A DNA stretch of 64,000 nucleotides from Bombyx mori (taxonomy: Eukaryota > Arthropoda > Insecta > Lepidoptera > Bombycidae): NCBI RefSeq assembly GCF_030269925.1, contig NC_085129.1:18095501-18159500 (forward strand), given 5' to 3'. Positions 1-64,000 of this stretch are shown one piece after another. Positions within the stretch are counted from its first letter, which is position 1. Every line of letters begins with the position of its first letter. The notes beneath the pieces were generated by a model. It worked only from the letters and a program-made list of their open reading frames with translations, was not told the DNA's origin and ran no database searches. The position numbers and the translations under genes were made by a program.

Positions 1-261
1 GGGTGGTGATTCCTACCCGTGCGGACTCACAAGAGATCCTACCACCAGTAAAATTTTGGTGGTACCAGTAAAGTTGTGGAAATTTTGGCGGTTTTCATTT
101 TAATTACACGACGCCATTCCCCCATCGTGGCAGTCATTCGTGAGCATGAGTTAAGTACGTATTTCATTAGAAAAACTGGTACCCGCCGGCGGGATTCGAA
201 CACCGGTGCATCGCTACATACGAATGCACCGGACGTTTTATGCTTTAAGCCACGACGACTT
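1..261 (-). repeat. Bm1 SINE (cut by window edge)
   Basis: A reverse-oriented Bm1 element. Read on the - strand, the tRNA-like head (box B-like GTTCGAATCCC) lies near 190-261 and the body runs out of the window at base 1. It lies in an intron of the OCA2-like gene A. Confidence 0.85.
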
Positions 262-496
262 AGTTTTCGTTGTCGTGTTGTTTTGTGCTATAGTTGTAAG
301 GAGCTTTGTACAAACTCAGCACATTTGTCTTGTTTAGTCGTGCGCATGTTACAAGTCAGATTTTTTACTTATTGTTATTTATTGTATGAGTCGACTATTA
401 TCAAAGCCGGCAACGTGACTTTTGGAGAATTAATAGCACAGTTGCGCCGTTCGATACAAACGCACCGGCCGTCTTAACGAAACAATTAAATTTCAG

Positions 497-590
497 TACA
501 AGATAAGAGATAAAGCTCTGCTGATCAAAGCTTCAGTGGCCGTCTGCTTTGTGGTCGTGGTATTCTTCTTGCACTCAATGCCGGCTCTAG
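497..590 (+). CDS. OCA2: OCA2-like gene A, exon (first in window)
   Basis: The acceptor tttcag precedes 497 and the donor gtgag follows 590. The exon encodes [11 protein letters not shown] followed by a hydrophobic membrane segment ending HSMPAL. It ends in phase 1, and the leftover G joins AC of the next exon to give Asp. Confidence 0.85.
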
Positions 591-3500
591 GTGAGAAATC
601 AATTTATATGACGTAGAGGTGCTAGAAGACCTATGGCATGGTGGACCAATGTCAGAGTCGGGTCGTCGGGGTGGATCTGGATGGGAATAGAGGTCGATAG
701 AGTATTATGGCTTAAAAAGGGGAAGGCTGTGGCCAACAGTGGGTCAAAGGCAACAAGCTATGAGACGTTTTGAGAACTCTTTATACGCGTATTCATTGCA
801 AGATGCTGCGTTTCGTTCTGCGAATCTACTATAACCCATCAAAGCTACTAGAGTGGGTAGGACAAAAAAACCAAGATGGCAGCTGCGAGAAAAACACGGC
901 AAACGTATTTTAAGATATCTTAACAGCATGTCCATGTTTTAGTGTATTTAGAAACGATTAAATGACCTATAGATATAGTTTCACGCCAGATCTTCTCGGT
1001 AGATCGCGATTCTGGTCCGATGGTAGATTCAGCACTGCTCTTGCTAGGCTCAGTGTTCGCAATTCTCTCGGGTTGAGCCCGTGAGCTCACCTACCAGACA
1101 TAGCGTAGTTAGAATAGCCCCTTAGGCTACCAACGAATAGGTAGGCAAAAACCAATCTAGCCCAAGTTGTATACTACAGTATAAGTAATCATCACAATTA
1201 GTACGAGTATTTAAGAGAGTTGGAGCGTACCAGAAATATCTTGCTGTCCCTTTCACATATTTACAGTGACGTTTTGTCCCAATTATGTTTTTTCTTCTTC
1301 TAAAAAGCAACGGACTCATTAGCCACTGTGGTGTTACAAATTTTGGGTTTATTGTATGAGATTGTATAACTTCGTAGACCGCGTGTCCCTGGGCTGGACG
1401 GCGTTGCTGGGCGCGATCCTGCTGCTGATCCTGGCGGACCGCGAGGACCTGGAGCCGGTGCTGCACCGAGTAGAGTGGTCCACGCTGCTGTTCTTCGCGG
1501 CCTTGTTCGTACTCATGGAGGTATTCTGATTTTTCAAACATAGCAAAATGTCATGATGAGAATATAGGACATAGGGGATTCAAGGTGAAAGGAAATGAAA
1601 TGGTGGTGCTTTAAAGAATCACAATATTTGGTTTCAGTTGGAGCTCACTCCAGCATGAGCTATGTTCGTTCCATTGCTCGTTCACAAATCACGAAATTCC
1701 TCTTTCTGTGAAGGTTCAGGTCAACCAGATTCGATTACACCCTGGCAACGGGATCTTCGGCACATAAATGATAAGGCAACAACTATTCGCGAGCAAACTT
1801 ACTGGTGGTAGGACCTCTTGTGAGTCCGCACGGGTAGGTACCACCGCCCCGCCTATTTCTGCCGTGAAGCAGTAATGCGTTTCGGGTTGAAGGGTGGGGC
1901 AGCCGTTGTAACTATACTGAGACCTTAGAACTTATATCTCAAGGTGTGTGGCGCATTCACGTTGTAGATGTCTATGGATTCCAGTAACCACTTAACACCA
2001 GGTGGGCTGTGAGCTCGTCCACACATCTAGGCAATAAAAAATAAAAAAATAAAAACTATAAAACACATTAACTATTCAACAGGCGTTGTCGAAACTGGGC
2101 TTAATATCGTACATCGGAGGTATCATGGAACTGCTGATTCTGAGGGTAGACGAGAGCTCCAGACTGGCAGTCGCCATTTTGCTAACTTTGTGGGTGAGTT
2201 ATTCAAATAACAGATGGCGCTGTTTTCAATAAAACGTGTGCTCAGATTAATTAGGGTAATTTTTTTTATGATTACGCATATTTTATGACTTTACGAGATA
2301 TTTATTTATGTAGAGTCCTTTGTCAAATTGTTAGGATAAATCTATAAACGATTTATATATTACTATATACATATACATATACATATGTATATTTTTTTTC
2401 GTCACCTCTTTTCCTGATAAATAGATTCAAGTCTTTCGACGTACAAGTTGGGGTGGATTTTGTCGCCGGGAAGATCCGGCGAGAAACTCAGTGGACTCTT
2501 TTGCCACTTCAATCTCTTGTATGCGAAATTGTTTATAAACGCTTTAAGATATTCATATTCGCGCGTTTCGCTTGAAGGTTTCCGGTGTGATATCGGCTTT
2601 CGTTGACAACATACCGCTGACAACCATGATGGTCCGCGTCGTGGTCTCCATGGGATCGAACTTAAAGCTCGACCTGCCTATGCAGCCATTGATCTGGGCT
2701 TTATTGTTCGGCGTCTGTTTGGGAGGTAAGACTATAGATCATACGCTAATTTACGAAAGCTAATCTGAGCGTCATTGTTCTTTTTTTTTTAATATGGCAA
2801 TTTGTTTCGTGCCATTATTACCAGTCTCAAAATACAAAATTGAGCGAAATAAAATTGAATTTTTTCGTTTAGTTGTAATTGTAAAATCATCGGAATGAAT
2901 TTAAATAAAACGATATGAAATTTAGATAACGCCCCAATATAATTAAGCGAAAACTCTGAATGGACATTTTGCCAGAACCCGAGAAGTCTTTAAGGGATTG
3001 TGTTTCATTATCCTGCGCACTCTTCTAAACGGTTAATAAGCCACCATTATTAAATTATCACATTTTTATACCTGCAAAATCGCAAAATTAACAAAACCAA
3101 ATATTATGTTAAAGAATGATAAAGAATTCACTTCTAGTGTTCCCGCCAAAAAGTTGATTTTACAAAATAGAATAGAAACCTAAATTGATTTTTCAATTCA
3201 AAATAACGAATGGAATGTCAATGACCTCTAGCTGTCAACACATGCGTCACTATTCGGTCTGTTATTAAAGAGATTTTAAGACCTGGTAACTAAGACCTTT
3301 AAGTCATGTCTTATTTTAATTTATGTTCTTATTTTTATGAAAAATGATAATATGGAGTAAAATGAAATGAAACGAAGACAATTAATTTGTGACATTAATC
3401 AACTGGGATGAAATTAAATGAGATGCGATGAGATGATATGGGATGAAATATAATCTCAGTAAAATGGTGGTCTGTTACTGAGGCTTTTTCAGTGGACTTT

Positions 3501-6500
3501 TTGGAGGATCCCGAGAAGTTACCTCTAGTAGCTTTATTTCATTTTTCCACATTTGTGCACTTTCACAAATATTAAACAATTAATAAACCACCATTATCAC
3601 ACATTTAAACCCGAAGACACACTAAATTGACAAAATAAAACAAATCACACAACTTTACTCCTCGCGTTCCCGCCAAGAAGTCCTATTCGGTCTGTGTTTA
3701 GAACGACCACAGAGTATACACTAATAACAACCAAAAGAGAGAGATAGAGAATTCTCCTTTTGTTTAGGTATGGCAATTGCATTGCGATATCATTGTTGCC
3801 AGTGGCAAATTTATAAAAATCTTCAATTTTATTAAATAGGTACTTTTTTAAACTATCAAATAACAAATGATATGAAGTGAAATTAGATGAAGTACATTTA
3901 TTTGAAAATTTAATCTATTGGGTTGAAATTAAACCAAACTAGAATGAGAGATGAGATAACATAAAGCTTCAGTGAAATAGTGGTAATTGTTAAATAGAGC
4001 TCAGTGGAATATTTGACTAATGAGCCCGAGAAGCTACATACATCCAGCGTCCTCATATACCCACGCACTTTAAGAGACGCTGAATAAAAAAACTACCCAC
4101 TGAATTAACAAAATAGAACACAGATACACACAAAATAGATCGTGTAAGTCGTGTCGAGCGATTGCATTGTACGTTGGCATCTTACAAAATTTATTTAGTT
4201 AAAATAATCTTATTACGTTGAGTGTCTTAAATTCTTCAATTTGTGCTTTATCATTGTGTAAATATGCTGCAGTAGTGTTTTCAAAGTGAAATTCAAACAA
4301 AGTGCAACATTTTGTTTAAAGTGAATTCGATACGGGAATCTCACTGCGGATTTATACTGAGTTACAATGAACTTCCTAGATAACATCACATTTCGACGAA
4401 ACCCCACTCACTCAGACACTAACAGAAATGATTCGTCTACTATGAATCGAACATTAGATTTAACAAGCTCAAGTATGCCGGAACTTTCTGATGACGAAAA
4501 TCAATCGTTAACAACCAATGACCAGATTCAAAGGCTTACTACAGAATTAAGCAGTGCAAATTGTGAAATAGAGAGATTATTACAAGAAAATTCCACACTT
4601 AAACGAATTAATGACGAACTTATGAAGAAAAATGAGCTGTTAAAAACAATATCATTGAGCCCAGTAGCTGAGAAGTCTCCTATAAAATCCACATCGCAAC
4701 TAAACGTAACACTCAGAAGTAAACATAAACGTAAAACAACTCAAACCAATATTTTAACAGCTACAAATAACAAAGAAACTCAGACAGATTTTAACTTGTC
4801 TTCTGAAAAAACATTTAAAAACAGCTCAGTGCAGACCGAGAGCAACTGCCCTCAAATTAAAGTGAATAACAGCAGTGGTCAACTACGCAAGGAAAAAAAT
4901 TTCACACCCACCCTCATCTCTCAACAAATGCAACTCTCTAATCACAGTGCACATACTCGTGTATTCACGGTACAAAATAATGATAGCATTGTTTCGTCAA
5001 AGCACAATATTTGCATAATAAGTAGCAACAAAACCAACAAAGTATCTTCTATCTCAGAAAATGTATTTGATAAAAAATACTACAACGTAATTCACTACTT
5101 AATGCCATCTCGCGGTGTTATTCAACTGCTTCATGGAATTGAGGCAAAACTAAGTTCCTACACGTTAAATGACTACTGTGTAATTCAAGTTGGGGATGAT
5201 GATTTTAAATATACGCAAGATTATTCTATTTTGATTTCTTTTTTAAGAGTAAAATTAATGGCAATACAACACACTAATATTATTGTATGTTTACCAACTT
5301 TTAAAATTGGATATCTCTATAATGTATTTACTAGAAGAATTGAATTATTTAATCATTTATTGTACATTGACATCCTAGCTAACGAATATGCATATTTGGT
5401 GGATTCCAATTTAAACTTAAGTTATGACTATCGTATGTTTTATAGGAAAATGGGTTCCGTTAATAATTTTGGCTTCAAAGTTATTTTGAGAGATATTTGC
5501 TCTTTGGTAATGTATATTAACTCTTCTAATACCTCAGACAGCACTTTAGAAGATAGTTGCGAAATCCAAAATAAAGAGTTTTTTATAACAGACACATATA
5601 CGTCATGCACCAAAACATAGCGAGCCTTCTTAGCAAGACCGATATTCTTTCAGTGTGTCTAAATGAACTGAATGAAAAACACGTATCCGTAGACGTACTA
5701 TGCATCACGGAACACTTTATGATGAGGGGATATGAAAAACATCTTGTTCTACCTAATTACAATTTAGCTTCTTGTTTTAGTAGAAATAATATTAAACGAG
5801 GGGGAGTTTGCATACTTATAAAGAATTGTCACCAATGGAAAGATATGCCAGGCATAGCTGAGATGTCAATACCAGGCCTTTTTGAGTGTTGCGGGGTATA
5901 CTTGACACATTGTGATACAATAATTATATGTGTATATCGAGTACCTAATCCACAAAATATACATGTATTTTTTAATAAATTTGAAGGTTTGATTTGTATG
6001 ATTACAAAGAAATCAAAAAAGCGTATTCTGATAGCCGGTGACTTCAATATTAACATTTTGGAATTGAATAACGATACTATAAATTTTGAATGTATACTAT
6101 TAAATTTTAACATGACCTTAGCAGTAAGACAACCAACTAGACTTCGTAGTTTAACTTGTATTGACAATTTCATTCATAATTCAACTTCCTCATGTACTAC
6201 AGATGTAATTGAATTCGCAATGTCTGATCACACGGCACAGTTGATTAAGTTTCCAACTAAACAATTTTCTATTATTAACGGCTGGAAAATAAAACGAAGA
6301 GACTACTGTAAAGAAAATTTAGGAAAATTCCGTGATTGCTTAATTAACTACTCTTTTACTGAAATGTATAGTACTGATGATCCAAATAAGGCCTATGATA
6401 ATTTTCTTGAGATTGATGAGATTTTCAAACTCTTTTATGACCTTTGTTTTCCGGAAAAACAAATAGTTATTCGATTACACAAAAAGGCTAAGTGGATATC

Positions 6501-9500
6501 ACGTGGTATAAAACAATGTGTAAAAAAGAAAAGAAAACTTGTTTGGTTGTATAGGCATAACCCTTCTTTAATAAATAAAAATTATCTAAAGCAATACTCT
6601 AAAAGATTAAAGAAAATCATAAAACTTACACAAAAAGCACAAAATTCATTTAATATAAATAACTCTTTTAATAAATCAAAAACCACTTGGCAAATAATAA
6701 ACCAGTCTAAAAATTATAAGCCAAAAAACTTTATCAGCACGATTAAAGTAAATAACAAACTTGTGACGAATCCACAAGCCATAGCAAACTATTTTAACAA
6801 TTATTTTGTTGATAAAGTAGTACCATCTACGAATTTAGGAAATAATGTGTTACAGTTTGTTCCAAAGTTAAATAACTCAATATTTATATCACCTAGTACG
6901 CCATTAGATATTAAAATAATAATCAAAAATTTAAAAAATTCTAGTAGTGTTGGTTATGACGAAATAAGCACAAAAGTTATAAAATCAGTGGCTGAACTGA
7001 TAAGTCCCCACATCTGTTATATAACTAACCTATGTATCAGTACAGGCATATTTCCTACAAAACTTAAAACGGCTGTCGTGAAACCACTTTTTAAAAAAGA
7101 AAATAGAGAGCTAATGGAGTTTTATAGACCAGTGGCTTTGCTACCTGTTTTCTCTAAGATAGTTGAAAAGTTTTTGTACAAAGAAATATATGATTTTCTT
7201 GAAAAATATAACGTTCTGCTTGAAAACCAAAAAGGATTTCGTCAAAATAAAAATATAAATATGGCAATTTTCGACTTTTTGAACGTTATTACATGTGATA
7301 TGGACAAGGGTAACTACATCACTGCTCTTTTTTGCGATATGACTCAAGCTTTCGATCATGTCGATTTTAACATACTGTTAAGTAAATTGGAATACTGCGG
7401 GATGCGAGGAAATATATTAAACTTACTGGAGTCTTATTTAAAAGATCGAATACAATACACTGAAATTAGTAACATAGATTTTGTAAAAAAAACAGAACTT
7501 AAATTTAAGTCTAACAAACGTAAGATCAAATACGGTGTTCCGCAAGGAAGCGTACTTGGGCCTCTCTTATTTATAATTTACATTAATGATTTTCCAAATT
7601 CAATTGACCACCCTATGACCCTTTTTGCAGACGACAGCACCATAACTATTAGGTGTAGAAATGACATTTTATATGAACACGATATTAATAGTACTCTTCA
7701 TTCAATAATATCTTGGCTTGATAAAAATAATTTAATAATTAATTTAGAAAAAACAAAATTTATGCAATTTTATCAAAGAAATAAATATATAAATTTGACC
7801 ATTTATAATAATAACAATCATATATATGAAACAGAAAATGTAGATTTCCTCGGTGTAAAAATTGACAACAAATTAGATTGGAAATCTCATACAGACGGAC
7901 TGTGTAAACGTGTCAGCTCCTCGGCCTATGCACTCTTTAAATTATCCTCTATTTTAAACACAGACGCCTTACTAACTGCATATCGTGGTGTAGTTGAATC
8001 CTGTCTTAGATATGGAATAATTTTCTGGGGAAACTCAACGCAAAAAGATCAAGTTTTTAAGGCACAAAAAAGATGTTTAAGGTCTATGTTTGGATTGGCA
8101 ATAGCCGACAGCTGCAAGCCATATTTTGCAAAGCATAAACTTTTTACCCTTCCTTGTCTATATATATACGAAGTTGCATCTTTTGTTAAAACTTGTCCCA
8201 ATAGATTCACTAAGATGTCTAATGTGGCAAACAGAAATCGACGCGACGATAAGCTATGTTTTCCAAAAACCAAAACTACATTGAAGAATAATAGTATACT
8301 AGGTATGAGCGTTAGGATATTTAATAAACTACCGAAGAAATTAAGAGACTTAGATGATTTTAATTTTAAAAAAATCTTATTAGTGAAAATTATTATCACG
8401 TGAATGATTTTCTTGGGGATGACATTGAAAATAAATGGATTTTTAATTATTAGTTGAATTATGGATGAATGAATGGTAAATTATATAATATTACTAGCTG
8501 ACCCGGCAAACGTTGTGTTGCCTTAAATAAGATTTCTAGGGAAATTCTACTGTAGGAAAAAAAACCTCATTTAACCACATAATACCTCATTATAAACAAA
8601 AAAAATATCCAAAAAATTAAAATAAAAAATAAATGTTTGGGGTGGACAACCCTTTTCACTTACGGGTATGAAAAATAGATAGTAGCCGATTCTCAGACCT
8701 ACTGAACATACTATTGATACACAAATAAAACCAAAACAACATAGCTGAAAAATGTATAGTATTGTATAGCTCTCAAATATATTAAGTGTATAATCTATGA
8801 TGTATAGTGAGTGAGTAAGACAGGAGACCGGCTTCGTCCTCATCCCTACTACGTGATGTTTGCTGTATGAGTGGTGACACCTGGCGGGGATAGCTGATCA
8901 ATTGATAGTTGATCAGTAGTCGACCGGCGAGGGCGGGAGATGAAATTCAATTTAAAAAAAAATCATAATTAAAGGAACTTGAAATTATAAACTCTGAATA
9001 AGAATTTATCGTACTACAATTATAAAATTTGATTGCCATCTTGCAGCCTTTTTGCAGATCTATGCATAGAAAAAAAATATTAATCGGGGTGGAAAAATAG
9101 GGGTTGATCATATAAGAGTGAAAATTGAGAGTAATATGATTTTTTTTATTTTAAGTCATCACAAAATAACATAAAAAACTTGCCAAAAAAATTAAAGTTT
9201 ATAATTAACAAATAAAAAATAGCGGTTGATCATAGAGGGATGAAAAATTTAGAGTAACATCAGATTTTTTATTTTAATTCATGACGAAATAAAAATAAAA
9301 ATGAAAATCTTGCCAAAAAAATTAAAGTTTATAATTAACAAATAAAAAATAGGGGTTGATCATAGAGGGGTGAAAATTTCAGAGTAATATGAATTTTTTT
9401 ATTCTACGTCATGACAAAATAAAAACAAAATTCTCGCAAAAAAATTTAAAATTTTTAATTAGCAAATAAAAAATAAAGGTTGATCGTAGAGGGGTGAAAA

Positions 9501-9850
9501 TTTAGGGTTGTATGTATTTTTGTATGCTGTATCATAAAAAAATAGAAATTAAAAATTTTGTCTAAAATATAAAAAATAAAATTTAGGGGTGGACTACCCC
9601 TAACATTTAGGGGGATGAAAAATAGATGTTGGCCGATTCTCATAGATACCGGATAAGCACAAAAAATTTCATCAAAATCGGTCAAGCCGTTTCGGAGGAG
9701 TATGGCAACGAAAACTGTGACACGAGAATTTTATATATTAGATAACTATGCACTGCACTAAAATTCGCATGTCAAATAATGACAAAGCATACACGCTGCT
9801 TTTAATTTATGTAATAACTCATTTTCACTATGCTTGGCGAATAAATGATT

Positions 9851-9882
<32 letters not shown>

Positions 9883-10453
9883 TCAAACGTATTCGTTACA
9901 ATTCTCACCAAACAGCTAGAGATATGATTAAGATACTACTTCACTAGCTGTAGGCAGCGGCTTGGCTCGGCCCCTGGCATTTGCTGAAGTCCATGAGCGA
10001 CGGTAACCACCCACCATCAAGTGAACCGTATGCTCGTCTGCATACAAGGGCAATAGAAAATAAAAAAAATCTGTTCTGACGATGAATCGGCAGTACCTGT
10101 TGGCATTACCTTTCGACCCCTGGTGTTAAGTGGTCGTACGTGGCCAACGTAAATGCCGGCACCTACCTTGAGCTGTGAGTTCTAAGGTCTCAGTTTTACA
10201 GTACAACGGCTGCAGGGCAGTGGTACCCGTGCGGACTCACAAGACCTACTACCACCAGTAACTTGATTTTCCAGGTAACGGCACACTGATTGGAGCCAGC
10301 GCGAATGTGGTCTGCGCCGGTGTTGCGGAACAGCACGGCTACAAGTTCACGTTCGCCAGATTCTTCAGGGTCGGATTCCCGCTCATGATCGGGCATTTTG
10401 TTGTAGCTTCCATCTACTTACTGATGTGCCATTGCGTTTTCAGTTGGCATTGA
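497..10453 (+). CDS. OCA2: OCA2/P-protein-like transporter A, 3' part (five exons)
   Basis: Gene span. Five exons at 497-590, 1378-1520, 2083-2193, 2578-2725 and 10275-10453 join in phase through AG/GT sites into a continuous reading frame ending in TGA. The translation follows the C-terminal half of the P protein (OCA2), a multi-membrane-spanning anion transporter-like protein of melanosomes and related pigment granules. It contains a hydrophobic segment ([12 protein letters not shown]), the [21 protein letters not shown] block, the [17 protein letters not shown] helix, the DNIPLT loop, and the near-invariant [17 protein letters not shown]...EQHGY motif. The protein ends CHCVFSWH, like the short tail of the family. 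The 5' exons lie before the window. In insects a role in ommochrome or other pigment granules is likely, but this is inference. Intron 4 is about 7.5 kb and is filled by a LINE, a Helitron and SINEs. Confidence 0.9.
984..1148 (+). repeat. BMC1/Jockey-type LINE 3' tail, degenerate
   Basis: It matches the 3' UTR seen at 11640-11897 and, inverted, at 27284-27484: a gatcttctcggt / gcactgctcttgctagg / gagctcacctac series, then a gaataggtaggcaaaaa end. It is a truncated copy in intron 1 of OCA2-like gene A. Confidence 0.7.
1378..1520 (+). CDS. OCA2: OCA2-like gene A, exon 2 in window
   Basis: The acceptor cttcgtag ends at 1377 and the donor gtattc begins at 1521. With the preceding G the exon reads [21 protein letters not shown] and on to FVLME, which is 47 full codons. 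It is one of the most conserved OCA2 blocks. It is GC-rich compared with the flanking introns. Confidence 0.9.
1799..2055 (+). repeat. Bm1 SINE, 5' truncated
   Basis: It begins at actggtggtaggacc and ends at catctaggcaataaaaaataaaaaa. The tRNA-like head is missing. It lies 28 bp before the exon starting at 2083. Confidence 0.9.
2083..2193 (+). CDS. OCA2: OCA2-like gene A, exon 3 in window
   Basis: Phase-0 exon of 37 codons between acceptor caacag and donor gtgagtt. It encodes [13 protein letters not shown]...AVAILLTLW, matching the region after FVLMEAL-ELGL in vertebrate OCA2. Confidence 0.88.
2463..2498 (-). repeat. BMC1 tail scrap
   Basis: A short match to the inverted LINE 3' tail (gaagatccggcgagaaactc core). 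It is too short to delimit well. Confidence 0.4.
2578..2725 (+). CDS. OCA2: OCA2-like gene A, exon 4 in window
   Basis: It starts after cgcttgaag and ends GGGAG|gtaag. It encodes [18 protein letters not shown]...[10 protein letters not shown], covering the conserved DNIP loop and the start of the GGNGT motif. The split glycine (G|GT) matches the next exon at 10275. Confidence 0.9.
2940..4140. repeat. Three diverged copies of an unnamed intronic repeat
   Basis: Blocks near 2955-3175, 3485-3690 and 4005-4140 share the order: agtggac(a/t)tttt...cccgagaag..., aataagccaccattat, aaattgacaaaa(t/c), ttcccgccaa. A further copy lies at 56935-57120, so the repeat is dispersed as well as locally tandem. 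I see no ORF and cannot name the family. Confidence 0.55.
3268..3370 (+). repeat. Half copy of the MITE at 50195-50407
   Basis: It shares gacctggtaactaagacct, taagtcatgtcttatttta and the following AT-rich arm with one arm and part of the centre of the foldback element at 50195-50407. Confidence 0.6.
4367..5620 (+). CDS. LINE ORF1 protein (coiled coil plus esterase-like domain)
   Basis: A 417-residue protein. Residues about 50-95 form a leucine-rich coiled coil ([20 protein letters not shown] and onward), which is expected for ORF1 multimerisation. The middle is Ser/Asn/Thr-rich and likely disordered. Residues about 225-395 include VIQVGDDDF and a regular alpha/beta pattern, reminiscent of the SGNH/esterase-like domain found in CR1-group ORF1 proteins; that resemblance is inference. 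No CCHC knuckles are seen. The stop overlaps the ORF2 start by 16 bases in another frame, so ORF2 is probably translated by reinitiation or frameshift. No internal stop is present, which suggests a young copy. Confidence 0.75.
   Translation: MNFLDNITFRRNPTHSDTNRNDSSTMNRTLDLTSSSMPELSDDENQSLTTNDQIQRLTTELSSANCEIERLLQENSTLKRINDELMKKNELLKTISLSPVAEKSPIKSTSQLNVTLRSKHKRKTTQTNILTATNNKETQTDFNLSSEKTFKNSSVQTESNCPQIKVNNSSGQLRKEKNFTPTLISQQMQLSNHSAHTRVFTVQNNDSIVSSKHNICIISSNKTNKVSSISENVFDKKYYNVIHYLMPSRGVIQLLHGIEAKLSSYTLNDYCVIQVGDDDFKYTQDYSILISFLRVKLMAIQHTNIIVCLPTFKIGYLYNVFTRRIELFNHLLYIDILANEYAYLVDSNLNLSYDYRMFYRKMGSVNNFGFKVILRDICSLVMYINSSNTSDSTLEDSCEIQNKEFFITDTYTSCTKT
5605..8403 (+). CDS. LINE ORF2: endonuclease-reverse transcriptase
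   Basis: A 932-residue polyprotein. The N-terminal apurinic-type endonuclease begins with HQNI (N at residue 4) and shows TEH, GDFNIN (D146, N148) and SDH (D208, H209), the usual metal and catalytic residues. The reverse transcriptase domain spans roughly residues 460-760 with [43 protein letters not shown] and the catalytic FADD (D676, D677). A C-terminal region follows with [12 protein letters not shown]. It copies LINE RNA by target-primed reverse transcription at a nicked chromosomal site. The frame is uninterrupted over its whole length, so this copy may still be competent. Confidence 0.9.
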   Translation: MHQNIASLLSKTDILSVCLNELNEKHVSVDVLCITEHFMMRGYEKHLVLPNYNLASCFSRNNIKRGGVCILIKNCHQWKDMPGIAEMSIPGLFECCGVYLTHCDTIIICVYRVPNPQNIHVFFNKFEGLICMITKKSKKRILIAGDFNINILELNNDTINFECILLNFNMTLAVRQPTRLRSLTCIDNFIHNSTSSCTTDVIEFAMSDHTAQLIKFPTKQFSIINGWKIKRRDYCKENLGKFRDCLINYSFTEMYSTDDPNKAYDNFLEIDEIFKLFYDLCFPEKQIVIRLHKKAKWISRGIKQCVKKKRKLVWLYRHNPSLINKNYLKQYSKRLKKIIKLTQKAQNSFNINNSFNKSKTTWQIINQSKNYKPKNFISTIKVNNKLVTNPQAIANYFNNYFVDKVVPSTNLGNNVLQFVPKLNNSIFISPSTPLDIKIIIKNLKNSSSVGYDEISTKVIKSVAELISPHICYITNLCISTGIFPTKLKTAVVKPLFKKENRELMEFYRPVALLPVFSKIVEKFLYKEIYDFLEKYNVLLENQKGFRQNKNINMAIFDFLNVITCDMDKGNYITALFCDMTQAFDHVDFNILLSKLEYCGMRGNILNLLESYLKDRIQYTEISNIDFVKKTELKFKSNKRKIKYGVPQGSVLGPLLFIIYINDFPNSIDHPMTLFADDSTITIRCRNDILYEHDINSTLHSIISWLDKNNLIINLEKTKFMQFYQRNKYINLTIYNNNNHIYETENVDFLGVKIDNKLDWKSHTDGLCKRVSSSAYALFKLSSILNTDALLTAYRGVVESCLRYGIIFWGNSTQKDQVFKAQKRCLRSMFGLAIADSCKPYFAKHKLFTLPCLYIYEVASFVKTCPNRFTKMSNVANRNRRDDKLCFPKTKTTLKNNSILGMSVRIFNKLPKKLRDLDDFNFKKILLVKIIIT
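8494..9742 (-). mobile_element. Non-autonomous Helitron
   Basis: On the - strand it begins with TC (TCTAATATATAA) and ends with a GGCAA...TTGCC hairpin followed about 7 bases later by CTAG. It is flanked by A and T, as Helitrons are. There is no coding capacity. Inside, at about 9090-9590, a unit of 122-130 bp containing ggttgatcata is repeated four times. It sits in the 3' UTR of the LINE. Confidence 0.7.
9090..9590. repeat. Internal tandem repeat of the Helitron (about 125-bp units)
   Basis: ggttgatc(a/g)ta recurs at about 9102, 9224, 9354 and 9479, each followed by gggtgaaaatt-like and ttgccaaaaaaattaaa-like blocks. Confidence 0.7.
9951..10070 (+). repeat. Short interspersed tail repeat (gcagcggcttggc family)
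   Basis: It runs from taggcagcggcttggctc to caagggcaatagaaaataaaaaa. Related copies lie at 10690-10803, 59850-59918 and 60223-60335 (+) and at 37121-37153/39511-39606 (-). The A-rich 3' end suggests a retrotransposed element. I do not know its proper name. Confidence 0.7.
10118..10260 (-). repeat. Bm1 SINE abutting a splice acceptor
   Basis: A 5'-truncated, reverse-oriented Bm1. It ends ctaccaccagta at 10260, only 14 bases before the OCA2 exon that starts at 10275. Confidence 0.85.
10275..10453 (+). CDS. OCA2: OCA2-like gene A, last exon
   Basis: The acceptor gattttccag precedes 10275. The exon encodes (G)[19 protein letters not shown], then [11 protein letters not shown], a last membrane span, and CHCVFSWH with TGA at 10451-10453. 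It has the same 179-bp length as the exon of gene B at 22959-23137. Confidence 0.93.
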
Positions 10454-10689
10454 AATTTGGCTTCCACTGATTGGCGAGTCGCCATGCCCTTCGTGAGCTA
10501 AATTTTGCTGAGTGCATTACCTTAAAGGCGCCTCCAGCATCGCTCACAGATGAGAGGTAGCCTCTCCTCTCATATATCAATATCACTATATCTGGTCAGA
10601 CACGTATCAACAATATTAATTTTGACAACGATATTAGTATTAATAAGTAAGATGTGGATTTAGAAATTGAATCGTTTAAATAATAAATA

Positions 10690-10803
10690 GTTTGTAGACA
10701 GCGGCTTGGCTCTGCCCTTGGCATTGTTGTAGTCCACGGGCGACGGGAACCACTCACCATCAGCTGGACCGTATGCTCGTCTTTATAAATAGCAATCAAA
10801 TCG
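10690..10803 (+). repeat. Tail repeat (gcagcggcttggc family)
   Basis: gacagcggcttggctctgcc through tgctcgtctttataaatagcaa. A diverged copy downstream of OCA2-like gene A. Confidence 0.65.
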
Positions 10804-11635
10804 AAAAAATAATTAACCCTTTTAGTGCTAAGCTTATTTTAACATATCGACGCTTGAAAAGCAAACGTGACTAAGCGACAATAACTGCTTTGTACATAAA
10901 TGATAGGCAATAACCATATTCGATGCGCAAAAAATTTATATTTCTAGGTCTATTAAAATCATTTCAATCCTACAGATACTAACTAGATTCTACTACAGCT
11001 AGATTCGTTAAAATAAATTTTGTTTTCAGGTATTTCAACTTTCAATTAGTCTACTGTAAAGTTCATACATTGTCGCTTAGTCATGTCTGCCTTTCAAGTG
11101 TCGATATGTATTTTGCTTAAAGGATTATTGAAGAAAAGTACCTTAATTAGCTTTTTAAAAAAGTTATACGTGTGTGCGTTAAGACACGTCCGTACAGGTC
11201 AATACATAATACCCTGTCATCAAACTGCGCTATAGTCGGTATTCCGACGCTCCGCACTTTATACGAATTAATATAGAGTCTATCTATCGATGGTTCGCGC
11301 TCAAAGGTTTGAGAGCTACCAGTCAAAAATTTTAAAAACATTAATCAATAGCCACAGATTACATCAGCTAGTATTCATTTACAACGCTACAGATTAGATT
11401 AGTATTACTAGTATTATATTTTATATAGTGTTAAATCGAGCTGTGATGTCGTAAATGGCCAAATCCTTCCAGTTTTATTTTAAAGTAAGTAGAAGTTAGA
11501 ACTTTTTTAGTGAAGTACTAGTGGTGAATTTATTTTGAAAGTGTCCAATAGATGGCGTTAGTTGTAAAATTAAATTGAACTATCGACGTTTGTGACCAAG
11601 ACTTATTTAAGGTTAATAATATTTTGTCTACAATT
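10804..11635. other. AT-rich intergenic stretch
   Basis: No convincing gene. Short ORFs lack codon bias or family features. Confidence 0.5.
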
Positions 11636-11639
11636 CCAG

Positions 11640-11897
11640 TCATCGTCCTCGTCGAACCCGTCGCTTGCGACGAAGGGCTCGACGAGTAAATTAACCCACA
11701 GACACAGCCCACTGAGTTTCTCGCCGGATTTTCGCAGTGGGTCGCGTTTCCGCTCCGGTGGTAGATTCTGCGAAGCAGGGCTCTTGCTAGGATTCGTGTT
11801 AGCAACGTCATCAGGTTTGAGCCCAGAGAGCTCACCTACTAGTTAAGGCGACGCTGATATAGCCTCTCAAGGCTATCAGCTTAGGTAGAAAAAAAAC
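11640..11897 (+). repeat. BMC1/Jockey-type LINE 3' end
   Basis: It contains the last codons of a Jockey ORF2 (cgtcgaacccgtcgcttgcg, stop in cgacgagtaa) and the 3' UTR with cccactgagtttctcgccgg, ggctcttgctagg and gctatcagcttaggtag, then an A-run. It is the same tail as the inverted copy at 27284-27484. Confidence 0.8.
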
Positions 11898-12369
11898 TAA
11901 AAAAAGTCTACAATCCATTCGCCAGGCTATACCTACGGGCACAGCCTTTTATGTTAACAGATTAGGTAGAAAAAAAAAACCTGGAATCCATTTTGTCAAA
12001 CAATCAAGTGCTTCAGGAAACATAGCTAGCTGTGACCGATAATGAAAAATTATTCTTTCAATTCATTTTGTGTCATTATCTACTATCATCTTAACAGTGT
12101 TTCCGCTAATATGAAAGACAAAAATTATTAGCTTGAATACATATATTTATATATATATATTAGCTATTAAATTATGTACTTATATATAGCTATTATAGAT
12201 AGGTAACTTTCACGGCATTTGCCAGTAAGTAAAAAATGAAGTGCTTCTATAGCAGATTATTATTGTCAACCAAAATACACACACAGCTTTATAATAAATT
12301 AAGTTTAATACATACATAAATTATAGATGGATAATGTTGTCGGATTCTTCGATGCTACTCATTTTTTTT

Positions 12370-12687
12370 ATTGCATAGATGGATGGACGAGCCCACAGCC
12401 CATAGACATCTACAAAGCAATTAACCCATTACTGCTTCACGGCAGAAATAGGCAGGGGGGTGGTACCTACCCGTGCGGACTCACAAAACGTCCTACCACC
12501 AGTAATTACGCAAATTATAATTGTGCGGGTTTCATTTTTATTACACGACGTTATTCCTTACCCGTGGAAGTCAATCATGAACATATTTAAGTACGCATTT
12601 CATTGGTACCTGCCTGCTGGATTCGAATACAGTTACATCGCTTGATACGACTGCTCCGGGCTTCTTATCCTTTAGGCCACGACGACA
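12370..12687 (-). repeat. Bm1 SINE with internal deletion
   Basis: Reverse orientation with the tRNA-like head at the high-coordinate end (ggccacgacgac). Part of the 3' body between catagacatctacaa and cattactgcttcacg is missing. Confidence 0.85.
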
Positions 12688-12953
12688 AATATTATCCTAA
12701 TGTCGACGAATAACACCTAGTCGTCTATGGAAACATCAGAAATAGTAGGTATGTACAGTCACAAGTCTTAATTAATATGCGTATTATCTATGGTGACAAG
12801 TCTTTTTGGCGCGAACGCAAGGTTTGACGTCAGAATAATAATAATGAAAATAAAATATGTATGTACGTGTGATTGAATCGTAAAAATTTTAATATTTATA
12901 GTAAACTTGAATAAACTCAATGTTATGATTACAAACTGAGAAATATCGAAACT

Positions 12954-13198
12954 ACTGGTGGTAGGTAGGACTTCTTGTGAGTCTACACGGGTAGGTACCA
13001 CCGCCCCACCTATTTCTGCCGTGTAGCAGTAATGCGTTTCGGTTCGAAGGGCGGGGCAGCCGTTGTAACTTTATACTTAAGGCCTTAGTGCTTATATCTC
13101 AAGGTGGGTGGCGCATTTACGTTGTAGATGTCTATGGGCTCCGGTAACCACTTAACACCAGGTGGGCTGTAAGCTCGTCACCCATCTAAGCAATAAAA
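12954..13198 (+). repeat. Bm1 SINE, 5' truncated
   Basis: ctggtggtaggtaggac through catctaagcaataaaatg. Confidence 0.88.
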
Positions 13199-13529
13199 TG
13201 AAACTAATTCGGTTGAAAAGTGTTTTATATGTGTTTAATGTACTTATGTATTCCCTACTCTATAAGATTTGTGATGTATTAAGATTTTTTTTCTAAGAAA
13301 AACACAAACTTTATCTGTTATAAATAATTATATTGCAATGTTGCATTTTTTTATTCATAGCTTCTTATTTTGAAGGATGCAACGCGGAACATTAGATTTG
13401 AAAAAAATAAACTTTAGTTAAGTAAAATCGTCTTGTTTTTCTTGAACAAATTCAAACTGATATGTTTATATATCGATATCGCTGTTTAGTCATCGGTGAG
13501 CATGACACATATAAATTTTAATGACACCT

Positions 13530-13676
13530 ATGAAGGGTGGGGCAGCCGTTGTAACTGTACTTGAGACCTTAGAACTTATATCTCAAGGTGGGTGGCGCAT
13601 TTACGTTGTGGATGTCTATGGTCTCCACTAACCGCTTAACGCCAGGTGGGCTGTGAGCTCGTCCACCCATCTAACC
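13530..13676 (+). repeat. Bm1 SINE 3' fragment
   Basis: gaagggtggggcagccgttg through cacccatctaacc. Only the last third is present. Confidence 0.85.
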
Positions 13677-14045
13677 TAAACAGTTCTTACATCTATGAGT
13701 GATGGATAATGATCATATGGGACCTAAGCTTGATTGTCTTCGATGGCAAAAAACAAAACATTTACTCATTTTTTAAACACACTCCTTTTATTTACTGTCA
13801 TAATCGCCAATTTCATTGAAACAAAAACTACACAAATTTAATATGAACAAAAATATTCTACAAGTCATTTACTATAATAGTCAATTACATTTTTACATTA
13901 TTTTATTATATTACATTTCTACATTTTTTTTATATTACATTTTTATTATATTGCTGCATTTTAAAAATATATCCTTTTGCACATTTACAACTTAGAACAC
14001 GAATCCAATTTAGTCAGCATTAAATCTGACTATATTCAATTTTTT

Positions 14046-15230
14046 TTAGGCAATCAATTCCTCTAATAAAGTTTTAAATTCGTTCCACGGGCAGTAACCA
14101 TCTTTGTCTACGGTGCAAGCCTTCAATTCTAAAGTAGTAAATTCAGGGGGCTCATCAAGAGACAATTTCACTCCGTTCCTCATTTTATCTGCAGTTTGAT
14201 ATACATATTCTATTTTCATATGATAGCTCCCGTTGAGCATGTTGAACCATTTCTGAAACACAATCTTCCCTCCAGCCGGTACGGCTTCATACTGACCATG
14301 TAAAACATGAGGCTTAAAGTCCATTGCGCTTAGAACTGTGTAAATGTTCGCATCGTGACCCATAAGTAATACAACTTTAGGGCTATTATCGTTCAATAAA
14401 AAACTTGATAGGTAACCTAATAATGGTTTTGACAAATCTAGAGATATTAATTTAATAGTGAAAATAGCATTGAGATAAGCTCTGCTCAAATTTAATATTG
14501 TACTCCATTCATCTTCAGATTTTATTTGTCCCCATGCCACTTCGTTCGATGGAAACCCCTCATAATATTCCATAATGAAGGAATCCACCACAGATTTGCT
14601 TAATTTCAACGGACCTGATATGAATGGCTTCTTTCCTGTAATAACCATTGGACGGTTCTCATCTGTCAGCATATCACAGAGACCCTCTTGTTTACAAAGT
14701 GGCGAATTCTTGTAATCTAAAATATTTTCTATGGTAGTATAAGAAGTATTCAAATGTAAAGAATTCAAATAATCCTTCATTTGGTTCAAAGCTTCCTGTC
14801 GAAACTTAAATGTGGAGTTATGAATAAACGGACTGAATATTGGATCTGCTCGATCGGAATGGTGCACAGTGATGTTGCAGTCGGAATAACCTTTTGTGAC
14901 AAATGCTTCTGCAGATGCTACCGTTCTCTGAGCTGTGTTTGCATAAACATATAGTGTGTCATCGCTCGGGCACTGGTTCTGTATCAAACCTTTTTGTTGT
15001 AGCCATTCAGAGAAAAACTCACCCATGTATCCCTCTAGAAGCCTTCCTTTCGACGTTAAGTAACCACTTTTTTCTCTCCAGGAAGGCCATTGTCTTGGGG
15101 AAGTTTGCGGTAATGATTTAGACAATGGAGTCCTCACATTATGCCTACTAAGCAACAAAACCTTTTCGAGTATCAGTTCAGAATTCGAATACGAAATCAA
15201 AATGATGAAACATGTTAAAAACTTTAACAT
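14046..15230 (-). CDS. Glucose-1-phosphatase (Agp)-like secreted histidine phosphatase, divergent copy
   Basis: A 394-residue, single-exon gene. It has an N-terminal hydrophobic signal peptide (about residues 1-17), then LLLSRHNVRTP (R29, H30: the phosphohistidine nucleophile loop; RHN rather than the usual RHG of acid phosphatases) and MGHDAN (H292, D293: catalytic acid/base). Further blocks are QWPSW, KGRLLEGYMGEF, CP...VYAN..QRTVA, SPLCKQEGLC, SGPLKLS, YYEGFPSNEVAWG, GGKIVFQKW and the C-terminal CTVDKDGYCPW. These follow bacterial periplasmic glucose-1-phosphatase along the whole protein, in order and at matching length. The expected reaction is hydrolysis of glucose-1-phosphate or other sugar phosphates, outside the cell or in the gut lumen. 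It is more diverged from the other five copies here than they are from each other, and by eye the closest to the bacterial form. Histidine acid phosphatase is the safe call; Agp is the more specific one. Confidence 0.9.
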   Translation of the reverse strand: MLKFLTCFIILISYSNSELILEKVLLLSRHNVRTPLSKSLPQTSPRQWPSWREKSGYLTSKGRLLEGYMGEFFSEWLQQKGLIQNQCPSDDTLYVYANTAQRTVASAEAFVTKGYSDCNITVHHSDRADPIFSPFIHNSTFKFRQEALNQMKDYLNSLHLNTSYTTIENILDYKNSPLCKQEGLCDMLTDENRPMVITGKKPFISGPLKLSKSVVDSFIMEYYEGFPSNEVAWGQIKSEDEWSTILNLSRAYLNAIFTIKLISLDLSKPLLGYLSSFLLNDNSPKVVLLMGHDANIYTVLSAMDFKPHVLHGQYEAVPAGGKIVFQKWFNMLNGSYHMKIEYVYQTADKMRNGVKLSLDEPPEFTTLELKACTVDKDGYCPWNEFKTLLEELIA

Positions 15231-15312
15231 ATTTTACAAAATATAGTGCTATAAAGTTAACGCGGTCTGCCTTCGGTACACAACATGAATAATTCGTATT
15301 TGGAAAGGCAAA

Positions 15313-15320
15313 TTATATAA
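15313..15320 (-). promoter_or_regulatory. Possible TATA box of the 14046-15230 gene
   Basis: TATATAAT read on the - strand, about 85 bases upstream of the start codon. Position alone supports it. Confidence 0.3.
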
Positions 15321-15838
15321 TACGATTGGAATCGACCGACCGGTTGCAACGATTCACAATGAAAATCTAAATTTATATTTATTGCTCTTACGACGGTTGA
15401 AAGGTATTTGCGAACTAGGTCCATTACTGCAAAAAAAAGTGGCTACGTAATTCCGCTAATGACATTGGATGTTATCCAAATAGCATACCTATATTTATGA
15501 AGTTCAACACATAATTTTCTATTCAAAAGTAAAAAATAACTACAAAAAAAGGACATAAACATAAAATAACTTAATTGACATACAAACAGACTTCCAAGCA
15601 TAGATAATAAATACACATAGCATGATGTTAACATGCACTTAACTCGCGATGTTGTCAAACAATAAATACCTACTTAATGTCTTTGTTTTGACAATTGACA
15701 CAAATTGTAAAGTATGATTTGAAAAACATTTAGCCTATGAATTTATTACTTGTAAAATTCATTTAGTTTTCAGGAAAGAACACAACCATGAAACTTATCA
15801 TTTTTTTAATTCTTTCCTATACTATAGTATAATCTTTA

Positions 15839-15870
15839 ATTCTTTCCTATACTATAGTATAGGAAAGAAT
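15839..15870. repeat. Perfect 32-bp palindrome
   Basis: attctttcctatacta followed by its exact reverse complement. A partial copy of the left arm and centre lies immediately before (about 15809-15832). Confidence 0.85.
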
Positions 15871-16079
15871 CTACTAAACGAAGAAGAAAGAAATTATGCT
15901 ACTAAACGAAATCGTCATTTCCCACATGATAAGAAGCACAGTGTGTGTACTCGTATCGATCAAATTATGCTGGTGCTTAAATCCAGTTAGTAATTAACTA
16001 TTTTTGCCGTTGAAATACCTACTTAACAAAATAAATGTTATATTCGCAAACATTTAAATTTGCATAAAATTGCTTATAG

Positions 16080-16215
16080 GCAGTCTTGTGAGTCCGCGTG
16101 CCTATTTCTACCACGAAGCAATAATATGTGCCGGTTTGAAGAGCGGGATGCCACTTATGATATATAAAAATTTGTTAGACCTTATGAAGGTGGTCGCATT
16201 TGCATTGTCTATAAA
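16080..16215 (+). repeat. Degenerate Bm1 SINE
   Basis: It keeps cttgtgagtccgcg, cctatttct-ccacgaagcaat and ggtggtcgcatttgcattgt, with deletions between them. It is an old copy. Confidence 0.65.
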
Positions 16216-16219
16216 AAAA

Positions 16220-17290
16220 AATCTCTTCACGACTACGCACGAATAAAGTACCGTATATTATATTATGTACATACTATCGGTATTATACTTTTATTGTATG
16301 CATATGTAATATATATATGACGAGGGGTTTGGTCCAGAGGAAATTTTAAAAGCAGTTACGTCAGCATTGCAAACAATAAAACACAGCCAGAAACACACTA
16401 AACAATTTATTTTACAAGACACCAGAGGGTTCTCAAAGTAATAGTTTTATAATCACAATTATAATAAAACAATAGGTAGGTACTCACAAGATATAATACA
16501 CCAGCTCACCACGTCTTCACCGCCCGGCGCTCGAACAAAAAGTGTTTTAACATTCGTCTATCGTAGTTTCGTGCGCCAGCGAAATTAAACACTAAAAGAT
16601 GGCGTTGGGCGGGAAAACGTCAACGCACTATTTAAATTGCTACTTCTTTAAATGATTAATTTTAATTACAAAAATAATTCGTAAACTAATTAAACATTTC
16701 GAAAGTAATTATGAACAATTCAATTAATTTTTAAATCTTAATCAAAGTTGAAACATCCGGTCTACAAATGGCGACGAATGTTTCGACTGTTAAACAACTC
16801 ATAATAATTTCATCAATTACTTTTAGGTTTTATTCTAACGCAAAACACATTCGAAAAATCATAATACTAATTAATAACTAAAAACAACCAATTTATTCGA
16901 CACAATGATTGATTTCATAATCAGAACAATTACATTTGTTTTATCATGGACTTGCGTCGACATATATATATAGTAATAAACCCGCTTAAAAAGTAATGTA
17001 TTCAGTTGCGTGTCGGAGCTGCTTTTTTATTTATCGCTATTGTTAACTATAAAAACCCTACATTGTCTTCAAATACGATCGGCACCTTACATTCAATATT
17101 AACTAAGCCTATTGACGTCAAATACGAGTTTTATCGCTCTCAATTTGTTAGTAGAGTGAACTAAGTTATGAACCGGCCAGTATTTTCATATTAATTTTTA
17201 AAAACTCAGTATCTCAGATACTTTCCAAAGACTCACGATTAAGCATAAATACGAGTATGCGAAACTAGTAACATCTCTAGCAGTAATCTA
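16220..17290. other. Intergenic stretch without a gene
   Basis: Mostly AT-rich. A short GC-richer block at about 16500-16620 has no ORF. I see nothing assignable. Confidence 0.5.
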
Positions 17291-17296
17291 AGCTCA

Positions 17297-17465
17297 GTGT
17301 GCTTAGTGCGATTTTTTTAACGTTCTCGATAGCGTAAAAGTTATATTATATTTGTATGGAGTTGGAACGTTCGCCTACGTTTGCCGCTAAGGGCACTGTC
17401 TCAACTGCATACGTTGGGTTACTTTTACGCTATCGAGAACGTTAAAAAACTCACACTAAGCACAC
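17297..17465. mobile_element. Foldback MITE (about 46-bp terminal inverted repeats)
   Basis: The left arm, gtgtgcttagtgcgattttt then aacgttctcgatagcgtaaa, is matched by the right arm acttttacgctatcgagaac...cactaagcacac on the other strand with only a few mismatches. The spacer is about 77 bp. There is no ORF. A remnant of its right half is at about 62806-62858. Confidence 0.75.
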
Positions 17466-17591
17466 GGGTCACTATATTCTATAAATTTCCGAAAGTTTCG
17501 AATATACTGCAGTACAGCAGAAACAATATGGATAATTCACTTAAAATAATGTGTTTATTTTGTTTTATACACATACATTAATTATGAAAAT

Positions 17592-18821
17592 TTAATACTT
17601 ATTTATTAATTTCATGAAATCATCCCACGGACATAAACCATTTTTATCGATCGCGCAATCTTTGATCCCCAGTGTAACTCGTAATGGCGGGTTTTGAAAG
17701 TTGATTTTAACACCATTTCTTAATTGATCCCAAGACAGATAAACGTATTCTACTTTCAAATAATAATCACCGGCCACGTCCTTCCATTTTTGAAATATAA
17801 TCTTCCCGCCTACGGGGTACGGCTCGTACTGCTTAGGTATCACAAACGGATTGAAACCTAAAGCGTTGGTTATTAAGTTCAAATTCACATCGTGGCCCAC
17901 GATCAATGCAAATTTAATATTTTCATTTGTGAATATAGATCTTAAATATCTGATCGTAGGTCGGGCAGTATCCTTGACAGCTGAGGGAATATTAAACCGT
18001 ATTTGTTCATCCATAGCTGTTATTTTAGTTAGAACTTTCCATTGCTCGGGACTAGTGATTTCTCCCCACGCAACTTCTTCCAGTGGACGTCCTTCGTAGT
18101 AACTCATTATGAAATTATCAACTACTTCATTTCCTATTGTCAAAGGTCCGTTCAGCTCCAGTTCCTCGCCAGCGTGATAAAGTATAATATTCTTATCGTG
18201 GACCAAATCGCAGAATCCTTCTCTTTCGCATTTTTTAGAGTGTTTTAAGTCGATAATCTTGTCTAATTCTTCGTAGGCATCTGTTAGTTTATATTTGGCG
18301 AGCATTTCCTCGATTTCTTCGACAACTTTTCGTTTGTAGGACTCGGTAGTGTTATGAATATAATAATTAAAGGTGAGGTCATTTTTTTTAAAATCCTTTT
18401 CATACTTCACGTTTATATTACAGTCAGGGAATGCGGCATCGACAAACGCCTTCGCAGTAGCTATGGTTCGTTTCGTATTATTCGCATAAACCAAAACAGT
18501 TTCTTTGTCGGGACATGTTCCGGGTAAGAGTTGATTCTCTATCACCCATTTCGTTAGATATTCGCCCATGTAGCCTTCCAATAAAGCTCCTTTTTCCGTC
18601 AACAGGCCCGGCTCTTTGGACCATTTCGGAAATATTTTGTTCGTGTATTCATCTATGCGGTTTGAAAATGAAACCCTTATGTTGTGACGACTAAAAATTA
18701 ATACTTGCTCGAGGTGTAGACAGCCAACGCCGGATAATAATAAAAAATAAAAAGTTACCGCCAACATTTCGTTCACAGTGCGCGTTGAATTAAAAAAAAA
18801 AACTTGCCTATGCTTTGACAT
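17592..18821 (-). CDS. Agp-like secreted histidine phosphatase, copy 2
   Basis: A 409-residue, single-exon gene. Signal peptide-like segment after M19 (LAVTFYFLLLSGVGC); catalytic IFSRHNIR (R45, H46) and VGHDVN (H310, D311); C-terminal CAIDKNGLCPW. After the RHN motif this copy reads RVSF where the others have RAPI or RVPL, so the usual proline of the RHxxRxP loop is lost, which may alter activity. The Met before LAVTF may be the true start, since upstream sequence adds a basic stretch ahead of the signal peptide and the start at 50782 differs there. A poly(A) signal (AATAAA on the - strand) lies near 17551. Its upstream flank (to about 19160) resembles that of the 50782 copy. Confidence 0.9.
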   Translation of the reverse strand: MSKHRQVFFFNSTRTVNEMLAVTFYFLLLSGVGCLHLEQVLIFSRHNIRVSFSNRIDEYTNKIFPKWSKEPGLLTEKGALLEGYMGEYLTKWVIENQLLPGTCPDKETVLVYANNTKRTIATAKAFVDAAFPDCNINVKYEKDFKKNDLTFNYYIHNTTESYKRKVVEEIEEMLAKYKLTDAYEELDKIIDLKHSKKCEREGFCDLVHDKNIILYHAGEELELNGPLTIGNEVVDNFIMSYYEGRPLEEVAWGEITSPEQWKVLTKITAMDEQIRFNIPSAVKDTARPTIRYLRSIFTNENIKFALIVGHDVNLNLITNALGFNPFVIPKQYEPYPVGGKIIFQKWKDVAGDYYLKVEYVYLSWDQLRNGVKINFQNPPLRVTLGIKDCAIDKNGLCPWDDFMKLINKY

Positions 18822-19200
18822 TTGCCAAACGTGTCAACAGAGTCACGTTACAAACACAACTGGATTGAATATTTTTACATATAAGGAGATAAAACTCGTT
18901 TAATCAAAATCAGTACGAATTAATTTCCTATTTGTTCTGAGCGTCGCATCATGAAATCACAACAAAGTTTTTTTATACATTTTTTTGTTCAAGTTTTATC
19001 GATAATTTGAAGGGGTTTTGCTGTAGTTTGCGTGAACGTTACATTTATTATTTTAATAAGTGCTTAGTTCTTTTTAAAAGAGATCTTTTGATACTTTTTA
19101 ATGTTTTAAAAAAGACTGATAAACTGGACAGAGTAGTTAGTCAATTGAAACGTTACTTACATTTTTCAGGCCTTAGCGTGCGTTTTTCAGAGGATGCATT
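18822..19200. other. 5' flank of phosphatase copy 2
   Basis: Homologous to about 51967-52330 upstream of the 50782 gene: aacaactggattga, gtagtttgcgtgaa and ttattattttaataagt are all shared. It should hold the promoter, but no clear TATA is seen. Confidence 0.5.
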
Positions 19201-19204
19201 TTTT

Positions 19205-19640
19205 TTTTACTTTATCTTCCTGTACGGGGTCGAGACTTGGTGTCTCAGGAAAAAGGAACGCAAAAAGATTGAGGCGTTTGAAATGTATTGCTGGAGAAAG
19301 CTGCTACGCATTCCTTGAACAGCTATGAGAACCAATGTCTCCATCCTCGAAGAGTTGAAGGTCACCAAGCGCCTGCTGACTATGTGCCAGGAAAGGATCC
19401 GGAGTTTCTTTGGGCACATAATGCGATCCTCATTGCACAGCCTGGAGAAACTCACAATTCTCGGACAGATGGAGGGGAAGCGCGCTAGAGGAAGAGCGCC
19501 AGCTAGATGGGTTGACCAACTCAAGGAGGTGACTGGAGGCCAGATATGGGGAGCGGTACATATGGCGCAGAACCGAACCGAGTGGAGAAGATTGACATAC
19601 AGTCACGATCCTCAGCATTGAGGGAACGACCAAAAAGAAG
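19205..19640 (+). pseudogene. RTE-type LINE C-terminal fragment
   Basis: It encodes YGVETWCLRKKERKKIEAFEMYCWRKLLRIP, a stop, then RTNVSILEELKV..., FFGHIMR and GKRARGRAPARWVDQL. This is the C-terminal domain of an RTE-like endonuclease-reverse transcriptase, also seen at 38983-39483. It is broken by a stop after LLRIP and ends in a gaagaagaagaag simple repeat. Confidence 0.75.
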
Positions 19641-19795
19641 AAGAAGAAGAAGGTTTAATATAATCTTAAGTTCAAGGCTGTGCGGCCGCCACCCTTGTCT
19701 CCTTGCCGCCATCTTGAAAAAAGAGGCGCACATGAACATGGTTTTCGCGGTGTATTTTGTAAATTAGCAATCCTACAAAAAACTATAAGACATTA

Positions 19796-21102
19796 CCTAG
19801 TCAGGTCATAAATTCTGTCACATGTTTAATGTAAAATAATTGAAACAAGTTTATTCATTATGTAACCATTAATATACCAAAATGAATTTAACAAAACATA
19901 GATTCTTATGACACTAAAGTTTATTCAAAATGACCTCCGTGATTTTGAATACAGGCCTTCAATCTGCGCGGCCAGTCGTCTATCGCAGCACGAACGAGGT
20001 CCATGTCAATATCGGCGGCTGCCTTAATCAAGGATGTCTTGAGTGACTCCAAATTGGGATGAGGCTTTGAGCACGCCTTTTCCTCCAAGTGTTGCCATAT
20101 CTTGTAATCTAACGGATTCAAATCTGGACTGGAGGAGGGCCAGTCTTCGTGCCGGATGAAGTCGATTTCACGCGCCGCCAGCCAGTCTTGTGTGCTCTTC
20201 GCTCTATGAGCTGGCGCCGAATCTTGTTGGAATACCCAGTGCCTGTTATTGAACATGGTATGAGAAACAGGTTCCACAAGGTTCGTCAGGACTGTATTTT
20301 GATACACAACTGCATTCGTTTTTACACCTTTCTCACAAAAATGTACCTCTGTTAAGCCCCAATAAGAAACTCCCAACCATACCATGAGCGAGGATGGAAA
20401 ATGACCTCGTTGGACACGCGGAATGCGGTTGCTCGCTTCTTCACTACTGTGTGCGTACACCTTATCATTTTGTTTGTTGTAGCTCTCTTCTACGGTAAAA
20501 ATTTTTTCATCCGAAAAAAGAATTTCCCGATATTTTTTTCCCGCGTACCGCTTCAACAAAGCGCGGCATCTCTTCTGTCTCAGGTCCATTAGACGAGCAT
20601 TCAAACGATGTCCTGTTTTTCTTCGATATGCCCGAAGCCCTAAGTCTTCATTTAACACCCTTTTCACCGTGGTCCTGCTTAACCCCATCTGAAGGGCCAA
20701 CAGTTTCTGCTTACGTTTGGGATTTCTTTGAATTCGCGCCTTCACAGCTTTTATCACTGCTGGAGTCCTAACAGACCGAGGGTGACCACTTCTTGACCTG
20801 TCATCTACACTAGAGTCTTCATTGTATCGTTTGATGGTGCGATAAACGAATCTTTTGGTTATATTCAAATTTTTCAGTATGTTAAAAATTTGAATTGGCG
20901 CGTAACCGCAACGATGCAACGCAATAACTGCAACACGGTCTTCTTTAAGCGTCCACTCCATATTTAAAAATGAGTAAAATTCTAAAAGTATACATTTTTA
21001 TTTTCATGAACAATTCGAAATTCGAATTCAATAAACTTTTTTGTGGCCAGCATTCTAAAAGAAAAGTTTTTACTGTGTGACAATACTTATGACCTGACTA
21101 GG
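19796..21102 (-). mobile_element. Mariner (DD37D, maT-like) transposon, apparently complete
   Basis: Terminal inverted repeats cctagtcaggtcataa(a/g)t.. at 19796 and, inverted, ending at 21102 match over about 27 bases with few mismatches. They are flanked by the TA target duplication (19794-19795, 21103-21104). The element is 1,307 bp with one uninterrupted transposase gene on the - strand. Confidence 0.92.
19921..20961 (-). CDS. Mariner transposase (DD37D)
   Basis: 346 residues, the full family length. The N-terminal paired-type helix-turn-helix DNA-binding region covers residues about 1-110 (VAVIALHRCGY, ITKRFVYRTIKRY, SRTTVKRVLNEDLG). The catalytic triad is D151 (FSDEKIF), D247 (FQQDSAP) and D285 (NPLDYKIW). 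Counting gives 37 residues between the second and third Asp, the DD37D signature of maT-type mariners. The WPSSSPDLNPLD motif is intact. It cuts at the inverted repeats and reinserts at TA. No stop or frameshift is seen. Confidence 0.93.
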   Translation of the reverse strand: MEWTLKEDRVAVIALHRCGYAPIQIFNILKNLNITKRFVYRTIKRYNEDSSVDDRSRSGHPRSVRTPAVIKAVKARIQRNPKRKQKLLALQMGLSRTTVKRVLNEDLGLRAYRRKTGHRLNARLMDLRQKRCRALLKRYAGKKYREILFSDEKIFTVEESYNKQNDKVYAHSSEEASNRIPRVQRGHFPSSLMVWLGVSYWGLTEVHFCEKGVKTNAVVYQNTVLTNLVEPVSHTMFNNRHWVFQQDSAPAHRAKSTQDWLAAREIDFIRHEDWPSSSPDLNPLDYKIWQHLEEKACSKPHPNLESLKTSLIKAAADIDMDLVRAAIDDWPRRLKACIQNHGGHFE

Positions 21103-21483
21103 TATTTGTAGCAAATTAAATTGTCTACAACTTTATTTCCAATACGTTTAATCGTAAAATGAAAAATAGCTATAAACAAAAATAGGTAAATGAAAATTCT
21201 TGAAAGTTTTCTTTGAGTCATGTCATGACTATTTTCTGGTCATTTTACAATAAGATGATATCAGAGCAATCGTATAGAAGGTTTTTTAACGAATAATCTC
21301 TGCTACGAGTTTGTTTAATTTCATTAATATATCTGGGTTTTACAGCGCTCCGAACTTGACCGTGTTCTTAAATACTCATAAGAATATGCTAAAAACGACT
21401 ACATTTACGGCTTAATCTCAATACCGCAATCTGTGCAATCTGAAACTGCGATGCTGCGATACTGCGATAGATTGTATGGGTGC

Positions 21484-21804
21484 TAGCGACATCTTGTATC
21501 GGATGCCCCTAAACTTATATGTTGTTAAAGTTAAGGCATTTAATTTTTGTATCACTAAACACAGAAAATAAAAAAATAAGAAATCATACAAGTCTTTATT
21601 TGTTATAGTGAAATTGATTAAATTTTATCAATTTGTGGTTTCTGAAAATTTGCAAAATCCTTGAATAAAAATAAAATATAGGATAGGTAATGTGTTACTG
21701 CCATCCACAGGAGCAACGAGAAACTAACCGAAGCGAAGCCATCTAGTGGCCGACGCCCGTAAACATTTTTGTTGAGTGCTTGAGTTGCTTATCTATAACT
21801 AATT
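21484..21804 (+). repeat. Dispersed repeat, inverted copy at 60343-60660
   Basis: gcgacatcttgta...ggatgcccctaaacttata through gcttatctataactaa is matched on the opposite strand at 60343-60660, with shared gccatctagtggccgacgcc and taaattttatcaattt blocks. No ORF; family unknown. Confidence 0.7.
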
Positions 21805-22025
21805 TATGTGTATTATCTATGTCCGTGACCACGAAAACTGTAAAGTGCCCGAAATTAAACAATAAGCGAAATAAGAAATGACAATATGTAAAAAAAAAAC
21901 AGCCGCACAGAGTCGCGCGAGCGAGAACCGTGACCCCGTTTAAGACAGCCTCATGCCTCAACGCAATTATCGAACACCAGATGAACAATGCAGTGGTAGA
22001 ACAAAAAAATAAATTTTATCCTATC

Positions 22026-22371
22026 TGTAGAATGTTGTTTCGGTGAGTTCCTGCACCGGATCACAGCCGAGCCGACGGCAGAGTGCCACCATTGTGGTTG
22101 CGACTTGGACACGGCAGAGCATACGCTCGTCGCCTGCCCCGCATGGGAGGGGTGGCGCCGTGTCCTCGTCGCAAAAATAGGAACCGACTTGTCGTTGCCG
22201 AGTGTTGTGGCATCGATGCTCGGCGGTGACGAGTCGTGTAAGGCGATGCTTGACTTCTGCGAATGCACCATCTCGCAGAAGGAGGCGGCGGGGCGCGTGA
22301 GAGATGCACAATCCCGCCGCCGTCGAGCGGGGGCCAGGGAGGCAGATCTCGCCCAAGCCCTGGCCCTCTAA
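22026..22371 (+). pseudogene. R1-clade LINE ORF2 C-terminus
   Basis: A 5'-truncated frame with CHHCGCDLDTAEHTLVAC (a CCHC zinc knuckle), CPAWEGWRRVL, DLSLPSVV and KEAAGRVRDAQSRRRRAG, then a stop at 22369-22371. This is the C-terminal knuckle region of R1/TRAS-type retrotransposons. The 3' UTR continues to about 22600. Confidence 0.8.
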
Positions 22372-22600
22372 GTGTTTCGGGTCCCCCTCACATGTCGGTC
22401 TGGGGACCGGCGAGGGGGGCATAAGAAGACGACGTGCAAGCTGCTCTGCACGCGTTTTACGCAAGAGCATCCGGGTGATGGAAGGCTGGCTATTCTCGAA
22501 CCACGCTGGTTCTGGTCCAGCGGGGTATTCCGTAGGATAGCTCACTCTAACCGGCGCCATCTAAGCGGGCTTCGGATAGCCTGCCGACCGAGAGGGCTGA
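22372..22600 (+). repeat. R1-type LINE 3' UTR, first copy
   Basis: ccccctcacatgtcggtctg, cacgctggttctgg and gccgaccgagagggctg are all repeated in 23418-23810. Confidence 0.75.
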
Positions 22601-22958
22601 TGTAATTACTTTTGGCGCCATCTTTGATTATACCGCACGCAACAGTGGCGTCCCCTTCTCTGTCGCTTTACGACGGATACTTGCACTAATGCAGTCTGCT
22701 CTTTATCCCTACTCGACATAGTGAGCACGCAAAAGTAAGGAGGTCAGTTTCCATTAATCCCTAATGATTTCGCAGTACATTACTGCTTATTTACACACAT
22801 CTCTTTGATCTTACCGATCGGCTTTTGCGAGCCTTGGACCTTAATACTATACAGAATACTAAGTTAATAACTAAGGTGGGGTAACATTTGCGGACGAATG
22901 ACCTGGAAGTGAGTCTTTAGATCCGCTTCCAGCAGTTAAGTCCTAATACGGTCAGAGA

Positions 22959-23137
22959 TCAATGCCAGGCAAAAACGCAGTGGCATATAATCAGGTACAG
23001 TGAGGCTACGATCAAGTGACCTATCATGATCGGGAAGCCTATCTTGAAGAAGTTCATGAAGGTGAACTTATATCCGTGCTGCTCAGCCACGCCGGCGCAC
23101 ACCACGTTGGCGCTCGCGCCTATCAAGGTACCGTTAC
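22959..23137 (-). CDS. OCA2/P-protein-like gene B, last exon only
   Basis: Read on the - strand after acceptor ttaccag it encodes (G)[19 protein letters not shown], then [21 protein letters not shown] and ...CHCVFAWH, then TGA (22959-22961). The length (179 bp) and phase are identical to the last exon of gene A, but the protein differs at many positions, including [10 protein letters not shown] to [10 protein letters not shown]. This is therefore a diverged paralogue, not a recent copy. Gene B lies tail-to-tail with gene A. I could not find its upstream exons in the remaining 40 kb of - strand, and SINE and R1 sequence follows the acceptor directly. It may be a relic exon, or the rest may lie beyond a huge intron. 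Confidence 0.8.
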
Positions 23138-23177
23138 CTGGTAACGAGGGCCTGGTTAGGTCTGTACAGCTTCAATT

Positions 23178-23417
23178 TTTTTTATTACTTAATTGGGTGG
23201 ACGAGCTCACCGCCCACCTGGTGTTAAGCGGTTACTGGAGCCCATAGACATCTACAACGCAAATGCGCCACCCACATTGAGACTTAAGTTCTAAGGTCTC
23301 AGTATAGTTACAACGGCTGCCCCACCCTTCAAACCGAAACGCATCACTGCTTCACGGCAGAAATAGGTAGGGCGGTGGTACCTACCCGTGCGGACTCACA
23401 ATAGGTCCTACCACCAG
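23178..23417 (-). repeat. Bm1 SINE, 5' truncated
   Basis: ttgggtggacgagctcaccg through ctaccaccagt. It is followed directly by R1 3' UTR. Confidence 0.88.
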
Positions 23418-23810
23418 TTCCCCCTCACATGTCGGTCTGGGGACCGGCTATCCTCGAAGGCTGGCTATCCTCGACCCACGCTGGTTCTGGCCCAGCGGGG
23501 TATTTCGTAGGGTAACCCACTCTAACTGGCGCCATCTAGGCGGGGTTCGGACAGTCTGCCGACCGAGAGGGCTGGTGGTCGTGGCACCGACAACCGCCAG
23601 TCCGGCGTCCCGAGGGGGAGGGTGATGGAAGAGATGTGCTCCGCACTAAACGCTTCGCTTTCCCCCCTTTGCCTTTTCATGAGTTCTGTCTCTCGCGAGG
23701 TTTAGACGTCGGTTGTTGAGCGACAGGAGGTTTTAGTCAGTTTGACTCTGACATACCCCACCCGCCATCCCGAGAGAAGGGCGGAAGTCCGGCGATTTCC
23801 TCCTGACCAA
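23418..23810 (+). repeat. R1-type LINE 3' UTR, second copy
   Basis: It shares the first-copy blocks and continues with GC-rich sequence (cccgagggggagggtgatgg, cgagaagggcggaagtc) to cctcctgaccaaaaaaag, the likely 3' end. Confidence 0.7.
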
Positions 23811-25865
23811 AAAAAGAAAACCTGTAGAATGTATGGAAATATGTTTGTTACTCTTTCACGGAAAAAACTACTAAATCAGTTTTGATGAAGCTTTACAATA
23901 ACATAGCTTACACATCAGACTCACACATAGGCTATACTTTATACAGATATAGTGTGAATTACCCAAAATATAACGATAAGTGTCAAGTAAGAAGGAAAAA
24001 ATCTGTTATCTGCGAGTTATTTTTGGCGTGCGCCGCAAAAACCGTTGGAGTTAGACGTAAATTATGTAAAATCAAAATGTTTATCACAAATAGTACTACA
24101 AAAAAGCCCGTAACAGCATATACCTATATTTTATTTGTATGCCATTATCGCCAAAATAGTGAACCATAATTACGTACAATAAAATTGATAATTTATTTGT
24201 GACGCGCATTATTTGGTGGTAACAAATTTTTATCAAATCGTTTTATCAAAATAAAAAAATATATATAAAACAATTAAAAAATTAATACTTTTATCGCATC
24301 TGTTATTTAAAGTAGATAAACTTTGACTTTTACACTAGATCATTTGGACAAATATTTGAATAGTTAAGATTATATAAAAAATTGAGTGCGTGATATAACA
24401 GTGCGGTCCGGCAGCGGGCGCGTGGGACCGGCGTGCGGGTGGGGTGGGGGAAGAGGTCGCGCGGGCAGGCGCGCACGTAATATTATACATTTAATATTAA
24501 TGATAAATGCGCAACTCTATTTTTTTTAATACGCTTTTATTAGCTTCAGACACGTATGTATGTAACGGATTTTTTTAACATAATTTTGACCCCCTTCAAA
24601 ACGTCGGATTAACTCTAAATTTGGTATACTTAATAAGGACCGATGATAATTCAACATTAAAAAAAAATTGAAAAAAATTCTTAAGAGAATTGAAATTCAA
24701 CTAAAAAATGAAGAATAAAATTAATAGCTTAAAAAACTAACAAATGCATGGTATCACTAGTTATAAATATTTTATGAACAGATATGAGTAGAAGGGTTAT
24801 TTTAATAATATCCTGAAAAGCACCCCACACTTTTTTACAATAAAATCATTTTTTCTTACACTATTTTTAATTCAAATTTATTTTCTATTTTTTGGTTGTA
24901 TTTTCTATAAAAGCGTATTTTGTTAGTTTTTTTAAACTATTATTTATTTTTCATTTATTTCTTATATGAAGAACATATTTCTTTTAGGAAAATAAACAGG
25001 ATTATGGAAGTAAATTGCTAAAACCAAATTTTAGAAATATTTTATTTTGCGATTGGCGGCTTTGTAGTTTTCAAACGTTCTAATTTTTTAAATCGTTTTT
25101 GGTATGTATGATCTAGATCTTCTAGGTCATAGATCACACACTTAATAAGGTGCGCAACTCTCATTTTTATTTTTGCTTTAGTTGGGTCCCCACCCAGCAG
25201 GTGACGCTTTTTTTTTTTTTTTTTTTATAACAACGAGAGGCAAACGAGCATATGCGGTCGAATATTAAATTCCCCTGACCACCAGGTGAAAAAAACTTAT
25301 CGCTTAGAATCGCTGAAATTCCCTGTAGCACTTATGCAATATTACAACCTGTTTGATTGTGTTCAGCATTGTATTATGTAAAATCAAAATTATGTTTGAT
25401 TGTGTTCAGCATTCTAATCAAAAAGACCTTTCATGCAGAGAGATTTTTTTTTTTTTTTTTAATAAAAGCCTGTATATTTCGGTAAGCTATTTATTTTCCT
25501 TTTATGATATACAATTTACTGTTTAAAGTAAATATATAACATACAATTGTATAAAATTTCGAACAAAAATAAGTCCTTTTATAACGTTAAATCGCCAAAG
25601 TGATTTAAGTTCAAAAAACATCTCAAAAAAGTAATGACGACTTACAAATACTCATAAATATTAATAGTTGATATTTAACGACGCTCATAGAAATCTTACA
25701 CATGATTATAATAGTTTGTTTTATCTCGTGTAATTTTTTTTCTATTCTGACGTTTCTGACCCTTTAGCTTTTGTGATAATCGATTAATATTATCGATGTA
25801 ACAAACACGAGATTTAAAAAAAATCATCTTACAATTAATTAAACTGATTAAAAAACCATTAGTTT
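23811..25865. other. AT-rich stretch with dispersed repeats, no gene
   Basis: It contains a sharply GC-rich island (24400-24478) and a dispersed repeat at about 24525-25120. Parts of that repeat recur inverted at 49855-49990 (ggtccttattaagtatacca) and 34180-34280 (aactacaaagctgccaatcg). T-runs lie at 25209-25226 and 25447-25460. Confidence 0.5.
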
Positions 25866-25869
25866 GCAT

Positions 25870-26240
25870 TAAGTCTGCCATAGCCGGTCCCAAGCCCGGA
25901 TGAGAAAAGAGGAGGGTTGAGTAGAGATGGACATTCCTACCGTAAAACGTCAATGCCGAGCACTGGGCGGCGGGAAATAACCCAGCCCCCGGATCCAACC
26001 AGTGACCCGGAGCGGGACCAGTTGCCGTGAAGGACTAAATCCCTTCGAAATACTGATGCGGAAGGACGTGGGAACCCACCACAATTACATCCCAAGAGAG
26101 TCATGGACAGAGAAACATTTGAAAGTGATCTGTCGGGTGATCCGGTTGACGCCCGGCGCCTTTCGGTACCCGGGCCGGATGGTGTGAAGTATGCTACCGA
26201 AGCTTCCAAAGAGGCGAGCCTTCAGGCCTCTGCAGAAAGA
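25870..26240 (+). repeat. GC-rich retroelement fragment, unidentified
   Basis: It stands out from its AT-rich surroundings (ccggtcccaagcccggatga, acgtgggaacccaccac) and looks like LINE 5' UTR sequence, but I cannot assign it. Confidence 0.4.
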
Positions 26241-27281
26241 CATGTTACTACAACAACTTTACTTACTTACAAAATTAATTAAAAATATCCTGGACTGAAA
26301 TTTGCTAGGCAACCCATATACAATATATTTTTTGATATATTAAATTACATAAAAAATGTGTTTGATCCATTAACCAGCTCGGTGAAGGTCGTTGTATATC
26401 GGATCCTATACTATTAGGACTTGCAGCCTATAAGCGACGTCATTTCTTAACTGATAATTTAAAAGAGAATAGGGTGGTAAAATCGAAACAACTACTGAAG
26501 CGGTACGCAAAGGGAGGTCATAGAAAAAAAAAAATTTTCCCTCTCACAACTGGAGTCCCGCAAGGCTCTGTCCTCTCACCCCTCCTATTTAGCTTATTCG
26601 TTAACGATATTCCCCGGTCGCCACCGACCCATTTAGCTTTATTCGCCGACGACACGACTGTTTACTATTCCAGTAGAAACAAGTCCCTAATCGCGAAGAA
26701 GCTTCAGAGCGCAGCCCTAGCCCTAGGACAGTGGTTCCGAAAATGGCGCATAGACATCAACCCAGCGAAAAGTACTGCGGTGCTATTTCAGAGGGAAAGC
26801 TCCACACGGATTTCCTCCCGTATTAGGAGGAGGAATCTCACACCCCCGATTACTCTCTTTAGACAACCCATACCCTGGGCCAGGAAGGTCAAGTACCTGG
26901 GCGTTACCCTGGATGCATCGATGACATTCCGCCCACATATAAAATCAGTCCGTGACCGTGCCGCGTTTATTCTCGGTAGACTCTACCCCATGATCTGTAA
27001 GCGGAGTAAAATGTCCCTTCGGAACAAGGTGACACTTTACAAAACTTGCATAAGGCCCGTCATGACTTACGCGAGTGTGGTGTTCGCTCACGCGGCCCGC
27101 ACACACTTAGACACCCTACAATCTCTACAATCCCGCTTTTGCAGGTTAGCCGTCGGAGCTCCGTGGTTCGTGAGGAACGTTGACCTACACGACGACCTGG
27201 GCCTCGAATCTATCCAGAAATACATGAAGTCAGCGTCGGAACGGTACTTCGATAAGGCTATGCGTCATGATAATCGCCTTT

Positions 27282-29845
27282 TTTTTTATTCCTACCTATG
27301 CTGATAGCCTTGAGAGGCTATTTCAGCGTACCCTAGCTTGTGTAGGTGAGCTCGCGGGGCTCAAACCGGAGAATTGCTAACACCGCCCTAGCAAGAGCAG
27401 TGCTTCGCAGAATCTACCACCGGATCGGAAGCGCGACCCACTGAGAAGATCCGGCGAGAAACTCAGTGGGCTGTGTCTGTGGGTTAATTCGCTCGTCGAG
27501 CCCTTCGTCGCAAGCGACGGGTTCGGCGAGGACGGTGACCGGTGCTTGTATTGCCTAAAAGCACCGTTAATGGATCAGGAGGATCCGTGATGACGTGCTT
27601 TGGGCGACGTCGACGGTTTACCAAACGGTCTACAGGATCGGGTATGTAGTTTCCGGCGGCCACGACAAGAGGATTCTCATGTCGTGCCGCCTTCTCAAAG
27701 TGGCGCAGCGATGCCGACTGTAGATACTTACTGACGGGGTCGAGCTCCAGGTCATCGTGGAGGTCCACGTTCCTCTGGAACCATGGTGCTCCGACGGCTA
27801 TCCTGCAGAATCGGGATTGTATAACCTGAAGGGGTTTCAAGTTGGTGCGGGCCGCGTGAGCGAACACTACGCTTGCATACGTCATGACGGGGCGTATGCA
27901 AGTTTTGTAGAGGGTTACCTTGTTACGGAGGGACAGTTTGCTTCGTCTACAAAGCATTGGGTAGAGTCGTCCTAGTATAAACGCGGCGCGATCGCGTACC
28001 GTTTTTACGTGGGGACGGAATGTCATCCCTCTGTCGAGGGTGACGCCTAGGTATTTGACCTTCGGGGCCCACGGTATGGGCTGGTCAAAGAGAGTGATGG
28101 GGCTAACGGCGGAGGTGTTTACGCGCCTATTGGGGAGTGGGGTGCTCGAAGTGGTATTCGGAGGGCGACCCCTTTTGAATAGCACCGCTGTGCTTTTCGT
28201 GGGGTTAATGTCTATTCGCCACTTCCGGAACCACTGTCCCATGGTGGTTACTGCGGTCTGGAGTCGCCGATGAAGCAACGACATCTTCCTACACGAGTAG
28301 TAGATAGCCGTGTCATCGGCGAAGAGCGCTAGATGGGTCTCCGGAGACCGGGGTATATCGTTGATATACAAACTAAATAGTAACGGGGAGAGTGCGGAGC
28401 CTTGCGGGACTCCGGCAGTCAGATGACGGGGACGAGAACGAGTTCCCTCTACTCGATATCGAAACGAACGGTTCGACAAGAAGTCTCGTATGATGAGCAC
28501 GAGTCTGTCTGGCACTCCCATGTTGTACAGTTTGTAGATCAAACCGTTGTGCCAGACTTTGTCGAACGCCTTCGCTACATCGAAGAAGAGGGCGCCGGTC
28601 GGGATTTGTTTACGCCTATTTAGCCCTATTAAGATGTGCACCGTGAGGCGGTGCACTTGTTGTACGCACGAGTGTTTGGCGCGGAATCCAAACTGCTCGT
28701 CTATTAGAATTTTATTCGCGGTAACGAAGTCCCAGAGGCGTTTCCGAAGGAGTCGTTCGTAAATTTTGCCTATCGCTGGGAGGAGACTAATCGGACGGTA
28801 ACTAGCGGTTTCATTATTCGGTTTGCCCGGCTTGTGTATACCGATAACGTCCGCTTCTTTCCACACCGCCGGAAAGATGCAGTGCGTCATAGCGGCATTT
28901 AAGATGGTAGCCAACATTGTTATCAGTTGGACTGGTAAGAGTTTTAACGCGCGGTTGCGGATGCCGTCGGAGCCGGGTGCCTTCTTAGGTTGAAGGTTAT
29001 CTATTACTTTTCTAACTTCGTCAGAGGTAATGGGGGGTAACGCGTCCGAGGGTGGCAGGGAAGCTCTGCGCTCGACCTCCCTGTCGACTGCCTCGGAGTG
29101 TTCGGGGTCCGCGTATTGAGTGCTGGTGGTGCACTGCTCTTGCAGTGCATCGGCCAGCAACTCTGCCTTGTCATCGTCATCGAAAGCCGGTGGTTGTCCT
29201 GAAGGGCGTACGAGAGGAGGCATAGTAGCGGTAGTTTCGGACTTGAGAGTCCTTGCTAGTCGCCAGTATGCTTGATGAGAGGGCGCGAGTCCTTCTAAGT
29301 AACTATCCCAATTCTCATTTCGGGCGTCGCTTAGGCGAGATTTTACATCCCGCTGTAGACGACGCATCCGAATCCGGTTTGAGTGCGTGGGAAGTTGATC
29401 GTAGGCCCGGATTGCCGCGTTTCTAACTCTTAGGAGGTTCCTAAGTTCGGGGGACAGTCTGATGCGGTGAAAGCTATCCTCCACATCGACTTCTTTTGAG
29501 GATCTTATGATCGCGGAAGAGATGTGATCCGTGATGATGTTTATGGATTCGACTGTGTCCTCGGGGGATGGAGTTGAATCCGGGCCGCAGGGGAGGATTG
29601 GTGGAGCGGCATCGGCTAAGCATTTGCCCAGCTTCTTCCAGTCCACCATGGTCCTCGTAGCTGTGACTGGGTTGTGGGGGCGACCGAGCTGCATAACGAC
29701 AGGTCGGTGGTCTGAGTCGAGCTCTGACATTGCTTCGATGGAACGTAAGCGCAGAGTAATCGCCTTATCGTTGCCTCCGCTGACTACTCCCCGAATCCTG
29801 ATCACGCAGGAGCCAGTCACCGTCAACGCCCTAGACACGTCCTTA
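27282..29845 (-). mobile_element. Jockey (BMC1-like) LINE (-), nested in the + copy
   Basis: On the - strand: ORF2 lacking most of the endonuclease, then the 3' UTR (27284-27483) and an A-run seen as t's at 27281-27290. It is inserted in the + Jockey copy after MRHDNRL; about 30 codons of the target copy are missing at the junction. Confidence 0.85.
27484..29838 (-). CDS. Jockey ORF2 reverse transcriptase, 5' truncated
   Basis: 784 residues. The first ~50 end in SELDSDHRPVVMQLG, the last part of an apurinic-type endonuclease; the rest of that domain is missing, so this copy cannot nick DNA by itself. The reverse transcriptase follows with KPGKPNNETASYRPISLLP, GFRAKHSCVQQVHRLT, FDVAKAFDKVWH, GVPQGSALSPLLF, the FADD active site and WFRKWRIDINPTKSTAV. 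The C-terminus includes YKTCIRPVMTYASVVFAHAA and a basic Arg-rich tail. There is no stop across 2.35 kb, which suggests a fairly recent insertion. Confidence 0.85.
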   Translation of the reverse strand: MSRALTVTGSCVIRIRGVVSGGNDKAITLRLRSIEAMSELDSDHRPVVMQLGRPHNPVTATRTMVDWKKLGKCLADAAPPILPCGPDSTPSPEDTVESINIITDHISSAIIRSSKEVDVEDSFHRIRLSPELRNLLRVRNAAIRAYDQLPTHSNRIRMRRLQRDVKSRLSDARNENWDSYLEGLAPSHQAYWRLARTLKSETTATMPPLVRPSGQPPAFDDDDKAELLADALQEQCTTSTQYADPEHSEAVDREVERRASLPPSDALPPITSDEVRKVIDNLQPKKAPGSDGIRNRALKLLPVQLITMLATILNAAMTHCIFPAVWKEADVIGIHKPGKPNNETASYRPISLLPAIGKIYERLLRKRLWDFVTANKILIDEQFGFRAKHSCVQQVHRLTVHILIGLNRRKQIPTGALFFDVAKAFDKVWHNGLIYKLYNMGVPDRLVLIIRDFLSNRSFRYRVEGTRSRPRHLTAGVPQGSALSPLLFSLYINDIPRSPETHLALFADDTAIYYSCRKMSLLHRRLQTAVTTMGQWFRKWRIDINPTKSTAVLFKRGRPPNTTSSTPLPNRRVNTSAVSPITLFDQPIPWAPKVKYLGVTLDRGMTFRPHVKTVRDRAAFILGRLYPMLCRRSKLSLRNKVTLYKTCIRPVMTYASVVFAHAARTNLKPLQVIQSRFCRIAVGAPWFQRNVDLHDDLELDPVSKYLQSASLRHFEKAARHENPLVVAAGNYIPDPVDRLVNRRRRPKHVITDPPDPLTVLLGNTSTGHRPRRTRRLRRRARRAN

Positions 29846-30282
29846 CGGATCCATCAGATCCAATAACTTTTGCATTAGACGCCTTCAGCTCTGACACTAG
29901 GAGCAGGCTTAGGGACCTCGGTAACCGTACTCGTCGAACTCGACAAAGAGTTCGCCGTGCAACCTAACCCATGAATCAGCTCGCTGAGTTTCTCGCCGGA
30001 TCTTCTCAGCGGGTCGCGATTCCGATCCGGTAGTAGACTCATTCGCGAAGCAGCTACTCTTGAGCTGTTAGGTCTCCTTCGGAGGCGCTCGGGTAGCTGT
30101 TAGCAAATCCCACCCCTCCTGGCTGAGCCTTTGCTCGCCCTGGCAGGTTTCACCTGTCCTGGTGAAACTGGAAAGGCCTCCGGGCCACAAGTAATCATTC
30201 AATCATAAAAAAAAAACTGTTTACGGATGAGAAAATTTTTACAATTGAGCAACATTTTAACACTTCCCAATTAGTCGACAGA

Positions 30283-30777
30283 GTGCAACGTGGGCACTAT
30301 CCGACTTCAGTTATGGTTTGGTGGGGTATTAGCTATGAAGGAGTGACTGAGCCATACTTTTGTGAACAAGGTATCAAAACATCGGCACAAGTGTATCAAG
30401 ATACCATTCTTGAGAAGGTAGTGAAGCCCCTTAACAACACCATGTTCAATAATCAAGAATGGTCCTTCCAGCAAGACTCGGCGCCAGGTCATAAAGCTCG
30501 GTCTACGCAGTCTTGGTTGAAAACGAACGTTTCGGACTTCATCAGAGCTGGAGACTGGCCGTCGTCTAGTCCCGATCTTAAGCCGCTGGATTATGATTTA
30601 TGGTCAGTTTTAGAGAGTACGCCTTGCTCTAAACGCCATGATAATTTGGAATCCCTAAAACAATCCGTACGATTGGCAGTGAAAAATTTTCCCATGGAAA
30701 GAGTGCGTGCTTCTATTGATAACTGGCCTCAACGTTTAAAAGACTGTATTGCAGCCAATGGAGACCACTTCGAATAA
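30283..30777 (+). pseudogene. Mariner transposase, C-terminal piece
   Basis: The longest frame (164 residues) of the broken mariner described at 26340-30904: RGHYPTSVMVWWGISY, FQQDSAPGHKARSTQ, WPSSSPDLKPLDYDLW and the GDHFE end. It cannot act alone because the DNA-binding half is cut off by the Jockey insertion. Confidence 0.85.
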
Positions 30778-30916
30778 GCTTTATATACTTTAAAATTTTT
30801 TATATTTATGTATTAAACTAACACACTGTAAAAGTAATAAATGTTATTTGCAATAGACATTTTTGTTTTCCTTTGTCTCAGTATTTACTTATGGCAAGAC
30901 TAGGTATACTCAGACC

Positions 30917-31205
30917 CAGTGGCAGATTTGCAGTCTCGGCTGCCCTAGGCCCCAAGCCATCAGCCGCCTCTTTCTCAGCGTCCACCACAAGACTACACAT
31001 AATGAAATTATTGTCAACTTTTTAGATTTAGAAATTTAGGAAAAAAAAATAGTTTTATGCGGCATAGATTGATTGCACCATGCAGTGCAGTCCGCCGCCG
31101 CCGCATACGTTACATATCTAAGCTTTTTTGACAAGATTTGGGCCGCCCCTAAATCTGTCCGCCCTAGGCCCGGGCCTATCGGGCCTTAGGGTAAATCCGC
31201 CTCTG
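30917..31205. mobile_element. hAT-type MITE
   Basis: Terminal repeats cagtggcagatttgc and (inverted) cagaggcggatttac. The flanking 8-bp duplications ctcagacc at 30909-30916 and 31206-31213 are identical. 289 bp, no ORF. Confidence 0.85.
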
Positions 31206-31335
31206 CTCAGACCTTAGAACTTATATCTCAAGGTGGGTGGCGCATTTAAGTTGTAGATATCTATGGTCTTCAGTTACCACTTAACACCAGGTCGGCTGCG
31301 ACCTAGTCCACCCATCTAAGAAATAAATAAAAAAT
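31206..31335 (+). repeat. Bm1 SINE 3' part (host of hAT MITE and mariner)
   Basis: accttagaacttatatctca through cacccatctaagaaataaat. The bases before the hAT element (tatactcagacc) fit the Bm1 text just upstream. Confidence 0.8.
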
Positions 31336-32440
31336 CCTGCTTATGGTTAGGTGATTACCAATGCTCATGGAGTTCAGCAGTGCCATAGGCGTCGCTGTCT
31401 ACCGCTTAGGTTTTAATAAATTATTAATACACTTAGTCACGCAAGTAAAGTATACTGATTTCAAGGAATTAAAATGTCATAACTGTAATCATCTCTGGGC
31501 ATTTCCATTTCTATCAGCTCATACATAAAACAATGCGACGTAACATACATACTATTTCGTGGTTAATCTGAATAATTGCAAATAATACTTTTCAAGACCG
31601 TTGGCTTTTGATCCACCATCAATTAAAATCAACTTCCCGTAGAATTTACAAAGGGTTGTTTACAATATTGTATATCAACATTTTCATATATTATTGCCTA
31701 ACTTACTAACTAAAATATCTATTGAAATCTTATTGTATAACAATAAGAACTAAAAAACCTATTTAAAAAAATTTGGTTTAAATTATTTAGATCTCATGGA
31801 CTATTTCAATTATTAATTTATAATTTTAAACATATTTAAAAAAAATAAGTTCCCTTGCGAGTTCAAATTCCTCACTGAATCAGTTTCTATTTTGAAAAGG
31901 AGAAACAAAGTACCTTAAGTGAGTAACTTATATTAAAAAACTACGACCATGAAAAATTGAGTATTAATGTAATCATACAAATTAATTAATTTGTGACATA
32001 AACACCTTCTGGTCCAAATATTGTGCATCAATCTTGATTATCATTTTTCAGACATTTTATGTGCTCCATAAAATTTTCCCATCAAATTTTGACATTATCA
32101 ATCCTTTGAAAGTAAATATTTTATATTAATTTACATTGCGTAGAAGAATGAACATGCTTGCAGGCCACTTGGTGTAACATGGCAGTCATCCCCCATCCCC
32201 CATCATCAATCTTTATAAAAAGATTTATGGGTTCAGGTAATTTATCTATTTTTTTAATAAAAGCTTTAGTCCTTGAAAGCTTTTTTACAATTTTAATTTC
32301 ATTTCTTTGTTTTCTACATTTATCCTTTAATTCTTTCACTGGTTTCATTAATTTCAAAAAAATCCAATTATAATTTGTGCTCTTCTTAAAGGCTGAAAAG
32401 AAAAGTCAAATATTGAAAACCAAATATACTATGTAGATAA
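31336..32440. other. AT-rich stretch without a recognisable gene
   Basis: A 78-codon - strand frame at 32121-32357 (KELKDKCRKQRNEIK) is Lys-rich and not assignable. Otherwise nothing. Confidence 0.4.
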
Positions 32441-33257
32441 ATTATCCCAATACTGTTTTTGACATACATGAATAATTTTGTGTTCAGTAACAAAGTCATT
32501 TGTTGAAAAAGACAGATATTGGATATTGGTACCAACCTCTGTTTAATACACTTTAAAATTTTTCCATATTACTCGATTCCACTCACCAACTGCAGCCTAT
32601 AAATTTCAATGGGAGTTGCATGGTTTGGCCTGAAATATTTACAAGCAAAAAAATAATAATTTTGGTAGAATAATAATTATTTTTTCATTCTATACATTAC
32701 ATTTATTTATATTTCAATTACATCTACACTAATCTATTTACTTACACTGTATAACTTATAACAAACTTCTTAAATTCTCATATACTAAATTAATAACAAT
32801 TATTTAAAAAAAAGGAATTAAATAAAAAGCTATAGGATATTAACTAACATACCCTTTATTTAATTTTTAAATTTATCTATATTGATAGTATTGACTAATT
32901 ATTAAATATTGAAATATCTTAATTAACAGAAAATAATGACAAATATACAGTTTTACTATATAAATAAAAGGTATAATATATTATAATGATTTACCAAGGA
33001 ATAATGTTGGAACTGAATTTTAGTAAATATATTTGATGATAGTTTATGGCACTTCTCAAAATGTCTGTTGTAAAGCCGAATGTTATTTATTATACATGTA
33101 TTTTTGTGTCTTCCTGAGAGTCTGCGCTGAGAACAGATTTCCATTTATTGAATCTCTCAATTTGTTCTACTGACATACTTTGTGGATTCGGAAATGTATG
33201 GAAGGGACTTTCAAATACCTAAAATTAAGATGACATAAGTTTTTAGTACCTAGCAAG

Positions 33258-33694
33258 TCTTTTTTTTTCTTAAATGGGTGGACGAGCTCACAGCCCACCT
33301 GGTGTTAAGTGGTTACTGGAGCCCATAGACATCTACAACGTAAATGCGGAACCCACCTTGAGATATATGTTTTGAAGTCTCAAGTATAGTTACAACGGCT
33401 GCCCAACCCTTCAAACCGAAACGCATTACTGCTTGACGGCAGAAATAGGCAGAGTGGTGGTACCCACCCGCGCGGACTTACAAGAGGTCCTACCACCAGT
33501 AATTATGCAAATTATAATTTTGCGGGTTTCATTTTTATTACACGATGTTATTCCTTCACCGTGGAAGTCAATCGTGAACATTGATTAAGTACGTATTTCA
33601 TAAGAAAAATTGGTACCCGCCTGCAGGATTGGAACACCGTTACATGGCTCAATACGAATGCACGACGTCTTATCCTTTAGGCCACGACGACTAT
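33258..33694 (-). repeat. Bm1 SINE, nearly full length
   Basis: A T-run and aaatgggtggacgagctcac at the low end, and the tRNA-like head with ggccacgacgac at the high end. Confidence 0.92.
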
Positions 33695-34737
33695 AAGTAT
33701 TTTAGTGATCATTTGAAAAACTAATTCACGTACCACTTGATAATAAGCAGATACTCTGCGTGGCAAAACATAAATGCCGCCACCCACTTGCGACAACTAT
33801 GTGAGGTATGATAGAACGAGTTATAATTCTAACGACTGTCTCGATCGAATCTGAACATAATATGATAGCTTGGCAGCAGGAATAGGGCCACTAGTTGGTG
33901 CTAGTACATACAAATGAATTAATAGTATTTCTGTTAGCAAATGATATAGCGGGAAAACACTGCAAGCTCACCGTTATCGAGGCATACATGTACATACGAA
34001 CTTAACATGAAGAAAGAAATAAATTTTGGAGATAGGTTAAATTCAAGGAAAATTCAAGAAATAGTTTTTCACTGCCAAATCGTCTTTTATTTTCACAAAC
34101 ATTGCTCTAAATTGATATTATGATATAACATAGCTCTTAAAGCCAGGTCAAATCAAAAACGATAAAAAAAATGAAAACATTACGCCATTTTAAAAACTAC
34201 AAAGCTGCCAATCGAAAAAATTATATTTGTAAAATTTGGTTTTAATAGCAATTTATTGCCATGATACTGTTTATTTTCCTAAAAGAAATATTATTTGGTA
34301 TATTATGTAACAAAAGTTATGACGGTATTAAAAATAAAAATTGTTGATATTAAGGTTTGTGTTTGTAACAAATTGTTTTTTGTTTCCAAAATAGTTCCAA
34401 CTTCTACCAATGCTAATATTACTAATATTTTTTATTGAGTCAAAACCATAGAGTTACTATACTTATTAACTCCATGGTCAAAACATAATCAAACTCATAT
34501 CTGAGTTATCTATGATGAGTTTATTAGGTAATTAGTACCAAAAAGTTTAAAAATTGACCCGGAGTAAGATGACGCTAGTTGAATGTATTTCGCCTTTGAA
34601 TGAGAACTTCACCCCTGCTATATACTTTGAATTTCCGAACGTTTCGAATATACTGCATAACAGAAGAAACAATATGCATAATTTACTTAAAATTATGTTT
34701 ATTTTGTTTTATACACATACAAATTAATTATGAAAAT

Positions 34738-35967
34738 TTAATACTTATTTATTAATTTTATAAAATCATCCCACGGACATAAACCATTTTTATCGATCGC
34801 GCAGTCTTTGATTCCCAGTGTAACTCGTAATGGCGGATTTTGAATGTTAATTTTATCGCCATCTCTTATTTGATTCCAAGACAGATAAACGTATTCTACT
34901 TTCAAATAATAATCACCGGCCGCGTCTTTCCATTTTTGAAATATAATTTTCCCGCCTACGGGGTACGGCTCGTACTGCTCAGGTAACACAAACGGATTAA
35001 AACCTAAAGCGTCGGTTATTAAGTTCAAATTAGTGTCGTGGCCCACGAGCAAAGCAAGTTTAATATTTTCATTTGTGAATATAGACCTCATATATCTGAT
35101 CGTAGGTCGGGCAGTATCCTTGACAGATGAGGGAATATTAAACCGTATTTTTTGATCCATAGCCGTTATTTTAGTTAGAACTTTCCATTGCTCGGGACTA
35201 GTGACTTCTCCCCACGCAACTTCTTCCAGCGGACGTCCTTCGTAGTAACTCATTATAAAATTATCAAGTACTTCATTTCCTATTGTCAGAGGTCCGTTCA
35301 ACTCCAGTTCCTCGCCAGCGTGATAAATTACAATATTCTTATCGTGGACCAAATCGCAGAATCCTTCAGTTTCGCATATTTTAGAGGTTTTTATGTCGAT
35401 AATCTTGTCTAATTCTTCGTAGGCATCTGTTAGATTATATTTGGCGAGCATTTCCTCGATTTCTTCGAGTACTTTTCTTTTATAGGAGTCGGTGGAGTTA
35501 CGAATAGCATAATTAAAGGTGACGTCATATTTTTCAAAATCCTTTTTATACTTCACGTTTATATTACAGTCAGGGAATGCGGCATCGACAAACGCCTTCG
35601 CAGTAGCTATGGTTCGTCTCTTGTTATTCGCATAAATCAAAACGGTTTCTTTGTCGGGGCACGTTCCGGGTAAGAGTTGATTCTCTCTCATCCATTTCGT
35701 TAGATATTCGCTCATATATCCTTCTAATAAGACTCCTTTTTCTGTCAGCAGGGCCGGCTCTTGGGACCATTTCGGAAATATTTTGTTCGTGTATTCCTCT
35801 ATGTCTTTTGTTATTGGAGCCCTTAGGTTGTGACGACTAAAAATTAAGACTTGCTCGACGCGCAGACAGCCAACGCCGGATATTAATAAAAAATAAAAAG
35901 TTACTGCGATCATATCGTTCACAGTGCGCGTTGAATTAAAAAAAAACTTATGCCTGTGCTTTGACAT
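34738..35967 (-). CDS. Agp-like secreted histidine phosphatase, copy 3
   Basis: 409 residues, single exon. Catalytic IFSRHNLRAP (R45, H46) and VGHDTN (H310, D311); the complete set of family blocks (KGVLLEGYM, YANNKRRTIATA, YYEGRPLEEVAWGEV, GGKIIFQKW, CAIDKNGLCPW). A signal peptide-like segment follows M19 (IAVTFYFLLISGVGC). An AATAAA signal (- strand) lies near 34697. This copy is close to, but clearly distinct from, the twin copies at 41925 and 45721. Confidence 0.9.
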   Translation of the reverse strand: MSKHRHKFFFNSTRTVNDMIAVTFYFLLISGVGCLRVEQVLIFSRHNLRAPITKDIEEYTNKIFPKWSQEPALLTEKGVLLEGYMSEYLTKWMRENQLLPGTCPDKETVLIYANNKRRTIATAKAFVDAAFPDCNINVKYKKDFEKYDVTFNYAIRNSTDSYKRKVLEEIEEMLAKYNLTDAYEELDKIIDIKTSKICETEGFCDLVHDKNIVIYHAGEELELNGPLTIGNEVLDNFIMSYYEGRPLEEVAWGEVTSPEQWKVLTKITAMDQKIRFNIPSSVKDTARPTIRYMRSIFTNENIKLALLVGHDTNLNLITDALGFNPFVLPEQYEPYPVGGKIIFQKWKDAAGDYYLKVEYVYLSWNQIRDGDKINIQNPPLRVTLGIKDCAIDKNGLCPWDDFIKLINKY

Positions 35968-37120
35968 TTGCCAAACGTATCAACGGAGCCACGTTACAAA
36001 CACAACTGGATTGAATATTTTTACATTTATGTAGATAATACTCGTCTCATCAAAATCAGTACGAATTACTTTCGTATTTGTTCGGAGGGTCGCGTGATGA
36101 AATCACAACAATGTTTTTTTAACATTTTTTTGTTCAGTTTTTTTTTGCTTTTTTACAATTGTTTAAAATTTTGAACAATAATAAGTCCTTTATACTACAC
36201 TACTAATTACATTACATCTGTTGGACAGTTAAATTTGAGGGGACTGGGTTCTGTAGGTGAGGGGTTATTTAAAAACAATTATATTATTATTGCAAACACT
36301 TTGTATACTATTACACCATTACAATATTTTATTTTATAAAACCCTAAGGTGTTGCTCTGTCTGTGTCTAGATCATAGATTATACACTTAAGTCTAGATGA
36401 GAAGTCTTTGTCATCACTCAAGACAATTATCTGTTTTAAACATTTAAATAAGCATTCCAATATTTGTAATCTGTTCCTTCACATTTGACAAGTATTGCCT
36501 GCCACTACTTTCATATTCAAACTCCAATAAAATCGACACTGATTTAACTTTACATAATCAAATCATTCGATCTCACAGGCATAAGAATGGAGACATATTT
36601 TTCATTTATCATTCATACGGAACATAAACATGTCCGCTTTCCTACAACAAAAATTCCTATTACAAAAATAGCAGACAACTTGAATTGAATTTAATAAATT
36701 TGTTTCATAATGATAATAGTTCTTGCCTATAGTTCATGGTGACGGGTCACAACCTTGTAAGAAAACATTACATCTGTAATCACTAACTTTGCTTCGTCGT
36801 ACATTTAATGAATTTTGTATTTTAAAATAGCATTATAGATAATATTGGGGCGTGAATCGAAACACAGCAGAACGTGTATTCAAGGCTTTAGTAGTCATTA
36901 GGTTTAATAACATATAATAAAAAAAACAGATTTCTACATATACTGGGTGTCAGGAGACCGCTTCCAAAGACGAAGATAGACGATAGTACTAATGACACCT
37001 TTGATTCTGGGACGGAAAAAGATCGACCCTGATTTTTTAAAAATATATTTTAAAACTTTTTATTAGCATTATTTACGCTCCATCTATACTAAATATATAA
37101 ATCTACAGTGGTTTTTACGG

Positions 37121-39606
37121 ATTTTTTTTTATTGCCCTTGTAGGCAGAAGAGCTTAAGAAACTCACGATAATGAACACTTGTTTCCAGCATCACCCGAGA
37201 CGGCTTTACACATGGACATCTCCTGGCGACCGCTGCCGTAACCAGATTGATTATATACTGATTAGTAGTCGCTGGAGATCATCAATAACCAACGTGAAAA
37301 CCTTCCCGGGAGCTGATTGTGGATCCGACCATAGTTTGTTGGTTGCTAAGTTTGCCCTGCGCCTCAAAGCAATAAAGAAAAAGTGCCTCAAGCCTATGTG
37401 TACGTTAACGCCCGCAGAACAAAAGCAGTTCCAATGTGCACTTGACGCAGCGATTGTTCAAACATCTCCATTAGCAAACGCGGACTCGGACGAACAGTGG
37501 AGACACCTTAAGGACCAGATCAATGAGACATTCGAAATTATTAGCAACAAGCACCCTCTTACACCCTGCCCTAAACAGATCTGGATGTCAGATAAGACCT
37601 TGAAACTCATACAGGATAGGAAGGAGCTTAGAGGCCGTGGGTTATCAGATCCAGCAGACAGAGTAAAGTACTCGGAGCTTTCTAGAATGATCCAAAGACA
37701 ATGTCGGCACGATAAAAACAACTTTGTTGAGCGCATCTGTGAAGAAGTAGAGGAGCATGCGTTCAGATCGAAAAGCTCGGACCTCTTCAAGAAGTTAAAA
37801 CTGCTGACAAAACAGTTCAAACCTAGATCATGGCTGATAGAATATGAAGATGGTACGCCTTTGCAAGACTTAGAGGCAGTGACGAAGAGATGGCGCAATT
37901 ACTGCGAGAATCTTTATAGAAACTCACATGAATGCAACTCACCACAAGATACAACAAATTGGTGCGAGTTAACGCTAGAACCACCCATCCTTGAATCAGA
38001 GATCTCGGCTGCTATAGACGCGCTTAAATACAGGAAAGCCCCTGGTCCAGATCGTGTTACATCGGAAATAATAAAAGCCCTGGGTCCTAAAGCCGTAAAA
38101 GTCCTACACAGAATTTGCGACAACATCTGGCGAACTGGAAGATGGCCTCAGACTGGACTAAGTCGATCATATTACCTCTTCACAAAAAGGGATCCACTTC
38201 TAAGTGCGATAATTATAGAACCCTTGCACTGATATCACATGCCAGCAAAGTGATGTTACATATCATCAATAACAGGATTCGATACTATCTGAACTGGCAA
38301 ATACCACAGGAACAGGCGGGTTTTGTAAAGGGCAAAGGTACCCGTGAGCAAATTCTAAATATTCGCCAATTGATCGAAAAGGCCTACGAGTTCAACACAC
38401 CCACCATCTTTTGCTTTATCGACTACAGTAAAGCCTTTGACTGTGTTGTGTGGTCGGACCTATGGAAGGTACTTAGTGAACTGGGAGTACCTCTACACCT
38501 CATTGCCCTCATCCGCTCTCTATACCTGGACAATCAAGGAATGGTAAAGGTCGAGAACTGCACATCAGCGCTTTTTGGTTTCGGTAAAGGGGTAAGACAG
38601 GGATGTATCCTGTCCCCTATTCTCTTTAACGCCTATGGAGAGTACATAATCAGGCGGGCATGTGAAGGTTGGGAGGGTGGAGTCACAATAGGTGGCACTA
38701 AAGTAACCAACCTCCGCTACGCAGATGACACCACACTCCTTGCTGCAAGTGAAATCGAGATGGTGAACCTCCTTGCTCGGATTGAGAACATCAGTTTGCT
38801 GTTGGGTCTAAAAGTCAATCACAGCAAAACCAAAGTGATGATTGTAGATCGAACCAACAGCCTTGAACTAACGGGAACGCTGAACCTTGACATCGTGAGC
38901 GACTTCGTCTACCTAGGGTCTAACATTAATAACACGGGATCATGCGAAAAAGAGATAAGGAGACGTATAGGGATGGCCAAAAATGCAATGTCCCAGCTGC
39001 ATAAGATATGGGACGCGAAAAACTAAAACCAAATTGGTGAGTTCGCTAGTTTTCTCCATATTCAGTTATGGCGCGGAGACCTGGACAATGAAGAAGGCCG
39101 ACAGAGACCGAATAGACGCTTTTGAAATGTGGTGTTGGAGAAAAATGCTACAGATTCCATGGACTGCCTTTCGCACCAACGTGTCTATTCTGAGAGAGCT
39201 TCATATCAAAGCCAGACTGTCCACTATATGCCTTCGTAGGGTGCTGGAATTCTTCGGACATATTGCTCGTAAAGAGGGTCACAATCTTGAGCAGCTGATG
39301 GTGACAGGAAAGGTAGATGGCAAACGTCCCAGAGGACGCAGTCCCACGAGATGGTCGGACCAAGTACGATCTTCTCTGAGCATCAATTTCCATAATGACC
39401 TTCATGAAGCAAAGGATCGCGGCAGATGGAGGGAAGTCGTGTGGGAGAGGCTGATGCAGCGGGGAAGTCTCGAACCTCAGTAATGAGGAAAACGACGCGA
39501 GGAGGGGAGGAGGCAGAAGAGCACACGGCCCACCTGATGGTGAGTGGTTACCGTCGCCCATGGACTTCAGCAATGCCAGGGGCAGAGCCAAGCCGCTGTC
39601 TACATT
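37121..39606 (-). repeat. Tail repeat (gcagcggcttggc family) split by an RTE LINE
   Basis: The - strand element starts as tttttattgcccttgtaggc at 37125-37145 and resumes at 39511 with aggcagaagagcacacggcc, ending gccaagccgctgtctac near 39602. The break contains the RTE copy at 37154-39510. Confidence 0.8.
37154..39510 (+). pseudogene. RTE-type LINE, 5' truncated, frameshifted
   Basis: The frame at 37171-38232 holds the endonuclease end (CRNQIDYILISSRW, GSDHSLLVAKF) and the start of the reverse transcriptase (RKAPGPDRVTSEIIKALGP). A frameshift at about 38115-38160 moves to the frame with PLHKKGSTSKCDNYR, FIDYSKAFDCV, GVRQGCILSP and YADDTTLL. A second shift at 38983-39026 leads to YGAETWTMKKADRDRIDAFE and GKRPRGRSPTRWSDQV. 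The insertion is bounded by a 12-bp target duplication aggcagaagagc (37142-37153, 39511-39522). Confidence 0.85.
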
Positions 39607-39782
39607 CCGTTATAACTACTGAACCAGGCATCCGATTGACTTGAAACTTGGTATCCATGAATATACATATACTTAATGGATAGGCTAATATTTATATGAA
39701 AGTTGGACTCCCTAATAATAATGATAATAAATAATAATGTTAATTTTATAATTATTAATAATGAATGAATGTATAACACTAC

Positions 39783-40256
39783 TAGCCGGACTTGAAGTCG
39801 TCGTGGCCTAAAGGATAAGACGTCCGGTGCATTCGTATCGAGCGATGTACCGGTGTTCGAATCCCAGGCGGGTACCAATTTTGCTAATGAAATACGTACT
39901 CAACAAATGTTCACGATTGACTTCCACGGTGAAGGAATAACATCGTGTAATAAAAATCAAACCGGCAAAATTATAATTTGCATAATTACTGGTGGTAGGA
40001 CCTCTTGTGAGTCCGCCCGGATAGGTACCACCACCCTGCCTATTTCTGCCGTGAAGCAGTAATGCGTTTCGGTTTTAAGGGTGGGGCAGCCGTTGTAACT
40101 ATACTGAGACCTTAAAACTTATATCTCAAGGTGGGTGGCGCATTTACGTTGTAGACATCTACATGTCCCACAGACATTCTATGGGCTCCAGTAACCACTT
40201 AACACCAGCTGGGCTGTGAGCTCGTCCACCCATCTAAACAATAAATAAATAAAATA
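39783..40256 (+). repeat. Bm1 SINE, full length with small internal duplication
   Basis: Starts at the tRNA-like head (gtcgtcgtggcctaaagg, ggtgttcgaatcccaggcgg) and ends ctaaacaataaataaataaa. Near 40150-40185 an extra gtagacatctacatgtcc-like stretch is inserted. Confidence 0.93.
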
Positions 40257-40466
40257 CTTAAAGGCGGCACAGTTTCACTCAACAACTGCAACCATTTCGA
40301 CGGGAGCTGTACGATTTTAGCCTGAAATATTTACAAACAAAATATTTTTTGTATAATAATTATTAAATATATTCATTCTATAATTACATCTACACTAATC
40401 TATTCACTTACACTGTATATATAACTTATAACAAGCTTCAACTTAAATCCTCATGTACTAAAATAA

Positions 40467-40852
40467 TCTTACACCGGTAAGAGTAACGCCATCTATCGCC
40501 GAATAGCCGAACTAATATCGAAGATTCTAGTAACATCTAGAACGCTCGAGAAGTACAATGCCATCTATTGTGAGATAGCGGAAACACACAATACTCGACT
40601 TTTGTGGAATATTCTAGATAATTCTAGGGATGTCGTATCGGCTATAAAAGCGTTGCAGAGATGGCACGCAGTCAGTTTGTAATCAGAACTACTTGAAGCG
40701 AAACAACGAACGGATCACCTGAAGCGAAGCGGAAGAAGCGAACTGAGAATTTTAAAGTGTTTGTGAAGTGTTTTAAGTGTTGTAAGGGATAAATACAATG
40801 TTAACTTGTAATTCGGTAGAATTTTATTTATCCCGAGCCCCAGCGTGTAACA
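40467..40852 (+). mobile_element. Solo LTR-like cassette with heat-shock-type promoter (copy 1)
   Basis: Ends tcttacaccgg...gcgtgtaaca, which is TGTTACAC/GTGTAACA inverted ends with one change. AATAA lies at 40462-40466 and 40855-40859, fitting a 5-bp target duplication within two bases. Repeat unit I has the matching empty site near 32785-32800. Inside, HSE-like pentamers, TATAAAA and an arthropod TCAGT initiator are in canonical order. No internal retroelement genes are present. A duplicated hsp-type promoter is the alternative. Confidence 0.6.
40520..40674 (+). promoter_or_regulatory. Phased heat-shock elements, TATA box and initiator
   Basis: 40520-40552 reads GAAgaTTCtaGTAacATCtaGAAcgCTCgaGAA broken into 5-base steps. 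40607-40629 reads GAAtaTTCtaGATaaTTC, also in 5-base steps. TATAAAA follows at 40643-40649 and TCAGT at 40672, about 29 bases on. This is the layout of a heat-shock promoter. Nothing on the + strand downstream is an obvious target gene. Confidence 0.55.
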
Positions 40853-41392
40853 ACAATAACAATTATTAAATAAAAAGTAAAAAGTAATTAAATAAAAAGC
40901 TATAGGATATTAATCCCAAACCCTTTATTTTTTTTTAATTTATCTATCAATACTACTTATATTGAAATATCTTATTTAACAGAAATTGATGACAAATAGA
41001 CTGTTTTACTACATAGATAAAAGGTACAATACTATGTATATCGATTTACCAAGAAATAATGTGGGAACTGAATTTTTAATAAGCATATTAAAATTTAGTG
41101 ATAGTATAGAGCACTTCTCAAAATGTCTGCTGCAAACCTGAATGTTACTGTACTATGTATGAATGTACTCTAAATGAATTTTACTCTGTTTTCCTGAATA
41201 CAGATCTCCATTTATAAATTTTTTTACAATACACAAAATGTTACGAATATCTAATCAATAAAAACGTTATTTTCAATATTTATTATAATTATCTCTCAAT
41301 TTGTTCTACTGATAAAGTTGGTGCATGTTTATGGAAGGGACCTTCAAATACGTAAATGACATAAGTTTTTAGTACCTAGTCTTTATTGATCA

Positions 41393-41687
41393 CTAGCTGA
41401 CCCGGCAGACTGCGTAGTGCCTTAATCGATAAATAAAAGATCTAAACTTTTGTTTCTAATAAACATAAAACAAACAAAATGAATCCGTCCGACAGGGGAC
41501 ACATCAAAGTAAAAACAAAATTGTTATTTTTATTTAATTCCGAGCATTATCATATTTATCTACCTTTTAAACCTTCTCTGGACTTCCACAAATAATTCAA
41601 GACCAAAATTAGCCAAATCGGTCCAGCCGTTCTCTAGTTTTAGCGAGACTAACTAAGACTAAAGCAATTCATTTTTATATATTAAGA
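41393..41687 (-). mobile_element. Helitron copy (unit II)
   Basis: - strand ends: TC at 41687-41686 (TCTTAATATATAAAAATG) and GGCA...TGCC hairpin then GGGTCAGCTAG at 41393. Flanked by A and T. Its 5' side has lost about 0.8 kb of unit sequence that is still present at 33710-34535 and 49325-50560. Confidence 0.7.
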
Positions 41688-41924
41688 TTAGTGCCAAAAA
41701 GTTTAAAAATTGACCCGGAGTAAGATGACCCGTAAGAGTAAGATGACGCTATATAGTTGAATGTATTTCGCCTTTGAATGAGAACTTCACCCCCTGCTAT
41801 ATTCTTTGAATTTCCGAATTCGAAAATATATTGCAGTAGAACAAGAACAATATGCATAATTTACTTAAAATTGTGTTTATTTTGTTTTATACACATACAC
41901 ATTAATTATGAAATTAACGAAAAT

Positions 41925-43154
41925 TTAATACTTATTTATTAATTTTATGAAATCATCCCACGGACATAAACCATTTTTATCGATCGCGCAGTCTTTGATT
42001 CCCAATGTAACTCGTAATGGCGGGCTTTGAATGTTAATTTTAACGCCATCTCTTAATTGATTCCATGACAGATAAACGTATTCTACTTTCAAATAATAAT
42101 CACCGGCCGCGTCTTTCCATTTTTGAAATATAATCTTCCCGCCTACCGGGTACGGCTCGTACTGCTCAGGTAACACAAACGGATTGAAGCCTAAAGCGTT
42201 GGTTATTAAGTTCAAATTCGCATCGTGGCCCACGAGCAAAGCAAGTTTAATATTTTCATTTGTGAATATAGACCTCATATATCTGATCGTAGGTCGGGCA
42301 GTATCCTTGACAGATGAGGGAATATTAAACCGTATTTTTTGATCCATAGCCGTTATTTTAGTTAGAACTTTCCATTGCTCGGGACTAGTGATTTCTCCCC
42401 ACGCAACTTCTTCCAGAGGACGTCCTTCGTAGTAACTCATTATAAAATTATCAACTACTTCATTTCCTATTGTCAGAGGTCCGTTCAACTTCAGTTTGTC
42501 GCCAGCGTGATAAATTACAATATTCTTGTCGTGGACCAAATCGCAGAATCCTTTAGTTTCGCATATTTTAGAGGTTTTTATGTCGATAATCTTGTCTAAT
42601 TCTTCGTAGGCATCTGTTAGTTTACAATTGGCGAGCATTTCCTCGATTTCTTCGAGTACTTTTTGTTTGTAGGCTTCGGTGGTGTTATGAATAGCATAAT
42701 TAAAAGTGATGTCATGTATATCAAAATCCTTTTCATACTTCACGTTTACATTGCAGTCAGGGAATGCGGCATCGACAAACGCCTTCGCAGTAGCTATGGT
42801 TCGTCTCTTGTTATTCGCATAAATCAAAACGGTTTCTTTGTCGGGACACGTTCCGGGTAAGAGTTGATTCTCTGTCATCCATTTCGTTAGATATTCGCCC
42901 ATGTAGCCTTCCAATAAGGCCCCCTTTTCCGTCAGCAGGGCCGGCTCCAAAGACCATTTCGGAAATATTTTGTTTGTGTATTCTTCTGTGTCTTTTGTTA
43001 TTGGAGCCCTTATGTTGTGACGACTAAAAATTAAGACTTGCTCGAGGCGCAGACAGCCAACGCCGGATATTAATAAAAAATAAAAAGTTACTGCGATCAT
43101 ATCGTTCACAGTGCGCGTTGAATTAAAAAAAAACTTATGCCTGTGCTTTGACAT
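41925..43154 (-). CDS. Agp-like secreted histidine phosphatase, copy 4 (twin of 45721)
   Basis: 409 residues, single exon. Signal peptide about residues 19-34, IFSRHNIRAP (R45, H46), VGHDAN (H310, D311) and conserved cysteines including CAIDKNGLC. The protein is identical to that at 45721-46950. AATAAA (- strand) lies near 41876. The ~450 bp upstream are shared with copies 34738 and 45721, so these three probably share a promoter type. Function as for the family: hydrolysis of sugar phosphates after secretion; the substrate is inferred from bacterial Agp. Confidence 0.92.
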   Translation of the reverse strand: MSKHRHKFFFNSTRTVNDMIAVTFYFLLISGVGCLRLEQVLIFSRHNIRAPITKDTEEYTNKIFPKWSLEPALLTEKGALLEGYMGEYLTKWMTENQLLPGTCPDKETVLIYANNKRRTIATAKAFVDAAFPDCNVNVKYEKDFDIHDITFNYAIHNTTEAYKQKVLEEIEEMLANCKLTDAYEELDKIIDIKTSKICETKGFCDLVHDKNIVIYHAGDKLKLNGPLTIGNEVVDNFIMSYYEGRPLEEVAWGEITSPEQWKVLTKITAMDQKIRFNIPSSVKDTARPTIRYMRSIFTNENIKLALLVGHDANLNLITNALGFNPFVLPEQYEPYPVGGKIIFQKWKDAAGDYYLKVEYVYLSWNQLRDGVKINIQSPPLRVTLGIKDCAIDKNGLCPWDDFIKLINKY

Positions 43155-44298
43155 TTGCCAAACGTATCAACGGAGCCACGTTACAAACACAACTGGATTG
43201 AATATTTTTACATTTATGGAGATAATATTCGTCTCATCAAAATCAGTACGAATTAGTTTCGTATTTGTTATGAGAGTCGCGTGATGAAATCACAACAATG
43301 TTTTTTTAACATTTTTTTGTTCAGGTTTTTTTGCTTATTACAATTATGTAAAATTTCGAACAATAATAAGTTCTTTAAATTATTCCTACTACACTACTAA
43401 TTAACATTAAATCGACACTGATTTAACTTTACATAATCAAATCATTTAATCTCACAGGCATAAGAATAGAGATATATTTTTAAATTTAAGTCATTCAAAC
43501 GAAACATAAACATGTCAGCTTTCCATTACAAAAATAGCAGACAACTTGAATTGGATTTAATAAATTTGTTTCATAATGATAATAGTTCTTGCCTATAGTT
43601 CATGGTAACGGGTCACAACCTTGTACGAAAACATTACATCTGTAATCACTAACTTTGCTTCGTCGTACATTTCATGAATTTTAAAATAGCATTATACCTA
43701 GTTATAGATAATATTGGGGCGTGAATCGAAATACAGCAGAACGTGTATTCAAGACTTTTATTAGGTTTAATAACATATCAATAAAATAAAAACAGGTTTC
43801 TACATATACTGGGTGTTAGGAGACCACTTCCGAAAACGAAGACAGACGATAGTAGGTACTAATGACACCTTTGATTATGGAACGGAAAAAAATCGAAACT
43901 GATTTAAAAAAAAAAAATTTAAAATGTTTTGTTAGCATTATTTACGCTTCATCGTGTTATACATTCATTCGTAGTTTATTTTTTGGCATAGATGAATAAT
44001 TTTGTGTTCAGTATCAGTCATTTGTTACAAAATATAGTTCTGGTACCTATCTTTGTTTGATACCCTTTCAATTTTTTCCATATTATTCATACTTGAAGGC
44101 GGCACTGTTTCATTCAACAACTGTAACCTATCAATTTCGACGGGAGCTGTACGATTTTAGCCTGAAATATTTACAAGCAAAAAAATTAATTTTGTTATAA
44201 TAAGTATAATATTTTCAATGTTAATTATGTACATTTACACTAATCTATTTACTTACACTGTATATTATTATATAACTTATAACAAGCTTTAACTTAAA

Positions 44299-44656
44299 TC
44301 GCCATCTATCGCCGAATAGCCGAACGAATATAGAAGGCTCTGGTAGCATCTAGAACGCTCGAGAAGTACAACGCCATCTATTGTCAGATAGCGGAAACAC
44401 ACAATACTCGACTTTTGTGGAATATTCTCGATAATTCTAGAGATGTGGTATTGGCTATAAAAGCGTTGCAGAGATGGCACACAGTCAGTTTGTAATCGGA
44501 ACTACTCGAAGCGAAACAGCGAACGGATCACCTGAAGCGAAGCGGAAGAAGCGAATTGAGACTTTTAAAGTGTTTGTGAAGTGTTCTAAGTGATAAATAC
44601 AGTGTTAACTTGTAATTCGGTAGAATTTTATTAATCCCGAACCCCAGCGCGTAGCA
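44299..44656 (+). mobile_element. Solo LTR-like cassette (copy 2), left end deleted
   Basis: Starts inside the element (cgccatctatcgccgaatag) and keeps GAAtaTTC, TATAAAAG and the gtcagtttgtaatc initiator region. Ends ccccagcgcgtagca. Confidence 0.6.
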
Positions 44657-45188
44657 ATAATAACAATTATTAAATGAAAAGTAAAAAGTAATTAAATGAA
44701 AAGCTATAGGATATTAATCCCAAACCCTTTATTTATTTTTTTAATTAAATTAACAATACTACATAAATTTAATTAACTTATTTAACAGAAAATAATGACA
44801 AATACACTGTTTTACTACATAGATATAAGGCACAATACTATGTATATCGATTTACCAAGAAATAATTTTGGAACTGAATTTTAGTAAACATATTTGGTGA
44901 TAGTATAAGGTACCTACTTCTCAAAATGTCTGCTGCAAAGCGGAATGTTACTATAAATGTAGGTATTATACTCTGTTTTCCTGAGTACAGATATCCATTT
45001 ATTAAGATTTTATTTACAATACACAATATATTACGAATATCTAATCAATGAAAACGTTATTTTCAATATTTATTATATCTCTCAATTTGTTCTACTGACA
45101 AAATTGGTGGATGTTTATGGAAGGGACCTTCAAATACGTAAAGTTTAGATGACATAAGTTTTTAGTAGCTACTTAGTCTTTATTGATC

Positions 45189-45483
45189 ACTAGCTGACCC
45201 GGCAGACTGCGTAGTGCCTTAATCGATAAATAAAAGATCTAAACTTTTTTATAAAATAAACATAAAGCAAACAAAAGAAATCCGTCCGACAGGGGACACA
45301 TCAAAGTAAAAACAAAATTGTTATTTTTATTTAATTCCGAGCATTATCATATTTATCTACTTTTAAACCTTCTCTGGACTTCCACAAATAATTCAAGACC
45401 AAAATTAGCCAAATCGGTCCAGCCGTTCTCTAGTTTTAGCGAGACTAACTAAGACTAAAGCAATTCATTTTTATATATTAAGA
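45189..45483 (-). mobile_element. Hybrid Helitron at the duplication junction
   Basis: The low-coordinate half (to about 45362: tttttataaaataaacataa, atctacttttaaacc) matches the copy at 48985. The high half (from about 45447: ctaactaagactaaagc) matches the copy at 41393. The exchange point lies in the shared 80 bases between. Confidence 0.75.
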
Positions 45484-45720
45484 TTAGTGCCAAAAAGTTT
45501 AAAAATTGACCCGGAGTAAGATGACCCGTAAGAGTAAGATGACGCTATATAGTTGAATGTATTTCGCCTTTGAATGAGAACTTCACCCCCTGCTATATTC
45601 TTTGAATTTCCGAATTCGAAAATATATTGCAGTAGAACAAGAACAATATGCATAATTTACTTAAAATTGTGTTTATTTTGTTTTATACACATACACATTA
45701 ATTATGAAATTAACGAAAAT

Positions 45721-46950
45721 TTAATACTTATTTATTAATTTTATGAAATCATCCCACGGACATAAACCATTTTTATCGATCGCGCAGTCTTTGATTCCCA
45801 ATGTAACTCGTAATGGCGGGCTTTGAATGTTAATTTTAACGCCATCTCTTAATTGATTCCATGACAGATAAACGTATTCTACTTTCAAATAATAATCACC
45901 GGCCGCGTCTTTCCATTTTTGAAATATAATCTTCCCGCCTACCGGGTACGGCTCGTACTGCTCAGGTAACACAAACGGATTGAAGCCTAAAGCGTTGGTT
46001 ATTAAGTTCAAATTCGCATCGTGGCCCACGAGCAAAGCAAGTTTAATATTTTCATTTGTGAATATAGACCTCATATATCTGATCGTAGGTCGGGCAGTAT
46101 CCTTGACAGATGAGGGAATATTAAACCGTATTTTTTGATCCATAGCCGTTATTTTAGTTAGAACTTTCCATTGCTCGGGACTAGTGATTTCTCCCCACGC
46201 AACTTCTTCCAGAGGACGTCCTTCGTAGTAACTCATTATAAAATTATCAACTACTTCATTTCCTATTGTCAGAGGTCCGTTCAACTTCAGTTTGTCGCCA
46301 GCGTGATAAATTACAATATTCTTGTCGTGGACCAAATCGCAGAATCCTTTAGTTTCGCATATTTTAGAGGTTTTTATGTCGATAATCTTGTCTAATTCTT
46401 CGTAGGCATCTGTTAGTTTACAATTGGCGAGCATTTCCTCGATTTCTTCGAGTACTTTTTGTTTGTAGGCTTCGGTGGTGTTATGAATAGCATAATTAAA
46501 AGTGATGTCATGTATATCAAAATCCTTTTCATACTTCACGTTTACATTGCAGTCAGGGAATGCGGCATCGACAAACGCCTTCGCAGTAGCTATGGTTCGT
46601 CTCTTGTTATTCGCATAAATCAAAACGGTTTCTTTGTCGGGACACGTTCCGGGTAAGAGTTGATTCTCTGTCATCCATTTCGTTAGATATTCGCCCATGT
46701 AGCCTTCCAATAAGGCCCCCTTTTCCGTCAGCAGGGCCGGCTCCAAAGACCATTTCGGAAATATTTTGTTTGTGTATTCTTCTGTGTCTTTTGTTATTGG
46801 AGCCCTTATGTTGTGACGACTAAAAATTAAGACTTGCTCGAGGCGCAGACAGCCAACGCCGGATATTAATAAAAAATAAAAAGTTACTGCGATCATATCG
46901 TTCACAGTGCGCGTTGAATTAAAAAAAAACTTATGCCTGTGCTTTGACAT
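45721..46950 (-). CDS. Agp-like secreted histidine phosphatase, copy 5 (twin of 41925)
   Basis: Same 409-residue protein as 41925-43154 with the same catalytic residues (R45, H46, H310, D311). The flanks are also duplicated (AATAAA signal about 45672), so it should be expressed the same way. Either a very recent duplication or gene conversion explains the identity; an assembly artefact from two haplotypes must be excluded. Confidence 0.9.
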   Translation of the reverse strand: MSKHRHKFFFNSTRTVNDMIAVTFYFLLISGVGCLRLEQVLIFSRHNIRAPITKDTEEYTNKIFPKWSLEPALLTEKGALLEGYMGEYLTKWMTENQLLPGTCPDKETVLIYANNKRRTIATAKAFVDAAFPDCNVNVKYEKDFDIHDITFNYAIHNTTEAYKQKVLEEIEEMLANCKLTDAYEELDKIIDIKTSKICETKGFCDLVHDKNIVIYHAGDKLKLNGPLTIGNEVVDNFIMSYYEGRPLEEVAWGEITSPEQWKVLTKITAMDQKIRFNIPSSVKDTARPTIRYMRSIFTNENIKLALLVGHDANLNLITNALGFNPFVLPEQYEPYPVGGKIIFQKWKDAAGDYYLKVEYVYLSWNQLRDGVKINIQSPPLRVTLGIKDCAIDKNGLCPWDDFIKLINKY

Positions 46951-48094
46951 TTGCCAAACGTATCAACGGAGCCACGTTACAAACACAACTGGATTGAATA
47001 TTTTTACATTTATGGAGATAATATTCGTCTCATCAAAATCAGTACGAATTAGTTTCGTATTTGTTATGAGAGTCGCGTGATGAAATCACAACAATGTTTT
47101 TTTAACATTTTTTTGTTCAGGTTTTTTTGCTTATTACAATTATGTAAAATTTCGAACAATAATAAGTTCTTTAAATTATTCCTACTACACTACTAATTAA
47201 CATTAAATCGACACTGATTTAACTTTACATAATCAAATCATTTAATCTCACAGGCATAAGAATAGAGATATATTTTTAAATTTAAGTCATTCAAACGAAA
47301 CATAAACATGTCAGCTTTCCATTACAAAAATAGCAGACAACTTGAATTGGATTTAATAAATTTGTTTCATAATGATAATAGTTCTTGCCTATAGTTCATG
47401 GTAACGGGTCACAACCTTGTACGAAAACATTACATCTGTAATCACTAACTTTGCTTCGTCGTACATTTCATGAATTTTAAAATAGCATTATACCTAGTTA
47501 TAGATAATATTGGGGCGTGAATCGAAATACAGCAGAACGTGTATTCAAGACTTTTATTAGGTTTAATAACATATCAATAAAATAAAAACAGGTTTCTACA
47601 TATACTGGGTGTTAGGAGACCACTTCCGAAAACGAAGACAGACGATAGTAGGTACTAATGACACCTTTGATTATGGAACGGAAAAAAATCGAAACTGATT
47701 TAAAAAAAAAAAATTTAAAATGTTTTGTTAGCATTATTTACGCTTCATCGTGTTATACATTCATTCGTAGTTTATTTTTTGGCATAGATGAATAATTTTG
47801 TGTTCAGTATCAGTCATTTGTTACAAAATATAGTTCTGGTACCTATCTTTGTTTGATACCCTTTCAATTTTTTCCATATTATTCATACTTGAAGGCGGCA
47901 CTGTTTCATTCAACAACTGTAACCTATCAATTTCGACGGGAGCTGTACGATTTTAGCCTGAAATATTTACAAGCAAAAAAATTAATTTTGTTATAATAAG
48001 TATAATATTTTCAATGTTAATTATGTACATTTACACTAATCTATTTACTTACACTGTATATTATTATATAACTTATAACAAGCTTTAACTTAAA

Positions 48095-48452
48095 TCGCCA
48101 TCTATCGCCGAATAGCCGAACGAATATAGAAGGCTCTGGTAGCATCTAGAACGCTCGAGAAGTACAACGCCATCTATTGTCAGATAGCGGAAACACACAA
48201 TACTCGACTTTTGTGGAATATTCTCGATAATTCTAGAGATGTGGTATTGGCTATAAAAGCGTTGCAGAGATGGCACACAGTCAGTTTGTAATCGGAACTA
48301 CTCGAAGCGAAACAGCGAACGGATCACCTGAAGCGAAGCGGAAGAAGCGAATTGAGACTTTTAAAGTGTTTGTGAAGTGTTCTAAGTGATAAATACAGTG
48401 TTAACTTGTAATTCGGTAGAATTTTATTAATCCCGAACCCCAGCGCGTAGCA
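48095..48452 (+). mobile_element. Solo LTR-like cassette (copy 3)
   Basis: Exact 3,796-bp counterpart of 44299-44656. Confidence 0.6.
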
Positions 48453-48984
48453 ATAATAACAATTATTAAATGAAAAGTAAAAAGTAATTAAATGAAAAGC
48501 TATAGGATATTAATCCCAAACCCTTTATTTATTTTTTTAATTAAATTAACAATACTACATAAATTTAATTAACTTATTTAACAGAAAATAATGACAAATA
48601 CACTGTTTTACTACATAGATATAAGGCACAATACTATGTATATCGATTTACCAAGAAATAATTTTGGAACTGAATTTTAGTAAACATATTTGGTGATAGT
48701 ATAAGGTACCTACTTCTCAAAATGTCTGCTGCAAAGCGGAATGTTACTATAAATGTAGGTATTATACTCTGTTTTCCTGAGTACAGATATCCATTTATTA
48801 AGATTTTATTTACAATACACAATATATTACGAATATCTAATCAATGAAAACGTTATTTTCAATATTTATTATATCTCTCAATTTGTTCTACTGACAAAAT
48901 TGGTGGATGTTTATGGAAGGGACCTTCAAATACGTAAAGTTTAGATGACATAAGTTTTTAGTAGCTACTTAGTCTTTATTGATC

Positions 48985-49257
48985 ACTAGCTGACCCGGCA
49001 GACTGCGTAGTGCCTTAATCGATAAATAAAAGATCTAAACTTTTTTATAAAATAAACATAAAGCAAACAAAAGAAATCCGTCCGACAGGGGACACATCAA
49101 AGTAAAAACAAAATTGTTATTTTTATTTAATTCCGAGCATTATCATATTTATCTACTTTTAAACCTTCTCTGGACTTCCACAAATAATTCAAGACCAAAA
49201 TTAGCCAAATCGGTCCAGCCGTTCTCTAGTTTTAGCGAGACTAACAAACAGCAATTC

Positions 49258-49324
<67 letters not shown>
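48985..49324 (-). mobile_element. Helitron copy with expanded TA end
   Basis: Same 3' end as the copies at 41393 and 45189, but the 5' end has grown into a long (TA)n run (49260-49322) before tagA|T. It continues into gattggaaaaacgaattcac, which matches the empty site gatcatttgaaaaactaatt at about 33705-33725 in unit I. Confidence 0.75.
49259..49322. repeat. (TA)n microsatellite
   Basis: About 31 TA units inside the Helitron terminus. Confidence 0.95.
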
Positions 49325-49505
49325 TTGGAAAAACGAATTCACGCCCCACTTGATAATAAGTAGATACGCTGCGTGGCAAAACATAAATGCCGCCACCCAC
49401 TTGCGACAACTATGTGAGGTATGATAGTACGAGTTATAATTCTAACGACTGTCTCGATCGAATCTGAACATAATATGATAGCTTGGCAGCAGGAATAGGG
49501 CCACT

Positions 49506-49738
49506 ATACTGGTGGTAGGCACGGGTAGGTACCACCATCCCGCCTATTTCCGCCGTGAAGCAGTAATGCGTTTCGGTTCGAAGGGTGGGGTAGCCGTTGT
49601 AACTATACTGAGACCTTAGAACTTATATCTCGAGGTGGGTGGCGCATTAACGTTTTAGATGTCTATGGGCTCCAGTAACCACTTAACATCAGGTGGGCTG
49701 TGAGCTCGTCCATCCATCTAAGCAATAAAAAAAAAATT
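49506..49738 (+). repeat. Bm1 SINE, 5' truncated
   Basis: actggtggtaggcacgggta through ctaagcaataaaaaaaa. The empty site is visible at 33886-33900 (ggaatagggccactagttgg). Confidence 0.9.
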
Positions 49739-50194
49739 TTGGTGCTAGTGCATACAAATGAATTAATAGTATTTCTGTTAGCAAATTATATATAGCGAAA
49801 ATATTGCAAGGTCACCGCTATCGAAGCATCCAAATAGCATTTCGTTTTCGATCTTCGATTGTCGTCGGTCCTTATTAAGTATACCAAATTTTGAGTTAAT
49901 CCGGCGTTTTGAAGGAGTTCAAAATCATGTTCAAAGATTCCATTACATACATACGTCTAAAGCTAATAAAAGCGTATTAAAAAGTAAATACTTACGAGCC
50001 TTTAACGAAAAATTATATATTTTGGAGCCAGATTAAATTCAAGGAGAATTCAAGAATGAGTTTTTCACTGCCAAATTGTCTAATATTTGCACAAGGCTAA
50101 AAGTTCGTACAAATTAATAATAAAAAACAAAGTAGCTCATAAATCCAGAAAGAATCAAAATCGATTTAAAAATTTAAAAACGTTACGCCATTAT

Positions 50195-50407
50195 TATTTT
50201 TTTAAAGGATTTTATGACCCGATAACTAAGATCTTTAAGTCGTGTCTTATTTTAATTTATATTCTTATTTTTATAAAATGTCGCAAATTAATCATCTTCA
50301 TTACATTTCACTCCATAATATAATTTTTCATAAAAATATGAATATAAATTAAAATAAGATATGACTTAAAGGTCTCAGTTACCAGGTCATAAATTCCCTT
50401 AAAAAAA
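50195..50407. mobile_element. Foldback MITE with ~70-bp inverted repeats
   Basis: The left arm tttaaaggattttatgaccc...tcttatttttat and the right arm ataaaaatatgaatataaat...gtcataaattcccttaaa are inverted copies with scattered mismatches. The spacer is about 50 bp. A half copy is at 3268-3370. Confidence 0.75.
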
Positions 50408-50781
50408 TTATTAAAAATAAAAATTGTTGATAATACCGGTTCGTGTTTGTAACAAATTGTTTTTTGTTTCCAAAATAGTTCCAACTTCTACCAATACTAA
50501 TATTTTTTATTGAGTCACAACTCATGTCTGAGTGATCTATGATGAGTTTAATAGATTATTAGTGCCAAAAAGTCTCAAAATTGACGGGCCAGCAGGAGTA
50601 AGATGACGCTAGTTGAATGTATTTCGCCTTTGAATGAGAACTTCACCCCCTGCTATATTCTTTCAATATCCGAAGCGAAGGTATCGAATAGGTACTGCAG
50701 TGTAGAAATAATATGCATAATTCACACAAAACAGTGTTTATTTCGTTTTGTACACATACACATTATGAAATTAATGAAATT

Positions 50782-51966
50782 TTAATACTTATTCAAAAAT
50801 TTTAAGAAATCATCCCACGGACAGAGATCATTTTTATCGATCGCACATTCTTTGAGCTCCAGTGTTTCTCGTAATGGCGGGTTTTTAAAGTTGATTTTAA
50901 CGCCATCTCTTATTTGATTCCAAGACTGATAAACGTATTCTACTTTCAAATAATAATCACCGGCCACGTCCTTCCATTTTTGAAATATAATCTTCCCGCC
51001 TACCGGGAACGGCTCGTACTGCTCTATTAGCACAAACGGATTGAAGCCTAAAGCGTTGGTTAATATGTTGAAATTCGTGTCGTGGCCCACGAGCAGAGCA
51101 AATTTAAGATTTTCGTTCGAGAATATAGACCTCATATATCTGATCGTAGGTCGGGCGGTATCCTTGACAGCTGAAGGAATATTAAATCGCATTTGTTGAT
51201 CCTTAACCGCTATTTTAGTTAGGACTTCCCATTGCTCGGGACTAGTCACTTCTCCCCACGCAACTTCTTTCAACGGACGTCCTTCGTAGTAACTCATTAT
51301 GAAATTATCAACTACGGAATTCCCTATTCTCAGAGGACCGTTCAGCTCTAGTTCTTCGCCAACGTGATAAATTACAATATTCTTGTCGTGGACCAAATCG
51401 CAGAATCCTTGAGTTTCGCATATTTTAGAGGTTTTTATGTCGATAATCTTGTCTAATTCTTCGTAGGCATCTGTTAGTTTACAATTGGCGAGCATTTCCT
51501 CGATTTCTTCGAGTACTTTTTGTTTGTAGGCTTCGGTGGTGTTATGAATAGCAGAATTGAAGATGATGTCATGTATATCAAAATCCTTTTTATGCTTCAC
51601 GATTACATTGCAGTCAGGGAATGCGGCATCGACAAATGCCTTCGCAGTAGCTATGGTTCGTCTCTTATTATTCGCATAAATCAAAACGGTTTCTTTGTCG
51701 GGACACGTTCCGGGTAAAAGTTGATTCTCTCTCATCCATTTCGTTAGATATTCGCTCATATGACCTTCCAATAAGGCTCCTTTTTCCGTCAGCATGCCCG
51801 GCTCTTGGGACCATTTCGGAAATATTTTGTTCGTGTATTCATCTATATGTTTTGATAGTGGAACTCTTAAGTTGTGACGACTAAAAATTAATACTTGCTC
51901 AAGGCGTAGACAGCCAACGCCGGATAATAATAAAAAATTAAAAGTTACCGCCAACATATCGTTCAC
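50782..51966 (-). CDS. Agp-like secreted histidine phosphatase, copy 6
   Basis: 394 residues, single exon. Signal peptide right at the N-terminus (MNDMLAVTFNFLLLSGVGC), IFSRHNLRVP (R30, H31), VGHDTN (H295, D296), and C-terminal CAIDKNDLCPW. The upstream ATG used in the 409-residue frames of the other copies is lost here (ATG to ATT-like change at about 52006), while a new Met appears two codons before the conserved one. This supports the Met before (I/L)AVTF as the natural start of the family. The 3' flank resembles that of copy 34738 and the 5' flank that of 17592, so this unit may be mosaic. Confidence 0.9.
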   Translation of the reverse strand: MNDMLAVTFNFLLLSGVGCLRLEQVLIFSRHNLRVPLSKHIDEYTNKIFPKWSQEPGMLTEKGALLEGHMSEYLTKWMRENQLLPGTCPDKETVLIYANNKRRTIATAKAFVDAAFPDCNVIVKHKKDFDIHDIIFNSAIHNTTEAYKQKVLEEIEEMLANCKLTDAYEELDKIIDIKTSKICETQGFCDLVHDKNIVIYHVGEELELNGPLRIGNSVVDNFIMSYYEGRPLKEVAWGEVTSPEQWEVLTKIAVKDQQMRFNIPSAVKDTARPTIRYMRSIFSNENLKFALLVGHDTNFNILTNALGFNPFVLIEQYEPFPVGGKIIFQKWKDVAGDYYLKVEYVYQSWNQIRDGVKINFKNPPLRETLELKECAIDKNDLCPWDDFLKFLNKY

Positions 51967-52330
51967 TGTGTGCGATAAATTAAAAAAAAAAACTTATGCC
52001 TATGCTTTGAAATTTACCAAACGTGTCAACGGAGCCACGTTACAAACACAACTGGTTTGTGTGTTTTTGCATTGATTGCGATAAAACTCGTTGCATCAAA
52101 ACTCAGTACGAATTAGTTTCGTATTTGTTCTGGGCGTCGCGTCACGAAATCACAAGATGTTTTTTTAAGGAATTTTATGTTCAAGTTTTATTGATAATTT
52201 AAAGTGTTGTTACTGTAGTTTGCGTGAAGGTTATATTTATTATTTTAATAAGTACAGAGTTCTTATGAAACGTGAATATTTTTCAATGTTTTAGAAATGA
52301 AAAACTCAACTGAATGTCAGCGGACACAAT

Positions 52331-53064
52331 CTCAAATCATTTATTCGAATAGTGTAAGCGGCTATACCAATCACAGTTTACAATGTACCTACGAAGTGGT
52401 TTTTGGGTGAAGTATGTAATTAAAAAAATATTTCCTCCTTTAACTATTATGTATTTTTGTTATTAAAGGCTTCGATCAGCAATAGTAACTGCTGATCGAA
52501 GATTAAAAGTGAATAGGTACGAATAGATTTCTTTACAGTGTACTTTTATTGTAACATTAACATTTTAATTTGAATTAGGTAGGTACCTACCTGCCTACGC
52601 ACGGAACAAACGAAGCGTGTTTTAAAGATCTTAATATTTTCAATTCCAGGTCCTTTGTTGTAAGATGTACATATATACTTATTAAAGTTATCATAATACT
52701 ACATACCTATTTAATTATATTAACCTGAAGGATAGGTAAGCTACGTTAGTAATTCTATATTTCAAATTTTTAACATTAAGTAATAACATATTTTGTTTAC
52801 TTTAATTTTGATTTAAATGTGTGTGCGAATTGTTGGATTATTGTTATCTGATAATAAATGAATTGAACGAAATTGAATTATAGTTTATACTGAATATTTT
52901 AATATCAAGAGTGAAAGTGGTACAATGGTATTTTACGTAACTTTTTATGTGTGTTAGCACATTTCATGGCTCGAGCTTAAACCGCTTAGACTCCTTCTGA
53001 TGTAACACTGGGCAAAATTGATATAAGACATGAATATACCGAGAATTTTTTAGGTTAGGTTTTA
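52331..53064. other. AT-rich intergenic stretch
   Basis: No gene or known repeat seen. Confidence 0.5.
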
Positions 53065-53476
53065 TCTATATATTAATTCGTGAAGCAAAAACTTTGTATC
53101 CCTTTTTACGAAAATTGCGCGGACGGAGGAGTATGAAAATTTCCACACTTATAGAGAATATAGAGAAGAAGTACACAATGCTAATATTTTTTTTAAATAA
53201 TGCATAAAAGATAAATTAAATCAATAAAGAAAACATTACACACACTACATACCATGTATTTGACGCACACACGCATGCATACTATTTATTGTCAAACTTT
53301 TGTTCTTGGCGTCAAATTGAGAATAGCTTAAATATTGTTTGTCTTTGTTAATATTTTTTATAGTTTAGTCTTGGCGAAATTTGTGATTATAGAAGTATAA
53401 AATACAATAATAATAGTGTACAAACTTCCAATTCCAATTAATTATAGTCGAATTTCGACTACTGCGGGACCTCTAG
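53065..53476 (+). mobile_element. Small non-autonomous Helitron, second family
   Basis: 5' A|TCTATATATTAATTCG. 3' hairpin TAGTCGAATTTCGACTA, then CTGCGGGACCTCTAG|T. The hairpin-to-CTAG spacing and A/T flanks fit the Helitron rules. 412 bp, no ORF. Confidence 0.7.
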
Positions 53477-54473
53477 TAATAATATTAAGTTTCTTCATCT
53501 TTCTCCGCGTCATTGTTTTTTTTACGTTCCATTTCCGCTCGAACGAAATCTCCGAATTCACTATTCGATATGGGAAATAAGTCACGTCATAAAACTTGGA
53601 ATGTCGTTACCTACTAAAAACGCAAATGTTCTTCGTAATCCTTGTAAAATTTATTCGGACGGAATTTTGCTGCGGTTAAAACATTGACGATTGATAATCT
53701 CGTCTACAAATAAATCTAATTTAGTTATTGAATGTTAGAAGAAGATGAGAAGATGACTATTTTGACCTTGGGCTCTAAAAAAGCAATCCAAGTTTGGCTA
53801 TGGATTTTTAGAGTTTAATTATTCACTTGTGTGTACGTATAGGTATTTCTTCCATCACTTTTTCTATTCATTATGTTGCAAGCCAGATTTTGTTTCTTTT
53901 TACTTGTGTTTTTTATGTATATTTTTAGCTTGTGATGTGTATTGCGTGCCTGATAAATAAAATATATAAATAATATCTCATTACGCATTAAACAAATGTG
54001 ATGATTTAATTAAGAAACGACGCGGTTGCGTAACTAGCGGCTTTATAATGAAACAATCAATTTTAAATGTTTTTGAACGATCACCGCCAAATTGGTGGTA
54101 CCAACAAGTGATTTGTGGTGACTTTTTAGTTTTTACCGTAACCGGTCCTCTGTGAGCATAATCAATAATTAACTGTGAAAAAACACACAGATTTGTTTTG
54201 TTACCGGAACCTAATCGCGAATCCACGTTGACAGACAAGGTCAAAGTTATTATCCATGTTGGAGACGGTCATTAGTTTGGTGGCAAAACGAAGCGCAGCA
54301 CGATTCCCGGGAGGTGACAGCACGACCGTAATGTCGTCGGAGCTCGGCTAACTTCGTGCTACGGCAGAGTATAGCCGATGGAGGCGCGCATAGACGCTAA
54401 TTCACTTACCAACCAGCCGTCTTGAAGAGCGGTGCCTCCGTCCTAAGAACTGGCATTCGTTTTCGTTTGCTAA
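53477..54473. other. Intergenic stretch with GC-rich end
   Basis: 54280-54470 is GC-rich and CpG-rich, with a possible - strand donor (gtaagtga) near 54405-54412. I cannot tie it to a gene. Confidence 0.35.
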
Positions 54474-54825
54474 CAGCCTGGCCACGGGACATTCGCCGAT
54501 ACGAATATTCGCGCGGTGCGAACGGCGAAGCGTCTAGCGACTAAAATAAGAGCATAGAAATGTACCTAACAAGCCACGCGCACCGGCGACCGGCGAAGCG
54601 ACCGGCGAAATGTACCGAGCGAATCGCGCGGGCGACTTACGATGCGGCGGGCGAGCAAAACAAATGCATGCATAAGGACGGCGCAAGCCACGGAGTCGAG
54701 CGGTAGTCGCGGCGAATAGTGCAGTGATTAAATGAGTTTAGTTGTTTTCGCCGCGAAAAATGAACGCCGAAATTTTTATATTTTATATTTTTTATTAATT
54801 TTTTTTTTTTATACTTTTAAACTCG

Positions 54826-55253
54826 TCGTGGCCGAACGGATAAGACGTCCGGTGTTGAGCGATGCACCGGTAGTCGAATATCAGGCGGGTACCAATTTTT
54901 GTAATGAAATACGTACTCAACAAATTTTAATGTTCACGATTGATTTCCACGGTGAAGGAATAACATCGTGTAATAAAAATGAAACCCTCAAAATTATAAT
55001 TTGCGTAATTACTGGGGGTAGGACCTCTTGTGAGTCCGCGCGGGTGGGTACCACCACCCTGCCTGTTTCTGCCGTGAAGTAGTAATGCGTTTCGGTTTGA
55101 AGGGTGGGGCAGCCATTGTAACTATACTTGAGACCTTAGAACTTATATCTCAAGGTGGGTGGCGCATTTACGTTGTGGATGTCTATGGGCTTCAGTAACC
55201 ACTTAACACAAGGTGGACTGTGAGCTCATCCACCCATCTAAGCAATAAAAAAA
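54826..55253 (+). repeat. Bm1 SINE, full length
   Basis: tRNA-like head aactcgtcgtggccgaacgg, and tail ctaagcaataaaaaaaat. Confidence 0.92.
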
Positions 55254-55259
55254 ATATAT

Positions 55260-55550
55260 AGCTGAAATACTAGCTAGACCAGCTATTTGGAAGTCTAGCC
55301 ACCCAAAGTATTTCTCGTACTTCTTGTGGAATTCTCCATCTATAGGTATACTCCGATTCTTATTCAAATCATGTACTTCACAATCTTTTCCAAATAATAG
55401 GTCCTGAACCAAAAAACTATTAATTTGTAAGCAATATCGAGATAATTTCGATATAGACATTTCGATGTCGGACTTCCTTACTAGTCGCGGCGGCGAACGT
55501 GAGTACCCGTGGCCTGCAAACGGTGCTGCGCGAATGGTCGCCTCGCCCAC
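55260..55550 (-). CDS. Unassigned ORF fragment inside the Harbinger-like element
   Basis: An open - strand frame with non-random composition (NSFLVQDLLFGKD, HKKYEKYFGWLDFQIAG). It ends by running into the SINE. I do not recognise the family; it could be a remnant of a transposon protein or a captured exon. The start is not defined. Confidence 0.3.
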
Positions 55551-55920
55551 CGCTTCGCTGTTCGCACCGCCGATCCCCGTGGCCAGGCTGTAACGCCAAG
55601 AGATGATTTTTAAATTGTTCTAAGACAACAAACGTGTTTTGGGCACTCAATATTTCTCTCAACTCGATCACCCTATTCGCCCGTGTGATGTCTGACGATG
55701 GTCTTTATAATGCGGTCTCTCCGACCTACATATTTTACAACCGGAAATCAGAAATGCGCGGGATTTTTGTACTTACTAGTGCTGGCTAGTAAAGGGCTAC
55801 CAGTAGATCACGATTCTTAGTACCCTGGTATAAGACTATTTTTCCTTACGAAATCACAGGTAGCCGCGAGGGCATATTCTAGCTTCACTTCAGGTTTGGT
55901 AGGAAATTTCATGAGGCTGA

Positions 55921-56060
55921 ACCTGTGGGTAGTTGTTAATACTGGCCCTAGCAAGAGCAGTGCTTCGCTAAATCTACCCGAATAAAGACGGTATACGATA
56001 AAATCGCGTTCATACTCGTACGCCTATATCCGATGATCTGCATGCGAAGTGTGGTTTGTT
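55921..56060. repeat. Jockey LINE scraps
   Basis: An inverted 3'-tail piece (ccctagcaagagcagtgctt) is followed by + strand codons for DKIAF-L-RLYPMIC, matching the Jockey reverse transcriptase. Confidence 0.6.
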
Positions 56061-56154
56061 ATTTACTTTTCGCCCTTCGTAAATAATATTTTGGATGTGT
56101 ACAATATTATAATATTAACAAAATAGAAGAAAACGACGCTAGGCACTAGACGAT

Positions 56155-56784
56155 ACTATAGTAGAATTATTTTGTCCGTGCAGTTTGGGTCATAAAACAC
56201 AGGCCGGCTAGGGCGGTGAGCATGTTGCGCGGGCGCAACGTCATTATCGATAAAAACAAATGAGTCATCGAAGGCAGGTACACGGCGGCGGGGGTATACG
56301 AAGGGTGGTGAGACATTGTTATGTTATAAGTCATTTGTACTTACCTGCAAATTATAGTACATTATGTCGAAGAGAAATGTTTTTATGCATTCGTTCTCTG
56401 AATGTGTTTGTTTTGTATCAAAACGGCAGAATTTATTCAAAATAATATTTGCACGTGTTGTTGTCAACAATGTGCTAAAATTTTTCACTGAAATAAAAAT
56501 AAATCCCGAAAGGTTACAAAGTATAAATTTCTGCCGTTCTCGTTAACTTGCTGCGGCGATATGTAGTGTAAGTGTTCGATTAGTGATTTTTTTCTTTCAT
56601 TTTTATCACTAACCCACAAAATGACAAAACTAAATACACTATCGATAGCGCTTATCGACAACAATAATGCGCATCACTATGCCCGTCCATAAGGCTCGTG
56701 AGTGGAAGAGAGAACCAAATACTCGCTTCACCGCTCCGATTTTTTATGACCCAAACTGCACGGACAAAATAATTCTACTATAGT
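56155..56784. mobile_element. DNA element with perfect 43-bp terminal inverted repeats
   Basis: actatagtagaattattttg...gggtcataaaa at 56155-56197 is repeated exactly, inverted, ending at 56784. The interior (~540 bp) has a GC-rich left part and no long ORF. The target duplication is unclear. Confidence 0.8.
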
Positions 56785-56934
56785 TATATTAATATTTACG
56801 ATTTATATTATACATAAATCCGCACGAATCTTGTTAAATGACGTCAGATGACGCCTGCGCGTTCGGGAATTCCGATCGCGCCCGATGACACCCGAATGCG
56901 ACTTGATATGCCGATATTGTAAGCTACGGAAGTA

Positions 56935-57120
56935 AATTGTCACTTCATCTTCGCTGAGAATTTTCAGTGGACTTTTTGAAAGAATCCAAGACACGTTCAG
57001 AGGTTTCGTTTAATTTTCCACTTTTTAGCACTGATGATAAACAGTTAATAAGACACGTTTAAGCCTGAAGAAACACTAAACGAACTTCTCATCTCGCCTT
57101 CCCGCCAAATAGTCGCTCGG
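56935..57120. repeat. Fourth copy of the intronic repeat at 2940-4140
   Basis: tcagtggactttttgaaag, aacagttaataag-cac and ttcccgccaaatagtc in the same order. Confidence 0.55.
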
Positions 57121-57125
57121 TATGC

Positions 57126-58140
57126 AAATAGTTTGAAACAGGACTGAAAGGCTATTTGGTATAAGCGACATTTATCTTTGTAATCAAAGATCCGTTTTAT
57201 TTGGTATCAATAATTCGATATTTTTAATTGAACTTCAATTAGCTTTACCCCATTCAAATAACTGAAGAAGTCTTTTTGTCATGATGTATTTTGCAAATTT
57301 TAAACTTTAAATGGCTGTTCTGTAATGTTGCAAAAATCTCGCGTAAACCTTTCACCTCTCGATTTAATCTACCTAAAGTGAAAAATATGCGAAGATGCTA
57401 AAATTTTAAAATAAATAAAAAATTACTAAGTAGTACAACAATTCACCCAACTCATCGCCCGTTAGGTTTATGCGCGTTGCCATAGATTATACACTTAATA
57501 TATTCGAGACGCGTTGCGGCCAAAAAATCTGTCATTTTCATTTGACATTAAAGAAAACCAGAAATAAAACTACTTACTTGATTTTTTCTTTTTCAATAAT
57601 TTATTTAATCTATGGCGCACATTCAACGAAGAATACTTTAGTCTCTCGGCATCAGTTTTACACTTAAATTTAACAGAATTGAACGTGATTTGAATAATTT
57701 ATAATAAAATTAAATAAACAATTATTTTTTTGTCTCCCTTATTTACTATAGAAGCGAGTGAGAAGGCAAAGATTCTTGTGCAATGTATTTTTTTTTTATG
57801 AGGTCGTCTCAATCTACATAAGGCTGTCCCTTGTAAGGGGTAGCATGTGTGACGGCATGCCTTCAAATGTTTTTCTACAATAATAATTGCTTTAAACACA
57901 TTTAAAACGATAATTCTTGAAGTCATATACATATAAAGTCGACGATATATGACTGAACCTTTCATACAGATGAAAGAGAACACTCAAATTGTATTTATAT
58001 TCTTATATATTATGTATTTTTTTATATCTGACTAATAGAGGTTTTTTTTTTTAATATATAATTGATCTAAATAAAATTAAAAGGCCGACAAAGTGTGAAG
58101 AAACAGTTTATGCAGAAACAGTTTATGCAGATACAAATCT
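57126..58140. other. AT-rich 3' flank of the TBC gene
   Basis: No gene seen. Confidence 0.5.
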
Positions 58141-58149
58141 ATCTCCGGC

Positions 58150-58225
58150 TAGGGTTGTCACAGCCCCTTGTAGGGTTGTCACAGCCACTTGTAGGGTTGT
58201 CACAGCCCCTTCTAGGGTTGTCGCG
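58150..58225. repeat. Short tandem repeat, four ~24-bp units
   Basis: tagggttgtcacagcccctt repeated, the last unit diverged. Just past the stop of the TBC gene, probably in its 3' UTR. Confidence 0.9.
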
Positions 58226-58251
58226 TTCACAAAGCTGCATATAACCGATGA

Positions 58252-59034
58252 CTAACTTTTGTCCGTCTGTCGGAGGGGCCGTATCTGTTTCAGCTTGGTC
58301 GAGTGACCGTCGAATTTTATTTCAACGTCACAATCGCTCAGCGGGTGCGACACGGGCCCGCTGTTCCGGTCCGGGCTCAGGGGCGTCGCGAAGCCGCTGT
58401 CAATCGATTTGCTACCGGACTTCTCTATGTTAGGACTCAAATTCAACGACATGCACTTTCTGCTCTGGAACAATAGCAGGTCGTCGATGTATGAGCCGCT
58501 TCTGGTTTCCCCCTGGCTGGGCAGCTCCGAGCTTGGCTGCGGATGTCGGTCCGAGCGAGCCGCTAAACCACCAGACACCTTCCCATTCAACTCTTTAAGC
58601 GCACACGATAGACCTTCGTCATTACCGTTCCTTTCATTCTCGCTTCTCTCATCTAAGGCTTTGAGAGGGTTTTTCGTGAGACCAGAATGCACTGAAAGGG
58701 ATTTTTTCATTGTGAACCTTCTTCTGTCGTTTTCAGGCGAATATTTCTCGGCGACGTCTTCTTTGTTCGTCTTCGCAAAGAGATTCGGGGTGCTGATGCC
58801 TTTGTGAGTTCTCCTCTCATCTTCCTCTGCGGTCCTCGACGAGAACATCTTCGAGCCGAAGGACAGCCTCTTGCTGTGGCTCTGGACGATCCTCTTGATT
58901 TCCTGGGGCAGGTCGGCGCGCTGGTGGGCGCTCACGTACCGACTCAGCAGCGTCAGTTGTTGCTCGATGCTCTTGTTGGCGGCTTCGAGACGGGCTTGGC
59001 TCTTTTGATAGTTTTCTATTGCCTCCATTGCTGA
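58252..59034 (-). CDS. plx: TBC gene, last exon
   Basis: Acceptor ttccag at 59040-59035. Starts [20 protein letters not shown], a coiled coil continuing to about LSRY. Then a basic/Ser-rich region ([21 protein letters not shown], phosphorylation-like), a low-complexity tail, and a stop at 58252-58254. Confidence 0.8.
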   Translation of the reverse strand, partial: SAMEAIENYQKSQARLEAANKSIEQQLTLLSRYVSAHQRADLPQEIKRIVQSHSKRLSFGSKMFSSRTAEEDERRTHKGISTPNLFAKTNKEDVAEKYSPENDRRRFTMKKSLSVHSGLTKNPLKALDERSENERNGNDEGLSCALKELNGKVSGGLAARSDRHPQPSSELPSQGETRSGSYIDDLLLFQSRKCMSLNLSPNIEKSGSKSIDSGFATPLSPDRNSGPVSHPLSDCDVEIKFDGHSTKLKQIRPLRQTDKS

Positions 59035-62000
59035 CTGGAAATTTTTAATATTTTTTTTTGTATTGCTTTGATGGTTGGGCGAACTCACAGCCCACCTAGT
59101 GTTAAGTGGTTACTGGAGCCCATAGACATCTACAACGTAAATGCGCCACCCACCTTGAGATATAAGTTCTAAGGTCTTAAGTATAGTTACTACGGCTGCC
59201 CCACCCTTCAAACCGAAACGCATTACTGCTTCACGGCAGAAATAGGCAGAGTGGTGGTACCTACCCGCGCGGACTCACAAGAGGTCATACCTCCAGTAAT
59301 TACGCAAATTATAATTTCGCAGCTTTGATTTTTATTACACGATGTGTTTCCTTCACCGCGGAAGTCAAGCATGAACATTTGTTAAGTACGTATTTCGTTA
59401 GAAAAATTGGTACCCGCCGTGGGATTCGAACACCGGCGCATCGCTAGATACGAATGCACTGGACGTCTTATTCTTTAGGCCACGTCGACTTCGGAAGATT
59501 CCCTGAGAAATTGTTTAGGACATAGTCTCATCGTCATCATCATCTTCCCTAGAACCTTGCTTTGCTCTGGAGACCTTGAGATCTGGACATAGCTCCCCTC
59601 CACAAGGTTTCCCGAGCGCTATGACATGTCCTTCTTCAAACCAACTTTGAGCAGTCTTTAGCATTAACTTTGCTTACGTTCACGAGCGAGGACAACCACT
59701 TGCCATTTACGATCCATACGCCCTACACCTAGATTCATTGCTTAAAATGTCCCTAATAGCCGGTTCGTCCAAGCACATTTAGTAAGACAAGCTGAACATA
59801 AGAACCGGTACCACAATCATTCCTCTTAAAAAAATATTCAAAAGAGAGGTAGGTAGGCAGCGGCTTGGCTCTGCTCCCGGCATTGCTGAAGTCCATAGGC
59901 GACGGTAACTACGGTGAAGCAGTAACGCGTTCCAGTTCGAAGGGTGGGGCAGCCGTGGTGGGGGGGGTGTCTCATCTGAAAGAATTATCGGTGCGCTCAC
60001 GTCCAGCTGCTCGCTCATTCGTCTGTTCTCCTCCGTGAGCTTCCGGTTCTGCTGCGTGAGGGTCGCCAGCCGCGGCATCTCCTCTCGGAGCACGGAGTAC
60101 TCCACGGCGTACTCGCTCAGCTCGCGGCTTATGTCCATCGAGAGGACCTATGCATATATAAAAATGACGTATTGAAATCTCCTTTCTAGCATAAGTAACT
60201 GAAGCCTGCGGGATGTCAGGACCATAGGCAGCGGCTTGGCTCTGCCCCTGGCATTGCTGAGGTCCATGGGCGACGGTAACAACTCACCATCAGGTGAGCC
60301 GTATGCTCGTCTCGTCTACAAGGGCAATAAAAAAAAACACACAAATTAGTTATAGATAAGCAACTCGAGCACTCAACAAAAATGTTTACGGGCGTCGGCC
60401 ACTAGATGGCTTCGCTTCGATTAGTTTCTCATTGCTCCTGTAGATGGCAGTAACATATTATCTATCCTATATTTTATTATAATGAGGCATTTTGTAAAAA
60501 AAATTTGAAATTGATAAAATTTAATCAATTTGTCTATAACAAATAAAGACTTGTATCATTTATTTTAATTTTTATTTTCTATGTTTAATTATACAATAAT
60601 TAAGTGCCTTAATTTTAACAACATATAAGTTTAGGGGCACCCGCTACAAGATGTCGCAAGTTTCCATACAAAAAATATTTGTCTTAAAGTAGTACAGTTT
60701 TTTTCTATTTATACCCTCAGTGAAAGTTCAGTCAAACAAGTACTCGTTACAAGAGGTCATTGATCTGATTTTTAGACGTGTTACATTGCGTGCATCAAAA
60801 TCATATAAATATATTATTAAGTTTTATTTAAAGGCATACCTTTTTCATTACTTTCTCGTACATCGGTTTGTCTATGTCCGGTAATTTATGTTTCAAATAC
60901 TCGGCGGCCTCTTCGCAACTCTGACACAACATCAAACCGACTTTATGAACCGAGAGGAGAGAAAGAGACACAGCGAATACTATGTTTAGAGAGTCCAGGA
61001 ATATCAGATCTGAAAGAAAGAGATGGAAAATTTTATAGTTTAGTATAGGACTAGAGGCTAGATGTAGGTCGGATCTGTGTCTGTTTGTGTACGAGAAGAG
61101 CTCGGGATCAGTACAGAGCTGCAGAGGACTGTGTCTATAGTAGTGTAGTATAGGACTAGAGGCTAGATGTAGGTCGGATCTGTATCTGTTTGTGTACGAG
61201 AAGATCTCGGGATCAGTACAGAGCTGCAGAGGACTGTGTCTATAGTAGTGTAGTATAGGACTAGAGGCTAGATGTAGGTCGGATCTGTATCTGTTTGTGT
61301 ACGAGAAGAGCTCGGGATCAGTACAGAGCTGCAGAGGACTGTGTCTATAGTAGTGTAGTATAGGACTAGAGGCTAGATGTAGGTCGGATCTGTGTCTGTT
61401 TGTGTACGAGAAGAGCTCGGGATCAGTACAGAGCTGCAGAGGACTGTGTCTATAGTAGTGTAGTATAGGACTAGAGGCTAGATGTAGGTCGGATCTGTGT
61501 CTGTTTGTGTACGAGAAGAGCTCGGGATCAGTACAGAGCTGCAGAGGACTGTGTCTATAGTAGTGTAGTATAGGACTAGAGGCTAGATGTAGGTCGGATC
61601 TGTATCTGTTTGTGTACGAGAAGAGCTCGGGATCAGTACAGAGCTGCAGAGGACTGTGTCTATAGTAGTGTAGTATAGGACTAGAGGCTAGATGTAGGTC
61701 GGATCTGTGTCTGTTTGTGTACGAGAAGAGCTCGGGATCAGTACAGAGCTGCAGAGGACTGTGTCTATAGTAGTGTAGTATAGGACTAGAGGCTAGATGT
61801 AGGTCGGATCTGTATCTGTTTGTGTACGAGAAGAGCTCGGGATCAGTACAGAGCTGCAGAGGACTGTGTCTATAGTAGTGTAGTATAGGACTAGAGGCTA
61901 GATGTAGGTCGGATCTGTGTCTGTTTGTGTACGAGAAGAGCTCGGGATCAGTACAGAGCTGCAGAGGACTGTGTCTATAGTAGTGTAGTATAGGACTAGA

Positions 62001-63302
62001 GGCTAGATGTAGGTCGGATCTGTGTCTGTTTGTGTACGAGAAGAGCTCGGGATCAGTACAGAGCTGCAGAGGACTGTGTCTATAGTAGTGTAGTATAGGA
62101 CTAGAGGCTAGATGTAGGTCGGATCTGTATCTGTTTGTGTACGAGAAGAGCTCGGGATCAGTACAGAGCTGCAGAGGACTGTGTCTATAGTAGTGTAGTA
62201 TAGGACTAGAGGCTAGATGTAGGTCGGATCTGTGTCTGTTTGTGTACGAGAAGAGCTCGGGATCAGTACAGAGCTGCAGAGGACTGTGTCTATAGTAGTG
62301 TAGTATAGGACTAGAGGCTAGATGTAGGTCGGATCTGTGTCTGTTTGTGGTGTGGTTCATACTCACCAAAGACCCTAACGACCAGCCCAAGCGGGAACTG
62401 ACTCGTGAACAGCGTCAACATCCACGGTGCCGCGTACAGCGCTGGCGAGATGTCCAGATCTTCTAACTTCGCGTGAAGTTCTGGTTCATGGTCTTTTAGA
62501 AGTCTAGACAGTTGGTATAACTATAATATGGATAGACAGAAATAAAAGATCCTGTGTTAAAAAAATATTTCGAATTAATTTGATTTTGCGGGTAGGCGAT
62601 CCTCGGTTCTTATCCAATGGGTGTCATGATGCGAGTCAGTGATTCCCCGGATAATAGGTAACAGTGCGTAGTGCGGTCTTAATGCAATTGTGAGTCCGAC
62701 CTCATGTCTGAAGGCAGGTGGCTGCGTTCACATTTTGATGTCCATGGGCTTCATCCTACGCAAAAAACAAAATAACTATTCTGTGTGCTCACTGCGCCCC
62801 GGCGCAGTTACAACTGCATACAGATTTGAGTTAACTTTTACGATATCGAGAACGTTCTGTCTCTTCATTTGTTAAACATTGACAAAAAAAATTATTGCTT
62901 AGATGGGTGGACGAGCTCACAGCCCACTTGGTGTTAAGAGGTTACCGGAGCCCATAGACATCTACAACGCAAATACCGCCACCCACCTTGAAATATAAGT
63001 TCTAAGGTCCCAGTATAGTTACAACGGCTGCCCCACCCTTCAAACCGAAACGCATTACTGCTTCACGGCAGAAATAGGCGGGGTGGTGGTACCTACCCGC
63101 GCGGACTCACAAGAGGTCCTACCACCAGTAAGTAAGCTCATGGGCATCAGCAACGTCAGGAACATGGTGGGGCCGCTGTCTGAGTAAAGTTTGTGTGTCT
63201 GACCTGTACTTGGAGTGCACTCATGTCGGGCAGGTATTGCAGTCTCAGTCCTCTCCTGAACATTAGATGTCTCAGCAGAACGAACGCCTCCGCCTCCTCC
63301 AT
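58252..63302 (-). CDS. plx: TBC-domain Rab-GAP, TBC1D1/TBC1D4 (pollux) type, 3' part (five exons)
   Basis: Gene span on the - strand. Exons 63302-63204, 62520-62367, 61009-60840, 60147-60001 and 59034-58252 join in phase to a stop. The first three encode the end of the TBC domain: [77 protein letters not shown] and [15 protein letters not shown]. Next comes [20 protein letters not shown] with a coiled coil ([19 protein letters not shown]). This order and wording match vertebrate TBC1D1/TBC1D4, Rab GTPase-activating proteins acting on vesicle traffic. The arginine and glutamine finger motifs lie in upstream exons outside the window. The last exon adds a Ser-rich, probably disordered tail of about 240 residues. 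A different TBC subfamily such as EVI5-like is less likely. Confidence 0.82.
59055..59492 (-). repeat. Bm1 SINE, full length, intronic
   Basis: Reverse orientation between the last two TBC exons, 20 bp from the last exon's acceptor. Head ends ggccacgtcgactt. Confidence 0.92.
59850..59960 (+). repeat. Tail repeat fused to a Bm1 scrap
   Basis: ggcagcggcttggctctgct... runs into gaagcagtaacgcgttcc and gaagggtggggcagccg, a Bm1 fragment. Confidence 0.7.
60001..60147 (-). CDS. plx: TBC gene, coiled-coil exon
   Basis: Phase-0 exon of 49 codons, [20 protein letters not shown] then coiled coil. Acceptor tatgcatag, donor gtgagcgc. Confidence 0.82.
60223..60335 (+). repeat. Tail repeat (gcagcggcttggc family)
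   Basis: ataggcagcggcttggctct through ctacaagggcaataaaaaaa. Confidence 0.8.
60343..60660 (-). repeat. Inverted copy of the repeat at 21484-21804
   Basis: ttagttatagataagcaact through gctacaagatgtcgc. Intronic in the TBC gene. Confidence 0.75.
60840..61009 (-). CDS. plx: TBC gene, exon after the minisatellite
   Basis: Acceptor ctttctttcag, donor gtatgcc. Encodes (D)[20 protein letters not shown]...KVMKK, 56 full codons, the last helices of the TBC domain. Confidence 0.85.
61041..62350. repeat. Minisatellite, 105-bp unit, about 12.5 copies
   Basis: Units beginning tagtataggactagaggcta recur every 105 bp, nearly identical. They differ mainly at ctgt(g/a)tctg and once at aga(g/t)ctcgg. Because 105 is divisible by 3 and the unit has no - strand stop, it reads as a 35-residue repeat ([20 protein letters not shown]...). 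It lies wholly in a 1,357-bp TBC intron. Confidence 0.97.
62367..62520 (-). CDS. plx: TBC gene, exon before the minisatellite
   Basis: Acceptor atattatag, donor gtgagtatg. Encodes [20 protein letters not shown], then [20 protein letters not shown] and [11 protein letters not shown](D). Confidence 0.88.
62806..62858. repeat. Remnant of the MITE at 17297
   Basis: caactgcata and acttttacgatatcgagaac match its right half. Confidence 0.55.
62886..63133 (-). repeat. Bm1 SINE, 5' truncated, intronic
   Basis: attgcttagatgggtggacg through gtcctaccaccagta. Lies 70 bp from the exon at 63204. Confidence 0.9.
63204..63302 (-). CDS. plx: TBC gene, first exon in window
   Basis: Acceptor ctccctcgcag, donor gtcagac (GT). 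33 codons in phase 0: [20 protein letters not shown] then [13 protein letters not shown]. The Met is internal to the protein. Confidence 0.85.
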
Positions 63303-63356
63303 CTGCGAGGGAGAGGGCGACGGAGCTTAGCGAAGTATGGTGCGGCGGTTGTAAAT

Positions 63357-63590
63357 AGAGCGACTGCGAGTGTGAGCACTCGTGAGCACACTTCCAGTCG
63401 CGTCGACGAGGCTTATCGTGAACACACATCTAGCGGATACGCCAGTGAGCACTCGTGAACACAACCTTAGCGGCTGCGACTGTGAGCACTCGTGAGCACT
63501 CTTCTAGTCGCGGCGGCCGTAGGTTATCATGAACACATTTCTAGCGGTTGCGCCAGAGAGCACTTGTGAGCACACATCTGGCTGCCGCCG
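63357..63590. repeat. Two diverged ~111-bp tandem units
   Basis: gtgagcactcgtgagcac recurs at about 63371 and 63482, each followed by ag-cgcg and atc(g/a)tgaacaca-a-t-ctagcgg blocks. Confidence 0.7.
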
Positions 63591-63683
63591 CCATAGGCAC
63601 TCTTGAACATAAATTCTCGTTACATAAACTTGTAAATGTTTACGAACTAGTGACGATTAGCTAATAACTATTTTATTATATTA

Positions 63684-64000
63684 CTAGCGACCTGCCCTCG
63701 CTTCGCTTCGGAAACATTAAACTTTATTATTGATAGCTGAGTCCCGCGATGTTACCCGCGGTTATTGTCGTACCGCGGGTGACCCCCGGGACGAAGCTAA
63801 TCTAAAAAAAGTAAGTTACTCCTTATATCATCAGCTACCTATCAGTGAAAGTCTCGTCAAAATCGGTCCAACCGTTCCAGAGATTAGCCGGAGCAAACAG
63901 ACAGACACAAAAATTGTAAAAAATCATATTTTGGTATATGTACCGTATACATATATATTCATATGCATGTAATAAAAAGCGGTTATTTCAATATTACAAA
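63684..64000 (-). mobile_element. Probable Helitron, end not seen
   Basis: The - strand 3' end CGAAGCGAAGCG...GGTCGCTAG|T resembles a Helitron terminus. Contains cgtcaaaatcggtccaaccg. The 5' end is unclear near the window edge. Confidence 0.4.

Follow-up and report, generated by a model that had tools for sequence, protein, structure and literature searches.

The window, a 64,000-nucleotide stretch of the Bombyx mori genome on contig C23 (at least 18.16 Mb long), contains six single-exon frames, all on the - strand, of 394 or 409 codons and with zero internal stops. The open reading frame check thus bears out the original prediction of six intronless minus-strand genes. The array consists of one clade A paralogue (g1) and five clade B copies (g2-g6). 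At 14046..15230, g1 encodes a glucose-1-phosphatase-like protein and corresponds to BGIBMGA011204, the member of the published series with the lowest coordinate (394 aa, 1185 bp; PMC3252269). It is followed by g2 (17592..18821), g3 (34738..35967), g4 (41925..43154), g5 (45721..46950) and g6 (50782..51966). By order and length, g2, g3, g4 and g6 map to BGIBMGA011203, BGIBMGA011202, BGIBMGA011201 and BGIBMGA011199, respectively, and g5 is matched to BGIBMGA011200 by an equal published spacing of 3796 bp. The listed frames of g2-g5 contain a second in-frame ATG immediately ahead of a hydrophobic stretch, and that of g6 begins with GTG, three codons upstream of its ATG. The proteins are likely to comprise 394 aa (g1) and 391 aa (g2-g6), which are also the lengths published for the silkworm genes (PMC3252269).

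Both the array and its interpretation as a bacterial transfer go back to publications of 2011. Li et al. (2011; PMC3252269) reported six tandem intron-free glucose-1-phosphatase genes on the minus strand of silkworm chromosome 23 and ascribed them to an ancient bacterial transfer, with Serratia (top hit) or Aggregatibacter (tree) as donor; Zhu et al. (2011; PMC3116507) reported one of these genes, BGIBMGA011204, and named Edwardsiella. The published series BGIBMGA011199-011204 agrees with the array in gene number, orientation, lack of introns, chromosome, protein lengths and the spacing of 3796 bp between the fourth and fifth genes, but differs in the other four spacings and in one copy, which was a 187-aa fragment in 2011. 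The present analysis adds a split of the family into clades A and B, active-site changes in clade A, a complete g5 and a possible intron in g1; the first two and the last are not described in the available part of PMC3252269.

All six proteins match the Pfam domain His_Phos_2 (PF00328) with 39.2-58.6 bits (cut-off 23.6). In the NCBIfam scan, which covered five proteins because g5 is identical to g4, the top family was in every case the bifunctional glucose-1-phosphatase (NF007553), matched over nearly the full length with 423.1 (g1), 377.2, 380.5, 385.4 and 380.1 bits. None of the five reaches the equivalog cut-off of 425 bits, g1 falling just under it and the other four clearly so, and therefore the same substrate use should not be assumed. 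The second-ranked family, E. coli AppA phytase, belongs to the same superfamily and shares its motifs, but scores less than half as high as Agp and is only 25-27% identical to g4 and g1. The closest solved structures to g2 are those of Agp (6rmr, E 4e-89; 1nt4, E 5.5e-89). E. coli Agp (b1002) aligns with g1 over its whole length at 40.8% identity, sharing the catalytic residues and six cysteines, while its N-terminal leader is different.

Catalysis in Agp uses His18, Asn19, Arg21, Arg94 and Asp290 (PMC8938923). The RHN and GHD motifs, as well as His18, Arg21, Arg94 and Asp290, are present in all six window proteins. Across the lepidopteran rows that have the column, His18, Arg94, His289 and Asp290 (Agp numbering) are invariant, and among the 40 rows with the motif Asn19 is replaced in five and Arg21 in two. 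The six Agp cysteines align in all five distinct window proteins; five of them occur in 42 of 42 lepidopteran rows and the sixth in 41. The conserved blocks and cysteines were originally described as following bacterial Agp, which holds for the whole-length alignment and the cysteines but not for the proline of RHNxRxP, as g2 has Ser at this position (RHNIRVS). Values of dN/dS among g2, g3, g4 and g6 are 0.31-0.45.

The N-terminal hydrophobic stretch looks, by eye, like a signal peptide. The first AATAAA lies 33-99 nt downstream of the stop codons, and N-glycosylation sequons occur at three positions where all 12 bacterial rows lack them, E. coli Agp included. Together these features are consistent with a domesticated secreted gene, and they fit the eukaryotic secretion and poly(A) context that had been proposed for the array.

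Transposon frames lie around the array. Among nine other long frames scanned, four matched reverse transcriptase, one helix-turn-helix domains together with a sub-cut-off transposase (which we take to be mariner-like) and one a low-complexity match, while three matched nothing; the statement that the other genes here have introns finds little backing in such a set. Rfam matches to mir-2780 and mir-2822 fall within transposon-like frames, the latter on the opposite strand, and mir-2807 was matched at 17341-17421. None of the three was accepted as a component of the array.

In BLASTP searches, g1 matched 12 bacterial Agp proteins with E values of 1e-115 to 1e-128 and seven animal acid phosphatases with 0.002 to 1.2; for g4 the top animal acid phosphatase match had an E value of 1.3e-4. 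Identity of g1 and g4 to the 12 bacterial proteins is 37-44% (40-44% for g1 alone). Two overlapping trees were built, one of 76 rows and a second of 36 of the same rows, with no root inferred; venom acid phosphatases were not among the named samples. All sampled lepidopteran Agp-type rows form a single clade beside bacterial Agp (97 SH-aLRT with 76 rows, 99/97 with 36), and Agp and Lepidoptera are split from AppA with 93 and 91/62, respectively. The sampled animal acid phosphatases group by themselves with full support, set off by a very long branch (100, n=11; 100/100, n=6), so that in both trees the lepidopteran proteins stand apart from the sampled animal enzymes rather than inside the insect acid phosphatases, the placement originally named as one that would refute the transfer. 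Support for bacterial Agp as a single group is 52 in the larger tree and 86/83 in the smaller, and the trees therefore leave the donor unnamed. Among the matches listed, relatives come from at least 34 named species of Lepidoptera, including two of Bombyx. We consider it highly probable that the six genes descend from one bacterial agp-type gene, probably gammaproteobacterial, that was transferred to a lepidopteran ancestor. The transfer itself thus agrees with the original prediction of an ancient bacterial gene in the moth lineage, while the recipient has to be placed further back than a single moth lineage, among the forebears that many moths and butterflies have in common.

The division into clades A and B is common to butterflies, pyraloids, noctuids and hawkmoths. 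Within Bombyx the two clades are 37-39% identical, which is about equal to the distance of each from Agp. Clade A differs from Agp at positions 196, 287 and 291 (E196K, V287M, S291A); E196K and S291A are each found in 25 of 25 rows, at positions that are invariant in the 12 bacterial rows. In clade B, E196 is retained in 13 of 17 rows, g4 being among the proteins with K at this position. Derived residues are common to both clades, with L215M seen in all 42 rows and V58G in 39 of 40. The tandem arrangement of the five clade B copies conforms to the predicted amplification after transfer.

The low identity between A and B could also reflect two separate bacterial transfers. This appears quite improbable, given that A and B fall into the one well-supported lepidopteran clade and share the derived residues just mentioned; linkage of A and B is suggested, too, by locus numbers that follow directly on each other in Mythimna separata and by matches on equal-length contigs in Chilo and Diatraea. 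Still less credence can be given to vertical descent from an old histidine acid phosphatase of animals whose bacterial character is only apparent. An AU test with the lepidopteran and animal acid phosphatases constrained together was not rejected (p 0.233), but the tree is unrooted and, the root being absent from the data, this test chiefly asks whether Agp groups with the long-branched AppA; as rooting evidence it is ill-posed and was set aside. Vertical descent is contradicted by the disparity between bacterial (E <=1.4e-115) and animal (E >=0.002) matches of g1, and would require loss in every other sampled animal. Although insect lysosomal and prostatic-type acid phosphatases share the PF00328 superfamily with the array, they have almost no BLASTP similarity to it; the silkworm lysosomal-type protein places in the animal clade of the 76-row tree, and its gene lies in several genomic pieces whereas the array genes are unsplit. 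All named relatives among 33 hits and among 120 listed of 723, many of which are unnamed, are lepidopteran or bacterial, with no other animal.

Intronless genes for bacterial-type proteins might equally be expected from bacterial contamination of the assembly, but the chance of this is negligible: the genes lie amid transposon frames on a very long contig, their GC content (0.376-0.397) matches that of the whole window (0.380), their identity to bacterial Agp is far from complete, and relatives are spread over many lepidopteran species. A more serious question concerns g4 and g5, which are identical and lie in a perfect tandem duplication (41564..49245), in which 41564-45449 equals 45360-49245 over 3886 bp with 0 mismatches and a unit of 3796 bp. 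Such perfection would be expected if the assembly had written a single copy twice, and the disagreement of four of the five intergene spacings between the 2011 table (PMC3252269) and the present assembly indicates that the region is hard to assemble. On the other hand, two copies 3796 bp apart, the sole agreeing spacing, were already present in the 2011 assembly (PMC3252269), and the spacer recurs in a third, diverged copy on the opposite side of g4 (40254-41682 versus 47885-49269, 85.6%), as expected from a genuine tandem unit. An artefact is accordingly unlikely, if less remote than the other alternatives. In the present assembly g5 is complete, which refines the 2011 table, where its counterpart BGIBMGA011200 is the 187-aa fragment (PMC3252269).

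Searches for a vector or donor gave the following picture. Viral contigs searched with g1 encoded no relative; with a mostly bacterial profile they yielded two loci, 99% identical to E. coli Agp and presumably plain bacterial copies. Phage records gave one match (42.1%), on an unannotated 1746-base record. Matches were found in 879 plasmid records, 817 of them from Escherichia; 38 cover at least 80% of the query, all at less than 60% identity. A viral or mobile vector was rejected, no viral, phage or plasmid match being close to the moth genes. A genome scan for the donor found no relative with g1 as query and 224 relatives with a nine-sequence profile, the best 80 of which are, by title, nearly all Enterobacteriaceae. 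Their ranking reflects similarity to the E. coli protein and cannot name a donor, and these 80 were therefore kept out of the trees.

Under the preferred reading of a single bacterial transfer, one gene for a periplasmic glucose-1-phosphatase/inositol phosphatase would have reached the germ line of a species ancestral to most present-day moths and butterflies and then acquired poly(A) signals, sites for N-glycosylation and a signal peptide of eukaryotic type. Early duplication would have produced a linked pair; in Bombyx, tandem amplification would then have brought B to five copies, with A remaining single in the array. The products are predicted to be secreted, glycosylated histidine acid phosphatases in which the RHN histidine would take the substrate phosphate and the GHD aspartate protonate the leaving group, water then freeing the phosphate. 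In the gut lumen or haemolymph, they might split glucose-1-phosphate so that both its sugar and its phosphate are recovered, and draw further phosphate from inositol phosphates of the diet; we regard this assignment of substrate, tissue and advantage as plausible, with chances slightly below even.

More tentatively, the post-transfer split may have preceded the divergence of butterflies, pyraloids, noctuids and hawkmoths and yielded two enzymes that differ in specificity. The pocket of B would be the more Agp-like, and B the source of tandem expansions, while A, with E196K, V287M and S291A fixed near the catalytic centre, might act on another phosphate ester, perhaps a metabolite of plants or of the haemolymph; g4 and g5 would repeat the E-to-K change within B. 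Transferred genes that are still active and later diverge functionally are useful as test cases, and the A/B pair offers a clean one: one donor gene and one locus, with a near-bacterial pocket set against a fixed change. Hexose-1-phosphatase activity in silkworm blood (Faulkner 1955) has already been tied to these genes (PMC3252269), and the A and B genes could be connected to it.

The genomic copy of g1 is without an intron, yet contains an in-frame stretch of 387 nt, GTGAGT...TTACAG, with consensus splice sites (14636..15022, - strand; coordinates derived from offsets). It is possibly an alternative intron: deletion of the 387 nt from g1 gives exactly the 265-aa protein named isoform X2 by NCBI.

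The six single-exon genes of the original prediction (g1–g6, minus strand, with lower coordinates 14046, 17592, 34738, 41925, 45721 and 50782 in the window) were located on contig C23, positions 18,095,501–18,159,500, and their proposed bacterial origin is correct but already known. Li et al. 2011 tabulated six tandem, intron-free glucose-1-phosphatase genes, BGIBMGA011199–011204, all on the minus strand of chromosome 23, with protein lengths, in the order of the window, of 394, 391, 391, 391, 187 and 391 aa (PMC3252269). The first gene of that series is 1185 bp long, the same as g1 (394 aa). In g2–g5 translation probably starts at the second ATG and in g6 at an ATG three codons inside the listed frame, giving 391 aa in each case. 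The spacing between the fourth and fifth genes is 3796 bp in both the published cluster and the window, but the other four differ (3809, 18641, 6725 and 2113 published; 3546, 17146, 7187 and 5061 here), so the mapping onto the BGIBMGA genes relies on order, strand, lengths and that one spacing (PMC3252269). According to the same authors, the transfer preceded the radiation of Ditrysia or Apoditrysia (PMC3252269). Zhu et al. 2011 describe BGIBMGA011204 as very highly expressed in the head and saw no duplicates of it (PMC3116507), and a 2017 review tabulates the family for seven species (PMC5704228). In the accessible part of the literature on this enzyme in Lepidoptera, Bombyx or the larval midgut, no enzymatic study of these lepidopteran proteins was found; the enzyme's name was also absent among the matches listed for caterpillars and saliva.

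All six proteins exceed the cut-off of the PF00328 profile. For the five distinct ones (g4 and g5 are identical), the best NCBIfam family is bacterial glucose-1-phosphatase Agp (NF007553), with scores of 377–423 bits that fall short of the 425-bit equivalog cut-off; the runner-up is the Escherichia coli phytase AppA (163–206 bits). Agp was also the top match of g2 in a PDB search. Catalysis in Agp is described as involving H18, N19, R21, R94 and D290 (PMC8938923). All six proteins keep R17, H18, R21, R94, H289 and D290 (Agp numbering); in g2, Ser replaces the proline of the RHNxRxP motif.

The expected proximity to bacterial rather than animal enzymes was clear in BLASTP searches, where g1 matched 12 bacterial Agp proteins at 40–44% identity (E 1e-115 to 1e-128) versus E 0.002 to 1.2 for seven animal acid phosphatases; g4 matched the same bacterial proteins at 37–42% identity, with a best animal E of 1.3e-4. 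No non-lepidopteran animal occurs among the named database matches listed (all 33 in one search, 120 of 723 in another; many of the matches are unnamed). A quick tree (tree 1) comprised 76 rows that we selected among database matches: five window proteins (g5 omitted), 39 named and six unnamed members of the lepidopteran clade, 13 Agp proteins from bacteria (five unnamed), E. coli AppA, 11 animal acid phosphatases, and one further unnamed row that was placed among bacteria. A careful tree (tree 2) used 36 of these rows. The lepidopteran rows formed a single clade (support 97 in tree 1, 99/97 in tree 2) apart from that of the animal acid phosphatases (100; 100/100). The split of Agp and Lepidoptera from AppA received 93 in tree 1 and only 91/62 in tree 2, and bacterial Agp formed a single group with 52 and 86/83, respectively. 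A topology constraining Lepidoptera with the animal acid phosphatases was not rejected by the AU test on the tree 2 rows (p 0.233); both trees are unrooted.

Within Lepidoptera, g1 falls in one paralogue group, clade A (95; 100/99), and g2–g6 in another, clade B (98; 100/97). Since each clade includes pyraloids, noctuids and hawkmoths as well as butterflies or skippers, the gene must have duplicated before these groups diverged. Long linkage is suggested by the adjacent numbering of the Mythimna separata loci 011423 (A) and 011424 (B), and by A and B matches on equally long contigs in Chilo and Diatraea. In tree 1, clade B is amplified in Bombyx and, apparently independently, in Mythimna loreyi. 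There g6 groups with a close orthologue from B. mandarina (98), so the array is at least partly older than the split of these two species. Among g2, g3, g4 and g6, dS is 0.12–0.23 and dN/dS 0.31–0.45, indicating purifying selection on average; g4 and g5 are embedded in 3886 bp of perfect identity. A PF00328 scan of the whole genome (461.7 Mb, 30 contigs, E ≤ 0.001) gave 21 matches, including g1, g4, g5 and g6 but neither g2 nor g3. More Agp-type copies may be among the 17 matches outside C23; the two that were inspected, on C22 and C15, are both split on the genome.

A survey of 143 columns invariant across 12 bacterial rows covered 25 clade A rows (two, lacking the N-terminus, uncounted in those columns) and 17 clade B rows. 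In seven columns, at least 95% of the clade A rows share a single different residue, two of these columns (58 and 215) in common with B, where 215 was the sole column switched under the same rule. The remaining clade A switches are T98S, E196K, V287M and S291A (25/25 each) and Q248H (24). Clade B retains T98 in 16/17, E196 in 13/17, Q248 in 11/17, V287 in 17/17 and S291 in 7/17 rows; g4 and g5 have K at position 196, as in clade A. Positions 287 and 291 adjoin the catalytic H289-D290 on either side. In 2003, Lee et al. reportedly described E196 as gating the pocket of Agp; no mention of this was found in the open papers searched.

The products would be secreted histidine acid phosphatases working through a phosphohistidine intermediate; on the best reading, in which we infer both substrate and tissue, they would act on glucose-1-phosphate and inositol phosphates. 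The N-terminal leaders are hydrophobic as judged by eye. Five of the six Agp cysteines are kept in 42/42 lepidopteran rows and the sixth in 41/42. Sequons at Agp precursor positions 133 (A 18/25, B 7/17), 178 (19/25, 0/17) and 275 (23/25, 7/17) occur in 0/12 bacterial rows. The best-conserved lepidopteran sequon, at 155 (41/42), is present in 5/12 bacterial rows and is thus not necessarily a eukaryotic invention. The first AATAAA lies 33–44 nt past the stop in g2–g6 and 99 nt in g1, and GC content is 0.376–0.397 in the six genes versus 0.380 in the whole window.

Within g1, a 387-nt in-frame stretch with consensus splice sites (GTGAGT...TTACAG, 14636–15022, minus strand) is perhaps a new intron within the transferred gene. 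Its excision gives the junction YMG-KKP, exactly as in the Bombyx mori protein that NCBI names isoform X2, which is 100% identical to g1 across the aligned half. Neither splice site is found at the equivalent positions of g2–g6. Isoform X2 would lose the R94 segment and would therefore be expected to be inactive.

Four reverse-transcriptase frames, LINE-like by our reading, are interspersed with and beside the phosphatase genes (5605–8403, plus; 26474–27304, plus; 27484–29838, minus; 38115–39026, plus). A mariner-like transposase frame of 346 aa (19921–20961, minus) contains an Rfam mir-2780 match (20585–20672), so this 'miRNA' family may derive from a transposon; the same may hold for mir-2822, matched at 26991–27057 on the strand opposite to a reverse-transcriptase frame. 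Two minus-strand open frames that read as coiled-coil-like (59779–60147 and 58252–59109) may belong to a host gene with several exons; in neither did any Pfam profile reach its cut-off. A tandem array of a 105-bp unit (61036–62349; 12.5 copies, 99% matches) has a period divisible by three, so the long open frame at 60828–62390 (minus) is probably spurious.
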